From NCBI GenBank assembly GCA_947646735.1, contig CANTFK010000984.1:1-64000 (forward strand): a stretch of DNA of 64,000 nt. Reading direction: 5' to 3'. Shown here one piece after another: positions 1 to 64,000 of the stretch. A program made the translations under genes and the position numbers. Under the pieces are notes generated by a model that was not told where the DNA came from, did no database searches, and worked only from the letters and a program-made list of their open reading frames with translations. The DNA comes from Peronospora farinosa. Its lineage: Eukaryota; Oomycota; Peronosporomycetes; Peronosporales; Peronosporaceae. Numbering within the stretch: position 1 is the stretch's first letter; each line of letters begins with the position of its first letter.

Positions 1-195
1 TACGCTACGACAAGTGATATCCCTGGATTGTTTGGCCAGGGATTACAAGAACTCTCAACCCAATCAAAACCCCCTGCGATCGGACGCAGTATACAACGTA
101 AAGGATAAGGCACAAGATCGAGACGGCTCAAGTGGTCAGAAGATCAAGTATATCAAGTGGATCAAGTATCTACATTTGGATTAGGCGGTCTCAAG
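1..195 (+). repeat. Left arm of a diverged inverted repeat
   Basis: This stretch matches the reverse complement of about 487-676. Shared blocks include CTGCGATCGGACGCAG and a run of overlapping ATCAAGT words ending near 178. Small indels and substitutions separate the arms, so it is an old repeat. The arm probably continues left of the window. No reading frame with recognisable homology lies in it. Two transposon or LTR fragments in opposite orientation would explain it. Confidence 0.7.
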
Positions 196-486
196 GCAGA
201 CCAGGGTGACTCATAGAGCACCCCCCATACAACTTTCGATCGCGTGAGGATTTTCCACGTGATCGACCCCCCGACCAATCCCCAACCCTGGTCAAGTTCA
301 GCATCGACTCAAGTCCACCGAGAAGAGTGCAGCCCGCCCTACCGACGGGTACACAAGGTGAGGAAGGAAAGTTACACGGATACGGGGTACCCCCTCCGTT
401 AGTCGGTCGTCTGGGCGCCAGTGGAGAGTCGGGATCACATCAGAAATTTTGTGATCGCCACTCCACCACACTCTGATCTCTCTTGA

Positions 487-676
487 GATCGCCTTGTCCA
501 AAAATGTAGATACTTGATCCACTTGATATACTTGATCTTCTGACCACTTGAGCCGTCTCGCGATCTTGTACCTTGTTCTTTTCTTGTTGTGCTGCGTCCG
601 ATCGCAGGGGGAGTTTTTTGTTGAAAATCCTTGAAATCCCTGGCCAAATAATCCAGGGATATGACTTGCGTAGTAT
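487..676 (-). repeat. Right arm of the diverged inverted repeat
   Basis: This is the partner of 1-195 in opposite orientation, with about 290 bp between the arms. The overlapping reading frames on the minus strand (298-787) run straight through the repeat and show no conserved domain. I read them as non-coding transposon-derived sequence. Confidence 0.7.
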
Positions 677-776
677 GTAGACTTCTTTGAGACGTCGGGA
701 GGCCAATGAATCCAGCCCGGAAGAGAAGTCGACACGTGTACTTAGAAGCAAATTGAACTCTGTTAATGTTAACCAA

Positions 777-1412
777 TCAAATACCAAAACCTATGATCTT
801 GACTATCTGTAGCTCAGGATCTATTGCCACGTATCGCCCTTTCGGAGAAATCAGATCTTGTAATGTGGTCCACTCCAATATCGCCGCGATCTGGATCGCT
901 ACCTCGCTCGGATCTAATACCATTTTAGTATCAGATCGCGGTACTAATAATTAGTATCGGATCGCGGTACTAATAATAAATATCAGATCGCGATACTAAT
1001 AATTAGCATCGGATCTCGGTCCGCCGGATCACGACTTGTCCTCTTCACCGCTTCTCAGGTCATGTGAGATGGTCCATCTATGTGACATGTCATGCCAACC
1101 ATTCCAGTCCTCCATAGCGACGTGATCCACACCAGACCGTCTTCCACATACTTGGATGTACCCATCCTCCTTCTTAGCGATCGCGTTCACGCGGATCGCC
1201 ATCGGAAATAATGGAGATCGCAATAGCGTAGTTTCTAGGCCATATTTGACCCCACATAGAACTGCAAACTACACCATTCACTGTTTTCCATCCCATTTGA
1301 CGTCATCTCGAAACCTTTCTGCGAGATCGCGACTCATCAATATTGGCCATTTCGGACTAAACCGAAAATATGTGATCACACTTTGCGAAATTCACTCCTT
1401 CACTTCGCCACA
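777..1412. other. GATC-rich non-coding stretch before the tRNA array
   Basis: No gene is recognised. The 4-mer GATC occurs 17 times in about 600 bp (781-1380), against roughly 2-3 expected by chance, often as GATCGC or GGATC. It contains the short tandem repeat at 927-1022. The last bases before 1413 show no similarity to the array unit. Confidence 0.6.
927..1022 (+). repeat. Degenerate 26-27 bp tandem repeat, about 3.6 units
   Basis: The unit is approximately AGTATCAGATCGCGGTAC followed by TAATAATT. Units start near 927, 953 and 979, and a partial one at 1005, with a few substitutions each. Every unit carries a GATC next to a CGCG-like core. Confidence 0.8.
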
Positions 1413-1674
1413 ACAATCAGAGCTTCGTATGATGAAGTGGCAGCTGGTGGGAGTTGCACGACTCTAACAACGTGTGAAGGCTTCTTATTGACCAGACAGT
1501 GCGATGAGGGAAGCTTCCGACTCGTGTTTGTAAAGATCATTTGAACGAAAACAGGAAGCATGTAGTTGTACGATGCATTCGTGAGACTGTTGGGAAGACG
1601 CACGTTTGCGTGCGGCACGTGGTTGTAGGTTACAATATGTGATTTGGTGGGCATGATCGGTTGAGAGAAGACGC

Positions 1675-1747
1675 TCCCAAATAGTCTAGGCGGTTAGGAT
1701 ACGTGGCTTTCACCCACGCGACCCGGGTTCGAGTCCCGGTTTGGGAA
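1675..1747 (+). tRNA. tRNA-Glu(TTC), array copy 1
   Basis: The cloverleaf is complete. The acceptor TCCCAAA pairs with TTTGGGA, followed by discriminator A. The anticodon stem is CGTGG/CCACG with loop CTTTCAC, anticodon TTC. The T arm is CCGGG-TTCGAGT-CCCGG. The D arm GTCT...GGAT has a 9-nt loop. The A box covers about 1682-1698, and the B box GGTTCGAGTCC lies at 1726-1736. No CCA is encoded, as in eukaryotic nuclear tRNA genes. It reads GAA and, by wobble, GAG. The tRNA matches the consensus, but its spacer is diverged: AAGATCATTTG variant, GGGAAGACG instead of GGGCCGACG, and extra bases near 1444-1455. Confidence 0.97.
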
Positions 1748-1766
1748 TTTTGCTTTTTCGCTTTTT
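1748..1766 (+). terminator. Triple oligo-T Pol III terminator of copy 1 (repeated in every unit)
   Basis: Runs of T4 (1748-1751), T5 (1754-1758) and T5 (1762-1766) begin directly after the discriminator base. RNA polymerase III stops at runs of four or more T. The same three runs follow the other tRNA copies. In copies 72 and 91 the base between the last two runs is changed so the second run becomes T6. Confidence 0.9.
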
Positions 1767-2067
1767 CTGCCGCCGACACGCCGTATGGTGTGACGACAGG
1801 GATGCTGGTACGCGACAATCAGAGCTTCGTATGATGAATTGGCAGCTTGCACGACTCTAACAACGTGTGAAGGCTTCTTATTGACCAGACAGTGCGATGA
1901 GGGAAGCTTCCGACTCGTGTTTGTGAGGATCATATGAACGAAAACAGGAAGCATGTAGTTGTGCGATGCATTCGTGAGACTGTTGGGCCGACGCACGTTT
2001 GCGTGCGGTATGTAGTTGTAGGTTACAATATGTGATTTGGTCGGCATGATCGGTTGAGAGAAGGCGC

Positions 2068-2140
2068 TCCCAAATAGTCTAGGCGGTTAGGATACGTGGC
2101 TTTCACCCACGCGACCCGGGTTCGAGTCCCGGTTTGGGAA
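2068..2140 (+). tRNA. tRNA-Glu(TTC), array copy 2
   Basis: Copy 2, consensus. Confidence 0.97.
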
Positions 2141-2460
2141 TTTTGCTTTTTCGCTTTTTCTGCCGCCGACACGCCGTATGGTGTGACGACAGGGATGCTG
2201 GTACGCGACAATCAGAGCTTCGTATGATGAATTGGCAGCTTGCACGACTCTAACAACGTGTGAAGGCTTCTTATTGACCAGACAGTGCGATGAGGGAAGC
2301 TTCCGACTCGTGTTTGTGAGGATCATATGAACGAAAACAGGAAGCATGTAGTTGTGCGATGCATTCGTGAGACTGTTGGGCCGACGCACGTTTGCGTGCG
2401 GTATGTAGTTGTAGGTTACGATATGTGATTTGGTCGGCATGATCGGTTGAGAGAAGGCGC

Positions 2461-2533
2461 TCCCAAATAGTCTAGGCGGTTAGGATACGTGGCTTTCACC
2501 CACGCGACCCGGGTTCGAGTCCCGGTTTGGGAA
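2461..2533 (+). tRNA. tRNA-Glu(TTC), array copy 3
   Basis: Copy 3, consensus; upstream ACGATA spacer variant. Confidence 0.97.
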
Positions 2534-2853
2534 TTTTGCTTTTTCGCTTTTTCTGCCGCCGACACGCCGTATGGTGTGACGACAGGGATGCTGGTACGCG
2601 ACAATCAGAGCTTCGTATGATGAATTGGCAGCTTGCACGACTCTAACAACGTGTGAAGGCTTCTTATTGACCAGACAGTGCGATGAGGGAAGCTTCCGAC
2701 TCGTGTTTGTGAGGATCATATGAACGAAAACAGGAAGCATGTAGTTGTGCGATGCATTCGTGAGACTGTTGGGCCGACGCACGTTTGCGTGCGGTATGTA
2801 GTTGTAGGTTACGATATGTGATTTGGTCGGCATGATCGGTTGAGAGAAGGCGC

Positions 2854-2926
2854 TCCCAAATAGTCTAGGCGGTTAGGATACGTGGCTTTCACCCACGCGA
2901 CCCGGGTTCGAGTCCCGGTTTGGGAA
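2854..2926 (+). tRNA. tRNA-Glu(TTC), array copy 4
   Basis: Copy 4, consensus; ACGATA variant. Confidence 0.97.
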
Positions 2927-3246
2927 TTTTGCTTTTTCGCTTTTTCTGCCGCCGACACGCCGTATGGTGTGACGACAGGGATGCTGGTACGCGACAATCA
3001 GAGCTTCGTATGATGAATTGGCAGCTTGCACGACTCTAACAACGTGTGAAGGCTTCTTATTGACCAGACAGTGCGATGAGGGAAGCTTCCGACTCGTGTT
3101 TGTGAGGATCATATGAACGAAAACAGGAAGCATGTAGTTGTGCGATGCATTCGTGAGACTGTTGGGCCGACGCACGTTTGCGTGCGGTATGTAGTTGTAG
3201 GTTACGATATGTGATTTGGTCGGCATGATCGGTTGAGAGAAGGCGC

Positions 3247-3319
3247 TCCCAAATAGTCTAGGCGGTTAGGATACGTGGCTTTCACCCACGCGACCCGGGT
3301 TCGAGTCCCGGTTTGGGAA
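3247..3319 (+). tRNA. tRNA-Glu(TTC), array copy 5
   Basis: Copy 5, consensus; ACGATA variant. Confidence 0.97.
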
Positions 3320-3639
3320 TTTTGCTTTTTCGCTTTTTCTGCCGCCGACACGCCGTATGGTGTGACGACAGGGATGCTGGTACGCGACAATCAGAGCTTC
3401 GTATGATGAATTGGCAGCTTGCACGACTCTAACAACGTGTGAAGGCTTCTTATTGACCAGACAGTGCGATGAGGGAAGCTTCCGACTCGTGTTTGTGAGG
3501 ATCATATGAACGAAAACAGGAAGCATGTAGTTGTGCGATGCATTCGTGAGACTGTTGGGCCGACGCACGTTTGCGTGCGGTATGTAGTTGTAGGTTACGA
3601 TATGTGATTTGGTCGGCATGATCGGTTGAGAGAAGGCGC

Positions 3640-3712
3640 TCCCAAATAGTCTAGGCGGTTAGGATACGTGGCTTTCACCCACGCGACCCGGGTTCGAGTC
3701 CCGGTTTGGGAA
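3640..3712 (+). tRNA. tRNA-Glu(TTC), array copy 6
   Basis: Copy 6, consensus; ACGATA variant. Confidence 0.97.
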
Positions 3713-4032
3713 TTTTGCTTTTTCGCTTTTTCTGCCGCCGACACGCCGTATGGTGTGACGACAGGGATGCTGGTACGCGACAATCAGAGCTTCGTATGAT
3801 GAATTGGCAGCTTGCACGACTCTAACAACGTGTGAAGGCTTCTTATTGACCAGACAGTGCGATGAGGGAAGCTTCCGACTCGTGTTTGTGAGGATCATAT
3901 GAACGAAAACAGGAAGCATGTAGTTGTGCGATGCATTCGTGAGACTGTTGGGCCGACGCACGTTTGCGTGCGGTATGTAGTTGTAGGTTACAATATGTGA
4001 TTTGGTCGGCATGATCGGTTGAGAGAAGGCGC

Positions 4033-4105
4033 TCCCAAATAGTCTAGGCGGTTAGGATACGTGGCTTTCACCCACGCGACCCGGGTTCGAGTCCCGGTTT
4101 GGGAA
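4033..4105 (+). tRNA. tRNA-Glu(TTC), array copy 7
   Basis: Copy 7, consensus. Confidence 0.97.
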
Positions 4106-4425
4106 TTTTGCTTTTTCGCTTTTTCTGCCGCCGACACGCCGTATGGTGTGACGACAGGGATGCTGGTACGCGACAATCAGAGCTTCGTATGATGAATTGG
4201 CAGCTTGCACGACTCTAACAACGTGTGAAGGCTTCTTATTGACCAGACAGTGCGATGAGGGAAGCTTCCGACTCGTGTTTGTGAGGATCATATGAACGAA
4301 AACAGGAAGCATGTAGTTGTGCGATGCATTCGTGAGACTGTTGGGCCGACGCACGTTTGCGTGCGGTATGTAGTTGTAGGTTACGATATGTGATTTGGTC
4401 GGCATGATCGGTTGAGAGAAGGCGC

Positions 4426-4498
4426 TCCCAAATAGTCTAGGCGGTTAGGATACGTGGCTTTCACCCACGCGACCCGGGTTCGAGTCCCGGTTTGGGAA
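4426..4498 (+). tRNA. tRNA-Glu(TTC), array copy 8
   Basis: Copy 8, consensus; ACGATA variant. Confidence 0.97.
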
Positions 4499-4818
4499 TT
4501 TTGCTTTTTCGCTTTTTCTGCCGCCGACACGCCGTATGGTGTGACGACAGGGATGCTGGTACGCGACAATCAGAGCTTCGTATGATGAATTGGCAGCTTG
4601 CACGACTCTAACAACGTGTGAAGGCTTCTTATTGACCAGACAGTGCGATGAGGGAAGCTTCCGACTCGTGTTTGTGAGGATCATATGAACGAAAACAGGA
4701 AGCATGTAGTTGTGCGATGCATTCGTGAGACTGTTGGGCCGACGCACGTTTGCGTGCGGTATGTAGTTGTAGGTTACAATATGTGATTTGGTCGGCATGA
4801 TCGGTTGAGAGAAGGCGC

Positions 4819-4891
4819 TCCCAAATAGTCTAGGCGGTTAGGATACGTGGCTTTCACCCACGCGACCCGGGTTCGAGTCCCGGTTTGGGAA
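4819..4891 (+). tRNA. tRNA-Glu(TTC), array copy 9
   Basis: Copy 9, consensus. Confidence 0.97.
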
Positions 4892-5211
4892 TTTTGCTTT
4901 TTCGCTTTTTCTGCCGCCGACACGCCGTATGGTGTGACGACAGGGATGCTGGTACGCGACAATCAGAGCTTCGTATGATGAATTGGCAGCTTGCACGACT
5001 CTAACAACGTGTGAAGGCTTCTTATTGACCAGACAGTGCGATGAGGGAAGCTTCCGACTCGTGTTTGTGAGGATCATATGAACGAAAACAGGAAGCATGT
5101 AGTTGTGCGATGCATTCGTGAGACTGTTGGGCCGACGCACGTTTGCGTGCGGTATGTAGTTGTAGGTTACAATATGTGATTTGGTCGGCATGATCGGTTG
5201 AGAGAAGGCGC

Positions 5212-5284
5212 TCCCAAATAGTCTAGGCGGTTAGGATACGTGGCTTTCACCCACGCGACCCGGGTTCGAGTCCCGGTTTGGGAA
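5212..5284 (+). tRNA. tRNA-Glu(TTC), array copy 10
   Basis: Copy 10, consensus. Confidence 0.97.
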
Positions 5285-5604
5285 TTTTGCTTTTTCGCTT
5301 TTTCTGCCGCCGACACGCCGTATGGTGTGACGACAGGGATGCTGGTACGCGACAATCAGAGCTTCGTATGATGAATTGGCAGCTTGCACGACTCTAACAA
5401 CGTGTGAAGGCTTCTTATTGACCAGACAGTGCGATGAGGGAAGCTTCCGACTCGTGTTTGTGAGGATCATATGAACGAAAACAGGAAGCATGTAGTTGTG
5501 CGATGCATTCGTGAGACTGTTGGGCCGACGCACGTTTGCGTGCGGTATGTAGTTGTAGGTTACAATATGTGATTTGGTCGGCATGATCGGTTGAGAGAAG
5601 GCGC

Positions 5605-5677
5605 TCCCAAATAGTCTAGGCGGTTAGGATACGTGGCTTTCACCCACGCGACCCGGGTTCGAGTCCCGGTTTGGGAA
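5605..5677 (+). tRNA. tRNA-Glu(TTC), array copy 11
   Basis: Copy 11, consensus; first unit with GGCGACAGG downstream. Confidence 0.97.
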
Positions 5678-5997
5678 TTTTGCTTTTTCGCTTTTTCTGC
5701 CGCCGACACGCCGTATGGTGTGGCGACAGGGATGCTGGTACGCGACAATCAGAGCTTCGTATGATGAATTGGCAGCTTGCACGACTCTAACAACGTGTGA
5801 AGGCTTCTTATTGACCAGACAGTGCGATGAGGGAAGCTTCCGACTCGTGTTTGTGAGGATCATATGAACGAAAACAGGAAGCATGTAGTTGTGCGATGCA
5901 TTCGTGAGACTGTTGGGCCGACGCACGTTTGCGTGCGGTATGTAGTTGTAGGTTACGATATGTGATTTGGTCGGCATGATCGGTTGAGAGAAGGCGC

Positions 5998-6070
5998 TCC
6001 CAAATAGTCTAGGCGGTTAGGATACGTGGCTTTCACCCACGCGACCCGGGTTCGAGTCCCGGTTTGGGAA
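5998..6070 (+). tRNA. tRNA-Glu(TTC), array copy 12
   Basis: Copy 12, consensus; ACGATA variant. Confidence 0.97.
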
Positions 6071-6390
6071 TTTTGCTTTTTCGCTTTTTCTGCCGCCGAC
6101 ACGCCGTATGGTGTGACGACAGGGATGCTGGTACGCGACAATCAGAGCTTCGTATGATGAATTGGCAGCTTGCACGACTCTAACAACGTGTGAAGGCTTC
6201 TTATTGACCAGACAGTGCGATGAGGGAAGCTTCCGACTCGTGTTTGTGAGGATCATATGAACGAAAACAGGAAGCATGTAGTTGTGCGATGCATTCGTGA
6301 GACTGTTGGGCCGACGCACGTTTGCGTGCGGTATGTAGTTGTAGGTTACAATATGTGATTTGGTCGGCATGATCGGTTGAGAGAAGGCGC

Positions 6391-6463
6391 TCCCAAATAG
6401 TCTAGGCGGTTAGGATACGTGGCTTTCACCCACGCGACCCGGGTTCGAGTCCCGGTTTGGGAA
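6391..6463 (+). tRNA. tRNA-Glu(TTC), array copy 13
   Basis: Copy 13, consensus. Confidence 0.97.
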
Positions 6464-6783
6464 TTTTGCTTTTTCGCTTTTTCTGCCGCCGACACGCCGT
6501 ATGGTGTGACGACAGGGATGCTGGTACGCGACAATCAGAGCTTCGTATGATGAATTGGCAGCTTGCACGACTCTAACAACGTGTGAAGGCTTCTTATTGA
6601 CCAGACAGTGCGATGAGGGAAGCTTCCGACTCGTGTTTGTGAGGATCATATGAACGAAAACAGGAAGCATGTAGTTGTGCGATGCATTCGTGAGACTGTT
6701 GGGCCGACGCACGTTTGCGTGCGGTATGTAGTTGTAGGTTACAATATGTGATTTGGTCGGCATGATCGGTTGAGAGAAGGCGC

Positions 6784-6856
6784 TCCCAAATAGTCTAGGC
6801 GGTTAGGATACGTGGCTTTCACCCACGCGACCCGGGTTCGAGTCCCGGTTTGGGAA
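6784..6856 (+). tRNA. tRNA-Glu(TTC), array copy 14
   Basis: Copy 14, consensus; GGCGACAGG variant. Confidence 0.97.
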
Positions 6857-7176
6857 TTTTGCTTTTTCGCTTTTTCTGCCGCCGACACGCCGTATGGTGT
6901 GGCGACAGGGATGCTGGTACGCGACAATCAGAGCTTCGTATGATGAATTGGCAGCTTGCACGACTCTAACAACGTGTGAAGGCTTCTTATTGACCAGACA
7001 GTGCGATGAGGGAAGCTTCCGACTCGTGTTTGTGAGGATCATATGAACGAAAACAGGAAGCATGTAGTTGTGCGATGCATTCGTGAGACTGTTGGGCCGA
7101 CGCACGTTTGCGTGCGGTATGTAGTTGTAGGTTACAATATGTGATTTGGTCGGCATGATCGGTTGAGAGAAGGCGC

Positions 7177-7249
7177 TCCCAAATAGTCTAGGCGGTTAGG
7201 ATACGTGGCTTTCACCCACGCGACCCGGGTTCGAGTCCCGGTTTGGGAA
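7177..7249 (+). tRNA. tRNA-Glu(TTC), array copy 15
   Basis: Copy 15, consensus. Confidence 0.97.
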
Positions 7250-7569
7250 TTTTGCTTTTTCGCTTTTTCTGCCGCCGACACGCCGTATGGTGTGACGACA
7301 GGGATGCTGGTACGCGACAATCAGAGCTTCGTATGATGAATTGGCAGCTTGCACGACTCTAACAACGTGTGAAGGCTTCTTATTGACCAGACAGTGCGAT
7401 GAGGGAAGCTTCCGACTCGTGTTTGTGAGGATCATATGAACGAAAACAGGAAGCATGTAGTTGTGCGATGCATTCGTGAGACTGTTGGGCCGACGCACGT
7501 TTGCGTGCGGTATGTAGTTGTAGGTTACAATATGTGATTTGGTCGGCATGATCGGTTGAGAGAAGGCGC

Positions 7570-7642
7570 TCCCAAATAGTCTAGGCGGTTAGGATACGTG
7601 GCTTTCACCCACGCGACCCGGGTTCGAGTCCCGGTTTGGGAA
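7570..7642 (+). tRNA. tRNA-Glu(TTC), array copy 16
   Basis: Copy 16, consensus. Confidence 0.97.
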
Positions 7643-7962
7643 TTTTGCTTTTTCGCTTTTTCTGCCGCCGACACGCCGTATGGTGTGACGACAGGGATGC
7701 TGGTACGCGACAATCAGAGCTTCGTATGATGAATTGGCAGCTTGCACGACTCTAACAACGTGTGAAGGCTTCTTATTGACCAGACAGTGCGATGAGGGAA
7801 GCTTCCGACTCGTGTTTGTGAGGATCATATGAACGAAAACAGGAAGCATGTAGTTGTGCGATGCATTCGTGAGACTGTTGGGCCGACGCACGTTTGCGTG
7901 CGGTATGTAGTTGTAGGTTACAATATGTGATTTGGTCGGCATGATCGGTTGAGAGAAGGCGC

Positions 7963-8035
7963 TCCCAAATAGTCTAGGCGGTTAGGATACGTGGCTTTCA
8001 CCCACGCGACCCGGGTTCGAGTCCCGGTTTGGGAA
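7963..8035 (+). tRNA. tRNA-Glu(TTC), array copy 17
   Basis: Copy 17, consensus. Confidence 0.97.
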
Positions 8036-8355
8036 TTTTGCTTTTTCGCTTTTTCTGCCGCCGACACGCCGTATGGTGTGACGACAGGGATGCTGGTACG
8101 CGACAATCAGAGCTTCGTATGATGAATTGGCAGCTTGCACGACTCTAACAACGTGTGAAGGCTTCTTATTGACCAGACAGTGCGATGAGGGAAGCTTCCG
8201 ACTCGTGTTTGTGAGGATCATATGAACGAAAACAGGAAGCATGTAGTTGTGCGATGCATTCGTGAGACTGTTGGGCCGACGCACGTTTGCGTGCGGTATG
8301 TAGTTGTAGGTTACAATATGTGATTTGGTCGGCATGATCGGTTGAGAGAAGGCGC

Positions 8356-8428
8356 TCCCAAATAGTCTAGGCGGTTAGGATACGTGGCTTTCACCCACGC
8401 GACCCGGGTTCGAGTCCCGGTTTGGGAA
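8356..8428 (+). tRNA. tRNA-Glu(TTC), array copy 18
   Basis: Copy 18, consensus. Confidence 0.97.
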
Positions 8429-8748
8429 TTTTGCTTTTTCGCTTTTTCTGCCGCCGACACGCCGTATGGTGTGACGACAGGGATGCTGGTACGCGACAAT
8501 CAGAGCTTCGTATGATGAATTGGCAGCTTGCACGACTCTAACAACGTGTGAAGGCTTCTTATTGACCAGACAGTGCGATGAGGGAAGCTTCCGACTCGTG
8601 TTTGTGAGGATCATATGAACGAAAACAGGAAGCATGTAGTTGTGCGATGCATTCGTGAGACTGTTGGGCCGACGCACGTTTGCGTGCGGTATGTAGTTGT
8701 AGGTTACAATATGTGATTTGGTCGGCATGATCGGTTGAGAGAAGGCGC

Positions 8749-8821
8749 TCCCAAATAGTCTAGGCGGTTAGGATACGTGGCTTTCACCCACGCGACCCGG
8801 GTTCGAGTCCCGGTTTGGGAA
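8749..8821 (+). tRNA. tRNA-Glu(TTC), array copy 19
   Basis: Copy 19, consensus. Confidence 0.97.
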
Positions 8822-9141
8822 TTTTGCTTTTTCGCTTTTTCTGCCGCCGACACGCCGTATGGTGTGACGACAGGGATGCTGGTACGCGACAATCAGAGCT
8901 TCGTATGATGAATTGGCAGCTTGCACGACTCTAACAACGTGTGAAGGCTTCTTATTGACCAGACAGTGCGATGAGGGAAGCTTCCGACTCGTGTTTGTGA
9001 GGATCATATGAACGAAAACAGGAAGCATGTAGTTGTGCGATGCATTCGTGAGACTGTTGGGCCGACGCACGTTTGCGTGCGGTATGTAGTTGTAGGTTAC
9101 AATATGTGATTTGGTCGGCATGATCGGTTGAGAGAAGGCGC

Positions 9142-9214
9142 TCCCAAATAGTCTAGGCGGTTAGGATACGTGGCTTTCACCCACGCGACCCGGGTTCGAG
9201 TCCCGGTTTGGGAA
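9142..9214 (+). tRNA. tRNA-Glu(TTC), array copy 20
   Basis: Copy 20, consensus. Confidence 0.97.
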
Positions 9215-9534
9215 TTTTGCTTTTTCGCTTTTTCTGCCGCCGACACGCCGTATGGTGTGACGACAGGGATGCTGGTACGCGACAATCAGAGCTTCGTATG
9301 ATGAATTGGCAGCTTGCACGACTCTAACAACGTGTGAAGGCTTCTTATTGACCAGACAGTGCGATGAGGGAAGCTTCCGACTCGTGTTTGTGAGGATCAT
9401 ATGAACGAAAACAGGAAGCATGTAGTTGTGCGATGCATTCGTGAGACTGTTGGGCCGACGCACGTTTGCGTGCGGTATGTAGTTGTAGGTTACAATATGT
9501 GATTTGGTCGGCATGATCGGTTGAGAGAAGGCGC

Positions 9535-9607
9535 TCCCAAATAGTCTAGGCGGTTAGGATACGTGGCTTTCACCCACGCGACCCGGGTTCGAGTCCCGGT
9601 TTGGGAA
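9535..9607 (+). tRNA. tRNA-Glu(TTC), array copy 21
   Basis: Copy 21, consensus. Confidence 0.97.
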
Positions 9608-9927
9608 TTTTGCTTTTTCGCTTTTTCTGCCGCCGACACGCCGTATGGTGTGACGACAGGGATGCTGGTACGCGACAATCAGAGCTTCGTATGATGAATT
9701 GGCAGCTTGCACGACTCTAACAACGTGTGAAGGCTTCTTATTGACCAGACAGTGCGATGAGGGAAGCTTCCGACTCGTGTTTGTGAGGATCATATGAACG
9801 AAAACAGGAAGCATGTAGTTGTGCGATGCATTCGTGAGACTGTTGGGCCGACGCACGTTTGCGTGCGGTATGTAGTTGTAGGTTACAATATGTGATTTGG
9901 TCGGCATGATCGGTTGAGAGAAGGCGC

Positions 9928-10000
9928 TCCCAAATAGTCTAGGCGGTTAGGATACGTGGCTTTCACCCACGCGACCCGGGTTCGAGTCCCGGTTTGGGAA
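9928..10000 (+). tRNA. tRNA-Glu(TTC), array copy 22
   Basis: Copy 22, consensus; GGCGACAGG variant. Confidence 0.97.
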
Positions 10001-10320
10001 TTTTGCTTTTTCGCTTTTTCTGCCGCCGACACGCCGTATGGTGTGGCGACAGGGATGCTGGTACGCGACAATCAGAGCTTCGTATGATGAATTGGCAGCT
10101 TGCACGACTCTAACAACGTGTGAAGGCTTCTTATTGACCAGACAGTGCGATGAGGGAAGCTTCCGACTCGTGTTTGTGAGGATCATATGAACGAAAACAG
10201 GAAGCATGTAGTTGTGCGATGCATTCGTGAGACTGTTGGGCCGACGCACGTTTGCGTGCGGTATGTAGTTGTAGGTTACAATATGTGATTTGGTCGGCAT
10301 GATCGGTTGAGAGAAGGCGC

Positions 10321-10393
10321 TCCCAAATAGTCTAGGCGGTTAGGATACGTGGCTTTCACCCACGCGACCCGGGTTCGAGTCCCGGTTTGGGAA
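10321..10393 (+). tRNA. tRNA-Glu(TTC), array copy 23
   Basis: Copy 23, consensus; the spacer after it is the first with AGCGAAAAC. Confidence 0.97.
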
Positions 10394-10713
10394 TTTTGCT
10401 TTTTCGCTTTTTCTGCCGCCGACACGCCGTATGGTGTGACGACAGGGATGCTGGTACGCGACAATCAGAGCTTCGTATGATGAATTGGCAGCTTGCACGA
10501 CTCTAACAACGTGTGAAGGCTTCTTATTGACCAGACAGTGCGATGAGGGAAGCTTCCGACTCGTGTTTGTGAGGATCATATGAGCGAAAACAGGAAGCAT
10601 GTAGTTGTGCGATGCATTCGTGAGACTGTTGGGCCGACGCACGTTTGCGTGCGGTATGTAGTTGTAGGTTACAATATGTGATTTGGTCGGCATGATCGGT
10701 TGAGAGAAGGCGC

Positions 10714-10786
10714 TCCCAAATAGTCTAGGCGGTTAGGATACGTGGCTTTCACCCACGCGACCCGGGTTCGAGTCCCGGTTTGGGAA
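10714..10786 (+). tRNA. tRNA-Glu(TTC), array copy 24
   Basis: Copy 24, consensus. Confidence 0.97.
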
Positions 10787-11106
10787 TTTTGCTTTTTCGC
10801 TTTTTCTGCCGCCGACACGCCGTATGGTGTGACGACAGGGATGCTGGTACGCGACAATCAGAGCTTCGTATGATGAATTGGCAGCTTGCACGACTCTAAC
10901 AACGTGTGAAGGCTTCTTATTGACCAGACAGTGCGATGAGGGAAGCTTCCGACTCGTGTTTGTGAGGATCATATGAACGAAAACAGGAAGCATGTAGTTG
11001 TGCGATGCATTCGTGAGACTGTTGGGCCGACGCACGTTTGCGTGCGGTATGTAGTTGTAGGTTACAATATGTGATTTGGTCGGCATGATCGGTTGAGAGA
11101 AGGCGC

Positions 11107-11179
11107 TCCCAAATAGTCTAGGCGGTTAGGATACGTGGCTTTCACCCACGCGACCCGGGTTCGAGTCCCGGTTTGGGAA
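11107..11179 (+). tRNA. tRNA-Glu(TTC), array copy 25
   Basis: Copy 25, consensus. Confidence 0.97.
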
Positions 11180-11499
11180 TTTTGCTTTTTCGCTTTTTCT
11201 GCCGCCGACACGCCGTATGGTGTGACGACAGGGATGCTGGTACGCGACAATCAGAGCTTCGTATGATGAATTGGCAGCTTGCACGACTCTAACAACGTGT
11301 GAAGGCTTCTTATTGACCAGACAGTGCGATGAGGGAAGCTTCCGACTCGTGTTTGTGAGGATCATATGAACGAAAACAGGAAGCATGTAGTTGTGCGATG
11401 CATTCGTGAGACTGTTGGGCCGACGCACGTTTGCGTGCGGTATGTAGTTGTAGGTTACAATATGTGATTTGGTCGGCATGATCGGTTGAGAGAAGGCGC

Positions 11500-11572
11500 T
11501 CCCAAATAGTCTAGGCGGTTAGGATACGTGGCTTTCACCCACGCGACCCGGGTTCGAGTCCCGGTTTGGGAA
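11500..11572 (+). tRNA. tRNA-Glu(TTC), array copy 26
   Basis: Copy 26, consensus. Confidence 0.97.
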
Positions 11573-11892
11573 TTTTGCTTTTTCGCTTTTTCTGCCGCCG
11601 ACACGCCGTATGGTGTGACGACAGGGATGCTGGTACGCGACAATCAGAGCTTCGTATGATGAATTGGCAGCTTGCACGACTCTAACAACGTGTGAAGGCT
11701 TCTTATTGACCAGACAGTGCGATGAGGGAAGCTTCCGACTCGTGTTTGTGAGGATCATATGAGCGAAAACAGGAAGCATGTAGTTGTGCGATGCATTCGT
11801 GAGACTGTTGGGCCGACGCACGTTTGCGTGCGGTATGTAGTTGTAGGTTACAATATGTGATTTGGTCGGCATGATCGGTTGAGAGAAGGCGC

Positions 11893-11965
11893 TCCCAAAT
11901 AGTCTAGGCGGTTAGGATACGTGGCTTTCACCCACGCGACCCGGGTTCGAGTCCCGGTTTGGGAA
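11893..11965 (+). tRNA. tRNA-Glu(TTC), array copy 27
   Basis: Copy 27, consensus. Confidence 0.97.
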
Positions 11966-12285
11966 TTTTGCTTTTTCGCTTTTTCTGCCGCCGACACGCC
12001 GTATGGTGTGACGACAGGGATGCTGGTACGCGACAATCAGAGCTTCGTATGATGAATTGGCAGCTTGCACGACTCTAACAACGTGTGAAGGCTTCTTATT
12101 GACCAGACAGTGCGATGAGGGAAGCTTCCGACTCGTGTTTGTGAGGATCATATGAACGAAAACAGGAAGCATGTAGTTGTGCGATGCATTCGTGAGACTG
12201 TTGGGCCGACGCACGTTTGCGTGCGGTATGTAGTTGTAGGTTACGATATGTGATTTGGTCGGCATGATCGGTTGAGAGAAGGCGC

Positions 12286-12358
12286 TCCCAAATAGTCTAG
12301 GCGGTTAGGATACGTGGCTTTCACCCACGCGACCCGGGTTCGAGTCCCGGTTTGGGAA
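12286..12358 (+). tRNA. tRNA-Glu(TTC), array copy 28
   Basis: Copy 28, consensus; ACGATA variant. Confidence 0.97.
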
Positions 12359-12678
12359 TTTTGCTTTTTCGCTTTTTCTGCCGCCGACACGCCGTATGGT
12401 GTGACGACAGGGATGCTGGTACGCGACAATCAGAGCTTCGTATGATGAATTGGCAGCTTGCACGACTCTAACAACGTGTGAAGGCTTCTTATTGACCAGA
12501 CAGTGCGATGAGGGAAGCTTCCGACTCGTGTTTGTGAGGATCATATGAACGAAAACAGGAAGCATGTAGTTGTGCGATGCATTCGTGAGACTGTTGGGCC
12601 GACGCACGTTTGCGTGCGGTATGTAGTTGTAGGTTACAATATGTGATTTGGTCGGCATGATCGGTTGAGAGAAGGCGC

Positions 12679-12751
12679 TCCCAAATAGTCTAGGCGGTTA
12701 GGATACGTGGCTTTCACCCACGCGACCCGGGTTCGAGTCCCGGTTTGGGAA
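12679..12751 (+). tRNA. tRNA-Glu(TTC), array copy 29
   Basis: Copy 29, consensus. Confidence 0.97.
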
Positions 12752-13071
12752 TTTTGCTTTTTCGCTTTTTCTGCCGCCGACACGCCGTATGGTGTGACGA
12801 CAGGGATGCTGGTACGCGACAATCAGAGCTTCGTATGATGAATTGGCAGCTTGCACGACTCTAACAACGTGTGAAGGCTTCTTATTGACCAGACAGTGCG
12901 ATGAGGGAAGCTTCCGACTCGTGTTTGTGAGGATCATATGAACGAAAACAGGAAGCATGTAGTTGTGCGATGCATTCGTGAGACTGTTGGGCCGACGCAC
13001 GTTTGCGTGCGGTATGTAGTTGTAGGTTACGATATGTGATTTGGTCGGCATGATCGGTTGAGAGAAGGCGC

Positions 13072-13144
13072 TCCCAAATAGTCTAGGCGGTTAGGATACG
13101 TGGCTTTCACCCACGCGACCCGGGTTCGAGTCCCGGTTTGGGAA
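13072..13144 (+). tRNA. tRNA-Glu(TTC), array copy 30
   Basis: Copy 30, consensus; ACGATA variant. Confidence 0.97.
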
Positions 13145-13464
13145 TTTTGCTTTTTCGCTTTTTCTGCCGCCGACACGCCGTATGGTGTGACGACAGGGAT
13201 GCTGGTACGCGACAATCAGAGCTTCGTATGATGAATTGGCAGCTTGCACGACTCTAACAACGTGTGAAGGCTTCTTATTGACCAGACAGTGCGATGAGGG
13301 AAGCTTCCGACTCGTGTTTGTGAGGATCATATGAACGAAAACAGGAAGCATGTAGTTGTGCGATGCATTCGTGAGACTGTTGGGCCGACGCACGTTTGCG
13401 TGCGGTATGTAGTTGTAGGTTACAATATGTGATTTGGTCGGCATGATCGGTTGAGAGAAGGCGC

Positions 13465-13537
13465 TCCCAAATAGTCTAGGCGGTTAGGATACGTGGCTTT
13501 CACCCACGCGACCCGGGTTCGAGTCCCGGTTTGGGAA
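13465..13537 (+). tRNA. tRNA-Glu(TTC), array copy 31
   Basis: Copy 31, consensus. Confidence 0.97.
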
Positions 13538-13857
13538 TTTTGCTTTTTCGCTTTTTCTGCCGCCGACACGCCGTATGGTGTGACGACAGGGATGCTGGTA
13601 CGCGACAATCAGAGCTTCGTATGATGAATTGGCAGCTTGCACGACTCTAACAACGTGTGAAGGCTTCTTATTGACCAGACAGTGCGATGAGGGAAGCTTC
13701 CGACTCGTGTTTGTGAGGATCATATGAACGAAAACAGGAAGCATGTAGTTGTGCGATGCATTCGTGAGACTGTTGGGCCGACGCACGTTTGCGTGCGGTA
13801 TGTAGTTGTAGGTTACAATATGTGATTTGGTCGGCATGATCGGTTGAGAGAAGGCGC

Positions 13858-13930
13858 TCCCAAATAGTCTAGGCGGTTAGGATACGTGGCTTTCACCCAC
13901 GCGACCCGGGTTCGAGTCCCGGTTTGGGAA
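13858..13930 (+). tRNA. tRNA-Glu(TTC), array copy 32
   Basis: Copy 32, consensus; GGCGACAGG variant. Confidence 0.97.
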
Positions 13931-14250
13931 TTTTGCTTTTTCGCTTTTTCTGCCGCCGACACGCCGTATGGTGTGGCGACAGGGATGCTGGTACGCGACA
14001 ATCAGAGCTTCGTATGATGAATTGGCAGCTTGCACGACTCTAACAACGTGTGAAGGCTTCTTATTGACCAGACAGTGCGATGAGGGAAGCTTCCGACTCG
14101 TGTTTGTGAGGATCATATGAACGAAAACAGGAAGCATGTAGTTGTGCGATGCATTCGTGAGACTGTTGGGCCGACGCACGTTTGCGTGCGGTATGTAGTT
14201 GTAGGTTACAATATGTGATTTGGTCGGCATGATCGGTTGAGAGAAGGCGC

Positions 14251-14323
14251 TCCCAAATAGTCTAGGCGGTTAGGATACGTGGCTTTCACCCACGCGACCC
14301 GGGTTCGAGTCCCGGTTTGGGAA
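14251..14323 (+). tRNA. tRNA-Glu(TTC), array copy 33
   Basis: Copy 33, consensus. Confidence 0.97.
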
Positions 14324-14643
14324 TTTTGCTTTTTCGCTTTTTCTGCCGCCGACACGCCGTATGGTGTGACGACAGGGATGCTGGTACGCGACAATCAGAG
14401 CTTCGTATGATGAATTGGCAGCTTGCACGACTCTAACAACGTGTGAAGGCTTCTTATTGACCAGACAGTGCGATGAGGGAAGCTTCCGACTCGTGTTTGT
14501 GAGGATCATATGAACGAAAACAGGAAGCATGTAGTTGTGCGATGCATTCGTGAGACTGTTGGGCCGACGCACGTTTGCGTGCGGTATGTAGTTGTAGGTT
14601 ACAATATGTGATTTGGTCGGCATGATCGGTTGAGAGAAGGCGC

Positions 14644-14716
14644 TCCCAAATAGTCTAGGCGGTTAGGATACGTGGCTTTCACCCACGCGACCCGGGTTCG
14701 AGTCCCGGTTTGGGAA
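14644..14716 (+). tRNA. tRNA-Glu(TTC), array copy 34
   Basis: Copy 34, consensus. Confidence 0.97.
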
Positions 14717-15036
14717 TTTTGCTTTTTCGCTTTTTCTGCCGCCGACACGCCGTATGGTGTGACGACAGGGATGCTGGTACGCGACAATCAGAGCTTCGTA
14801 TGATGAATTGGCAGCTTGCACGACTCTAACAACGTGTGAAGGCTTCTTATTGACCAGACAGTGCGATGAGGGAAGCTTCCGACTCGTGTTTGTGAGGATC
14901 ATATGAACGAAAACAGGAAGCATGTAGTTGTGCGATGCATTCGTGAGACTGTTGGGCCGACGCACGTTTGCGTGCGGTATGTAGTTGTAGGTTACAATAT
15001 GTGATTTGGTCGGCATGATCGGTTGAGAGAAGGCGC

Positions 15037-15109
15037 TCCCAAATAGTCTAGGCGGTTAGGATACGTGGCTTTCACCCACGCGACCCGGGTTCGAGTCCCG
15101 GTTTGGGAA
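15037..15109 (+). tRNA. tRNA-Glu(TTC), array copy 35
   Basis: Copy 35, consensus. Confidence 0.97.
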
Positions 15110-15429
15110 TTTTGCTTTTTCGCTTTTTCTGCCGCCGACACGCCGTATGGTGTGACGACAGGGATGCTGGTACGCGACAATCAGAGCTTCGTATGATGAA
15201 TTGGCAGCTTGCACGACTCTAACAACGTGTGAAGGCTTCTTATTGACCAGACAGTGCGATGAGGGAAGCTTCCGACTCGTGTTTGTGAGGATCATATGAG
15301 CGAAAACAGGAAGCATGTAGTTGTGCGATGCATTCGTGAGACTGTTGGGCCGACGCACGTTTGCGTGCGGTATGTAGTTGTAGGTTACAATATGTGATTT
15401 GGTCGGCATGATCGGTTGAGAGAAGGCGC

Positions 15430-15502
15430 TCCCAAATAGTCTAGGCGGTTAGGATACGTGGCTTTCACCCACGCGACCCGGGTTCGAGTCCCGGTTTGGG
15501 AA
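15430..15502 (+). tRNA. tRNA-Glu(TTC), array copy 36
   Basis: Copy 36, consensus. Confidence 0.97.
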
Positions 15503-15822
15503 TTTTGCTTTTTCGCTTTTTCTGCCGCCGACACGCCGTATGGTGTGACGACAGGGATGCTGGTACGCGACAATCAGAGCTTCGTATGATGAATTGGCAG
15601 CTTGCACGACTCTAACAACGTGTGAAGGCTTCTTATTGACCAGACAGTGCGATGAGGGAAGCTTCCGACTCGTGTTTGTGAGGATCATATGAACGAAAAC
15701 AGGAAGCATGTAGTTGTGCGATGCATTCGTGAGACTGTTGGGCCGACGCACGTTTGCGTGCGGTATGTAGTTGTAGGTTACAATATGTGATTTGGTCGGC
15801 ATGATCGGTTGAGAGAAGGCGC

Positions 15823-15895
15823 TCCCAAATAGTCTAGGCGGTTAGGATACGTGGCTTTCACCCACGCGACCCGGGTTCGAGTCCCGGTTTGGGAA
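15823..15895 (+). tRNA. tRNA-Glu(TTC), array copy 37
   Basis: Copy 37, consensus. Confidence 0.97.
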
Positions 15896-16215
15896 TTTTG
15901 CTTTTTCGCTTTTTCTGCCGCCGACACGCCGTATGGTGTGACGACAGGGATGCTGGTACGCGACAATCAGAGCTTCGTATGATGAATTGGCAGCTTGCAC
16001 GACTCTAACAACGTGTGAAGGCTTCTTATTGACCAGACAGTGCGATGAGGGAAGCTTCCGACTCGTGTTTGTGAGGATCATATGAACGAAAACAGGAAGC
16101 ATGTAGTTGTGCGATGCATTCGTGAGACTGTTGGGCCGACGCACGTTTGCGTGCGGTATGTAGTTGTAGGTTACAATATGTGATTTGGTCGGCATGATCG
16201 GTTGAGAGAAGGCGC

Positions 16216-16288
16216 TCCCAAATAGTCTAGGCGGTTAGGATACGTGGCTTTCACCCACGCGACCCGGGTTCGAGTCCCGGTTTGGGAA
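16216..16288 (+). tRNA. tRNA-Glu(TTC), array copy 38
   Basis: Copy 38, consensus. Confidence 0.97.
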
Positions 16289-16608
16289 TTTTGCTTTTTC
16301 GCTTTTTCTGCCGCCGACACGCCGTATGGTGTGACGACAGGGATGCTGGTACGCGACAATCAGAGCTTCGTATGATGAATTGGCAGCTTGCACGACTCTA
16401 ACAACGTGTGAAGGCTTCTTATTGACCAGACAGTGCGATGAGGGAAGCTTCCGACTCGTGTTTGTGAGGATCATATGAACGAAAACAGGAAGCATGTAGT
16501 TGTGCGATGCATTCGTGAGACTGTTGGGCCGACGCACGTTTGCGTGCGGTATGTAGTTGTAGGTTACAATATGTGATTTGGTCGGCATGATCGGTTGAGA
16601 GAAGGCGC

Positions 16609-16681
16609 TCCCAAATAGTCTAGGCGGTTAGGATACGTGGCTTTCACCCACGCGACCCGGGTTCGAGTCCCGGTTTGGGAA
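16609..16681 (+). tRNA. tRNA-Glu(TTC), array copy 39
   Basis: Copy 39, consensus; GGCGACAGG variant. Confidence 0.97.
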
Positions 16682-17001
16682 TTTTGCTTTTTCGCTTTTT
16701 CTGCCGCCGACACGCCGTATGGTGTGGCGACAGGGATGCTGGTACGCGACAATCAGAGCTTCGTATGATGAATTGGCAGCTTGCACGACTCTAACAACGT
16801 GTGAAGGCTTCTTATTGACCAGACAGTGCGATGAGGGAAGCTTCCGACTCGTGTTTGTGAGGATCATATGAGCGAAAACAGGAAGCATGTAGTTGTGCGA
16901 TGCATTCGTGAGACTGTTGGGCCGACGCACGTTTGCGTGCGGTATGTAGTTGTAGGTTACAATATGTGATTTGGTCGGCATGATCGGTTGAGAGAAGGCG
17001 C

Positions 17002-17074
17002 TCCCAAATAGTCTAGGCGGTTAGGATACGTGGCTTTCACCCACGCGACCCGGGTTCGAGTCCCGGTTTGGGAA
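17002..17074 (+). tRNA. tRNA-Glu(TTC), array copy 40
   Basis: Copy 40, consensus; the next spacer carries GAAGTGGCAG. Confidence 0.97.
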
Positions 17075-17394
17075 TTTTGCTTTTTCGCTTTTTCTGCCGC
17101 CGACACGCCGTATGGTGTGGCGACAGGGATGCTGGTACGCGACAATCAGAGCTTCGTATGATGAAGTGGCAGCTTGCACGACTCTAACAACGTGTGAAGG
17201 CTTCTTATTGACCAGACAGTGCGATGAGGGAAGCTTCCGACTCGTGTTTGTGAGGATCATATGAGCGAAAACAGGAAGCATGTAGTTGTGCGATGCATTC
17301 GTGAGACTGTTGGGCCGACGCACGTTTGCGTGCGGTATGTAGTTGTAGGTTACAATATGTGATTTGGTCGGCATGATCGGTTGAGAGAAGGCGC

Positions 17395-17467
17395 TCCCAA
17401 ATAGTCTAGGCGGTTAGGATACGTGGCTTTCACCCACGCGACCCGGGTTCGAGTCCCGGTTTGGGAA
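17395..17467 (+). tRNA. tRNA-Glu(TTC), array copy 41
   Basis: Copy 41, consensus. Confidence 0.97.
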
Positions 17468-17787
17468 TTTTGCTTTTTCGCTTTTTCTGCCGCCGACACG
17501 CCGTATGGTGTGACGACAGGGATGCTGGTACGCGACAATCAGAGCTTCGTATGATGAATTGGCAGCTTGCACGACTCTAACAACGTGTGAAGGCTTCTTA
17601 TTGACCAGACAGTGCGATGAGGGAAGCTTCCGACTCGTGTTTGTGAGGATCATATGAGCGAAAACAGGAAGCATGTAGTTGTGCGATGCATTCGTGAGAC
17701 TGTTGGGCCGACGCACGTTTGCGTGCGGTATGTAGTTGTAGGTTACAATATGTGATTTGGTCGGCATGATCGGTTGAGAGAAGGCGC

Positions 17788-17860
17788 TCCCAAATAGTCT
17801 AGGCGGTTAGGATACGTGGCTTTCACCCACGCGACCCGGGTTCGAGTCCCGGTTTGGGAA
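17788..17860 (+). tRNA. tRNA-Glu(TTC), array copy 42
   Basis: Copy 42, consensus. Confidence 0.97.
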
Positions 17861-18180
17861 TTTTGCTTTTTCGCTTTTTCTGCCGCCGACACGCCGTATG
17901 GTGTGACGACAGGGATGCTGGTACGCGACAATCAGAGCTTCGTATGATGAATTGGCAGCTTGCACGACTCTAACAACGTGTGAAGGCTTCTTATTGACCA
18001 GACAGTGCGATGAGGGAAGCTTCCGACTCGTGTTTGTGAGGATCATATGAGCGAAAACAGGAAGCATGTAGTTGTGCGATGCATTCGTGAGACTGTTGGG
18101 CCGACGCACGTTTGCGTGCGGTATGTAGTTGTAGGTTACAATATGTGATTTGGTCGGCATGATCGGTTGAGAGAAGGCGC

Positions 18181-18253
18181 TCCCAAATAGTCTAGGCGGT
18201 TAGGATACGTGGCTTTCACCCACGCGACCCGGGTTCGAGTCCCGGTTTGGGAA
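18181..18253 (+). tRNA. tRNA-Glu(TTC), array copy 43
   Basis: Copy 43, consensus. Confidence 0.97.
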
Positions 18254-18573
18254 TTTTGCTTTTTCGCTTTTTCTGCCGCCGACACGCCGTATGGTGTGAC
18301 GACAGGGATGCTGGTACGCGACAATCAGAGCTTCGTATGATGAATTGGCAGCTTGCACGACTCTAACAACGTGTGAAGGCTTCTTATTGACCAGACAGTG
18401 CGATGAGGGAAGCTTCCGACTCGTGTTTGTGAGGATCATATGAGCGAAAACAGGAAGCATGTAGTTGTGCGATGCATTCGTGAGACTGTTGGGCCGACGC
18501 ACGTTTGCGTGCGGTATGTAGTTGTAGGTTACAATATGTGATTTGGTCGGCATGATCGGTTGAGAGAAGGCGC

Positions 18574-18646
18574 TCCCAAATAGTCTAGGCGGTTAGGATA
18601 CGTGGCTTTCACCCACGCGACCCGGGTTCGAGTCCCGGTTTGGGAA
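18574..18646 (+). tRNA. tRNA-Glu(TTC), array copy 44
   Basis: Copy 44, consensus. Confidence 0.97.
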
Positions 18647-18966
18647 TTTTGCTTTTTCGCTTTTTCTGCCGCCGACACGCCGTATGGTGTGACGACAGGG
18701 ATGCTGGTACGCGACAATCAGAGCTTCGTATGATGAATTGGCAGCTTGCACGACTCTAACAACGTGTGAAGGCTTCTTATTGACCAGACAGTGCGATGAG
18801 GGAAGCTTCCGACTCGTGTTTGTGAGGATCATATGAGCGAAAACAGGAAGCATGTAGTTGTGCGATGCATTCGTGAGACTGTTGGGCCGACGCACGTTTG
18901 CGTGCGGTATGTAGTTGTAGGTTACGATATGTGATTTGGTCGGCATGATCGGTTGAGAGAAGGCGC

Positions 18967-19039
18967 TCCCAAATAGTCTAGGCGGTTAGGATACGTGGCT
19001 TTCACCCACGCGACCCGGGTTCGAGTCCCGGTTTGGGAA
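18967..19039 (+). tRNA. tRNA-Glu(TTC), array copy 45
   Basis: Copy 45, consensus; ACGATA variant. Confidence 0.97.
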
Positions 19040-19359
19040 TTTTGCTTTTTCGCTTTTTCTGCCGCCGACACGCCGTATGGTGTGACGACAGGGATGCTGG
19101 TACGCGACAATCAGAGCTTCGTATGATGAATTGGCAGCTTGCACGACTCTAACAACGTGTGAAGGCTTCTTATTGACCAGACAGTGCGATGAGGGAAGCT
19201 TCCGACTCGTGTTTGTGAGGATCATATGAGCGAAAACAGGAAGCATGTAGTTGTGCGATGCATTCGTGAGACTGTTGGGCCGACGCACGTTTGCGTGCGG
19301 TATGTAGTTGTAGGTTACAATATGTGATTTGGTCGGCATGATCGGTTGAGAGAAGGCGC

Positions 19360-19432
19360 TCCCAAATAGTCTAGGCGGTTAGGATACGTGGCTTTCACCC
19401 ACGCGACCCGGGTTCGAGTCCCGGTTTGGGAA
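19360..19432 (+). tRNA. tRNA-Glu(TTC), array copy 46
   Basis: Copy 46, consensus. Confidence 0.97.
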
Positions 19433-19752
19433 TTTTGCTTTTTCGCTTTTTCTGCCGCCGACACGCCGTATGGTGTGACGACAGGGATGCTGGTACGCGA
19501 CAATCAGAGCTTCGTATGATGAATTGGCAGCTTGCACGACTCTAACAACGTGTGAAGGCTTCTTATTGACCAGACAGTGCGATGAGGGAAGCTTCCGACT
19601 CGTGTTTGTGAGGATCATATGAGCGAAAACAGGAAGCATGTAGTTGTGCGATGCATTCGTGAGACTGTTGGGCCGACGCACGTTTGCGTGCGGTATGTGG
19701 TTGTAGGTTACAATATGTGATTTGGTCGGCATGATCGGTTGAGAGAAGGCGC

Positions 19753-19825
19753 TCCCAAATAGTCTAGGCGGTTAGGATACGTGGCTTTCACCCACGCGAC
19801 CCGGGTTCGAGTCCCGGTTTGGGAA
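19753..19825 (+). tRNA. tRNA-Glu(TTC), array copy 47
   Basis: Copy 47, consensus; upstream GTATGTGG variant. Confidence 0.97.
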
Positions 19826-20145
19826 TTTTGCTTTTTCGCTTTTTCTGCCGCCGACACGCCGTATGGTGTGGCGACAGGGATGCTGGTACGCGACAATCAG
19901 AGCTTCGTATGATGAAGTGGCAGCTTGCACGACTCTAACAACGTGTGAAGGCTTCTTATTGACCAGACAGTGCGATGAGGGAAGCTTCCGACTCGTGTTT
20001 GTGAGGATCATATGAGCGAAAACAGGAAGCATGTAGTTGTGCGATGCATTCGTGAGACTGTTGGGCCGACGCACGTTTGCGTGCGGTATGTAGTTGTAGG
20101 TTACAATATGTGATTTGGTCGGCATGATCGGTTGAGAGAAGGCGC

Positions 20146-20218
20146 TCCCAAATAGTCTAGGCGGTTAGGATACGTGGCTTTCACCCACGCGACCCGGGTT
20201 CGAGTCCCGGTTTGGGAA
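20146..20218 (+). tRNA. tRNA-Glu(TTC), array copy 48
   Basis: Copy 48, consensus. Confidence 0.97.
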
Positions 20219-20538
20219 TTTTGCTTTTTCGCTTTTTCTGCCGCCGACACGCCGTATGGTGTGACGACAGGGATGCTGGTACGCGACAATCAGAGCTTCG
20301 TATGATGAATTGGCAGCTTGCACGACTCTAACAACGTGTGAAGGCTTCTTATTGACCAGACAGTGCGATGAGGGAAGCTTCCGACTCGTGTTTGTGAGGA
20401 TCATATGAGCGAAAACAGGAAGCATGTAGTTGTGCGATGCATTCGTGAGACTGTTGGGCCGACGCACGTTTGCGTGCGGTATGTAGTTGTAGGTTACAAT
20501 ATGTGATTTGGTCGGCATGATCGGTTGAGAGAAGGCGC

Positions 20539-20611
20539 TCCCAAATAGTCTAGGCGGTTAGGATACGTGGCTTTCACCCACGCGACCCGGGTTCGAGTCC
20601 CGGTTTGGGAA
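20539..20611 (+). tRNA. tRNA-Glu(TTC), array copy 49
   Basis: Copy 49, consensus; GGCGACAGG with GAAGT downstream. Confidence 0.97.
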
Positions 20612-20931
20612 TTTTGCTTTTTCGCTTTTTCTGCCGCCGACACGCCGTATGGTGTGGCGACAGGGATGCTGGTACGCGACAATCAGAGCTTCGTATGATG
20701 AAGTGGCAGCTTGCACGACTCTAACAACGTGTGAAGGCTTCTTATTGACCAGACAGTGCGATGAGGGAAGCTTCCGACTCGTGTTTGTGAGGATCATATG
20801 AGCGAAAACAGGAAGCATGTAGTTGTGCGATGCATTCGTGAGACTGTTGGGCCGACGCACGTTTGCGTGCGGTATGTAGTTGTAGGTTACAATATGTGAT
20901 TTGGTCGGCATGATCGGTTGAGAGAAGGCGC

Positions 20932-21004
20932 TCCCAAATAGTCTAGGCGGTTAGGATACGTGGCTTTCACCCACGCGACCCGGGTTCGAGTCCCGGTTTG
21001 GGAA
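20932..21004 (+). tRNA. tRNA-Glu(TTC), array copy 50
   Basis: Copy 50, consensus; GACGACAGG with GAATT downstream. Confidence 0.97.
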
Positions 21005-21324
21005 TTTTGCTTTTTCGCTTTTTCTGCCGCCGACACGCCGTATGGTGTGACGACAGGGATGCTGGTACGCGACAATCAGAGCTTCGTATGATGAATTGGC
21101 AGCTTGCACGACTCTAACAACGTGTGAAGGCTTCTTATTGACCAGACAGTGCGATGAGGGAAGCTTCCGACTCGTGTTTGTGAGGATCATATGAGCGAAA
21201 ACAGGAAGCATGTAGTTGTGCGATGCATTCGTGAGACTGTTGGGCCGACGCACGTTTGCGTGCGGTATGTAGTTGTAGGTTACAATATGTGATTTGGTCG
21301 GCATGATCGGTTGAGAGAAGGCGC

Positions 21325-21397
21325 TCCCAAATAGTCTAGGCGGTTAGGATACGTGGCTTTCACCCACGCGACCCGGGTTCGAGTCCCGGTTTGGGAA
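21325..21397 (+). tRNA. tRNA-Glu(TTC), array copy 51
   Basis: Copy 51, consensus; GGCGACAGG with GAAGT downstream, repeating the copy 49 state. Confidence 0.97.
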
Positions 21398-21717
21398 TTT
21401 TGCTTTTTCGCTTTTTCTGCCGCCGACACGCCGTATGGTGTGGCGACAGGGATGCTGGTACGCGACAATCAGAGCTTCGTATGATGAAGTGGCAGCTTGC
21501 ACGACTCTAACAACGTGTGAAGGCTTCTTATTGACCAGACAGTGCGATGAGGGAAGCTTCCGACTCGTGTTTGTGAGGATCATATGAACGAAAACAGGAA
21601 GCATGTAGTTGTGCGATGCATTCGTGAGACTGTTGGGCCGACGCACGTTTGCGTGCGGTATGTAGTTGTAGGTTACAATATGTGATTTGGTCGGCATGAT
21701 CGGTTGAGAGAAGGCGC

Positions 21718-21790
21718 TCCCAAATAGTCTAGGCGGTTAGGATACGTGGCTTTCACCCACGCGACCCGGGTTCGAGTCCCGGTTTGGGAA
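21718..21790 (+). tRNA. tRNA-Glu(TTC), array copy 52
   Basis: Copy 52, consensus. Confidence 0.97.
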
Positions 21791-22110
21791 TTTTGCTTTT
21801 TCGCTTTTTCTGCCGCCGACACGCCGTATGGTGTGGCGACAGGGATGCTGGTACGCGACAATCAGAGCTTCGTATGATGAATTGGCAGCTTGCACGACTC
21901 TAACAACGTGTGAAGGCTTCTTATTGACCAGACAGTGCGATGAGGGAAGCTTCCGACTCGTGTTTGTGAGGATCATATGAACGAAAACAGGAAGCATGTA
22001 GTTGTGCGATGCATTCGTGAGACTGTTGGGCCGACGCACGTTTGCGTGCGGTATGTGGTTGTAGGTTACAATATGTGATTTGGTCGGCATGATCGGTTGA
22101 GAGAAGGCGC

Positions 22111-22183
22111 TCCCAAATAGTCTAGGCGGTTAGGATACGTGGCTTTCACCCACGCGACCCGGGTTCGAGTCCCGGTTTGGGAA
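22111..22183 (+). tRNA. tRNA-Glu(TTC), array copy 53
   Basis: Copy 53, consensus; GTATGTGG upstream. Confidence 0.97.
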
Positions 22184-22503
22184 TTTTGCTTTTTCGCTTT
22201 TTCTGCCGCCGACACGCCGTATGGTGTGGCGACAGGGATGCTGGTACGCGACAATCAGAGCTTCGTATGATGAATTGGCAGCTTGCACGACTCTAACAAC
22301 GTGTGAAGGCTTCTTATTGACCAGACAGTGCGATGAGGGAAGCTTCCGACTCGTGTTTGTGAGGATCATATGAGCGAAAACAGGAAGCATGTAGTTGTGC
22401 GATGCATTCGTGAGACTGTTGGGCCGACGCACGTTTGCGTGCGGTACGTGGTTGTAGGTTACAATATGTGATTTGGTCGGCATGATCGGTTGAGAGAAGG
22501 CGC

Positions 22504-22576
22504 TCCCAAATAGTCTAGGCGGTTAGGATACGTGGCTTTCACCCACGCGACCCGGGTTCGAGTCCCGGTTTGGGAA
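22504..22576 (+). tRNA. tRNA-Glu(TTC), array copy 54
   Basis: Copy 54, consensus; first with GTACGTGG upstream. Confidence 0.97.
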
Positions 22577-22896
22577 TTTTGCTTTTTCGCTTTTTCTGCC
22601 GCCGACACGCCGTATGGTGTGGCGACAGGGATGCTGGTACGCGACAATCAGAGCTTCGTATGATGAAGTGGCAGCTTGCACGACTCTAACAACGTGTGAA
22701 GGCTTCTTATTGACCAGACAGTGCGATGAGGGAAGCTTCCGACTCGTGTTTGTGAGGATCATATGAGCGAAAACAGGAAGCATGTAGTTGTGCGATGCAT
22801 TCGTGAGACTGTTGGGCCGACGCACGTTTGCGTGCGGTACGTGGTTGTAGGTTACAATATGTGATTTGGTCGGCATGATCGGTTGAGAGAAGGCGC

Positions 22897-22969
22897 TCCC
22901 AAATAGTCTAGGCGGTTAGGATACGTGGCTTTCACCCACGCGACCCGGGTTCGAGTCCCGGTTTGGGAA
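22897..22969 (+). tRNA. tRNA-Glu(TTC), array copy 55
   Basis: Copy 55, consensus; GTACGTGG upstream. Confidence 0.97.
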
Positions 22970-23289
22970 TTTTGCTTTTTCGCTTTTTCTGCCGCCGACA
23001 CGCCGTATGGTGTGGCGACAGGGATGCTGGTACGCGACAATCAGAGCTTCGTATGATGAATTGGCAGCTTGCACGACTCTAACAACGTGTGAAGGCTTCT
23101 TATTGACCAGACAGTGCGATGAGGGAAGCTTCCGACTCGTGTTTGTGAGGATCATATGAACGAAAACAGGAAGCATGTAGTTGTGCGATGCATTCGTGAG
23201 ACTGTTGGGCCGACGCACGTTTGCGTGCGGTATGTAGTTGTAGGTTACAATATGTGATTTGGTCGGCATGATCGGTTGAGAGAAGGCGC

Positions 23290-23362
23290 TCCCAAATAGT
23301 CTAGGCGGTTAGGATACGTGGCTTTCACCCACGCGACCCGGGTTCGAGTCCCGGTTTGGGAA
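23290..23362 (+). tRNA. tRNA-Glu(TTC), array copy 56
   Basis: Copy 56, consensus. Confidence 0.97.
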
Positions 23363-23682
23363 TTTTGCTTTTTCGCTTTTTCTGCCGCCGACACGCCGTA
23401 TGGTGTGGCGACAGGGATGCTGGTACGCGACAATCAGAGCTTCGTATGATGAAGTGGCAGCTTGCACGACTCTAACAACGTGTGAAGGCTTCTTATTGAC
23501 CAGACAGTGCGATGAGGGAAGCTTCCGACTCGTGTTTGTGAGGATCATATGAGCGAAAACAGGAAGCATGTAGTTGTGCGATGCATTCGTGAGACTGTTG
23601 GGCCGACGCACGTTTGCGTGCGGTATGTAGTTGTAGGTTACAATATGTGATTTGGTCGGCATGATCGGTTGAGAGAAGGCGC

Positions 23683-23755
23683 TCCCAAATAGTCTAGGCG
23701 GTTAGGATACGTGGCTTTCACCCACGCGACCCGGGTTCGAGTCCCGGTTTGGGAA
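23683..23755 (+). tRNA. tRNA-Glu(TTC), array copy 57
   Basis: Copy 57, consensus. Confidence 0.97.
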
Positions 23756-24075
23756 TTTTGCTTTTTCGCTTTTTCTGCCGCCGACACGCCGTATGGTGTG
23801 GCGACAGGGATGCTGGTACGCGACAATCAGAGCTTCGTATGATGAAGTGGCAGCTTGCACGACTCTAACAACGTGTGAAGGCTTCTTATTGACCAGACAG
23901 TGCGATGAGGGAAGCTTCCGACTCGTGTTTGTGAGGATCATATGAGCGAAAACAGGAAGCATGTAGTTGTGCGATGCATTCGTGAGACTGTTGGGCCGAC
24001 GCACGTTTGCGTGCGGTACGTGGTTGTAGGTTACAATATGTGATTTGGTCGGCATGATCGGTTGAGAGAAGGCGC

Positions 24076-24148
24076 TCCCAAATAGTCTAGGCGGTTAGGA
24101 TACGTGGCTTTCACCCACGCGACCCGGGTTCGAGTCCCGGTTTGGGAA
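24076..24148 (+). tRNA. tRNA-Glu(TTC), array copy 58
   Basis: Copy 58, consensus; GTACGTGG upstream. Confidence 0.97.
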
Positions 24149-24468
24149 TTTTGCTTTTTCGCTTTTTCTGCCGCCGACACGCCGTATGGTGTGGCGACAG
24201 GGATGCTGGTACGCGACAATCAGAGCTTCGTATGATGAAGTGGCAGCTTGCACGACTCTAACAACGTGTGAAGGCTTCTTATTGACCAGACAGTGCGATG
24301 AGGGAAGCTTCCGACTCGTGTTTGTGAGGATCATATGAACGAAAACAGGAAGCATGTAGTTGTGCGATGCATTCGTGAGACTGTTGGGCCGACGCACGTT
24401 TGCGTGCGGTATGTAGTTGTAGGTTACAATATGTGATTTGGTCGGCATGATCGGTTGAGAGAAGGCGC

Positions 24469-24541
24469 TCCCAAATAGTCTAGGCGGTTAGGATACGTGG
24501 CTTTCACCCACGCGACCCGGGTTCGAGTCCCGGTTTGGGAA
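24469..24541 (+). tRNA. tRNA-Glu(TTC), array copy 59
   Basis: Copy 59, consensus. Confidence 0.97.
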
Positions 24542-24861
24542 TTTTGCTTTTTCGCTTTTTCTGCCGCCGACACGCCGTATGGTGTGGCGACAGGGATGCT
24601 GGTACGCGACAATCAGAGCTTCGTATGATGAATTGGCAGCTTGCACGACTCTAACAACGTGTGAAGGCTTCTTATTGACCAGACAGTGCGATGAGGGAAG
24701 CTTCCGACTCGTGTTTGTGAGGATCATATGAACGAAAACAGGAAGCATGTAGTTGTGCGATGCATTCGTGAGACTGTTGGGCCGACGCACGTTTGCGTGC
24801 GGTATGTGGTTGTAGGTTACAATATGTGATTTGGTCGGCATGATCGGTTGAGAGAAGGCGC

Positions 24862-24934
24862 TCCCAAATAGTCTAGGCGGTTAGGATACGTGGCTTTCAC
24901 CCACGCGACCCGGGTTCGAGTCCCGGTTTGGGAA
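24862..24934 (+). tRNA. tRNA-Glu(TTC), array copy 60
   Basis: Copy 60, consensus. Confidence 0.97.
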
Positions 24935-25254
24935 TTTTGCTTTTTCGCTTTTTCTGCCGCCGACACGCCGTATGGTGTGGCGACAGGGATGCTGGTACGC
25001 GACAATCAGAGCTTCGTATGATGAAGTGGCAGCTTGCACGACTCTAACAACGTGTGAAGGCTTCTTATTGACCAGACAGTGCGATGAGGGAAGCTTCCGA
25101 CTCGTGTTTGTGAGGATCATATGAGCGAAAACAGGAAGCATGTAGTTGTGCGATGCATTCGTGAGACTGTTGGGCCGACGCACGTTTGCGTGCGGTACGT
25201 GGTTGTAGGTTACAATATGTGATTTGGTCGGCATGATCGGTTGAGAGAAGGCGC

Positions 25255-25327
25255 TCCCAAATAGTCTAGGCGGTTAGGATACGTGGCTTTCACCCACGCG
25301 ACCCGGGTTCGAGTCCCGGTTTGGGAA
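25255..25327 (+). tRNA. tRNA-Glu(TTC), array copy 61
   Basis: Copy 61, consensus. Confidence 0.97.
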
Positions 25328-25647
25328 TTTTGCTTTTTCGCTTTTTCTGCCGCCGACACGCCGTATGGTGTGGCGACAGGGATGCTGGTACGCGACAATC
25401 AGAGCTTCGTATGATGAATTGGCAGCTTGCACGACTCTAACAACGTGTGAAGGCTTCTTATTGACCAGACAGTGCGATGAGGGAAGCTTCCGACTCGTGT
25501 TTGTGAGGATCATATGAACGAAAACAGGAAGCATGTAGTTGTGCGATGCATTCGTGAGACTGTTGGGCCGACGCACGTTTGCGTGCGGTACGTGGTTGTA
25601 GGTTACAATATGTGATTTGGTCGGCATGATCGGTTGAGAGAAGGCGC

Positions 25648-25720
25648 TCCCAAATAGTCTAGGCGGTTAGGATACGTGGCTTTCACCCACGCGACCCGGG
25701 TTCGAGTCCCGGTTTGGGAA
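25648..25720 (+). tRNA. tRNA-Glu(TTC), array copy 62
   Basis: Copy 62, consensus. Confidence 0.97.
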
Positions 25721-26040
25721 TTTTGCTTTTTCGCTTTTTCTGCCGCCGACACGCCGTATGGTGTGGCGACAGGGATGCTGGTACGCGACAATCAGAGCTT
25801 CGTATGATGAAGTGGCAGCTTGCACGACTCTAACAACGTGTGAAGGCTTCTTATTGACCAGACAGTGCGATGAGGGAAGCTTCCGACTCGTGTTTGTGAG
25901 GATCATATGAACGAAAACAGGAAGCATGTAGTTGTGCGATGCATTCGTGAGACTGTTGGGCCGACGCACGTTTGCGTGCGGTACGTGGTTGTAGGTTACA
26001 ATATGTGATTTGGTCGGCATGATCGGTTGAGAGAAGGCGC

Positions 26041-26113
26041 TCCCAAATAGTCTAGGCGGTTAGGATACGTGGCTTTCACCCACGCGACCCGGGTTCGAGT
26101 CCCGGTTTGGGAA
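26041..26113 (+). tRNA. tRNA-Glu(TTC), array copy 63
   Basis: Copy 63, consensus; last of the uninterrupted 393-bp series. Confidence 0.97.
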
Positions 26114-26432
26114 TTTTGCTTTTTCGCTTTTTCTGCCGCCGACACGCCGTATGGTGTGGCGACAGGGATGCTGGTACGCGACAATCAGAGCTTCGTATGA
26201 TGAAGTGGCAGCTTGCACGACTCTAACAACGTGTGAAGGCTTCTTATTGACCAGACAGTGCGATGAGGGAAGCTTCCGACTCGTGTTTGTGAGGATCATA
26301 TGAACGAAAACAGGAAGCATGTAGTTGTGCGATGCATTCGTGAGACTGTTGGGCCGACGCACGTTTCGTGCGGTACGTGGTTGTAGGTTACAATATGTGA
26401 TTTGGTCGGCATGATCGGTTGAGAGAAGGCGC

Positions 26433-26505
26433 TCCCAAATAGTCTAGGCGGTTAGGATACGTGGCTTTCACCCACGCGACCCGGGTTCGAGTCCCGGTTT
26501 GGGAA
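26433..26505 (+). tRNA. tRNA-Glu(TTC), array copy 64
   Basis: Copy 64, consensus; first 392-bp spacing (one base lost from the spacer hairpin loop). Confidence 0.97.
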
Positions 26506-26825
26506 TTTTGCTTTTTCGCTTTTTCTGCCGCCGACACGCCGTATGGTGTGGCGACAGGGATGCTGGTACGCGACAATCAGAGCTTCGTATGATGAAGTGG
26601 CAGCTTGCACGACTCTAACAACGTGTGAAGGCTTCTTATTGACCAGACAGTGCGATGAGGGAAGCTTCCGACTCGTGTTTGTGAGGATCATATGAACGAA
26701 AACAGGAAGCATGTAGTTGTGCGATGCATTCGTGAGACTGTTGGGCCGACGCACGTTTGCGTGCGGTACGTGGTTGTAGGTTACAATATGTGATTTGGTC
26801 GGCATGATCGGTTGAGAGAAGGCGC

Positions 26826-26898
26826 TCCCAAATAGTCTAGGCGGTTAGGATACGTGGCTTTCACCCACGCGACCCGGGTTCGAGTCCCGGTTTGGGAA
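26826..26898 (+). tRNA. tRNA-Glu(TTC), array copy 65
   Basis: Copy 65, consensus; 393-bp spacing. Confidence 0.97.
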
Positions 26899-27217
26899 TT
26901 TTGCTTTTTCGCTTTTTCTGCCGCCGACACGCCGTATGGTGTGGCGACAGGGATGCTGGTACGCGACAATCAGAGCTTCGTATGATGAAGTGGCAGCTTG
27001 CACGACTCTAACAACGTGTGAAGGCTTCTTATTGACCAGACAGTGCGATGAGGGAAGCTTCCGACTCGTGTTTGTGAGGATCATATGAACGAAAACAGGA
27101 AGCATGTAGTTGTGCGATGCATTCGTGAGACTGTTGGGCCGACGCACGTTTCGTGCGGTACGTGGTTGTAGGTTACAATATGTGATTTGGTCGGCATGAT
27201 CGGTTGAGAGAAGGCGC

Positions 27218-27290
27218 TCCCAAATAGTCTAGGCGGTTAGGATACGTGGCTTTCACCCACGCGACCCGGGTTCGAGTCCCGGTTTGGGAA
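27218..27290 (+). tRNA. tRNA-Glu(TTC), array copy 66
   Basis: Copy 66, consensus; 392-bp spacing. Confidence 0.97.
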
Positions 27291-27610
27291 TTTTGCTTTT
27301 TCGCTTTTTCTGCCGCCGACACGCCGTATGGTGTGGCGACAGGGATGCTGGTACGCGACAATCAGAGCTTCGTATGATGAAGTGGCAGCTTGCACGACTC
27401 TAACAACGTGTGAAGGCTTCTTATTGACCAGACAGTGCGATGAGGGAAGCTTCCGACTCGTGTTTGTGAGGATCATATGAACGAAAACAGGAAGCATGTA
27501 GTTGTGCGATGCATTCGTGAGACTGTTGGGCCGACGCACGTTTGCGTGCGGTACGTGGTTGTAGGTTACAATATGTGATTTGGTCGGCATGATCGGTTGA
27601 GAGAAGGCGC

Positions 27611-27683
27611 TCCCAAATAGTCTAGGCGGTTAGGATACGTGGCTTTCACCCACGCGACCCGGGTTCGAGTCCCGGTTTGGGAA
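27611..27683 (+). tRNA. tRNA-Glu(TTC), array copy 67
   Basis: Copy 67, consensus; 393-bp spacing. Confidence 0.97.
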
Positions 27684-28002
27684 TTTTGCTTTTTCGCTTT
27701 TTCTGCCGCCGACACGCCGTATGGTGTGGCGACAGGGATGCTGGTACGCGACAATCAGAGCTTCGTATGATGAATTGGCAGCTTGCACGACTCTAACAAC
27801 GTGTGAAGGCTTCTTATTGACCAGACAGTGCGATGAGGGAAGCTTCCGACTCGTGTTTGTGAGGATCATATGAACGAAAACAGGAAGCATGTAGTTGTGC
27901 GATGCATTCGTGAGACTGTTGGGCCGACGCACGTTTCGTGCGGTACGTGGTTGTAGGTTACAATATGTGATTTGGTCGGCATGATCGGTTGAGAGAAGGC
28001 GC

Positions 28003-28075
28003 TCCCAAATAGTCTAGGCGGTTAGGATACGTGGCTTTCACCCACTCGACCCGGGTTCGAGTCCCGGTTTGGGAA
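28003..28075 (+). tRNA. tRNA-Glu(TTC), array copy 68, anticodon-stem variant
   Basis: Copy 68 has CCACT in place of CCACG on the 3' side of the anticodon stem, giving a C27:U43 mismatch at the stem end. Boxes and terminators are intact. Confidence 0.92.
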
Positions 28076-28394
28076 TTTTGCTTTTTCGCTTTTTCTGCCG
28101 CCGACACGCCGTATGGTGTGGCGACAGGGATGCTGGTACGCGACAATCAGAGCTTCGTATGATGAAGTGGCAGCTTGCACGACTCTAACAACGTGTGAAG
28201 GCTTCTTATTGACCAGACAGTGCGATGAGGGAAGCTTCCGACTCGTGTTTGTGAAGATCATTTGAACGAAAACAGGAAGCATGTAGTTGTGCGATGCATT
28301 CGTGAGACTGTTGGGCCGACGCACGTTTCGTGCGGTACGTGGTTGTAGGTTACAATATGTGATTTGGTCGGCATGATCGGTTGAGAGAAGGCGC

Positions 28395-28467
28395 TCCCAA
28401 ATAGTCTAGGCGGTTAGGATACGTGGCTTTCACCCACGCGACCCGGGTTCGAGTCCCGGTTTGGGAA
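28395..28467 (+). tRNA. tRNA-Glu(TTC), array copy 69
   Basis: Copy 69, consensus; the spacer before it has the AAGATCATTTG variant also seen in the first unit. Confidence 0.97.
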
Positions 28468-28786
28468 TTTTGCTTTTTCGCTTTTTCTGCCGCCGACACG
28501 CCGTATGGTGTGGCGACAGGGATGCTGGTACGCGACAATCAGAGCTTCGTATGATGAAGTGGCAGCTTGCACGACTCTAACAACGTGTGAAGGCTTCTTA
28601 TTGACCAGACAGTGCGATGAGGGAAGCTTCCGACTCGTGTTTGTGAGGATCATATGAACGAAAACAGGAAGCATGTAGTTGTGCGATGCATTCGTGAGAC
28701 TGTTGGGCCGACGCACGTTTCGTGCGGTACGTGGTTGTAGGTTACAATATGTGATTTGGTCGGCATGATCGGTTGAGAGAAGGCGC

Positions 28787-28859
28787 TCCCAAATAGTCTA
28801 GGCGGTTAGGATACGTGGCTTTCACCCACTCGACCCGGGTTCGAGTCCCGGTTTGGGAA
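28787..28859 (+). tRNA. tRNA-Glu(TTC), array copy 70, anticodon-stem variant
   Basis: Copy 70 carries the C27:U43 mismatch. Confidence 0.92.
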
Positions 28860-29178
28860 TTTTGCTTTTTCGCTTTTTCTGCCGCCGACACGCCGTATGG
28901 TGTGGCGACAGGGATGCTGGTACGCGACAATCAGAGCTTCGTATGATGAAGTGGCAGCTTGCACGACTCTAACAACGTGTGAAGGCTTCTTATTGACCAG
29001 ACAGTGCGATGAGGGAAGCTTCCGACTCGTGTTTGTGAGGATCATATGAACGAAAACAGGAAGCATGTAGTTGTGCGATGCATTCGTGAGACTGTTGGGC
29101 CGACGCACGTTTCGTGCGGTACGTGGTTGTAGGTTACAATATGTGATTTGGTCGGCATGATCGGTTGAGAGAAGGCGC

Positions 29179-29251
29179 TCCCAAATAGTCTAGGCGGTTA
29201 GGATACGTGGCTTTCACCCACGCGACCCGGGTTCGAGTCCCGGTTTGGGAA
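29179..29251 (+). tRNA. tRNA-Glu(TTC), array copy 71
   Basis: Copy 71, consensus. Confidence 0.97.
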
Positions 29252-29570
29252 TTTTGCTTTTTCGCTTTTTCTGCCGCCGACACGCCGTATGGTGTGGCGA
29301 CAGGGATGCTGGTACGCGACAATCAGAGCTTCGTATGATGAAGTGGCAGCTTGCACGACTCTAACAACGTGTGAAGGCTTCTTATTGACCAGACAGTGCG
29401 ATGAGGGAAGCTTCCGACTCGTGTTTGTGAGGATCATATGAGCGAAAACAGGAAGCATGTAGTTGTGCGATGCATTCGTGAGACTGTTGGGCCGACGCAC
29501 GTTTCGTGCGGTACGTGGTTGTAGGTTACAATATGTGATTTGGTCGGCATGATCGGTTGAGAGAAGGCGC

Positions 29571-29643
29571 TCCCAAATAGTCTAGGCGGTTAGGATACGT
29601 GGCTTTCACCCACGCGACCCGGGTTCGAGTCCCGGTTTGGGAA
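29571..29643 (+). tRNA. tRNA-Glu(TTC), array copy 72
   Basis: Copy 72, consensus tRNA; the downstream spacer carries a 38-bp insertion at 29831-29868. Confidence 0.97.
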
Positions 29644-29999
29644 TTTTGCTTTTTTGCTTTTTCTGCCGCCGACACGCCGTATGGTGTGGCGACAGGGATG
29701 CTGGTACGCGACAATCAGAGCTTCGTATGATGAAGTGGCAGCTTGCACGACTCTAACAACGTGTGAAGGCTTCTTATTGACCAGACAATGCGATGAGGGA
29801 AGCTTCCGACTCGTGTTTGTGAGGATCATAGAAGGGTGTTTGAGATTGATCTACATAATCCTATCATATGAACGAAAACAGGAAGCATGTAGTTGTGCGA
29901 TGCATTCGTGAGACTGTTGGGCCGACGCACGTTTGCGTGCGGTATAGTTGTAGGTTACAATATGTGATTTGGTCGGCATGATCGGTTGAGAGAAGGCGC

Positions 30000-30072
30000 T
30001 CCCAAATAGTCTAGGCGGTTAGGATACGTGGCTTTCACCCACGCGACCCGGGTTCGAGTCCCGGTTTGGGAA
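30000..30072 (+). tRNA. tRNA-Glu(TTC), array copy 73
   Basis: Copy 73, consensus tRNA, 429 bp after copy 72; the downstream spacer has a distinctive block (GAGACCATCCGAG...GAATTAAGATC) shared only with copy 80. Confidence 0.97.
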
Positions 30073-30391
30073 TTTTGCTTTTTCGCTTTTTCTGCCGCCG
30101 ACACGCCGTATGGTGTGGCGACAGGGATGCTGGTACGAGACCATCCGAGCTTCGTATAATGAATTAAGATCTTGCACGACTCTAACAACGTGTGAAGGCT
30201 TCTTATTGACCAGACAGTGCGATGAGGGAAGCTTCCGACTCGTGTTTGTGAGGATCATATGAACGAAAACAGGAAGCATGTAGTTGTGCGATGCATTCGT
30301 GAGACTGTTGGGCCGACGCACGTTTCGTGCGGTACGTGGTTGTAGGTTACAATATGTGATTTGGTCGGCATGATCGGTTGAGAGAAGGCGC

Positions 30392-30464
30392 TCCCAAATA
30401 GTCTAGGCGGTTAGGATACGTGGCTTTCACCCACTCGACCCGGGTTCGAGTCCCGGTTTGGGAA
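30392..30464 (+). tRNA. tRNA-Glu(TTC), array copy 74, anticodon-stem variant
   Basis: Copy 74 carries the C27:U43 mismatch. Confidence 0.92.
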
Positions 30465-30773
30465 TTTTGCTTTTTCGCTTTTTCTGCCGCCGACACGCCG
30501 TATGGTGTGGCGACAGGGATGCTGGTACGCGACAATCAGAGCTTCGTATGATGAAGTGGCAGCTTGCACGACTCTAACAACGTGTGAAGGCTTCTTAGTG
30601 CGATGAGGGAAGCTTCCGACTCGTGTTTGTGAGGATCATATGAACGAAAACAGGAAGCATGTAGTTGTGCGATGCATTCGTGAGACTGTTGGGCCGACGC
30701 ACGTTTGCGTGCGGTACGGGGTTGTAGGTTACGATATGTGAATTGATCGGCATGATCGTTTGAGAGAAGGCGC

Positions 30774-30846
30774 TCCCAAATAGTCTAGGCGGTTAGGATA
30801 CGTGGCTTTCACCCACTCGACCCGGGTTCGAGTCCCGGTTTGGGAA
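30774..30846 (+). tRNA. tRNA-Glu(TTC), array copy 75, anticodon-stem variant
   Basis: Copy 75 carries the C27:U43 mismatch; 382 bp after copy 74. Confidence 0.92.
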
Positions 30847-31157
30847 TTTTGCTTTTTCGCTTTTTCTGCCGCCGACACGCCGTATGGTGTGACGACAGGG
30901 ATGCTGGTACGCGACAATCAGAGCTTCGTATGATGAATTGGCAGCTTGCACGACTCTAACAACGTGTGAAGGCTTCTTAAAGTGCGATGAGGGAAGCTTC
31001 CGACTCGTGTTTGTGAGGATCATATGAACGAAAACAGGAAGCATGTAGTTGTGCGATGCATTCGTGAGACTGTTGGGCCGACGCACGTTTGCGTGCGGTA
31101 CGGGGTTGTAGGTTACGATATGTGAATTGATCGGCATGATCGTTTGAGAGAAGGCGC

Positions 31158-31230
31158 TCCCAAATAGTCTAGGCGGTTAGGATACGTGGCTTTCACCCAC
31201 GCGACCCGGGTTCGAGTCCCGGTTTGGGAA
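31158..31230 (+). tRNA. tRNA-Glu(TTC), array copy 76
   Basis: Copy 76, consensus; 384-bp spacing. Confidence 0.97.
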
Positions 31231-31539
31231 TTTTGCTTTTTCGCTTTTTCTGCCGCCGACACGCCGTATGGTGTGACGACAGGGATGCTGGTACGCGACA
31301 ATCAGAGCTTCGTATGATGAAGTGGCAGCTTGCACGACTCTAACAACGTGTGAAGGCTTCTTAGTGCGATGAGGGAAGCTTCCGACTCGTGTTTGTGAGG
31401 ATCATATGAACGAAAACAGGAAGCATGTAGTTGTGCGATGCATTCGTGAGACTGTTGGGCCGACGCACGTTTGCGTGCGGTACGGGGTTGTAGGTTACGA
31501 TATGTGAATTGATCGGCATGATCGTTTGAGAGAAGGCGC

Positions 31540-31612
31540 TCCCAAATAGTCTAGGCGGTTAGGATACGTGGCTTTCACCCACGCGACCCGGGTTCGAGTC
31601 CCGGTTTGGGAA
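31540..31612 (+). tRNA. tRNA-Glu(TTC), array copy 77
   Basis: Copy 77, consensus; 382-bp spacing. Confidence 0.97.
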
Positions 31613-31923
31613 TTTTGCTTTTTCGCTTTTTCTGCCGCCGACACGCCGTATGGTGTGACGACAGGGATGCTGGTACGCGACAATCAGAGCTTCGTATGAT
31701 GAATTGGCAGCTTGCACGACTCTAACAACGTGTGAAGGCTTCTTAAAGTGCGATGAGGGAAGCTTCCGACTCGTGTTTGTGAGGATCATATGAACGAAAA
31801 CAGGAAGCATGTAGTTGTGCGATGCATTCGTGAGACTGTTGGGCCGACGCACGTTTGCGTGCGGTACGGGGTTGTAGGTTACGATATGTGAATTGATCGG
31901 CATGATCGTTTGAGAGAAGGCGC

Positions 31924-31996
31924 TCCCAAATAGTCTAGGCGGTTAGGATACGTGGCTTTCACCCACGCGACCCGGGTTCGAGTCCCGGTTTGGGAA
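31924..31996 (+). tRNA. tRNA-Glu(TTC), array copy 78
   Basis: Copy 78, consensus; 384-bp spacing. Confidence 0.97.
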
Positions 31997-32315
31997 TTTT
32001 GCTTTTTCGCTTTTTCTGCCGCCGACACGCCGTATGGTGTGACGACAGGGATGCTGGTACGCGACAATCAGAGCTTCGTATGATGAATTGGCAGCTTGCA
32101 CGACTCTAACAACGTGTGAAGGCTTCTTATTGACCAGACAGTGCGATGAGGGAAGCTTCCGACTCGTGTTTGTGAGGATCATATGAACGAAAACAGGAAG
32201 CATGTAGTTGTGCGATGCATTCGTGAGACTGTTGGGCCGACGCACGTTTCGTGCGGTACGTGGTTGTAGGTTACAATATGTGATTTGGTCGGCATGATCG
32301 GTTGAGAGAAGGCGC

Positions 32316-32388
32316 TCCCAAATAGTCTAGGCGGTTAGGATACGTGGCTTTCACCCACTCGACCCGGGTTCGAGTCCCGGTTTGGAAA
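32316..32388 (+). tRNA. tRNA-Glu(TTC), array copy 79, doubly mutated
   Basis: Copy 79 has the C27:U43 mismatch and TTTGGAA in the 3' acceptor strand, giving a C2:A71 mismatch. Function is doubtful. Confidence 0.8.
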
Positions 32389-32708
32389 TTTTGCTTTTTC
32401 GCTTTTTCTGCCGCCGACACGCCGTATGGTGTGACGACAGGGATGCTGGTACGCGACAATCAGATCTTCGTATGATGAATTGGCAGCTTGCACGACTCTA
32501 ACAACGTGTGAAGGCTTCTTATTGACCAGACAGTGCGATGAGGGAAGCTTCCGAATCGTGTTTGTGAAGATCATATGAACGAAAACAGGAAGCATGTAGT
32601 TGTGCGATGCATTCGTGAGACTGTTGGGCCGACGCACGTTTGCGTGCGGTATGTAGTTGTAGGTTACAATATGTGATTTGGTCGGCATGATCGGTTGAGA
32701 GAAGGCGC

Positions 32709-32781
32709 TCCCAAATAGTCTAGGCGGTTAGGATACGTGGCTTTCACCCACGCGACCCGGGTTCGAGTCCCGGTTTGGGAA
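32709..32781 (+). tRNA. tRNA-Glu(TTC), array copy 80
   Basis: Copy 80, consensus tRNA; shares the distinctive downstream spacer of copy 73, 2,709 bp earlier. Confidence 0.97.
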
Positions 32782-33100
32782 TTTTGCTTTTTCGCTTTTT
32801 CTGCCGCCGACACGCCGTATGGTGTGGCGACAGGGATGCTGGTACGAGACCATCCGAGCTTCGTATAATGAATTAAGATCTTGCACGACTCTAACAACGT
32901 GTGAAGGCTTCTTATTGACCAGACAGTGCGATGAGGGAAGCTTCCGACTCGTGTTTGTGAAGATCATTTGAACGAAAACAGGAAGCATGTAGTTGTGCGA
33001 TGCATTCGTGAGACTGTTGGGCCGACGCACGTTTCGTGCGGTACGTGGTTGTAGGTTACAATATGTGATTTGGTCGGCATGATCGGTTGAGAGAAGGCGC

Positions 33101-33173
33101 TCCCAAATAGTCTAGGCGGTTAGGATACGTGGCTTTCACCCACTCGACCCGGGTTCGAGTCCCGGTTTGGGAA
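33101..33173 (+). tRNA. tRNA-Glu(TTC), array copy 81, anticodon-stem variant
   Basis: Copy 81 carries the C27:U43 mismatch. Confidence 0.92.
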
Positions 33174-33493
33174 TTTTGCTTTTTCGCTTTTTCTGCCGCC
33201 GACACGCCGTATGGTGTGACGACAGGGATGCTGGTACGCGACAATCAGAGCTTCGTATGATGAATTGGCAGCTTGCACGACTCTAACAACGTGTGAAGGC
33301 TTCTTATTGACCAGACAGTGCGATGAGGGAAGCTTCCGACTCGTGTTTGTGAGGACCATATGAACGAAAACAGGAAGCATGTAGTTGTGCGATGCATTTG
33401 TGAGACTGTTGGGCCGACGCACGTTTGCGTGCGGTATGTAGTTGTAGGTTACAATATGTGATTTGGTCGGCATGATCGGTTGAGAGAAGGCGC

Positions 33494-33566
33494 TCCCAAA
33501 TAGTCTAGGCGGTTAGGATACGTGGCTTTCACCCACTCGACCCGGGTTCGAGTCCCGGTTTGGAAA
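33494..33566 (+). tRNA. tRNA-Glu(TTC), array copy 82, doubly mutated
   Basis: Copy 82 has the same two changes as copy 79 (C27:U43 and C2:A71). Confidence 0.8.
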
Positions 33567-33875
33567 TTTTGCTTTTTCGCTTTTTCTGCCGCCGACACGC
33601 CGTATGGTGTGACGACAGGGATGCTGGTACGCGACAATCAGAGCTTCGTATGATGAAGTGGCAGCTTGCACGACTCTAACAACGTGTGAAGGCTTCTTAG
33701 TGCGATGAGGGAAGCTTCCGACTCGTGTTTGTGAGGATCATATGAACGAAAACAGGAAGCATGTAGTTGTGCGATGCATTCGTGAGACTGTTGGGCCGAC
33801 GCACGTTTGCGTGCGGTACGGGGTTGTAGGTTACGATATGTGAATTGATCGGCATGATCGTTTGAGAGAAGGCGC

Positions 33876-33948
33876 TCCCAAATAGTCTAGGCGGTTAGGA
33901 TACGTGGCTTTCACCCACGCGACCCGGGTTCGAGTCCCGGTTTGGGAA
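33876..33948 (+). tRNA. tRNA-Glu(TTC), array copy 83
   Basis: Copy 83, consensus; 382-bp spacing. Confidence 0.97.
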
Positions 33949-34259
33949 TTTTGCTTTTTCGCTTTTTCTGCCGCCGACACGCCGTATGGTGTGACGACAG
34001 GGATGCTGGTACGCGACAATCAGAGCTTCGTATGATGAATTGGCAGCTTGCACGACTCTAACAACGTGTGAAGGCTTCTTAAAGTGCGATGAGGGAAGCT
34101 TCCGACTCGTGTTTGTGAGGATCATATGAACGAAAACAGGAAGCATGTAGTTGTGCGATGCATTCGTGAGACTGTTGGGCCGACGCACGTTTGCGTGCGG
34201 TACGGGGTTGTAGGTTACGATATGTGAATTGATCGGCATGATCGTTTGAGAGAAGGCGC

Positions 34260-34332
34260 TCCCAAATAGTCTAGGCGGTTAGGATACGTGGCTTTCACCC
34301 ACGCGACCCGGGTTCGAGTCCCGGTTTGGGAA
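34260..34332 (+). tRNA. tRNA-Glu(TTC), array copy 84
   Basis: Copy 84, consensus; 384-bp spacing. Confidence 0.97.
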
Positions 34333-34652
34333 TTTTGCTTTTTCGCTTTTTCTGCCGCCGACACGCCGTATGGTGTGACGACAGGGATGCTGGTACGCGA
34401 CAATCAGAGCTTCGTATGATGAATTGGCAGCTTGCACGACTCTAACAACGTGTGAAGGCTTCTTATTGACCAGACAGTGCGATGAGGGAAGCTTCCGACT
34501 CGTGTTTGTGAGGATCATATGAACGAAAACAGGAAGCATGTAGTTGTGCGATGCATTCGTGAGACTGTTGGGCCGACGCACGTTTGCGTGCGGTATGTAG
34601 TTGTAGGTTACAATATGTGATTTGGTCGGCATGATCGGTTGAGAGAAGGCGC

Positions 34653-34725
34653 TCCCAAATAGTCTAGGCGGTTAGGATACGTGGCTTTCACCCACGCGAC
34701 CCGGGTTCGAGTCCCGGTTTGGGAA
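34653..34725 (+). tRNA. tRNA-Glu(TTC), array copy 85
   Basis: Copy 85, consensus; followed by a hybrid unit that lost its tRNA (junction near 35044). Confidence 0.97.
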
Positions 34726-35245
34726 TTTTGCTTTTTCGCTTTTTCTGCCGCCGACACGCCGTATGGTGTGACGACAGGGATGCTGGTACGCGACAATCAG
34801 AGCTTCGTATGATGAATTGGCAGCTTGCACGACTCTAACAACGTGTGAAGGCTTCTTATTGACCAGACAGTGCGATGAGGGAAGCTTCCGACTCGTGTTT
34901 GTGAGGATCATATGAGCGAAAACAGGAAGCATGTAGTTGTGCGATGCATTCGTGAGACTGTTGGGCCGACGCACGTTTGCGTGCGGTACGGGGTTGTAGG
35001 TTACGATATGTGAATTGGTCGGCATGATCGGTTGAGAGAAGGCGTGTGAAGGCTTCTTATTGACCAGACAGTGCGATGAGGGAAGCTTCCGACTCGTGTT
35101 TGTGAGGATCATATGAGCGAAAACAGGAAGCATGTAGTTGTGCGATGCATTCGTGAGACTGTTGGGCCGACGCACGTTTCGTGCGGTACGTGGTTGTAGG
35201 TTACAATATGTGATTTGGTCGGCATGATCGGTTGAGAGAAGGCGC

Positions 35246-35318
35246 TCCCAAATAGTCTAGGCGGTTAGGATACGTGGCTTTCACCCACTCGACCCGGGTT
35301 CGAGTCCCGGTTTGAGAA
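35246..35318 (+). tRNA. tRNA-Glu(TTC), array copy 86, doubly mutated
   Basis: Copy 86 has C27:U43 and TTTGAGA in the 3' acceptor strand (C3:A70 mismatch). Confidence 0.8.
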
Positions 35319-35827
35319 TTTTGCTTTTTCGCTTTTTCTGCCGCCGACACGCCGTATGGTGTGACGACAGGGATGCTGGTACGCGACAATCAGAGCTTCG
35401 TATGATGAAGTGGCAGCTTGCACGACTCTAACAACGTGTGAAGGCTTCTTAGTGCGATGAGGGAAGCTTCCGACTCGTGTTTGTGAGGATCATATGAGCG
35501 AAAACAGGAAGCATGTAGTTGTGCGATGCATTCGTGAGACTGTTGGGCCGACGCACGTTTGCGTGCGGTACGGGGTTGTAGGTTACGATATGTGAATTGA
35601 TCGGCATGATCGGTTGAGAGAAGGCGTGTGAAGGCTTCTTATTGACCAGACAGTGCGATGAGGGAAGCTTCCGACTCGTGTTTGTGAGGATCATATGAGC
35701 GAAAACAGGAAGCATGTAGTTGTGCGATGCATTCGTGAGACTGTTGGGCCGACGCACGTTTCGTGCGGTACGTGGTTGTAGGTTACAATATGTGATTTGG
35801 TCGGCATGATCGGTTGAGAGAAGGCGC

Positions 35828-35900
35828 TCCCAAATAGTCTAGGCGGTTAGGATACGTGGCTTTCACCCACTCGACCCGGGTTCGAGTCCCGGTTTGAGAA
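35828..35900 (+). tRNA. tRNA-Glu(TTC), array copy 87, doubly mutated
   Basis: Copy 87 has the same two changes as copy 86 and also follows a tRNA-less hybrid unit. Confidence 0.8.
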
Positions 35901-36209
35901 TTTTGCTTTTTCGCTTTTTCTGCCGCCGACACGCCGTATGGTGTGGCGACAGGGATGCTGGTACGCGACAATCAGAGCTTCGTATGATGAAGTGGCAGCT
36001 TGCACGACTCTAACAACGTGTGAAGGCTTCTTAGTGCGATGAGGGAAGCTTCCGACTCGTGTTTGTGAGGATCATATGAACGAAAACAGGAAGCATGTAG
36101 TTGTGCGATGCATTCGTGAGACTGTTGGGCCGACGCACGTTTGCGTGCGGTACGGGGTTGTAGGTTACGATATGTGAATTGATCGGCATGATCGTTTGAG
36201 AGAAGGCGC

Positions 36210-36282
36210 TCCCAAATAGTCTAGGCGGTTAGGATACGTGGCTTTCACCCACGCGACCCGGGTTCGAGTCCCGGTTTGGGAA
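36210..36282 (+). tRNA. tRNA-Glu(TTC), array copy 88
   Basis: Copy 88, consensus. Confidence 0.97.
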
Positions 36283-36591
36283 TTTTGCTTTTTCGCTTTT
36301 TCTGCCGCCGACACGCCGTATGGTGTGGCGACAGGGATGCTGGTACGCGACAATCAGAGCTTCGTATGATGAAGTGGCAGCTTGCACGACTCTAACAACG
36401 TGTGAAGGCTTCTTAGTGCGATGAGGGAAGCTTCCGACTCGTGTTTGTGAGGATCATATGAACGAAAACAGGAAGCATGTAGTTGTGCGATGCATTCGTG
36501 AGACTGTTGGGCCGACGCACGTTTGCGTGCGGTACGTGGTTGTAGGTTACGATATGTGAATTGATCGGCATGATCGTTTGAGAGAAGGCGC

Positions 36592-36664
36592 TCCCAAATA
36601 GTCTAGGCGGTTAGGATACGTGGCTTTCACCCACGCGACCCGGGTTCGAGTCCCGGTTTGGGAA
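36592..36664 (+). tRNA. tRNA-Glu(TTC), array copy 89
   Basis: Copy 89, consensus. Confidence 0.97.
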
Positions 36665-36975
36665 TTTTGCTTTTTCGCTTTTTCTGCCGCCGACACGCCG
36701 TATGGTGTGGCGACAGGGATGCTGGTACGCGACAATCAGAGCTTCGTATGATGAAGTGGCAGCTTGCACGACTCTAACAACGTGTGAAGGCTTCTTAAAG
36801 TGCGATGAGGGAAGCTTCCGACTCGTGTTTGTGAGGATCATATGAACGAAAACAGGAAGCATGTAGTTGTGCGATGCATTCGTGAGACTGTTGGGCCGAC
36901 GCACGTTTGCGTGCGGTACGGGGTTGTAGGTTACGATATGTGAATTGATCGGCATGATCGTTTGAGAGAAGGCGC

Positions 36976-37048
36976 TCCCAAATAGTCTAGGCGGTTAGGA
37001 TACGTGGCTTTCACCCACGCGACCCGGGTTCGAGTCCCGGTTTGGGAA
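36976..37048 (+). tRNA. tRNA-Glu(TTC), array copy 90
   Basis: Copy 90, consensus. Confidence 0.97.
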
Positions 37049-37368
37049 TTTTGCTTTTTCGCTTTTTCTGCCGCCGACACGCCGTATGGTGTGACGACAG
37101 GGATGCTGGTACGCGACAATCAGAGCTTCGTATGATGAAGTGGCAGCTTGCACGACTCTAACAACGTGTGAAGGCTTCTTATTGACCAGACAGTGCGATG
37201 AGGGAAGCTTCCGACTCGTGTTTGTGAGGATCATATGAGCGAAAACAGGAAGCATGTAGTTGTGCGATGCATTCGTGAGACTGTTGGGCCGACGCACGTT
37301 TGCGTGCGGTATGTAGTTGTAGGTTACAATATGTGATTTGGTCGGCATGATCGGTTGAGAGAAGGCGC

Positions 37369-37441
37369 TCCCAAATAGTCTAGGCGGTTAGGATACGTGG
37401 CTTTCACCCACGCGACCCGGGTTCGAGTCCCGGTTGGGGAA
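37369..37441 (+). tRNA. tRNA-Glu(TTC), array copy 91, acceptor-stem variant
   Basis: Copy 91 has TTGGGGA in place of TTTGGGA, giving an A5:G68 mismatch in the acceptor stem. It is the last full-length copy. Confidence 0.88.
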
Positions 37442-37761
37442 TTTTGCTTTTTTGCTTTTTCTGCCGCCGACACGCCGTATGGTGTGACGACAGGGATGCT
37501 GGTACGCGACAATCAGAGCTTCGTATGATGAATTGGCAGCTTGCACGACTATAACAACGTGTGAAGGCTTCTTATTGACCAGACAGTGCGATGAGGGAAG
37601 CTTCCGACTCGTGTTTGTGAAGATCATATGAGCGAAAACAGGAAGCATGTAGTTGTGCGATGCATTCGTGAGACTGTTGGGCCGACGCACGTTTGCGTGC
37701 GGTACGGGGTTGTAGGTTACGATATGTGAATTGATCGGCATGATCGTTTGAGAGAAGGCGC

Positions 37762-37793
37762 TCCCAAATAGTCTAGGCGATTAGGATACGTGG
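37762..37793 (+). pseudogene. Truncated tRNA-Glu at the right edge of the array (copy 92)
   Basis: Only the first 32 nt remain, ending after the 5' side of the anticodon stem, with a G-to-A change in the D loop (GGCGATTAGG). Unrelated sequence with gypsy remnants follows at once. There is no anticodon, T arm, B box or terminator, so it cannot work as a gene. Confidence 0.93.
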
Positions 37794-37866
37794 AGGGACT
37801 CGCTCGAGCAAGAACCAATTTGGCTCTTTCTCATCACGCGCCGACGTTATGGGCGAGGCTAAAGTA

Positions 37867-37893
37867 ATTGAAGTCGTGCCATTCGACTTCAAT
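37867..37893. repeat. Perfect 10-bp inverted repeat with a 7-nt loop
   Basis: ATTGAAGTCG (37867-37876) pairs with CGACTTCAAT (37884-37893). It lies between the array edge and the gypsy remnant, with no known role. Confidence 0.8.
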
Positions 37894-38054
37894 GGAGAAG
37901 AAATAAATTAAAGCGATGACGATTTACTGATGACGACGTGACGAAGTCAGCATCGTTCGAGGTATCACCAGCAAGAACACTGATATTCCCGCTCAGCTAA
38001 TCATGCAGTGTATTCAAAATGCACTGGAGCCAAAAGCAACGAGTCAGCAGAGAG

Positions 38055-38372
38055 TTTTCTTTTGGATTTAGAAGCGGTTGTCCGCTTCGTGCAACACTCC
38101 ACGCCAAAGCAATAGGTAAACAGAAACGGAACGCAAGCAATAATGGAACGGCCAACGCTCATTCTTCTATTTAGGGTGACTTAGTTTTACTGTCGACAGT
38201 AAATTTACTTAAACACGTAGTAAATAATGTGAGCAAAAATAAATTGTTTCCCAAGTACATCGGCCCATTTCGTGTATTGTGCCGCCTAAGCAACGCATAC
38301 ACGATCGAGCTGCCACGTAAGATGCGTACGCATCCTACGTTATACGTGGGACGTCTTCTTCCGTACATATAG
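38055..38372 (+). pseudogene. Ty3/gypsy pol remnant (integrase C-terminal region)
   Basis: From 38175 the frame reads GDLVLLSTVN..., then KYIGPFRVL, then LPRKMRTHPTLYVGRL, and stops at TAG 38370-38372. These are hallmarks of the integrase C-terminus of Ty3/gypsy elements. An in-frame TAG lies at 38172-38174. Upstream text (QKRNASNNGTANAH, then VVRFVQHSTPKQ in another frame) also resembles gypsy pol but needs frameshifts. No intact protease, reverse transcriptase or RNase H is present, so it is a dead 3' fragment. It starts soon after the array edge. Confidence 0.8.
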
Positions 38373-38410
38373 TACGCGGCTTTTTCGAACGACGAAGATA
38401 GCCATCACTC

Positions 38411-38728
38411 TCAAAAAAATTCTTTCAATTTCTTGTGGTCGATAAGCAAAATCGAAGCCTGGTGGTTTATATACGATATCTCATCATGGTGCTGGGCGAC
38501 ATCCTGACGAGCTGCCGCCAGATCGTTACGCAGAGAGTAAAGCATCTGCTTGCTCTCCAGCCGCGTAAAAGCATAATCGTCACAAGCTTTCGATCGGTCA
38601 AACTCAAGCTGTTGCACAAAGCCCCTCATGCGGTGACGCATGTCCCGCTCGCAGTCCACGTCCCAACGTAACCCACGAGACGTGACAAGCCGACCTAGCT
38701 CGGCTATCACATTCGACGGAAGATTCAA
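38411..38728 (-). pseudogene. Open frame of probable retroelement origin, no ATG
   Basis: A 105-codon frame starts at an alternative codon (TTG) with no in-frame ATG. It is rich in charged residues and leucine (for example RLESKQMLYSLRNDLAAARQD), suggesting a helical or coiled-coil segment. It lies on the same strand as, and downstream of, the gag-like remnant at 39100-39442, so it may be part of the same broken element. I do not recognise the family with confidence. Confidence 0.35.
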
Positions 38729-39099
38729 ACCACGTTTTTACCACCCCGCATCCGCTGATAGTCTCTTGTAGTGACAATCGTTTTCTTGTGCAACTTTTCT
38801 TATACCACCGCAAGGTGAAGAGAGTAGACCGAGTTACCTCGTACGACGACGCGTTTATCCGCCTTCGGCGGATAGCTGTAAACCTCGTGACCAATTAATT
38901 AATGGCAGACATTCTTGGCCTTGTCGAGCAGTACGCAATGACTCAGTAGGGACATTGGAAAACAAGCGCCTAGCTCTCCTGTAAATAGATTGCAATTTCT
39001 TCGCGCATCTCTAACCCTCCAATAGGACTCAGTAAGGAGGTAAGCATTCTTTGGCACATTAAACGAGTTGATCATGCAACTTGGGCAATGAGAGCACAT

Positions 39100-39442
39100 C
39101 CTATAGCGAAATTGCTCGCGTCACATACGACGTGGCAGCACTAGCCTGCTGTTGTGTTAACAATTCAGACTGTTGAGCACCCTGCTGCATCAACAAGTCA
39201 GCTTGTTGAGCGCCTAGTTCTCTCAACAGGTCTACCTGTTGATAAACTTTCTTCTGTAGCAAGGCGAATTTCTAAAAGACTTTGTCAAGTTAAGGTTGTA
39301 TGAGCTTGGCGATGGTTGCATGTTGTTCTTCTCCGCTAAGAGACAGTAACATGGCACCAACTGCAGGGTTGCCAATAGTTTCAACCATACGCTGCACCGC
39401 CTTCCATTCAAGATCACTCACATGGCGAAAGTCATCAGGCAT
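39100..39442 (-). pseudogene. Degenerate gag-like fragment of a retroelement
   Basis: One minus-strand frame starts at ATG (39440-39442) and reads MPDDFRHVSDLEWKAVQRMV, then about 30 further residues, before a TAA at 39290-39292 and a TAG shortly after. The same frame then reads a glutamine- and leucine-rich repeat (QQVDLLRELGAQQADLLMQQ...). Two in-frame stops make it non-functional. The gag assignment is inferred from the repetitive helical composition and the neighbouring gypsy pol. A broken host gene is an alternative. Confidence 0.45.
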
Positions 39443-39898
39443 TGCGTGATGACGTTCTGCATCCGCTGATTACATAGCGGATGGTACGGTCGTCGAACGG
39501 ACCACGAAGTGCTACCAGGTGTAATGGGGGCGCTCTTCGATTATACTGACACAGTATAATCTACCTACACTGGTGACAGTGTAAGTAGGGGATCTGAAAG
39601 CTCACGTACACGAGGTTAGCAGAGAAAGATTTATACCTTTAACCGGACACGCTTATAAGTTGGGAAAAAGAGAGCTGTATTTAAGATAGTTTAACTATCT
39701 AATACTGTATAATCACCCCGTTACAATTTCGGTCAGATTTTTGATTATATTATTTTTTAGATATGTAAACTTTTTTTTACGTACGCTACAACAAATAATT
39801 CGTCGAATATCAAATCGTTGCTTAAAAACCTATTCGTCCCTAAAAAAAGGTAGTGTTTTGGCTAAAAATCGGATACATGCACATAGTGTGGCCTATCG
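39443..39898. other. Intergenic: tandem hairpins and AT-rich stretch
   Basis: Two adjoining hairpins sit at 39539-39561 and 39561-39588. From about 39620 the sequence is AT-rich with T runs (for example 39771-39778) and leads to the CFAP20 start at 39899. No further gene is seen. The hairpins could belong to the LTR or leader of the gag-like remnant; the AT-rich part probably holds the CFAP20 promoter. Confidence 0.5.
39539..39588. repeat. Two adjoining hairpins
   Basis: GATTATACTG/CAGTATAATC (39539-39548, 39552-39561) is a perfect 10-bp dyad with a 3-nt loop. CTACCTACACTG/CAGTGTAAGTAG (39561-39572, 39577-39588) is a 12-bp dyad with one mismatch and a 4-nt loop. They share base 39561. Confidence 0.85.
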
Positions 39899-40619
39899 AT
39901 GTTTGCACAGGCGTACCAGTCAGGCTTCATCTCACTGCTCTACAGCATCGGGTATGTGCTGTAGGCAATAGTTGCCCATACTTCACATCTAACTTTTCAT
40001 AATCTACTGTAATGACTACAGCCCTCGACCACTGCAGCTCTGCGAGAAGCACGAGGAAGTGCCTGGAAGTATCCGACGAGTGTTGGACGAGGAGGTGCAG
40101 TCGTCCGTAGTAGAGCTTTCAGCCGACAACCTCGTCAACACTTGGCTGCGGTTTCCTTCTGGGGTAGAAGAGCAGCAGGAGCAAGAATTGATGACATGCA
40201 GGACGTCGTTGCATATACGACTGCGACATTTAGTAATGGTGCTTAAGAATCTCGGGCAGCACGTTTCATTGGAAGTGCATGTGGCCGACAACCACGCCAC
40301 GAGAAGGCGGCTCCGCTTCTCCACGTTTCAGAAGAAGACTGTTGTGCATCCTCAGATTGCCCTGCTTCCTTTGCACTTGGACGTAAGGTGGAATCAACTT
40401 CACCTCGACCTGGCTAACCTCGTGCTCACTTGCTACGACGTACATTATGTCCACGCTATCAGTGTGCAGCTACATGCGAGCTGTCGAGTGCGCCGAATCT
40501 ACTTTGCAGAGCAAATGTTTTCTGAAGCGGAGCTACCAGCGGAGTTTCGTCTGTTCAAGCGACTTAGTAAACAACAGACGCAGGAGTTTCATGATCAGGA
40601 ATGCAGCCAAGCGAAGTAG
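39899..40619 (+). CDS. CFAP20: CFAP20 / BUG22-family cilia and flagella protein
   Basis: CDS is join(39899..39951, 40022..40619), 216 aa. Exon 1 encodes only MFAQAYQSGFISLLYSIG, matching the conserved family N-terminus. A 70-nt GT-AG intron (GTATGT...CTACAG, branch-like CTAAC) restores frame into RPLQLCEKHEEV. Exon 2 carries the rest of the domain, including LVMVLKNLGQHVSLEV, a basic ATRRRLRFSTFQKK segment, WNQLHLDL, VQLHASCRVRRIYF and ELPAEFRLF. The family is usually about 190 aa; this one has a short extra tail. CFAP20 proteins sit in axonemal doublet microtubules and basal bodies, which fits zoosporic flagella, although flagella-less plants keep a homologue. The UGP-PGM gene ends about 200 bp downstream on the other strand. 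Confidence 0.9.
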
Positions 40620-40819
40620 TTGCAAATGTAAACGTAAGATGAAGGTCACCAACTATATTCAGGGGTTTGTTATTTTTGTGAATTTGTCAATGCGAGATGG
40701 CGGTTTGGCCGACTTACTACATAGTAACTACGCCATGCAAGATGCATTAGAGCGCGGTGAAGGCAGAGACAGCACATGACGCTACACATGACAAGACTGC
40801 CAACTTCGAAGCAGGCCCC

Positions 40820-43800
40820 TTAAGTGATGACCGTGGGGGCCTTGCGACCGGTCTTCTTCACCAGGTCCGACAGCTTCAGACCCACATCGATCAGCTTCTC
40901 CAGCGCCACAGCGGCGTTCTGGTCCAAGTTGCCCGTCGCCTCTTCGTACTTCTCAATGTACATACGGATGGTCGCACCGGCAACGCCCGTGCCAGATAGG
41001 CGGAAGACAACGCGCGATCCACCCTCAAACAGGAAGCGGATACCCTGGTGTGACGATACGCTGCCGTCCACTGGGTCCACGTACTCGAACTCATCAGCCT
41101 TTTCAATCTTAAAACCATTAATCTCCTTGCCCACAACACCATCAAACTTGGTCATGTCTGCAAACATAGCCTCAGCAGCGGCCTTGTCCACATTCTCGTA
41201 GTCATAGCGGCAGTAGTAGTTGCGGCCGAATTTCTTCCAGTGATCGCGGACGACGTCCTCCACAGTCACGAGCGGAGCGCCGTCCACCTGCTTTGACGCC
41301 AGGATCGACAGCCAGCTCAACACGGCCCACATACCATCCTTCTCACGGATGTGGTTCGAGCCCGTACCAAAGCTCTCCTCGCCGCAGATGAAAGGAGTGT
41401 AGTCCTCCTTGCCGAACACGACATTTGAGTCCATCAAGTTACCAAAAAACTTCCAGCCTGTCGGCACCTCGAAAAAAGGCACGTTCAGCTTCTTTGCCAC
41501 GAGGTCCACAGCACCGCTCGTAGGCATCGAGCGAGCCACGCCACGCAGACCGTTCTTAAAGAACGGAATCACCGTGCAGTTGGCAGCAATGATGGCAAGG
41601 GAGTCCGAAGGCGTTACGAAAAAGCGCGAGCCCAAAATCATGTTACGGTCAGCATCGCCATCCCAAGCGGCACCGAACGAAGGCGGCTCTTGGTCCTGGC
41701 CGTGCACAGGCAGACCGTTGGAATCGACTCCCATGACCTTGATCAAAGTTTTTGCGTACGTCAAATTCGGATCTGCGTGGGCGCCGTTAAAGTCCTCCAT
41801 AGGAGTGGCGTTCAGCAGGCACGATTCGTCGCAGCCCAGCTCCTCCACGAACACACGGCGTGCATACGGACCGTTCACACCCGACATCGAGTCCACGGCG
41901 AACGTAAAGTCCGAGCGCGATACTAACTTCTTAATGGCGTGGAAGTCGAAGATTTGCTTTAACAAAGTCACGTGGTGCTCAGCCGAGTCGAATACCTCAA
42001 CCGTGATTGTACGGCTGCCATCGTCAGCAGCGATAGTTGTTGTGCCAATTGTGGCTAAGTCAATTGTGGGGAAGTCCGCAGCGATCTTGTACGACGTGAT
42101 CACCTTCGACAGAGAGAAGATTTCATCCGTGACCTTCTCAGGGGCAGGGCCGCCGTTCTCACAGTTGTATTTAATGCCAAAGTCCTCGTTCGGGCCACCA
42201 GGGTTGTGGCTGGCCGACAAGATGAACGCACCGAATGCAACACTGCCACCTTCACGCTCACGCACAACAGCTGAAACGCACGGCGTGCTCAGTAAACCAT
42301 CCTTACCGATCCAAAGACGGTCGACACCATAAGCCACGGCCATCTTGACGATAATTTGGGTGGCCTCCTTGTTGAAGTAGCGGCCATCGCCGGACACAAC
42401 GAGCGTTCCGCCGTTTAGGTCCTTAGCAGGAAGTGCACAGAGCACTGAAGCCACAAAGTTCTGCAGGTAGTTGTCGCTCATGAACGTCTTGGTCTTCTTA
42501 CGCAGACCGGAGGTGCCGGGCTTCTGATCCTGGAACGGAGCGGTCTTCACGGTCGTCACTTTCAGCTTGCCCAGGCCCTTCTGCTCGGTGAGGTCAACGG
42601 TAGTGTCCTTGTACGTGCCAGCAAGGACAGTCTTTTGCTCCGCGCTCTTGTTCACGACCTCAACGGATCCCTCAAATACGACGCCCGGCGCGAAACCAAC
42701 GTTACCCGTAACCTTCAGGCGATCACACCTTACCAGTGACGGCACATTGCCACGAACCGCGGCCTCCAGTTGCTGCACTAGCTTGAAACATTTCGAGTCA
42801 AGCGACACGATGGGAGCCACGCCCTCACGCTCAGGTGCGATAATGGGACGGTAATCCTCAGTGATCACGTATGCATCCGAACGCAGCAGAATCAGATCAT
42901 CGCACTTTTTCACAGGGGCAAAACGCGTGCGTGGTACACAAACAGCGCCAGCCCCGTCGAAGCACTCAATGGCAGCACCCATGGCAGTCTCCAATTGGAA
43001 CACCGGAGTCGAGCTCGCATCCTTAGGGTCTACGGTCTTTGAGTTCTTGATCATTGGAAGACGGATGACACCTCCCTGATGCTTCAGCTCTTCTTGAAGC
43101 TTGTCAAGACGGATCCACAGATTGTTCGTGTTAAAGTATCGGTGCTTGGTGATGTTCTGGAACTCCTTCTCATCGTCTTCAGCGCACTGGGCCGACTCAC
43201 GAAGAATGAGGTGGCCATCAGCTATGCGCTCAGCCAGATGTCCACCCTTCTTGTCGTTTTCCGTGCGCTCACAGCACTCCATGAGGAAAGGCTTGCCCGA
43301 CTGTGCGAAATAAGTCAGCAAGTCCAGATCGAGAGTAGCTCCCAGATTGTCCGAGTTGGATACAAACATGTACTTGACGCCGTCAGCGACGAGCTTGTCT
43401 AGTTTGCCCGACCCAGCCAGAGATGCGTACAGGTCACCGTGACCCGGGGGGCACCACTCCTTGGAGGGGTTGGGCGAGTACGTAGCCGGCTCCATGGTAG
43501 AGGCGTCCACCTTGGGCACCTTGTTTTGCAGCAGCTCCAGGGTCTCGTCCTCAACGAGCTCCGGGTACTTTTGCAAATACTCAAGAGTGTCTGCGCTCGT
43601 GCTAAAGCTGTTCATAAGAACGAAACGCACATGAGACTTGTGGGTATTGCGTAGCTCCGTCACTTGTTTGGCCATAATGTCCAGGAAGGTGTCGTCGCCC
43701 TTGACAGTCAACAGTGACTTTGCCTTGTCCAGACCCATGCTTGTGCCAAGGCCGCCGTTCAATTTGAGCACGACCGTCTCCTTGAGAAGTTCCGGGTCGG

Positions 43801-43996
43801 CTTTGATCGACTCACGGATGCAGTCGGCCTTGTTCTCAAGGTACGGGAGGTTGTCAGATGGCTTGATGGAGTCCTCAGCGATCATGCCCGTCTCGCCACT
43901 CACGAGGGCCTCGTACGAGTACTCGAAAGCCATGATGGCCTCCGTGGACAGGCCAGCGGCCTGCATCTTGTTGCGATATGCGTCGAATTGCGTCAT
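40820..43996 (-). CDS. UDP-glucose pyrophosphorylase / phosphoglucomutase fusion enzyme
   Basis: A single exon encodes 1058 aa. The N-terminal domain (about 1-470) is a UTP-glucose-1-phosphate uridylyltransferase with LKLNGGLGTSMG (about 78-88) and family motifs such as NSDNLGA and NTNNLW. The C-terminal domain (about 478-1058) is phosphoglucomutase, with catalytic Ser596 in SASHNPGG, metal-binding DGDADR (779-784), the sugar-binding CGEESFGTG loop and the phosphate-binding RLSGTGVAGATIRMY. The two steps convert glucose-6-phosphate to glucose-1-phosphate and then to UDP-glucose, the precursor of beta-glucans such as mycolaminarin and cell-wall cellulose. The frame is open upstream to 44245, but the initiator motif at 44082-44100 lies inside that extension. 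Start at Met 43996, MTQFDAYRNK, is therefore chosen. Such fusions are known in stramenopiles. Confidence 0.95.
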   Translation of the reverse strand: MTQFDAYRNKMQAAGLSTEAIMAFEYSYEALVSGETGMIAEDSIKPSDNLPYLENKADCIRESIKADPELLKETVVLKLNGGLGTSMGLDKAKSLLTVKGDDTFLDIMAKQVTELRNTHKSHVRFVLMNSFSTSADTLEYLQKYPELVEDETLELLQNKVPKVDASTMEPATYSPNPSKEWCPPGHGDLYASLAGSGKLDKLVADGVKYMFVSNSDNLGATLDLDLLTYFAQSGKPFLMECCERTENDKKGGHLAERIADGHLILRESAQCAEDDEKEFQNITKHRYFNTNNLWIRLDKLQEELKHQGGVIRLPMIKNSKTVDPKDASSTPVFQLETAMGAAIECFDGAGAVCVPRTRFAPVKKCDDLILLRSDAYVITEDYRPIIAPEREGVAPIVSLDSKCFKLVQQLEAAVRGNVPSLVRCDRLKVTGNVGFAPGVVFEGSVEVVNKSAEQKTVLAGTYKDTTVDLTEQKGLGKLKVTTVKTAPFQDQKPGTSGLRKKTKTFMSDNYLQNFVASVLCALPAKDLNGGTLVVSGDGRYFNKEATQIIVKMAVAYGVDRLWIGKDGLLSTPCVSAVVREREGGSVAFGAFILSASHNPGGPNEDFGIKYNCENGGPAPEKVTDEIFSLSKVITSYKIAADFPTIDLATIGTTTIAADDGSRTITVEVFDSAEHHVTLLKQIFDFHAIKKLVSRSDFTFAVDSMSGVNGPYARRVFVEELGCDESCLLNATPMEDFNGAHADPNLTYAKTLIKVMGVDSNGLPVHGQDQEPPSFGAAWDGDADRNMILGSRFFVTPSDSLAIIAANCTVIPFFKNGLRGVARSMPTSGAVDLVAKKLNVPFFEVPTGWKFFGNLMDSNVVFGKEDYTPFICGEESFGTGSNHIREKDGMWAVLSWLSILASKQVDGAPLVTVEDVVRDHWKKFGRNYYCRYDYENVDKAAAEAMFADMTKFDGVVGKEINGFKIEKADEFEYVDPVDGSVSSHQGIRFLFEGGSRVVFRLSGTGVAGATIRMYIEKYEEATGNLDQNAAVALEKLIDVGLKLSDLVKKTGRKAPTVIT

Positions 43997-44081
43997 GTTG
44001 CTGTTAATGGTGTTAGATCGGCTACCACGCAGCGCCGGTGTAGGAAGTTTCCAGCCGAAGATCTTCGTCTTTGCTCGACGT

Positions 44082-44100
44082 TCCAAATTCGGAAATGAGA
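44082..44100 (-). promoter_or_regulatory. Oomycete-type initiator (Inr) of the UGP-PGM gene
   Basis: On the minus strand the sequence reads TCTCATTTCCGAATTTGGA. The published oomycete core is approximately GCTCATTYYNCAWTTT. It lies about 90-100 bp upstream of the chosen ATG, the usual distance, and argues against the longer reading frame. Confidence 0.65.
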
Positions 44101-45622
44101 CTCTGGGGGAAAAGGGGGAAAGGATCGCGACGGATACCCTCGTTTCAGTGACACACTTGGATTGCGTAAGTTTTCTTAACAGTGACGGTATGTAGAAGTA
44201 CATGAGACAATTAATTGACAACAATGTGACGAGGTGGGCTCGCAAAGACCGAAGTGGGTGAGGTCATGTCTCGGGCATGCATCTCACGTGGCCACCGGTC
44301 GTGCAAACAGCAGAACAGGGACCGGATGGTAGCGTCTCAACGCCATGCGTCACTCCCAAGTCCGAAGGGCCAGTCGTTGAGGGGAGCGGTGTCCCCGCGC
44401 CACGCGTCAGTACTTCGGCAATCGGACTAGTCAGCTCGATGAACCGCGCAAAGCGGTCATACAGGGGGCTACATCTGCCGTACTTTAGACAAACGCGCCG
44501 CTCGTACGGTCTATAAGATTATGAACAACGGTACACGTCTGCTGCTATGCTGCATCAGCATAGGCGGCCAGCCCCGTACAATCACCGGACTCGTCGAGCA
44601 CCGGCATTGCTAATCAAGCTTAGGAACTATTAGACATCCTGCAACCTCTAAACGATCAAATAAACTCATCTACCTCTCTCTCTATTATCTCTCTTTCTCT
44701 ATACTTGACGAGGTCGGTATATACGGTCGAGATGAAGAGCACCCAATCATGGCAAGTATACTCTTTGTTGGCTGCGCTTACGCATAAAGAGAAACAAGGC
44801 ACCTTAAGTGCCGCAGTTTGTCAGCTGATATCAAACGATCGTACGTATTGCAACGCGTTGCAACGTGGACACTGTAGTGCACAGTTGTAGGATCGCGCCT
44901 TGCCCATCACTTTACCTTTACTTTTGTAATAAATCGTTGCTAAGTGCGGAAATCAGGGCGAATCTTTTCACAGTCGTGTAGCCAGTGTATGTTGTCGAAA
45001 CGTTTGCACGCATTGCCGCCTTAATATAAAGAGACTTTGCCGTAGGTCATGCCCAGCGATGGGAGAAAGATTGTTGCTCTTGGTCTGCGAACCCGAAAGC
45101 TGCATAGAGTCCATTTTCGCGGTGCTTTTGCGTTGTTGCGTCATGGCGAAGTGAATTCTGTGGATGGGTCTATATCATGGCAAATCTCAGCAGCTCAAAC
45201 TTTTGAGAGCCTCTAACTCGCTACCGTTTCCTTTATCGCGACCAGTTGCGAGCAACAGGCACTCGAATGCTGTGACGTGCTGTTCTCGTCGTGTTTAGTT
45301 GGCTAGAACTGTCATTAATCGGATATGTTTATGAAGTTAAAGTGTTACTGTACTTTTGATCGTATCAATCAGGAAACATGCATGACTTTTTTTTAAGAGC
45401 GACACTGAAACAGAAGTGCCTCTTTGTGAGTGTGACAATGTCTTGATGCCAGATTTCTCGGCCCCTCTTCTTTGATCGTACGTTGCCACGCTTGACAACA
45501 CGGCATCTTGGTGTGGTTTACACAATACGCCTGGATCAAAACAGTTTACCCATGAAATAGAATACCGTGCCAACAAGAAGATTTGTTCGAAGACGCGCTC
45601 TCGAGGTCACTGCACGCCATCC
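44101..45622. other. Intergenic between UGP-PGM and capping enzyme (divergent starts)
   Basis: No convincing gene. The part from about 44270 to 44720 contains a TATAAG (near 44511), a 7-bp dyad TATGCTG/CAGCATA (44546-44562) and a CT-rich run with AATAAACTC (44655-44702); it could be a solo LTR, but I found no matching direct repeat. A 55-codon frame at 45049-45216 starts 25 bp after a TTAATATAAA. It has no recognised homology and I do not call it. The region nearest 45622 should contain the capping-enzyme promoter; TCACTGCACG at 45607-45616 is a weak initiator candidate. Confidence 0.5.
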
Positions 45623-47822
45623 ATGTCCAAGCGCGCTCACTCCAAGATTTCATCAGGTAATGTACTTGACAGTATGCTGAGCTCGCTGTCCCGTACGAAT
45701 GAATCGACGTTTACAGCGAAGAAGGCGGAGGCACAGGTGGCGAAACTCACGGCAGGTCGCGGCCAAACCATCACCGTGGACGAAAACTCAGCGGCACCTG
45801 ACACTGCAATCGCTCAATTTCTACTGGATATGCGAGCGCTCATTGATGAGAAGGGCTTTGGTGCCAATGTGGAGGTAGAGCTGCGGCTTGGCCACATCAC
45901 ATCGTGTCTGCAAGAAGCACGCTGTCGCCCATCCCAGGAGGGGGTGGACGCGGCCGTCGTGCTCTCAGACACACAGATCAAAGCTATAGGCGCTAAATTC
46001 AATCCCGGTGTAGCTGAGATGGACTACAAGGGCTTTTTGCGTGGAGTGGAGGGCATGTTGCGAGGAGACGCGTATTCGGAGCACAAGGAAAAACAGGTAG
46101 TGCACAACATGGGGCAGTCGAAGCGCATCGTACAGGAGGTGGACCCACAGACCAACATAAGAGGCAAATCCATGGTACAAGTAAAGGAACGACTTGGCAA
46201 TATTGACGTTTTTATGCCACACTGTCAGTACGACTGTCGCGTGTCCATCTCGTGCGAGTTCCCTTTGCGTGAGCTGGAGGGAGATATGAGTGAAATGCCT
46301 GCAGCTGAGAGTATCCGCCACAAGGACCGCGTGTCGGCAGTCGGACGTGATTTACGTGTAGACCTTACCAAGGTTCTGGAAGAGAGCACGAATAAAAACC
46401 TATTTGAAGTTGAGGTGGAGCTGAGCGAGCCCGCGGTGAATCGATGGCTCAGTCAACCCGATGAAAATGGGCAAAGTTGGAAGAGTGCTATTGAAACGTC
46501 GTCGCTGCTGTGGAAGATGGTAAAGTATTTCATGCCCAATTCGGGCCAGGCATTCAAACGCAATTGGGACTTCCCGGGTGCGACGGAGGTGCAGAATGCT
46601 TACCAAGGGCGACTGGGCATTCGTGGCAAGTTTAGTGGAACAATGCCTGTTGGTTTCGCGCGCTGGCATATTCCGCTTGTGCAAAGTCGCGAGTATTTTG
46701 TTTCAGAGAAGACGGATGGCGTTCGCTACTTCCTCGTTGTGGCTGGCGGCAACACGGTGCTGGTCGATCGCTCCAATTCGCCCTTTACTGCGTCAGGTTT
46801 GGATTTGCTAAAGTTAGTGCTGCCCGAAGGCACAGTGCTCGACGGCGAGCTTGTGGTGAGTTGCCAGGACGACACTAGCTGAATATCCATGACAGAAGTC
46901 GACTACCTGTCATTTCGGCGATACTAACTCGTGATGTTTGATCTGCAGTTCCACCAGAAGGATAAACGCTACGTGTTCATTGTATTCGATATTATTGCGA
47001 CAGGTTCATCAGCTGCAGACTCTCACGTTGACAAGCCATTCGTTGAGCGCCTCCGGATACTGAACGATTTTCTGTCGGAAGAGTGCGATTTTCATTTGCC
47101 ATGTGTAGAATCTACATGCTGTCTAACTTTTGCGTCTACATTTATCCCTTTTGAATTGTAGTGGCCCCTATGCATCGGGCATCCGTGACCTGGACATTAA
47201 TCGCCACGCTATCATGCTTATTTTGCGTAAAAAATGGGTGCACCATCGCCATATCATGGATGTTTTCCGCCAGATTCAGCGTGTGCAGAAGCGTGACCAC
47301 AGTCTTGGTCGCATATACAGTGATGACAAACGTGTGCATTACACGGACGGTATTGTGTTCTGCCCCAACACTAAATACGTGCCGAACACGCACCCAGAAT
47401 ATTTGAAGTGGAAGTGGTCGGATCTCATCACTATAGACTTCCTAGCCACGTTGAACCAGGCAGGTGATGGTGTTCAGTTGTCATGCGGCGGTCCCCGCAA
47501 CTCTCTCGTCGAGCTTGATTCGGTCGTGCGGTTGGACCCAAAGGATGTACCTGTGGTGCTCAAACTCGTCTTGAGAACGCCCAACCGCCAGGCTATCATG
47601 GAATTCGGTTTCAATGCAGATAAGGGACTCTGGAATTACAAGTGCACCCGCCCGGACAAGGATAGTGCCAACTACATCCGTACTGTTCTCGGCTCGCTTG
47701 TAAATATGGCCGAAGGCATTTCGGAGGAGGAGCTGCAGTATCGACTGACGAACCCAAATGGCCAGGAATGGAACAACCACATGAAGCGCCTGCGTCGCTC
47801 ACTGTTAGAGCAGCCCAAGTAA
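45623..47822 (+). CDS. mRNA capping enzyme: fused RNA triphosphatase and guanylyltransferase
   Basis: Proposed CDS is join(45623..46855, 46949..47082, 47162..47822), 675 aa. The N-terminal half resembles the metal-dependent tunnel (Cet1-like/TTM) RNA triphosphatases, with acidic strands E84-V-E86-L-R88 and E262-V-E264-V-E266 and an RHKDRVSAV...RVDLTKV block. The C-terminal half is a guanylyltransferase: K363-T-D-G (motif I, GMP-linked lysine), LDGELV (motif III), YVFIVFDIIA (IIIa), DGIVF (IV) and LKWKWSDLITIDF (V). It would remove the gamma-phosphate and add the GMP cap to nascent mRNA in the nucleus. Intron 1 is 93 nt (GTGAGT...CTGCAG, branch ACTAAC, phase 0). Intron 2 is 79 nt with donor GTGCGA and acceptor TTGTAG; the better-looking GTGTAG donor 20 nt later gives the wrong phase, so this junction is the weak point. 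Confidence 0.88.
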
Positions 47823-48284
47823 GTTCTTATTACTGCATTATTGCTACATGTAGTAGAACAGTAATTAATAATGTGTAGCCAACAATGGATAAAACGAACC
47901 CACTGCAGTTCGCGGAAACCTTGACGAAGGTCAGATAAACAAAGTTAAGAAGTTCAAAAAGTGAACCTTACTTTACACAAGTAAGTGGATCGAACCACGC
48001 ATTGCACGCAGACTTAACATGTAGAGAGCAACAGAAGGAAACAATCAACTTCGTTCCATCCATAACCACAGCAGGATCGCTCTCCCTTAGCCTCGTCAGC
48101 ACTTTCGTGATCTTTCCTTCACTTTTGCCCAGGATCAGGGCTCTATCCATCTCACCAAGTACTCGCCCCAGCTTTATCAAAGAGTAGGGAGAGCAATCAC
48201 CTCTCTCACGAATATAAGCATTCTCAACAACATGGTAGTTCATGCCAGCTTATTGGCACCAAAGGCAGCTCCCTCTCTATACGT
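47823..48284. other. Convergent 3' intergenic region
   Basis: This lies between the 3' ends of the capping enzyme (+) and the bZIP gene (-). A 91-codon minus-strand frame (47968-48243) is open but unrecognised and falls in the expected bZIP 3' UTR. Nothing else is seen. Confidence 0.6.
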
Positions 48285-49684
48285 TCATAGCACACTTCGC
48301 CACAGCTTGTTTAGCAAGTGCATACACGCTTGGTTGTTGGTCACCCACACAATAAACTGCAGCATAGATACAAGACACAAGAGTTAGCAATGAAGCTCAA
48401 TTCAGTCTCGCCGAGGTGTAGCAAACGCTGCCCACTCACCTTGGCGCGTTGGGTAGGGGTAAGGATATTCTGCAGTTTGTCCATCTCCATATCTAGGGTG
48501 GAATTTTTGTTCGTCACTTCCGTCTTGAGCTCTCCCAGTAGTCCCAGGGCGCTTTTAAGATTCTCGCAGATCAGCGAGATCGATCCCCGCTGTTGCTGAA
48601 TCTTCTTTTTCTGTTCCTCGCTCAGCCCCAGCTCCTTCGCCAAAATGACTGGTAGACTGGTCTCGTCCTCCTCGTCCTGCCAAAAGCTGTCATCTTGGCG
48701 AAGGGCCCAGATGCACATCTTCGTTACTTGCGTGGGTAAGAGCAGTCGCTCAATCTGGTGGAGGTGATAGCTCAGCGCCGAGCGACGGCCATGGCCGTAA
48801 TCCGAGTACTTCTCCTTGAAACTTTCAATCTTCTCGGCCAATTCCTTCTCAGAGGCACCACACTGGATCATCTGCTCGAGCTCTTCGCACACGCGGTTCT
48901 TCTCCTTTTCCTCTTGTCGGATGGCCTCTTTTCCAGCCTTCAGCTGTCCACGTAACTCCATATTCTCACGCTCCAGTTGACGGCACCGCTCCTCGACGCC
49001 CAAGATATGCTCTCTCTTGCGGCGTCTACACTCACGTGCCGATTCTCGGTTCCGCTCAAGCTTGAGCTTACGCTGAAGACTAGTCACCTCCCCGGTATTA
49101 TTGTCACTGCCACTACTAGAAGACGATTTCTCCGTCTTGGGCGACTTTGCAGTCAAAGTTGACGTGTCTTTATGAACAGCTTGACGTTTCTGCACCAGTG
49201 CATTGTTTGCGCTCTCAAGATGGCGCAATAAGCCCTCCGTATTGGTCAAACTCTTGGCGTTCAAGTCCTTGGTCATATCCAGCGCCTCCATAGCTGCACG
49301 TTTCTTCCCCCGCTTGGTCTTTACAGGTTTCGTAGGTGCAGACATCGTCGCTGGTGCTGTAGTAGTAGCAGGTGTCATGGCTGGTAATGCTTCCACAACC
49401 GCATCCGTCTGAACAAGAGGTGTCGAAGTCGTTGCATTTAGCGCCAGAGACAGACTCGTGTCGTCTCCAGGGCCAAGCATACGAAATGGATAATCTAGTG
49501 CTTGTGTATGATCTACAACGGAATGACTGCCTATGCTTGTAGGTGCCGACATGTTCTCCGAATTGAATAACAACCACGAAAACATGTCTCGATTCGTAGC
49601 ACCCATAAGCTCCATATCAGCAGTAACATCAACGCTGGCGGTTATTGTGGGGGACGGAGGTACTACGGAAGTAACTTCTTTCAT
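48285..49684 (-). CDS. bZIP transcription factor
   Basis: CDS is complement(join(48285..48356, 48440..49684)), 438 aa. The basic region contains NRESARECRRRK, with the diagnostic Asn (about residue 212) and Arg nine residues on, followed by a short leucine zipper (heptads from HILGVEERCRQLERENMEL). Flanking it are a serine-rich acidic stretch (about 180-200) and a lysine-rich KTKRGKKR patch that may be a nuclear localisation signal. A helical region follows (RSALSYHLHQIERLLLP to LTPTQRAK). The intron is 83 nt: GTGAGT, branch GCTAAC, CTGCAG. It joins AK to a last exon reading FIVWVTNNQACMHLLNKLW and then TGA. The frame is open upstream to 49720 but only from a GTG, so the first ATG (49684) is used. 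Some oomycete bZIPs replace the Asn; this one does not. Target genes are unknown. Confidence 0.9.
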
Positions 49685-50231
49685 CTTTTCGTCCAAATGG
49701 TGGTGACGCGGCGTGCTCACTGATGGCTTTCGTGCTCCAAGTCTTTCTCAGTACTAATTAAATCAGACGGTTGATAGCAGCTGCTCTCGTGCCACCGAAT
49801 AGAAAGTGGTCGGTGGCACGTCTACCCGTTTGGTTCGGATTCGATGAAATCCACCAGTGCCTGATTGCGTGACAATGGCGACGTGGACGACGTGACTTTA
49901 CTCCGATTCGAATTTCTGGTATCTACAGTTACGCTGAAAGTTCGTTATGATCTTGAAGTCACTCACTGTGCTTCAAATGCTTTTTACAGATGCTCAAACA
50001 CTACGATTGATACTACATGGGCAGCCTATGATACATTTGATTCGTATGCTGCGCTAACAACATCCAGCCTTACTTACTAATAGCGGACTTAATCATCGCT
50101 TTCAATGACTTACTCCGCCCTTCATCGACAGTGACGTTATTGCCAGCAAAGCGCGTACTTGTAGAAGGTGGACACTATTTATTGGCCATCAATAATGAAC
50201 TCAGGCTGAGCCACGCACGCCAACCACCAGA

Positions 50232-50259
50232 AATCTGGCGGCTCCATTGGCGCCAGATT
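50232..50259. repeat. 9-bp inverted repeat
   Basis: AATCTGGCG (50232-50240) pairs with CGCCAGATT (50251-50259) across a 10-nt loop. Confidence 0.8.
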
Positions 50260-50341
50260 CCATCAAACGGTGCTGACTACGCAGCCGGCTCTGCAAGCTG
50301 CAAAGGATCATTTACCTGGATCCCCCTGACCGCAACAAAAT

Positions 50342-50370
50342 TCTACTTGCATGCCCGATATGCAAGTAGA
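50342..50370. repeat. 11-bp inverted repeat
   Basis: TCTACTTGCAT (50342-50352) pairs perfectly with ATGCAAGTAGA (50360-50370) across a 7-nt loop. Confidence 0.85.
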
Positions 50371-50957
50371 TTTTTGATCCGACAATGGAGCTCGCCAGTT
50401 GATGAGAGATAAGTCTTTCCCGGAAGTCTACCTTCAGACCTATTACTATAGTATGATGTACATGCAAATGCATAGGCAGATGAGATTGTGATGATCCTCT
50501 GACCACTCATCGTGTGCTCAGCAACGAATCATACAGAACTGTCGCCCGTCTTCCATCCCATCGCATCATTCTATTAACCCACTGTGCCAAAGGCAACGGT
50601 TGGTCGTGTGTACACATAACTTGGGACAAAACGCCGGCGTACTTAGTGAAAGAAAGGAGGTCCGGCTGGTTGATAAAGAAGGTAACGTGAAGGTTGCATG
50701 AACCGGTCAGGATACACAAAAAGTTAGCCCAAATCTTCGGTCAGTCGTTGAGGTTGCACGTATAAGAATTCGACGCGTTGTAAGCACGTCGTCCGATCGT
50801 GGGGTGGAAGGAAGCAACAATTGGCGCAGTCCACATTTACCGCGCGTCAAAGAAAGGCTTGGGTACGTACGTACATACGTACACTCGCAACAGACACTTG
50901 TGTTTTGTATAGAGTTCTCCTCCCCCTTTGCTCTACGTGTCTTCTTTGTTTTTTCTG

Positions 50958-50974
50958 GTCATTTCTGGGGTCGC
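50958..50974 (+). promoter_or_regulatory. Candidate initiator of the AGC kinase gene
   Basis: GTCATTTCTGGGGTCGC matches the TCATTYY half of the oomycete initiator but not the AWTTT half. It lies about 105 bp upstream of the ATG in a pyrimidine-rich leader. Confidence 0.35.
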
Positions 50975-51066
50975 TTATTCGCGTATTCGTCCATCGGTAA
51001 CAGGTTTTTCCGATACATTTTCTTCTTCTTCTTCTTCTCTCTCTCTCTTTTTACTAGATAAAAACC

Positions 51067-52505
51067 ATGGGAAACAAAGGATCTAAAGGTGCCAAGAGTC
51101 TTCGTCCACCTATCAAGAGTGACTCGCGTGGTTTCAAGTTTAGTAATTACGCCAATGGCGGTCGTGATGCTGGCAAAAGTGCCCCTGCTGCACCTTCGAA
51201 CCCATCGAACGGACCTGCATCGGCGTCCGTCCAGTCACAACATACTCAGCAACAGACACAACAAAATCAACAACAGACGGAGGAAGAATGTACGTCTTGA
51301 TCATTTATTTATTGAATTTGATCTAATGTAGAAAGCTCCAACATACTGACGATCTTTCTGTCTCTTTCCTCTTTGATTATTGTGTGATTGTAGCCGATCT
51401 AGAAGACGATGACTCTGGTCCGATTGAACAGGTGACAATTGAAGACATGGACGGCCCTGCACGGCCCCAGACCAAGGTGAACGTAGAAGACTTTGATCTG
51501 CTCAAGGTCTTGGGCAAGGGAAGCTTTGGCAAGGTGATGATGGTACGCAAGAAGGATACCAAGATGATCTACGCCATGAAGACCTTGCGCAAGGCTGCGC
51601 TCGTCAAGCGTAACCAACTACTACACACCAAGACGGAACGCAGCATCTTGCAAAGCATTAAGCACCCGTACCTGACCAGTCTCACATACGCCTTCCAGAC
51701 GCCTGATAAGCTCTACCTTGTCATGGACTATTGCGGTGGTGGTGAGCTTTTCTTCTGGTTGAAGAAGGAACGCCGTTTCTCTCAGCAGAAAGCGCGTCTG
51801 TTTGCCGCTGAGATTATCCTTGCTCTTCAAGAACTACACAAGCACGACATCATTTACCGTGATTTGAAGCCTGAGAACATCCTGCTCGACTTGGAGGGCC
51901 ACATTCGCCTAACAGACTTTGGTCTCTCGAAGGAGGCGGTCACAGGTGCCGGCGCCACCGGTGGCACTAAGACGTTTTGCGGTACGCCTGAGTACCTGGC
52001 CCCAGAGATTCTGGAAAACAAGGGCCACGGCAAGGGTGTGGACTGGTGGAGTCTAGGAACGCTGATCTACGAGATGTTAACGGGTCTCCCGCCCTTTTAC
52101 GACCAGAACATGCAGCGCATGTACGACAAGATCCTGAACGCGCCGCTGCGTTTTCCGTCTTTCATGTCCGCAGAGGCCAAGGACCTGCTCACTGGTTTGC
52201 TGACGCGTAAGGTGTCGGACCGTCTTGGAAGCGGCCCCACGGATGCCGAGGAGATCAAATCCCACCCGTTCTTCAAGGGCATTGACTGGGAAGCTGTTTT
52301 GCGCAAGGAGGTGCAGCCGGAGTTCAAGCCGCCTAACCGGTTGGGTTCCATGGACACGAGCAATTTCGACGTTGAGTTTACTGCTGAAAAGCCAGTGGAT
52401 TCTGTCGTGACTACGACAATGAGCGAGACCCAGCGCAACAAGGCGCAATTTCCTGGTTTTACGTACAACGCGGATACTATCGATGAAGACCATAAGGGCA
52501 ACTAG
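51067..52505 (+). CDS. AGC-family protein kinase with N-myristoylation signal
   Basis: CDS is join(51067..51289, 51394..52505), 444 aa. The intron is 104 nt (GTACGT...TTGTAG) and recreates a Ser codon. The protein starts MGNKGSKGAK, a good N-myristoylation motif (Gly2, Ser6) with nearby lysines, followed by a low-complexity Gln/Ser/Pro linker instead of a PH domain. The kinase domain (about 108-370) has GKGSFG (115-120), the ATP lysine in YAMK (137), catalytic YRDLKPEN (D231), DFG (D249) and activation loop KTFCGTPEYLAPE with the PDK1-type Thr268. The C-terminal tail ends in the hydrophobic motif FPGFTY (Thr431). This is the Akt/S6K/SGK-like layout: phosphorylation at the loop and tail should switch it on. 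Myristate would place it at membranes. Substrates are unknown. Confidence 0.93.
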
Positions 52506-52886
52506 ACCTGCTGCTGCTGAAATTACGAGCTCCTTTGCCACTCTGGCACTTAGATGAAGAGAGATCGGAACTGAAGCAAATCAACAGGACGATTTGGCGG
52601 AAGTAGGTAGACGCATTGTGCGGGAACGTTGCTTCGAGATTGTTCCTGCCTAGTTGTCTGCAAGCAGTAAACGAGTGGCGAGACATGTTTCTTTCATAGT
52701 GTGTGGCCTCGCTTCTCGATCTCTTCCATCCGTTGACCCTTTGTACATGCAAGATGACGAAGAAATAGCTAAGAAAATACAAGATCAATGGACGGGTCAA
52801 TGGTTCTCTGCTTATCATTTTTTGAGATAGCATGTGCGTATATTGAAGCTGACGACATTCGTTGCGCGAAGTAATAAGGCAACAAA
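52506..52886. other. Convergent 3' intergenic region
   Basis: This lies between the kinase stop (+) and the LSG1 stop (-). A 137-codon minus frame crosses it, but it has no domain and overlaps both gene ends. I see no gene here. Confidence 0.6.
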
Positions 52887-55315
52887 TCACGGTCTGTGGG
52901 GTTTCTTCTTGCCGCCCGAGTTGATGTGAACACCGGAAACATCGCCAGGCATGTCAGAGTCTTCATACGGGTTTTTATCGCGTCCCTTGCGTCCCTTACG
53001 GCCGTGCTTCTTCAGTCGCTTGCTTACGACGTGTTTGTCTTCCACGTTCGTGTCAAAATCCAGGCCCTCTTTCTCTGTGTTTGCTTCTCCTGAGGGCATA
53101 GCTTCCTTATCAACACTATCACCAGTGTTCTCGGAAACAATCGGCTCCACAATGTCAGGAAAATGGGCCTTAGCAATCTCATGAATGCCAAAGATAGTTG
53201 GGTCCGAGACCTTCGGCGGAGGGTGGCAATACAGCAGTCGACCGTTTACGTAGTGCCGCAAGATGTCGCGTGCTGCACGTGAAGTGTCAGGCCCGCCTTT
53301 GCCAGTCGTGGTGTAGCCGCGGTTGCGGGCATAAGACTGCAGCAGAAAGAGAGTGAGCGAAATGCATCAGCAACCATCCTAATGGTTGTGTGTTCTTGTA
53401 CGCACCTCCAGAAGCGCGTAAATACCAACGGGATCTGTTTCTTTTGCTGTCTTGGACGTAGGGATCTTGATTCCGTACGTTCGCTCAAAAACTCGCTTCG
53501 GGATACGATGGCACAGAAGTTGACATGGTGCTGTGCAATTTACAAAACCACCCACAGAATTGTCAGGACATACATGAGAAACTAATATACCACGAAACAC
53601 GGCGACGCACAGATATGGTCACGAAGTTGTGAGATAGGCAGCACACCGCAACAGTACATTTCAGCCTTCGAGTTGACAAAGCTTGGGAACACGAGACCGG
53701 GGCAATCACACAGCATAATTTTATCGGACAAAACCATCGTCTACAGGTTAATGTGTAAGATAGACCACGCGTTAAATCATCGTTGCTGAATGAGTATCAG
53801 CCAGACCCATCCGTACCTGGAAGTGTTTAGTCTTGCCAGGGGTAGCACCGACAGCAACACGCTGAGTTTTGTGGGAGTATGTCGACGCACCCAACAATGC
53901 ATTTATCACAGAACTCTTTCCGACATTGGGGAAACCTACCATACCAAACTTGATCAAACCCTGGTCCTTCACTCGCACGCCCACCTCGTCCAGCACCTCC
54001 GTAGCGATTTTGGTCAAATGTTCTAGCAGATCGACACGCGACAACACCGGATACGGGCTGGTCTTCTTGTTCGTACTACCTACTTCTTCCGCAAGCCGCG
54101 TCTCCGCGGGCTTTACTTCATCATATTGGTCGTGGCTCTCGGCATCTCTCTCTTCCTGTCTCAACTTCTTAGCCTCCTCATCAATTTCGTCCTGGGCCTC
54201 CTTGGCTGAGAAGAACACAAAATCTATGTTTTCTGCCTTAAAGTGATCCCCCCAAGTCGTTCTGCAGATAATGAACCGTTAAACACTGCTTAATGCACAT
54301 ATCAGGTTATGACGATGAATTCAGACAACTCACCGTTGGCGTTCGTCCAGAAAATCGGACTTATTCACGATCAAAAGCGTGCGTCGCAGCATTTCACCCT
54401 CTTTCGCATACGCATCAAGGTCTACTGATCTGTAAAAATGCAGTTAACATCAACAGAGAATGCATGCGTTGTAGTCTACAAGTTCGTACCGGTAGAACAG
54501 TGGATTGCGAGCGTCCACAATTTGCACCATGATATCACTTCGCTCGCGAACGTGCCACAATTGACGCCACACTTCCAGATTCTTCTCAAACGGAGTTACC
54601 TCTAAATGATCAGATGAAGCCTCCAATCTGCATCAAATAGCAACAATCATCAGTGTTACACACTCAGATAATAAGATCCACTACTCACAAGGCAATATCA
54701 CGGCGCCATTCGAGAAAGCTCTCCTTCTCCAATCGATTCAGTTCTTCAGCCGTTGTCGACGTGTCCCACTTTGGACGACGTGGCACTTTCATCTCTGCAA
54801 AGGTCATTTCTGGCACCACCTTCTTCTCCTTCCTATACTCAAAGACAAGACAAGACACGCAAGTCAGTCAATCAGTTCCAATCTGCATCGATTCTGCAGA
54901 TCAATAACACTCTCTTGGACGTACTCAATCAATTGTGGCCCTGCATCCGCTTCATCCATGAGCAGAATACTCTCTTTTACAGCCGTGAACTCCCGATTGG
55001 CCAGCACGGCACTCGCTAAGAAATCATCCTGCAATCATAAGATCATACAAAGAGACAGTCATTAGAACTTGGTCTACAATCTCGTTTTCTCCTGTTGCTG
55101 CTGTAAAATTGCTTTGCAAAGTGATCACGCACCAAGGACGAGCCTTCGAGGTACGAGGCCAATGCGACAGACGCGTCTCCACCATCTCGTTCAGACACGT
55201 GCTTTCCAGCACTTGATGCAACATCCTTTGTATTAACAGGTGATGTTTTCTTCTGTGTGCGCAATAGAGCGTCTCCCAATCCGCCCTTCTTGACCTTTGC
55301 ACCAGTACGACCCAT
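52887..55315 (-). CDS. LSG1: LSG1, circularly permuted GTPase of 60S subunit maturation
   Basis: Nine exons: complement(join(52887..53336, 53406..53530, 53611..53740, 53817..54261, 54334..54429, 54490..54627, 54689..54832, 54925..55028, 55133..55315)), 604 aa. All eight introns (60-104 nt) are GT-AG and keep phase. Exon 1 starts MGRTGAKVKKGGLGDALL. The GTPase motifs come in permuted order: LIVNKSDFL (G4), then GFPNVGKSS (G1), then DCPGLVFPSF (G3), with VQIVDARNPL before them. The tail is basic (KRLKKHGRKGRKGRDKN). In yeast and humans LSG1 releases the export adaptor NMD3 from cytoplasmic 60S subunits. Length matches the family (about 640-660 aa). It is the most intron-rich gene in the window. 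The last exon carries the YVNGRLLYCHPPP block typical of the family end. Confidence 0.95.
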
Positions 55316-55647
55316 TTCTGATGCTAATCAAGTTAATGGAGCAAGCAGTAGAAAGTGTGGGCCACATATAGAACGGTTTTTTTTGACTTTTCAAAAAAGT
55401 ACCTTCGTAAAAAAACATTATCCGGATAATCCAGCCTACCCCTACCCGTCGTAACGTCTACAAAGGCACAACATTTTTCGATACTTTCAGGCCATCATAC
55501 GTATCTTGCAATTTATATATAACGGTGCCATTCAAAGCAATCTGATACTGTAAACTGTAAACTGCAATTCAATAGCGACTGCCTTGGACGTACCAACACC
55601 AGCATCCTTCAGTAGAGTAAACAGAATCAATACTGTACCCGAGCTTT
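55316..55647. other. Intergenic between LSG1 start and snurportin end
   Basis: It should contain the LSG1 promoter. I see a T8 run and the near-palindrome ACTTTTCAAAAAAGT (about 55386-55400), but no clear initiator and no gene. Confidence 0.5.
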
Positions 55648-57192
55648 TTATCCTTCCATCTCGACCTCACGAGTCGGTAATTGAGCGGCCTACGCGTACA
55701 ATAACATGAAACGTAAGCAATTGCAGCAAATCCTGCCTACGCACAAACTCATACCTCCAAAATCCGCTTGATCGGGACATTACCAAAACGAACGTTGTAC
55801 TGAAACAAAATCTTAGTCCAGCTGTCTGGAAGGGCTCTCTGTGGCGAACACCGCTTTACAAATGTCAGACTGGGTAGATGCGGTGTCTGGCATTCTTCCA
55901 CATCATTTTGCTCGAAAGAAAAACTCGCAAGATCTCCTTCACTCAGCTACAGATATTGCACACAAAAATGTGAAATGACATAAGCACGCCGAGACTGAAA
56001 CGGAATAAATCGAACCTCGTGTTGCTGGATAAACTCTTGGTCGCACGTGAAAAGAACGATGCCTTCTAACGTCACAAACTCCTTTTCACCACCTTCAAGG
56101 CGAAGTACGACAGACGGTTTTGCTGGGTTGACAAAGAAGCGACTCGTGTTACCATCTTTCCACACCAACGCCAGCGGCGATAGACCCATTTCGTAATGAC
56201 CCGCCTTCATGTAAAAGAGAAGTCCATCTCTGCATCATTACACGCACAAAGCAAAACGTAAGGACATTGTATACGGCCAAGTTTAACCCCAGCTCAACAA
56301 GACGCGCACTTGAGAAACGGATACGTCGTTGAATACGCCGTCATAATTCCGGCTGAATCACTCTCATAGCATGGAATAGGCTGCAGGCAGCAAAGATTAG
56401 AACAAAACATCGCCCTATAAGCTCCACATATGTTGTTTACGTACCAGAAAGCGATATGGGTTAGCCGGTGTGACAATTGCCGTCGCTCCTTCGGACAGCT
56501 TGTCTCGCATCCAGAAGAGTCGGAACTCTGTAGTGCAATTGTACAGCAGATAACTCTTCCAGCACATGACGTCTAGGACATAGAACGTCTCATTATGCTC
56601 TTGATAGATGCAGTCTAAGATACAGTAGCCGTCATTGGACTTATTGGTCTTGTGCGAGCCACACGGTAGCGCCGATGGAAATTTCTTGAGAATACTTCCC
56701 GCTGGAATCCTCGCAATAGTAGTGCCTCTGCATACACAAATACATAGAGCATACATTGGTCAGACACATCTTAATAAAGACCTTTAATAAGCCGTTCGCA
56801 TACCCATTGGCCACTACAAGGCAGCGCTTGCCCTCGGGTCTCGGCAACACGTACCAGCCCTCACCTAGCGCACTGCCGCAGCCATTCAAGTCCTTAGGGA
56901 CGTCAATAAGCCACTCGGGTGTCATCAACTGCTTGGAAAAATGCTCACGTCTCTTCTTTACGCGCTCCTCGCGGGTCTTGCGCTTGGAATAGACAGAAAC
57001 AGAGGTGACGTCGTCCATCGGCTGCGTAGTGACGTCTCCAGAAAGCGACAGAGGCTCCTGCGACTGCACAAGCTGTCGCGCATGCGCCGTAAGGTCCCTT
57101 CTGTCCTGTCTCTGCTGTGATAACGTCGCTTGACGTCGCGCCGCTGCGTCCTTCATCCATGGCTGTCGCTTGACTGCCGTGCGCTGTTGCAT
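55648..57192 (-). CDS. SNUPN: Snurportin-1, m3G-cap adaptor for snRNP import
   Basis: Six exons: complement(join(55648..55689, 55755..55946, 56016..56229, 56310..56380, 56445..56727, 56804..57192)), 396 aa. All five introns (64-80 nt) keep phase; the donor of intron 4 (GTTCGA) is weak. The N-terminus (QRQDRRDLTAHARQLVQSQE) resembles the importin-beta-binding segment. The cap-binding domain shows WYVLPRPEGKRCLVVA, GTTIARIPAGSILKKFPSALP, ILDCIYQEHNETFYVLDVMCW, FRLFWMRDKL and DGLLFYMKAGHYE, matching human snurportin in order. The protein carries trimethylguanosine-capped U snRNPs from cytoplasm to nucleus. The first ATG is 57192; the frame is open a little further only from a TTG. It shares a short bidirectional promoter with CLP1. 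Confidence 0.93.
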
Positions 57193-57202
57193 TAGTGTCA
57201 AC

Positions 57203-57273
57203 AAAATGTAAGAAATAAGACTGTAGTCATGTCAAAAATACCGACGCATTTTTGACATTGTAACTTACATTTT
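57203..57273. promoter_or_regulatory. Dyad-rich divergent promoter of SNUPN and CLP1
   Basis: Only 140 bp separate the two start codons. They contain a perfect 11-bp inverted repeat ATGTCAAAAAT/ATTTTTGACAT (57229-57239, 57248-57258) inside a second pair AAAATGTAAG/CTTACATTTT (57203-57212, 57264-57273). Symmetric sites suit a factor acting on both genes, though this is inference. The minus-strand text TTATTTCTTACATTTTG resembles an initiator for SNUPN. Confidence 0.5.
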
Positions 57274-57281
57274 CATACCAT

Positions 57282-57294
57282 TCATTCTAAAATT
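57282..57294 (+). promoter_or_regulatory. Candidate initiator of CLP1
   Basis: TCATTCTAAAATT matches most of the oomycete initiator consensus, about 45 bp upstream of the ATG. Confidence 0.5.
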
Positions 57295-57332
57295 CATCAA
57301 ACTATTGTTATTTTTGAATCAAAAAGCCACTC

Positions 57333-58810
57333 ATGAGCTCCCGGACGGAAGTGGTGCTAGCGCGCGAGGCTGAATACCGTGTAGAGGTTCCACCACAAAC
57401 AGAAGTGAGTGTGCGATTAAAGAGCGGATCTGCAGAGCTTTTTGGTGTCGAGCTAGCCATTGATCACGAGTACGTCTTTCGTGATCGCAAAGTGGCAATT
57501 TTTACATGGTACGGATGTACATTGGAAGTAAATGGAGCTCCTGAAGTGGCTTATACGTCAGAAGAGACGCCTATGGACAGTTATCTTAACATTCACTCAC
57601 AGCTTCAGCGGTGCAGAGAACTGGCTAAGGCGAAACACGCCGCTGGTCCGCGTGTGCTTGTGTGTGGCCCCGTAGACAGTGGCAAGTCGACGCTTACGCA
57701 AATCCTCGTCAATTACGCGCTACGTCTGGGCGAAAAACCGACGCTTGTTGAACTGGACGTGGGTCACGGCTGTCTTAGTGTCCCAGGAACGCTCTCGGCT
57801 TCGCCATTGGACATGAACTCGCTCAGTGTCGAAGAAGACTTTGTCCTTACGAATCCATTGGCCTATTTCTATGGTCATGCCATGTCGTCTGATAACGTCG
57901 AGCTTTTCCGCTACCAGCAGCAGCAGCTGGCAAAGACAGTCAAGAGACGACTTGAAAATGATGCACAAGTGAATGCGTCTGGGTGTGTGATTAACACGTG
58001 CGGCTGGGTGGACGGTGCAGGTTTCGATCTCTTGGTTCATGCCATCAAGGACTTTGAAGTAGACGTGGTACTGGTCATTGGTCAGGACAGACTATACAGT
58101 CGCTTGCAAAGCACACTGACGGGAGTGCACGCAAACGGAGTAGACAGATCAATTGTAAAGCTGTCACGATCAGATGGAGTTGTCCCGCGTAATAGCAAAC
58201 TGCGTTCTGCTTTGCGCATCAGCTGCATCCGGGAATACTTTTACGGCGCGCACTCGCTGAGTGTAGCGATCCCCACACTTTCACCCTGCATCAACGAGTT
58301 TTCATTCGATGACGTTTCATTTTTCGCGATCAAAGGTGCTTATATGTTTAGTGGGGTTTTGAAGGTGTGATTGCAGTAATTGTCACTGCTAACTTGTTTT
58401 TTTGCATCACGTGGTGAATGGTGAGAGCAGACATGAAGGTGTCCGATGTGATGCTTCCAGTAGGCCAAGTGGAGACTCAGACCGACCGATTGCGTGCAGT
58501 GCCTGTCGAGAAGACAGCTGACCTGGGGCACTCGTTGGCAGCTGTGGCACACCCGCCACACGGCCAAGGCGCGTCCTCTTCGTCGTCATCAGATATGTCG
58601 TGGCTTCTCGGTGCCCCCGCAGTAGGCTTCGTTTTCATGTACGTATGCAAGCATAGTATTGTTTCCTACAGTTTTTGCTGATTTGTTTTGCAACGTATGC
58701 TCAGTAAGGAGGTTCGTGTGGCAGAGCAGAAAGTGGTGCTGCTTGTTCCCTCACCAGGCCCGTTGCCATCGCGCAATCTCTTGGTGGGCTCAATTAAATG
58801 GATGGAGTAG
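57333..58810 (+). CDS. CLP1: CLP1, polynucleotide 5'-kinase of mRNA 3'-end and tRNA processing
   Basis: CDS is join(57333..58366, 58426..58638, 58705..58810), 450 aa (human about 425). The N-terminal beta domain is followed by the P-loop GPVDSGKST (112-120), ELDVGHG and PLAYFYGHA, typical of Clp1. The C-terminal domain runs KVSDVMLPVGQVETQTDRL to LLVGSIKWME. Intron 1 (59 nt) has branch CTAAC and the first AG after a T run. Its donor GTGATT is unusual but is the only nearby one in phase. Intron 2 is 66 nt (GTACGT...CTCAG). Clp1 belongs to the cleavage/polyadenylation factor and, in animals, to the tRNA-splicing endonuclease complex. It is divergent from SNUPN, and its 3' end converges on the PPR gene 158 bp away. 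Confidence 0.94.
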
Positions 58811-58968
58811 GTTTGAGCGCCAGAGTGTTCATCGGTATCTGCCATTCTCGATAAAGTTAGTTTTAGTGAGCGATTCTATCTGCAACTTTGACTTCTCGTC
58901 TCGAAGTATACAGGAACTTTAGCCAGACCAGTCTAGCAACTACACACGCGGACTTGTTGTCCCGTGCC

Positions 58969-61293
58969 CTAAAGCCCCCAGCCCTTATCGGGTCGGTTCT
59001 GGCGGTACCATTCTCCACCGCCTACGTCAAGCGCACGGTCAAACTCTCCGGCACTGGCGACAATCTTCACGACTTGCTTGTACAACTCCACATTAATGTC
59101 TTCGTCCAGCCTTCCGGTCATATCATCATACAACGTGACTGCAGTGCGCCAATCTCCCTCGTGCTCGCATGATGCTATGGCCAACCGGAGCAGTTCCGTT
59201 CGAACAGCAACAGACATCGTAGTCGGCAAATTATCGTAAATCATAAGGACTGTTTCATGGTCTTGCAACTCCACGGCCGATCGGAACATCAAGACATAGA
59301 TTGCGTCCGTTGGGAAATGAAGCAACGGGCTCTGCCCCTTAGTGGAAGCTTCACGGGTATCCAGGTACAAGTCAAACATTTCCAGCACGTCCGAGTGGCG
59401 ATTCTTCTTTGCCAAGTACTTCATAAGTAATGTGAACGCGAATATGGATGCCGTGCCATCCACCTTAATCATCTTGTGCATATATGCCAATGCATCAGTG
59501 TACTTGTCAGCAGCGAGAAACACTTCCAGCATGTGGTGATGCGTGATCGGCGATAGTGGATGTCCACGGTCAGCAAACTCAGACAGGATCGTCATTGCCA
59601 TCTTGTCATCCTTTAGACCTTTACACGCGCGGATCAAGAAATTAAGAGCCTTGGAGCTTTTAGTGCGACGGCGACAGAGCTTGTTCTTTTGCCATAAATC
59701 TACGACGGCTTTGTAGTCTGTCGCAGCGTAGTATACACCCATGAGGTTCTCAAAATGTGCACGATCGGGGGAAATACGATGCGTGTCAAGAGGCTGATCC
59801 GCGTCTGCTGCTTTTCCTTCTGTTGCCGTTAGCCAGTAGTGCTCGGCCATTTTAACGTCACCATTTACCCCACATCCCTGCAACAGTATGTTCAGCGTGT
59901 ATGCGTCCCACTTCAAGCCAGCTTTGTTCATGAGTGACAAGATGAAGGGAATCCTGTGGACCTCTCGTGAGCGCACAGCAGCAACTAGCAACGAATTAAA
60001 CGTGACAATATCGGGCGTAGCGACAAGGTTCTCCCGCATTTTTTCGAATTCTTGCATCGCCTCATCCATTTTGCAAGCATTGCCAAATGCCGAGATCATG
60101 CAGTTGTAGGAGTAGATTGAGGGTGTTGCGTGGAGCTCGAGCAGCTTTGAGATGCGACGAATCTGTGTCAGATCAGAGGTCCGTGCACAGGAGCTGAGCG
60201 CGGCATTGCAAACGTTATCACCCGGGTAAACACCGTCTTCGAGCAACAACTCAAAGAGTCGAGAAGCGTAGTCATGCTTGCGATTGCGCGAGCACGAGAC
60301 AATTGCGCACGTGAATACCTCCTTCTTGTGCGCGTCGTCCGTGTACGCAATCGAGCACAACAAATTTTTAATCTCTTCCCATCTCCCCAACTGTGCATAG
60401 GCAAGAACAGCAGCACCGTACGTGCGTGCATTTGGCTCCACGCCGGCCATGATCATCTCGTTCAGATAATGCAACGCCATCGGAACGTCCCCTTTGCCAC
60501 CACGAGCACAGGCGTGAATGACGCTGGTATAAGTGACGACGTCGGGTTGCAAGTTAAAGTATTTCGTGATCTCCAGAACCCCCTGTGCTACTTGTGCATT
60601 GCCCAACCTGGCACTCGCCGCTGCAACTCGATTAAGACGATCACGGTCGGGTTCGTTGATCTGATTACGCAGCACTTCCAGCGCCATCTCGCTGCGATTC
60701 ATTTTAATGAGTGCACAGACTATCATCACAAGCTCCTGGTCCGACCACTTGTTGTTTAAAATTGGTATCTCGTCCATATACTGCAGTAGACACGAATAAA
60801 TACAACAAGTTTATCAGTTCAAAAAAAAGAATCTCTTAATCAGTCACGTCTTTCCATTCGTTCCTTCTTGTACCTTTCGTAGTACGGACGATACTCTCTT
60901 CGAGTTCATTTGTTCCATAAGAAGCGTACGAAAAGACTCTCGGTCCATATGAGACCACCATTTCTTCTTCTTCTTCTTCTTCTTTGTTTTCCAAGAGTGT
61001 TTGCTCTTCTTTACAATCATCGAGTCATTAGAACCAATAGTTGTAGGTATTAATCCATTACTAGATAAAGACTCTGCTGTACTCATGAGGTTAAAACGCT
61101 TGCTACTAATTGTCATCTTGGGCTGTACCATCGACTCTGTTCGTAACTCCGAGTCTGTTGTATGACGACTGGTAGTATGACCACCATCTCTAGCACTGTT
61201 ATTGTCCACATATGTGGACACACTACGTGCCATGCATCGTGACCATAAGGAAGAGCTATATACAGGACTATGTATCAATGCCAAGCGACGCAT
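58969..61293 (-). CDS. Pentatricopeptide-repeat (PPR) protein, probably mitochondrial
   Basis: CDS is complement(join(58969..60780, 60874..61293)), 743 aa. The intron is 93 nt (GTACAA...CTGCAG) and joins SSVLRK to YMDEIP in phase. The first 30 residues (MRRLALIHSPVYSSSLWSRC) are basic and hydroxylated, typical of a mitochondrial presequence. Exon 2 is built of degenerate 35-residue helical repeats, such as DVVTYTSVIHACARGG, NARTYGAAVLAYAQLGRW, SIYSYNCMISAFGNA and DIVTFNSLLVAAV. PPR proteins bind single-stranded organellar RNA and act in processing, stability or translation; the target is unknown. A poly-Lys run in exon 1 is encoded by a TTC microsatellite at 60961-60984. The TFIIIC gene starts 176 bp away in the other direction, so the two share an upstream region. 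Confidence 0.88.
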
Positions 61294-61469
61294 AACTAGC
61301 CCCCACCCCCCGTCTCAGAGTACAAAATGAACGGTCCTTATGGCGTAAAGATGTACAAAACCTGTGACGCGATTTGTACAAGACAGGACAGGACAGTGAT
61401 GTCGTACACATCAATATCATGTACCACTAGCCACTCAGCAGCTTATCCAGTCATCATAGAGTACTCCAC

Positions 61470-63308
61470 ATGTCAAGACGACGAGCACCTCGTGACCTTG
61501 TTGCTTTATGTATGGATTATATTGCACTTGAAGGCAGTACTGGTGTCTCTATGTTGCATTTATTTTCTAGTATTGATCCATATAATGATGTGCTGGTACG
61601 ACGCCAAGTGTGGCGGCTCTTGCGTTCGAGTCACGAGATTTTACATTTCTATCGATTATCCACGAGTTTTGGGACGTTTCGTAAGAAACAACCACGTTTC
61701 AATGAAGAAAAGAGGATCAAAATCAAGCGGGAAGTGATGGAAACAAGTGGACGCTTTCATTCCGAGGAAAAAAGGACAATCACGACGGAAGAATTGATGT
61801 TGATTACGTATGACGAGGTAATGGCGGAGACAAAACAACTGATGGTTGTTGCGTGTCAAGAATTGCGGTATCGAGCACTGAATATTCCAGTGAAGGCCAT
61901 TGCTGCTGATCTTGGAGAGGCTCATTTTTGTATTCTTGAAGCTGTGGGTCACGCTCGTGTCCAGGGGATCACTGTAACGACGCTGGTTAAATTGCTACGA
62001 GGTGGTACAGTCAAGAGACTGCACAATTGTCTCGATACATTGATTTCATACGGTTTAGTGGTCAAAAGGATGATGATTGTCGCACGTCCAATAATGCGAC
62101 GGTTGAATATCATTCATTTGCCGCGGTTTGCAGCGGAATTCAAACCACAAATGTTTGACGAGTCGGCAGATTTTGAGTCTGATGAGCAGAGCAAAAAGAT
62201 TCTGTGTGCAGCAGCAGAAACGTATCTGAGAGGACTGCCGACGCGTTCGTCGGTGCTGTCAGATCTTGGACGTGATCTAAGTTTACACAAGCGGCATCTA
62301 GAGGTGCTACGCTCACATATTATGCAGGAGTGTAAGGTGGATGAGAACTTCCCGTTAGAGTTGTTTCAGGCTGTATTGCAGCCGTCGCGACGTGCCAGTC
62401 TCGAACCGAAGATCTTAAATTGCGTGCGATACAAGCCGCCAAACACCCAAAGGAACTTGACTTGTCGTCGAGGTATTGTATTGGAGCTCGGGTTGCTTCG
62501 CCAGATCTATGGGATCATTGAAGACAGTGCCGAGAATGGCACCACAATTATCGACCTGCGTAACCGAATTGTGCTTCCTGGAAGCAAGCTGCCGTATAAG
62601 TTAGTGGGCGTGCTGGCGGGGATGTACAGCCTGAAAGCCGAGTCTATCATTCTGGGAAAGAATAAAGCTTTTCGATTGTACCTGGACTCGATGGCACCTG
62701 GCAACAAGTCCCTTTCTTCAGCAGATGTAGCAGATAGCACCTTGTCACTGTCGACCCACTCGAAAGAACATCGCAGAGTAGACGAGGAGTCAGTTACTGG
62801 GGTGAATGCAGAACGAACATATACCGTTCGAACCAACAAGGCACTAAAAGTGGCACTTGAAGGCGCAGAAGTTGATGGCACCAGTGATCGACGTCGCGAG
62901 CACATCTTGGAGCGGCTCGGTGACGAAAAGATTATTAGTTTATCGTCGCTGTGTGCCAGCGTATTCAGCATGGAGAAGCAGCGTGCGGAAACGAATGTGT
63001 TATTGAATTCATCCAACTTAAGTGGCGAGCCCACTGTATTTAACAAGGGGAGCAGTTTAATATCCCCTGCTGCCGTGGGGAAAGTCGACACTCGGTCAAT
63101 TTACCGCATTGCAACAGAACTGGAAATCGCCAAAAAGTTACGACTGTTGCAGCTTCCATTGCCGGCTCGTAATGTCTCGACTAAATTCCGTGCGCTCCGT
63201 TGTGTTGTTGCTCCAGGGTATGAGCACAACGATATGTTCCTACAAGGCTTTGTGAAGAACTATTGTCGAGATGAGCGTTTGCGGCGCATCCACCGGAATG
63301 CTGGATAA
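61470..63308 (+). CDS. GTF3C1: TFIIIC largest subunit (B-block binding, GTF3C1-like), 5' part
   Basis: The frame encodes 612 aa from ATG 61470 to TAA 63306-63308. The N-terminal winged-helix region matches TFIIIC220: MLITYDEVMAETKQLMVVAC, QELRYRALN, and a B-block domain CILEAVGHARVQGITVTTLV...LISYGLVVKR. A later winged-helix segment reads SIYRIATELEIAKKLRLLQL. TFIIIC recruits TFIIIB and Pol III to tRNA genes by binding the A and B boxes. The protein should be far longer; homologous sequence continues in the +1 frame from about 63298, so the stop here marks a frameshift, a sequence error or a missed splice. Confidence 0.85.
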   Translation: MSRRRAPRDLVALCMDYIALEGSTGVSMLHLFSSIDPYNDVLVRRQVWRLLRSSHEILHFYRLSTSFGTFRKKQPRFNEEKRIKIKREVMETSGRFHSEEKRTITTEELMLITYDEVMAETKQLMVVACQELRYRALNIPVKAIAADLGEAHFCILEAVGHARVQGITVTTLVKLLRGGTVKRLHNCLDTLISYGLVVKRMMIVARPIMRRLNIIHLPRFAAEFKPQMFDESADFESDEQSKKILCAAAETYLRGLPTRSSVLSDLGRDLSLHKRHLEVLRSHIMQECKVDENFPLELFQAVLQPSRRASLEPKILNCVRYKPPNTQRNLTCRRGIVLELGLLRQIYGIIEDSAENGTTIIDLRNRIVLPGSKLPYKLVGVLAGMYSLKAESIILGKNKAFRLYLDSMAPGNKSLSSADVADSTLSLSTHSKEHRRVDEESVTGVNAERTYTVRTNKALKVALEGAEVDGTSDRRREHILERLGDEKIISLSSLCASVFSMEKQRAETNVLLNSSNLSGEPTVFNKGSSLISPAAVGKVDTRSIYRIATELEIAKKLRLLQLPLPARNVSTKFRALRCVVAPGYEHNDMFLQGFVKNYCRDERLRRIHRNAG

Positions 63309-64000
63309 AGGTCAATTCGTTCGTTTTCACGCGATCGGAAGCGACAATATCGACGAGGTGGAGTCTGGATCAACTCGAAAGAGACGGCGGGCCAATTCTA
63401 GGATATCTAACGCACATGCTGATGAGTTCAAGAATTCGATTTTTGCCTTAGGCGGTGTAGCAGGAAACAAGGATGCTAGTTTTCAAACAATCTCTCATGC
63501 TTCTGGCGTCGAAACTGAAGTCAGTAACCCTACTCCGCCCGAAGTTTGCTACAGGATTCGGCGTTTTGTGAGTCAGCAAAAGTCTGGAGTACACAACCAA
63601 CAGTTTAGGAAGCTTGGATTTGCATACGGTGTCATGTATCGGTGTAAAGCTCTGCATCGATTTTTGTGGAAAGCTTTGCACGAAAACGGATCAAGCCTTC
63701 AGCTTCCGGGTGAGGAGAGCGATGCAACCGTACAAGACTCGACTACTGAAGGAGATAGCAGCTATTTTACTGGTAGCCAGAAGCAGCATCAGCCCACTTT
63801 GCCTGGAATTGTGTTTTCTCGCGAATCCGTTTTGCACTCAATGCCTGTACATTTGTACATTCAAATTTTCTCGGGCGGGGCAATCCTGACAGGCGCCGAG
63901 TTCGCTATTGTTGAGGAGACCATCAAGCACCAGCGCACATTTCAAGCAATTCCAGAAGCACTACGCGAAAAGATATGGAGTCATGAATCTCAGCGCACGG
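63298..64000 (+). CDS. GTF3C1: TFIIIC largest subunit, continuation in the +1 frame (runs off the window)
   Basis: The +1 frame is open from 63298 to the window end with no stop (234 codons). It reads a basic linker (STRKRRRANSR), then GVMYRCKALHRFLWKAL, then LHSMPVHLYIQIFS and RTFQAIPEALREKIW. These align in order with the family segments after the first winged helices (an LF/LHEFLW block and a block ending in LPRPIRQQL). No GT-AG intron of normal size (60 nt or more) that restores phase was found between the two parts. Confidence 0.8.
   Translation, partial: MLDKGQFVRFHAIGSDNIDEVESGSTRKRRRANSRISNAHADEFKNSIFALGGVAGNKDASFQTISHASGVETEVSNPTPPEVCYRIRRFVSQQKSGVHNQQFRKLGFAYGVMYRCKALHRFLWKALHENGSSLQLPGEESDATVQDSTTEGDSSYFTGSQKQHQPTLPGIVFSRESVLHSMPVHLYIQIFSGGAILTGAEFAIVEETIKHQRTFQAIPEALREKIWSHESQRT

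Follow-up and report, generated by a model that had tools for sequence, protein, structure and literature searches.

In Phytophthora infestans, tRNA genes have been described in monomeric arrays of the same organisation as the locus considered here (Matson et al. 2022, PMC9584435). In Peronospora effusa, which belongs to the same genus as the species under study, each isolate is reported to carry 33-39 tRNA clusters with 10-970 near-identical genes and consensus units of 284-1,070 bp, each tRNA family being confined to one place (PMC11540230). The published readings conflict, as the arrays were taken for genuine tRNA genes in P. infestans, whereas those of P. effusa were interpreted as SINE-like, with ORFs, some of them RXLR-like, located between the tRNA genes (PMC11540230). 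Entamoeba likewise has almost all of its tRNA genes in tandem arrays, which concerted evolution has most likely homogenised, and a role of these arrays at chromosome ends is a proposal only (PMC2652664). The human 1q23.3 tDNA repeat also consists of tandem tRNA units in variable copy number, but its units are 7.3 kb long, include five tRNA genes and are CTCF-bound (PMC4041453). A Ser/Tyr tRNA cluster of Arabidopsis, likewise tandemly repeated, is reported to be silenced in most tissues (PMC12308677). As far as the available text of two further papers goes, tRNA counts for Peronosclerospora sorghi are given for the mitochondrion only (PMC9997571), and tRNA is mentioned once, in the methods, in PMC12844528.

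The window analysed here is a stretch of 64,000 nucleotides of the Peronospora farinosa genome, in which positions 1413 to 37793 are occupied by an array of tRNA-Glu(TTC) genes. A description of this array was not found in the literature searched, and the available part of PMC9584435, which concerns another species, does not describe a Glu(TTC) family. The array is real, but its organisation is not new, as related organisms are known to keep most of their tRNA genes arrayed. Very probably it represents the nuclear tRNA-Glu(TTC) multigene family of P. farinosa, kept in one tandem array and amplified and homogenised by unequal recombination. The features of the locus are as follows.

473-1412, plus strand: LTR-like repeat, the end of which forms the left array border (99% identity to C49:123624-124564).
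1413-37793, plus strand: tandem array of 393-bp units with one tRNA-Glu(TTC) gene each, 91 complete and 1 truncated (ARAGORN, Tandem Repeats Finder, Rfam).
2068-2140, plus strand: representative tRNA-Glu(TTC) gene, 73 nt, with the sequence common to 81 of 91 genes (ARAGORN, gene comparison).
2141-2460, plus strand: representative 320-bp spacer with T-runs at its start (unit reading).
28003-37441, plus strand: variant-rich right part, with all ten variant tRNAs and three odd-length units within the last 24 genes.
34653-35827, plus strand: two compound units of 593 bp (34653-35245) and 582 bp (35246-35827), with an extra spacer segment without tRNA (interval analysis).
37762-37793, plus strand: final tRNA gene, cut at nucleotide 32 where the right-hand repeat begins (junction comparison).
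37794-38938, plus strand: diverged, truncated gypsy-type repeat at the right array border (76-81% identity to other copies; by eye, one frame resembles an integrase C-terminus).
40059-40619, plus strand: CFAP20-domain gene, the first Pfam-supported gene right of the array (Pfam CFA20 domain, E 2.4e-51).

All 91 tRNA genes identified by ARAGORN in the window are tRNA-Glu(TTC) genes, and all lie on the plus strand between positions 1675 and 37441. Each passed the Rfam tRNA cut-off (29 bits), with scores of 62.3 bits for 81 genes, 58.4 for five, 56.8 for one, 53.4 for two and 52.4 for two. These data agree with an earlier note on this DNA, which had claimed 91 full genes for a single isoacceptor in one tandem array and in constant orientation. 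The unit length of 393 bp was the sole period found in the array by Tandem Repeats Finder, which reported no short-period repeat. Among the 92 gene starts, the final one belonging to the truncated gene, the start-to-start intervals are 393 bp (69 intervals), 392 bp (10), 382 bp (5), 384 bp (4), and 429, 593 and 582 bp (one each). The claim that every unit carries a complete tRNA is correct for the 91 intact genes, but not for the two compound units, which include a segment devoid of tRNA, nor for the last unit, which stops within the gene. In the units read, runs of T4, T5 and T5 directly follow the 3' end of the tRNA gene. The A and B boxes were matched to their consensus by eye. The array genes combine a cloverleaf, A and B boxes and a T-run terminator, the features of a Pol III gene. 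Each unit would represent an autonomous RNA polymerase III gene, with internal A and B boxes and a T-run terminator, followed by an inert spacer, and the array copies are presumably transcribed.

The tandem unit has its longest ATG frame, of 117 aa, on the minus strand; this frame is intact in 69 copies of the unit and corresponds in part to the reverse of the tRNA. A protein-coding spacer was rejected, as 26 of 300 dinucleotide shuffles reach 117 aa. An ORF longer than chance was not found in the unit, the spacer of which, about 320 bp long, had been described as encoding no protein. The unit has no tail, its A runs reaching a length of 4 at most. Entamoeba units include up to five genes, which in E. 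histolytica and E. dispar are separated by short tandem repeats (PMC2652664), whereas the P. farinosa unit has one gene and short tandem repeats between genes were not found in the array. One gene per unit, near-identical repeats and a few grouped variants, often near an edge, are features shared with the arrays of P. infestans (PMC9584435).

The same tRNA sequence is shared by 81 of the 91 genes, and the ten others carry G44T alone (five genes), G44T with G71A (two), G44T with G70A (two) or T68G (one). All ten variants fall within the last 24 of the 91 genes (hypergeometric 3e-7, with the copies taken as independent). The Glu(TTC) array consists of near-identical repeats with its variants grouped near an edge. 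Neighbouring units differ by 2.5 substitutions on average, and this mean increases with the distance between units, reaching 7.2 for units 80 apart. On the recombination model, unequal crossing-over and conversion between adjacent units would set both copy number and sequence, so that exchange would homogenise the interior while older variants would remain at an edge. The copies would be made by recombination and not by transposition. Retroelements interrupt or bound the array.

The intactness of the tRNAs had been taken as an argument for selection or very recent homogenisation. Recent homogenisation is indeed involved, but selection is not demonstrated by the array alone: when the 393 circular 73-column stretches of the unit were ranked by their diversity in the window array, the tRNA took rank 50 and was not significantly less variable than the others. 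When the window array was pooled with the C49 contig, the three odd-length units being excluded from the spacer, variable sites numbered 4 of 73 in the tRNA versus 37 of 320 in the spacer (p 0.09, not significant). Only five diverged C49 units point towards selection on the tRNA, with no tRNA substitutions in 365 bases versus 37 in 1352 spacer bases; about ten tRNA substitutions would be expected at the spacer rate. A single gene at 108 kb of C49 has one tRNA substitution. In eight Lys units and in the Gln array, which mixes two anticodons, the tRNA stretch is more variable than the remainder.

The borders of the array were compared with the flanks of six other copies of the left repeat and four copies of the right repeat. 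The copy at C49:123624-124564 shows the same junction as the window, at unit position 141. The six other left-repeat copies, as well as the copy at 106.9 kb of C49, all diverge from the window sequence right after 1412, and since the six leave it at the same base, this is the true end of the repeat. The right-hand repeat copy is truncated, as all five relatives compared have more sequence in common upstream of the junction. Judged by these comparisons, the borders at 1413 and 37793 are repeat junctions and not natural array ends. The gypsy remnant and CFAP20 gene mentioned in the earlier note were both located, in that order, on the right side of the array. CFAP20 peptide motifs were not matched by a regular-expression search, though Pfam found the domain. 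A telomeric position of the array was rejected as unsupported, as the contig, although it ends 1.4 kb left of the array, does so in an LTR-like repeat that is dispersed in many copies.

A genome search with a D-arm/anticodon pattern for Glu(TTC) returned 151 matches, 97 of them perfect and 54 with 1-3 mismatches; a reversed control pattern gave 8. The perfect matches lie on the array contig (91) and on C49 (6). Three of the 54 imperfect ones are among the matches listed, and all three belong to the Glu(CTC) array; C49 is known to carry 47 Glu(CTC) genes. Nearly all tRNA-Glu(TTC) genes of the genome seem to lie in the window array, which, as judged by the pattern search, is apparently the only source of this isoacceptor. 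In a whole-unit search of the genome, in which 39 of 54 candidates were scored, very common words were skipped and the array contig itself was absent from the matches listed, near or dispersed copies of the unit elsewhere were not found. Each of the 45 matches lay on C49; 8 were to pieces of the unit itself, and the other 37 were to Glu(CTC) genes and covered the tRNA alone.

Further arrays are present in the genome stretches fetched, namely Glu(CTC), Gln and Lys with units of 607, 179 and 1170 bp, respectively, and four Thr/Ser/Trp sets. Short samples gave arrays for Leu (728 and about 550 bp), Asp (725 bp) and His-Ala (774 bp). Ile(TAT) is represented in the stretches fetched by one inverted pair and Arg(TCT) by a single gene. 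The tRNA family search of the genome scored 63 of 2736 candidates. The combinations Thr(CGT)/Trp(CCA)/Ser(GCT) and Gln(CTG)/Gln(TTG) known from P. infestans (PMC9584435) recur in P. farinosa. Within the stretches fetched most multi-copy tRNAs are arrayed, as published for P. infestans and P. effusa, and the view of this array as an exception to dispersed tRNA genes had to be abandoned.

Were the unit a SINE-like element with an incidental tRNA, the array would have arisen by expansion of a mobile element, which has been proposed for the clusters of P. effusa (PMC11540230). The copies are numerous and nearly identical, and the 393-bp unit falls within the size range of those clusters. However, dispersed copies, a tail and an ORF longer than chance were not found for the P. 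farinosa array: whole-unit matches beyond it were on C49 only (39 of 54 candidates scored), and an A-rich or simple-repeat 3' tail was not found in the unit. The tRNA is canonical and seemingly the sole source of its isoacceptor. Moreover, the P. effusa elements are described by their authors as probably unable to mobilise, and variation is ascribed to non-allelic homologous recombination (PMC11540230). We regard this origin as very improbable. The interpretation as tRNA genes is supported by the apparent concentration of nearly all Glu(TTC) genes in this array and by the separate arrays of other isoacceptors, and masking such loci as transposable elements would seem inadvisable.

Just as improbable is a chromatin role as the reason for the large size of the array, which would then act mainly as a TFIIIC/Pol III insulator or nuclear organiser and only secondarily as a source of tRNA. 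The human 1q23.3 repeat, which is bound by CTCF and for which a boundary function is implicated, provides a precedent (PMC4041453), and a role in nuclear or chromatin organisation was raised by the P. infestans authors (PMC9584435). However, the array sequence is indistinguishable from the by-product of many Pol III genes, and the flanks of genes from nine array samples (50 bases upstream, 40 downstream) showed no obvious common motif by eye. Least probable, by a little, is that the array length is partly an artefact of a repeat expanded or collapsed in assembly. The contig ends inside a repeat close to the array, at least three other arrays come as close as about one unit to the end of a contig (the C49 left end, C247 and C229), and the first 66 units are variable at 6 spacer sites only. 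Against this, variants are ordered along the array and divergence grows with distance, and in P. infestans the tRNA gene numbers of representative families matched read depth (PMC9584435).

The array had also been proposed to serve as a dosage device for Glu, which finds no support in copy number. The codons GAA and GAG occur 94 and 180 times, respectively, in seven ORFs, yet assembled TTC genes outnumber CTC genes, the CTC count being a lower bound because the contig with the CTC genes begins within a unit's length of their array. A copy number of tens or hundreds does not track codon use. It is conceivable, though unlikely, that in single-locus, single-isoacceptor oomycete arrays unequal exchange keeps the isoacceptor uniform and the copy number quickly variable, with many copies acting as silent chromatin organisers. 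The length of an array would in that case evolve quickly, as a setting of decoding or of nuclear architecture that is uncoupled from codon use.

A series of B-box matches with a spacing of about 4 kb was observed on contig C36, and was not counted as an array because ARAGORN found no tRNA in one 301-base stretch. Scattered single B-box matches are also among the matches listed.

As judged by ARAGORN, the window contains 91 tRNA-Glu(TTC) genes extending from 1675 to 37441, all on the + strand, and each scores above the 29-bit Rfam cut-off for tRNA (52.4 to 62.3 bits). The repeat unit is 393 bp and consists of the 73-nt gene, T4, T5 and T5 runs, and the spacer. Start-to-start intervals (n=91) were 393 bp in 69 cases, 392 bp in 10, 382 bp in 5 and 384 bp in 4, with 429, 593 and 582 bp found once each. 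The tRNA sequence is identical in 81 genes, and the ten variants carry G44T alone (n=5), G44T with a change at acceptor position 71 (n=2), G44T with a change at position 70 (n=2), or T68G (n=1). Hence, 5 of the 91 genes have one acceptor-stem mismatch, and the scores of all 91 remain far from the cut-off. A 117-aa minus-strand frame is present per unit and intact in 69 copies; its length was reached by 26 of 300 shuffles and is not beyond chance.

Variation is unevenly distributed. The first 66 units include 6 variable sites in the 320 spacer positions and none in the 73 tRNA positions, and the last 25 include 29 and 4, respectively. All ten variant genes lie within the last 24 (p about 3e-7, copies assumed independent). 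The mean distance between units rises with their separation from 2.5 to 7.2 substitutions, and two compound units contain a spacer piece without a tRNA. This is the pattern expected from unequal crossing-over and conversion. Monomeric arrays of Phytophthora infestans consist of near-identical repeats with few variants, which are clustered, often at one edge (PMC9584435 section 9), and the edge clustering seen here is similar. The array reported in the earlier note is real and was well described but is not exceptional, adding another example to an organisation that published work has described in Peronospora and Phytophthora.

On the left, the array is preceded by an LTR-like repeat (473-1412) that is widespread in the genome, with at least 104 matches to window 1-1412 (39 of 1274 candidates scored). 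Seven other copies, six in fetched stretches and one at 106.9 kb of another contig, C49, all diverge from the window sequence right after base 1412, and within this contig the array therefore begins where the repeat ends. A 99% identical copy on C49 meets the array unit at position 141, as in the window; beyond it lie five tRNA-Glu(TTC) units (L029 4566-6534), which are cut at unit position 145 by a second LTR-like start. A lone further unit at C49:108 kb (L028 about 3238) is cut at the same place. The C49 array fragments are interrupted by the LTR-like repeat of the window's left border, and at the unit position found there. The junctions show TG...CA ends and a 4-base repeat, ACAA (read by eye). 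The window and C49 junctions would be explained by a single insertion with later unequal exchange, or else by recurrent insertion at a single site. The window contig itself begins inside the LTR-like repeat, and an inverted LTR-like pair at this contig end (5-208 versus 469-673, 84%) represents either a nested insertion or an assembly fold-back.

The right border falls within the last gene, which breaks off at nucleotide 32 against a repeat that is 76-81% identical to other genomic copies (40 of 183 candidates scored) and includes a frame resembling an integrase C-terminus (read by eye). Extra sequence upstream of the junction is common to 5 of 5 relatives, and the window copy is therefore truncated at the junction.

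The assembly (46.85 Mb, 274 contigs) includes further tRNA arrays, called by ARAGORN on fetched contig stretches.

Other tRNA series in the assembly
C49: Glu(CTC) array, 47 genes (a lower bound, as C49 begins at this array), 607 bp unit
C247:166.8-193.4 kb (L030-L032): Gln array, 125 of 127 calls Gln, 179 bp unit
C229: Lys(TTT) array, 13 genes, 1170 bp unit
C248:600-640 kb (L036-L039): Thr(CGT)/Ser(GCT)/Trp(CCA) sets, four, two per orientation
His-Ala series, 774 bp, short sample
Leu(AAG) series, 728 bp, short sample
Leu(CAG) series, about 550 bp, two contigs, short sample
Asp series, 725 bp, short sample

In the Gln array, anticodons CTG (n=65) and TTG (n=60) follow each other in no regular order; one unit was called Lys(CTT), and for another the anticodon was called with 4 bases. 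The same Thr/Ser/Trp trio occurs in P. infestans (PMC9584435). Non-arrayed genes in the fetched stretches were an Ile(TAT) inverted pair and a single Arg(TCT). Two exact B-box forms occur 648 and 279 times, whereas the reversed control gave 50 and 38 matches; for a B-box series on C36 with about 4-kb spacing, ARAGORN found no tRNA in the stretch fetched (L052, C36:9800-10100).

Conservation of the tRNA had been taken to argue for selection or very recent homogenisation. The array alone does not show selection: when its 393 circular windows are ordered by low diversity, the tRNA stretch comes 50th, and pooled variable sites (tRNA 4/73 versus spacer 37/320) give p = 0.09, so selection cannot be demonstrated from within it. 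The five diverged C49 units, with substitutions at 0 of 365 tRNA bases versus 37 of 1352 spacer bases, favour selection, though these units are related. The isolated gene at C49:108 kb has one tRNA substitution. Evidence from other arrays is mixed; the Glu(CTC) tRNA stretch ranks 78 of 607, and the tRNA varies more than the remainder in the Gln array, where two anticodons are mixed, and in 8 Lys units.

A D-arm/anticodon pattern gave 151 matches, of which 97 were perfect (the 91 window genes and 6 on C49) and 54 had mismatches, compared with 47 Glu(CTC) genes plus 8 control matches; three of the 54 were listed, and all three lie in the Glu(CTC) array. From these counts, Glu(TTC) genes outside the window array and C49 are few, if any, though a strongly diverged gene would escape the pattern. 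tRNA clusters of Peronospora effusa have been viewed as SINE-like (PMC11540230 section 9). Applied to the window array, this reading is not supported, as the unit has no tail, dispersed copies were looked for and none found (39 of 54 candidates scored), and the gene is canonical and seemingly the only one to supply an essential isoacceptor. The authors of that paper themselves consider the elements probably immobile and credit variation to non-allelic homologous recombination (PMC11540230). The array would most simply be read as a multigene family of the housekeeping type. Copy number does not follow codon use, because GAG (180) exceeds GAA (94) in seven window ORFs, yet the assembly has more TTC genes (97) than CTC genes (47, a lower bound); in P. 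infestans the correlation is modest only (R 0.41; PMC9584435). Judging by the papers cited here, the species, the isoacceptor, the retroelement junctions and the test against the SINE-like reading are added to the published cases.

The CFAP20 gene was correctly named as a neighbour of the array. Further genes follow.

Other genes in the window
40820-44245, - strand: single 1141-aa frame with both UDP-glucose pyrophosphorylase and phosphoglucomutase domains
57333-58370, + strand: CLP1 RNA kinase gene ORF, 345 aa
61470-63308, + strand: gene with TFIIIC B-block-binding (PF04182) and GTF3C1 winged-helix domains, about 24 kb away from the array

Linkage of the PF04182 gene to the array is probably due to chance. 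The CLP1 ORF is 100% identical to a P. farinosa protein over 97% of the ORF length; the public protein has 438 aa versus 345 aa, and the gene model therefore runs past the window ORF.
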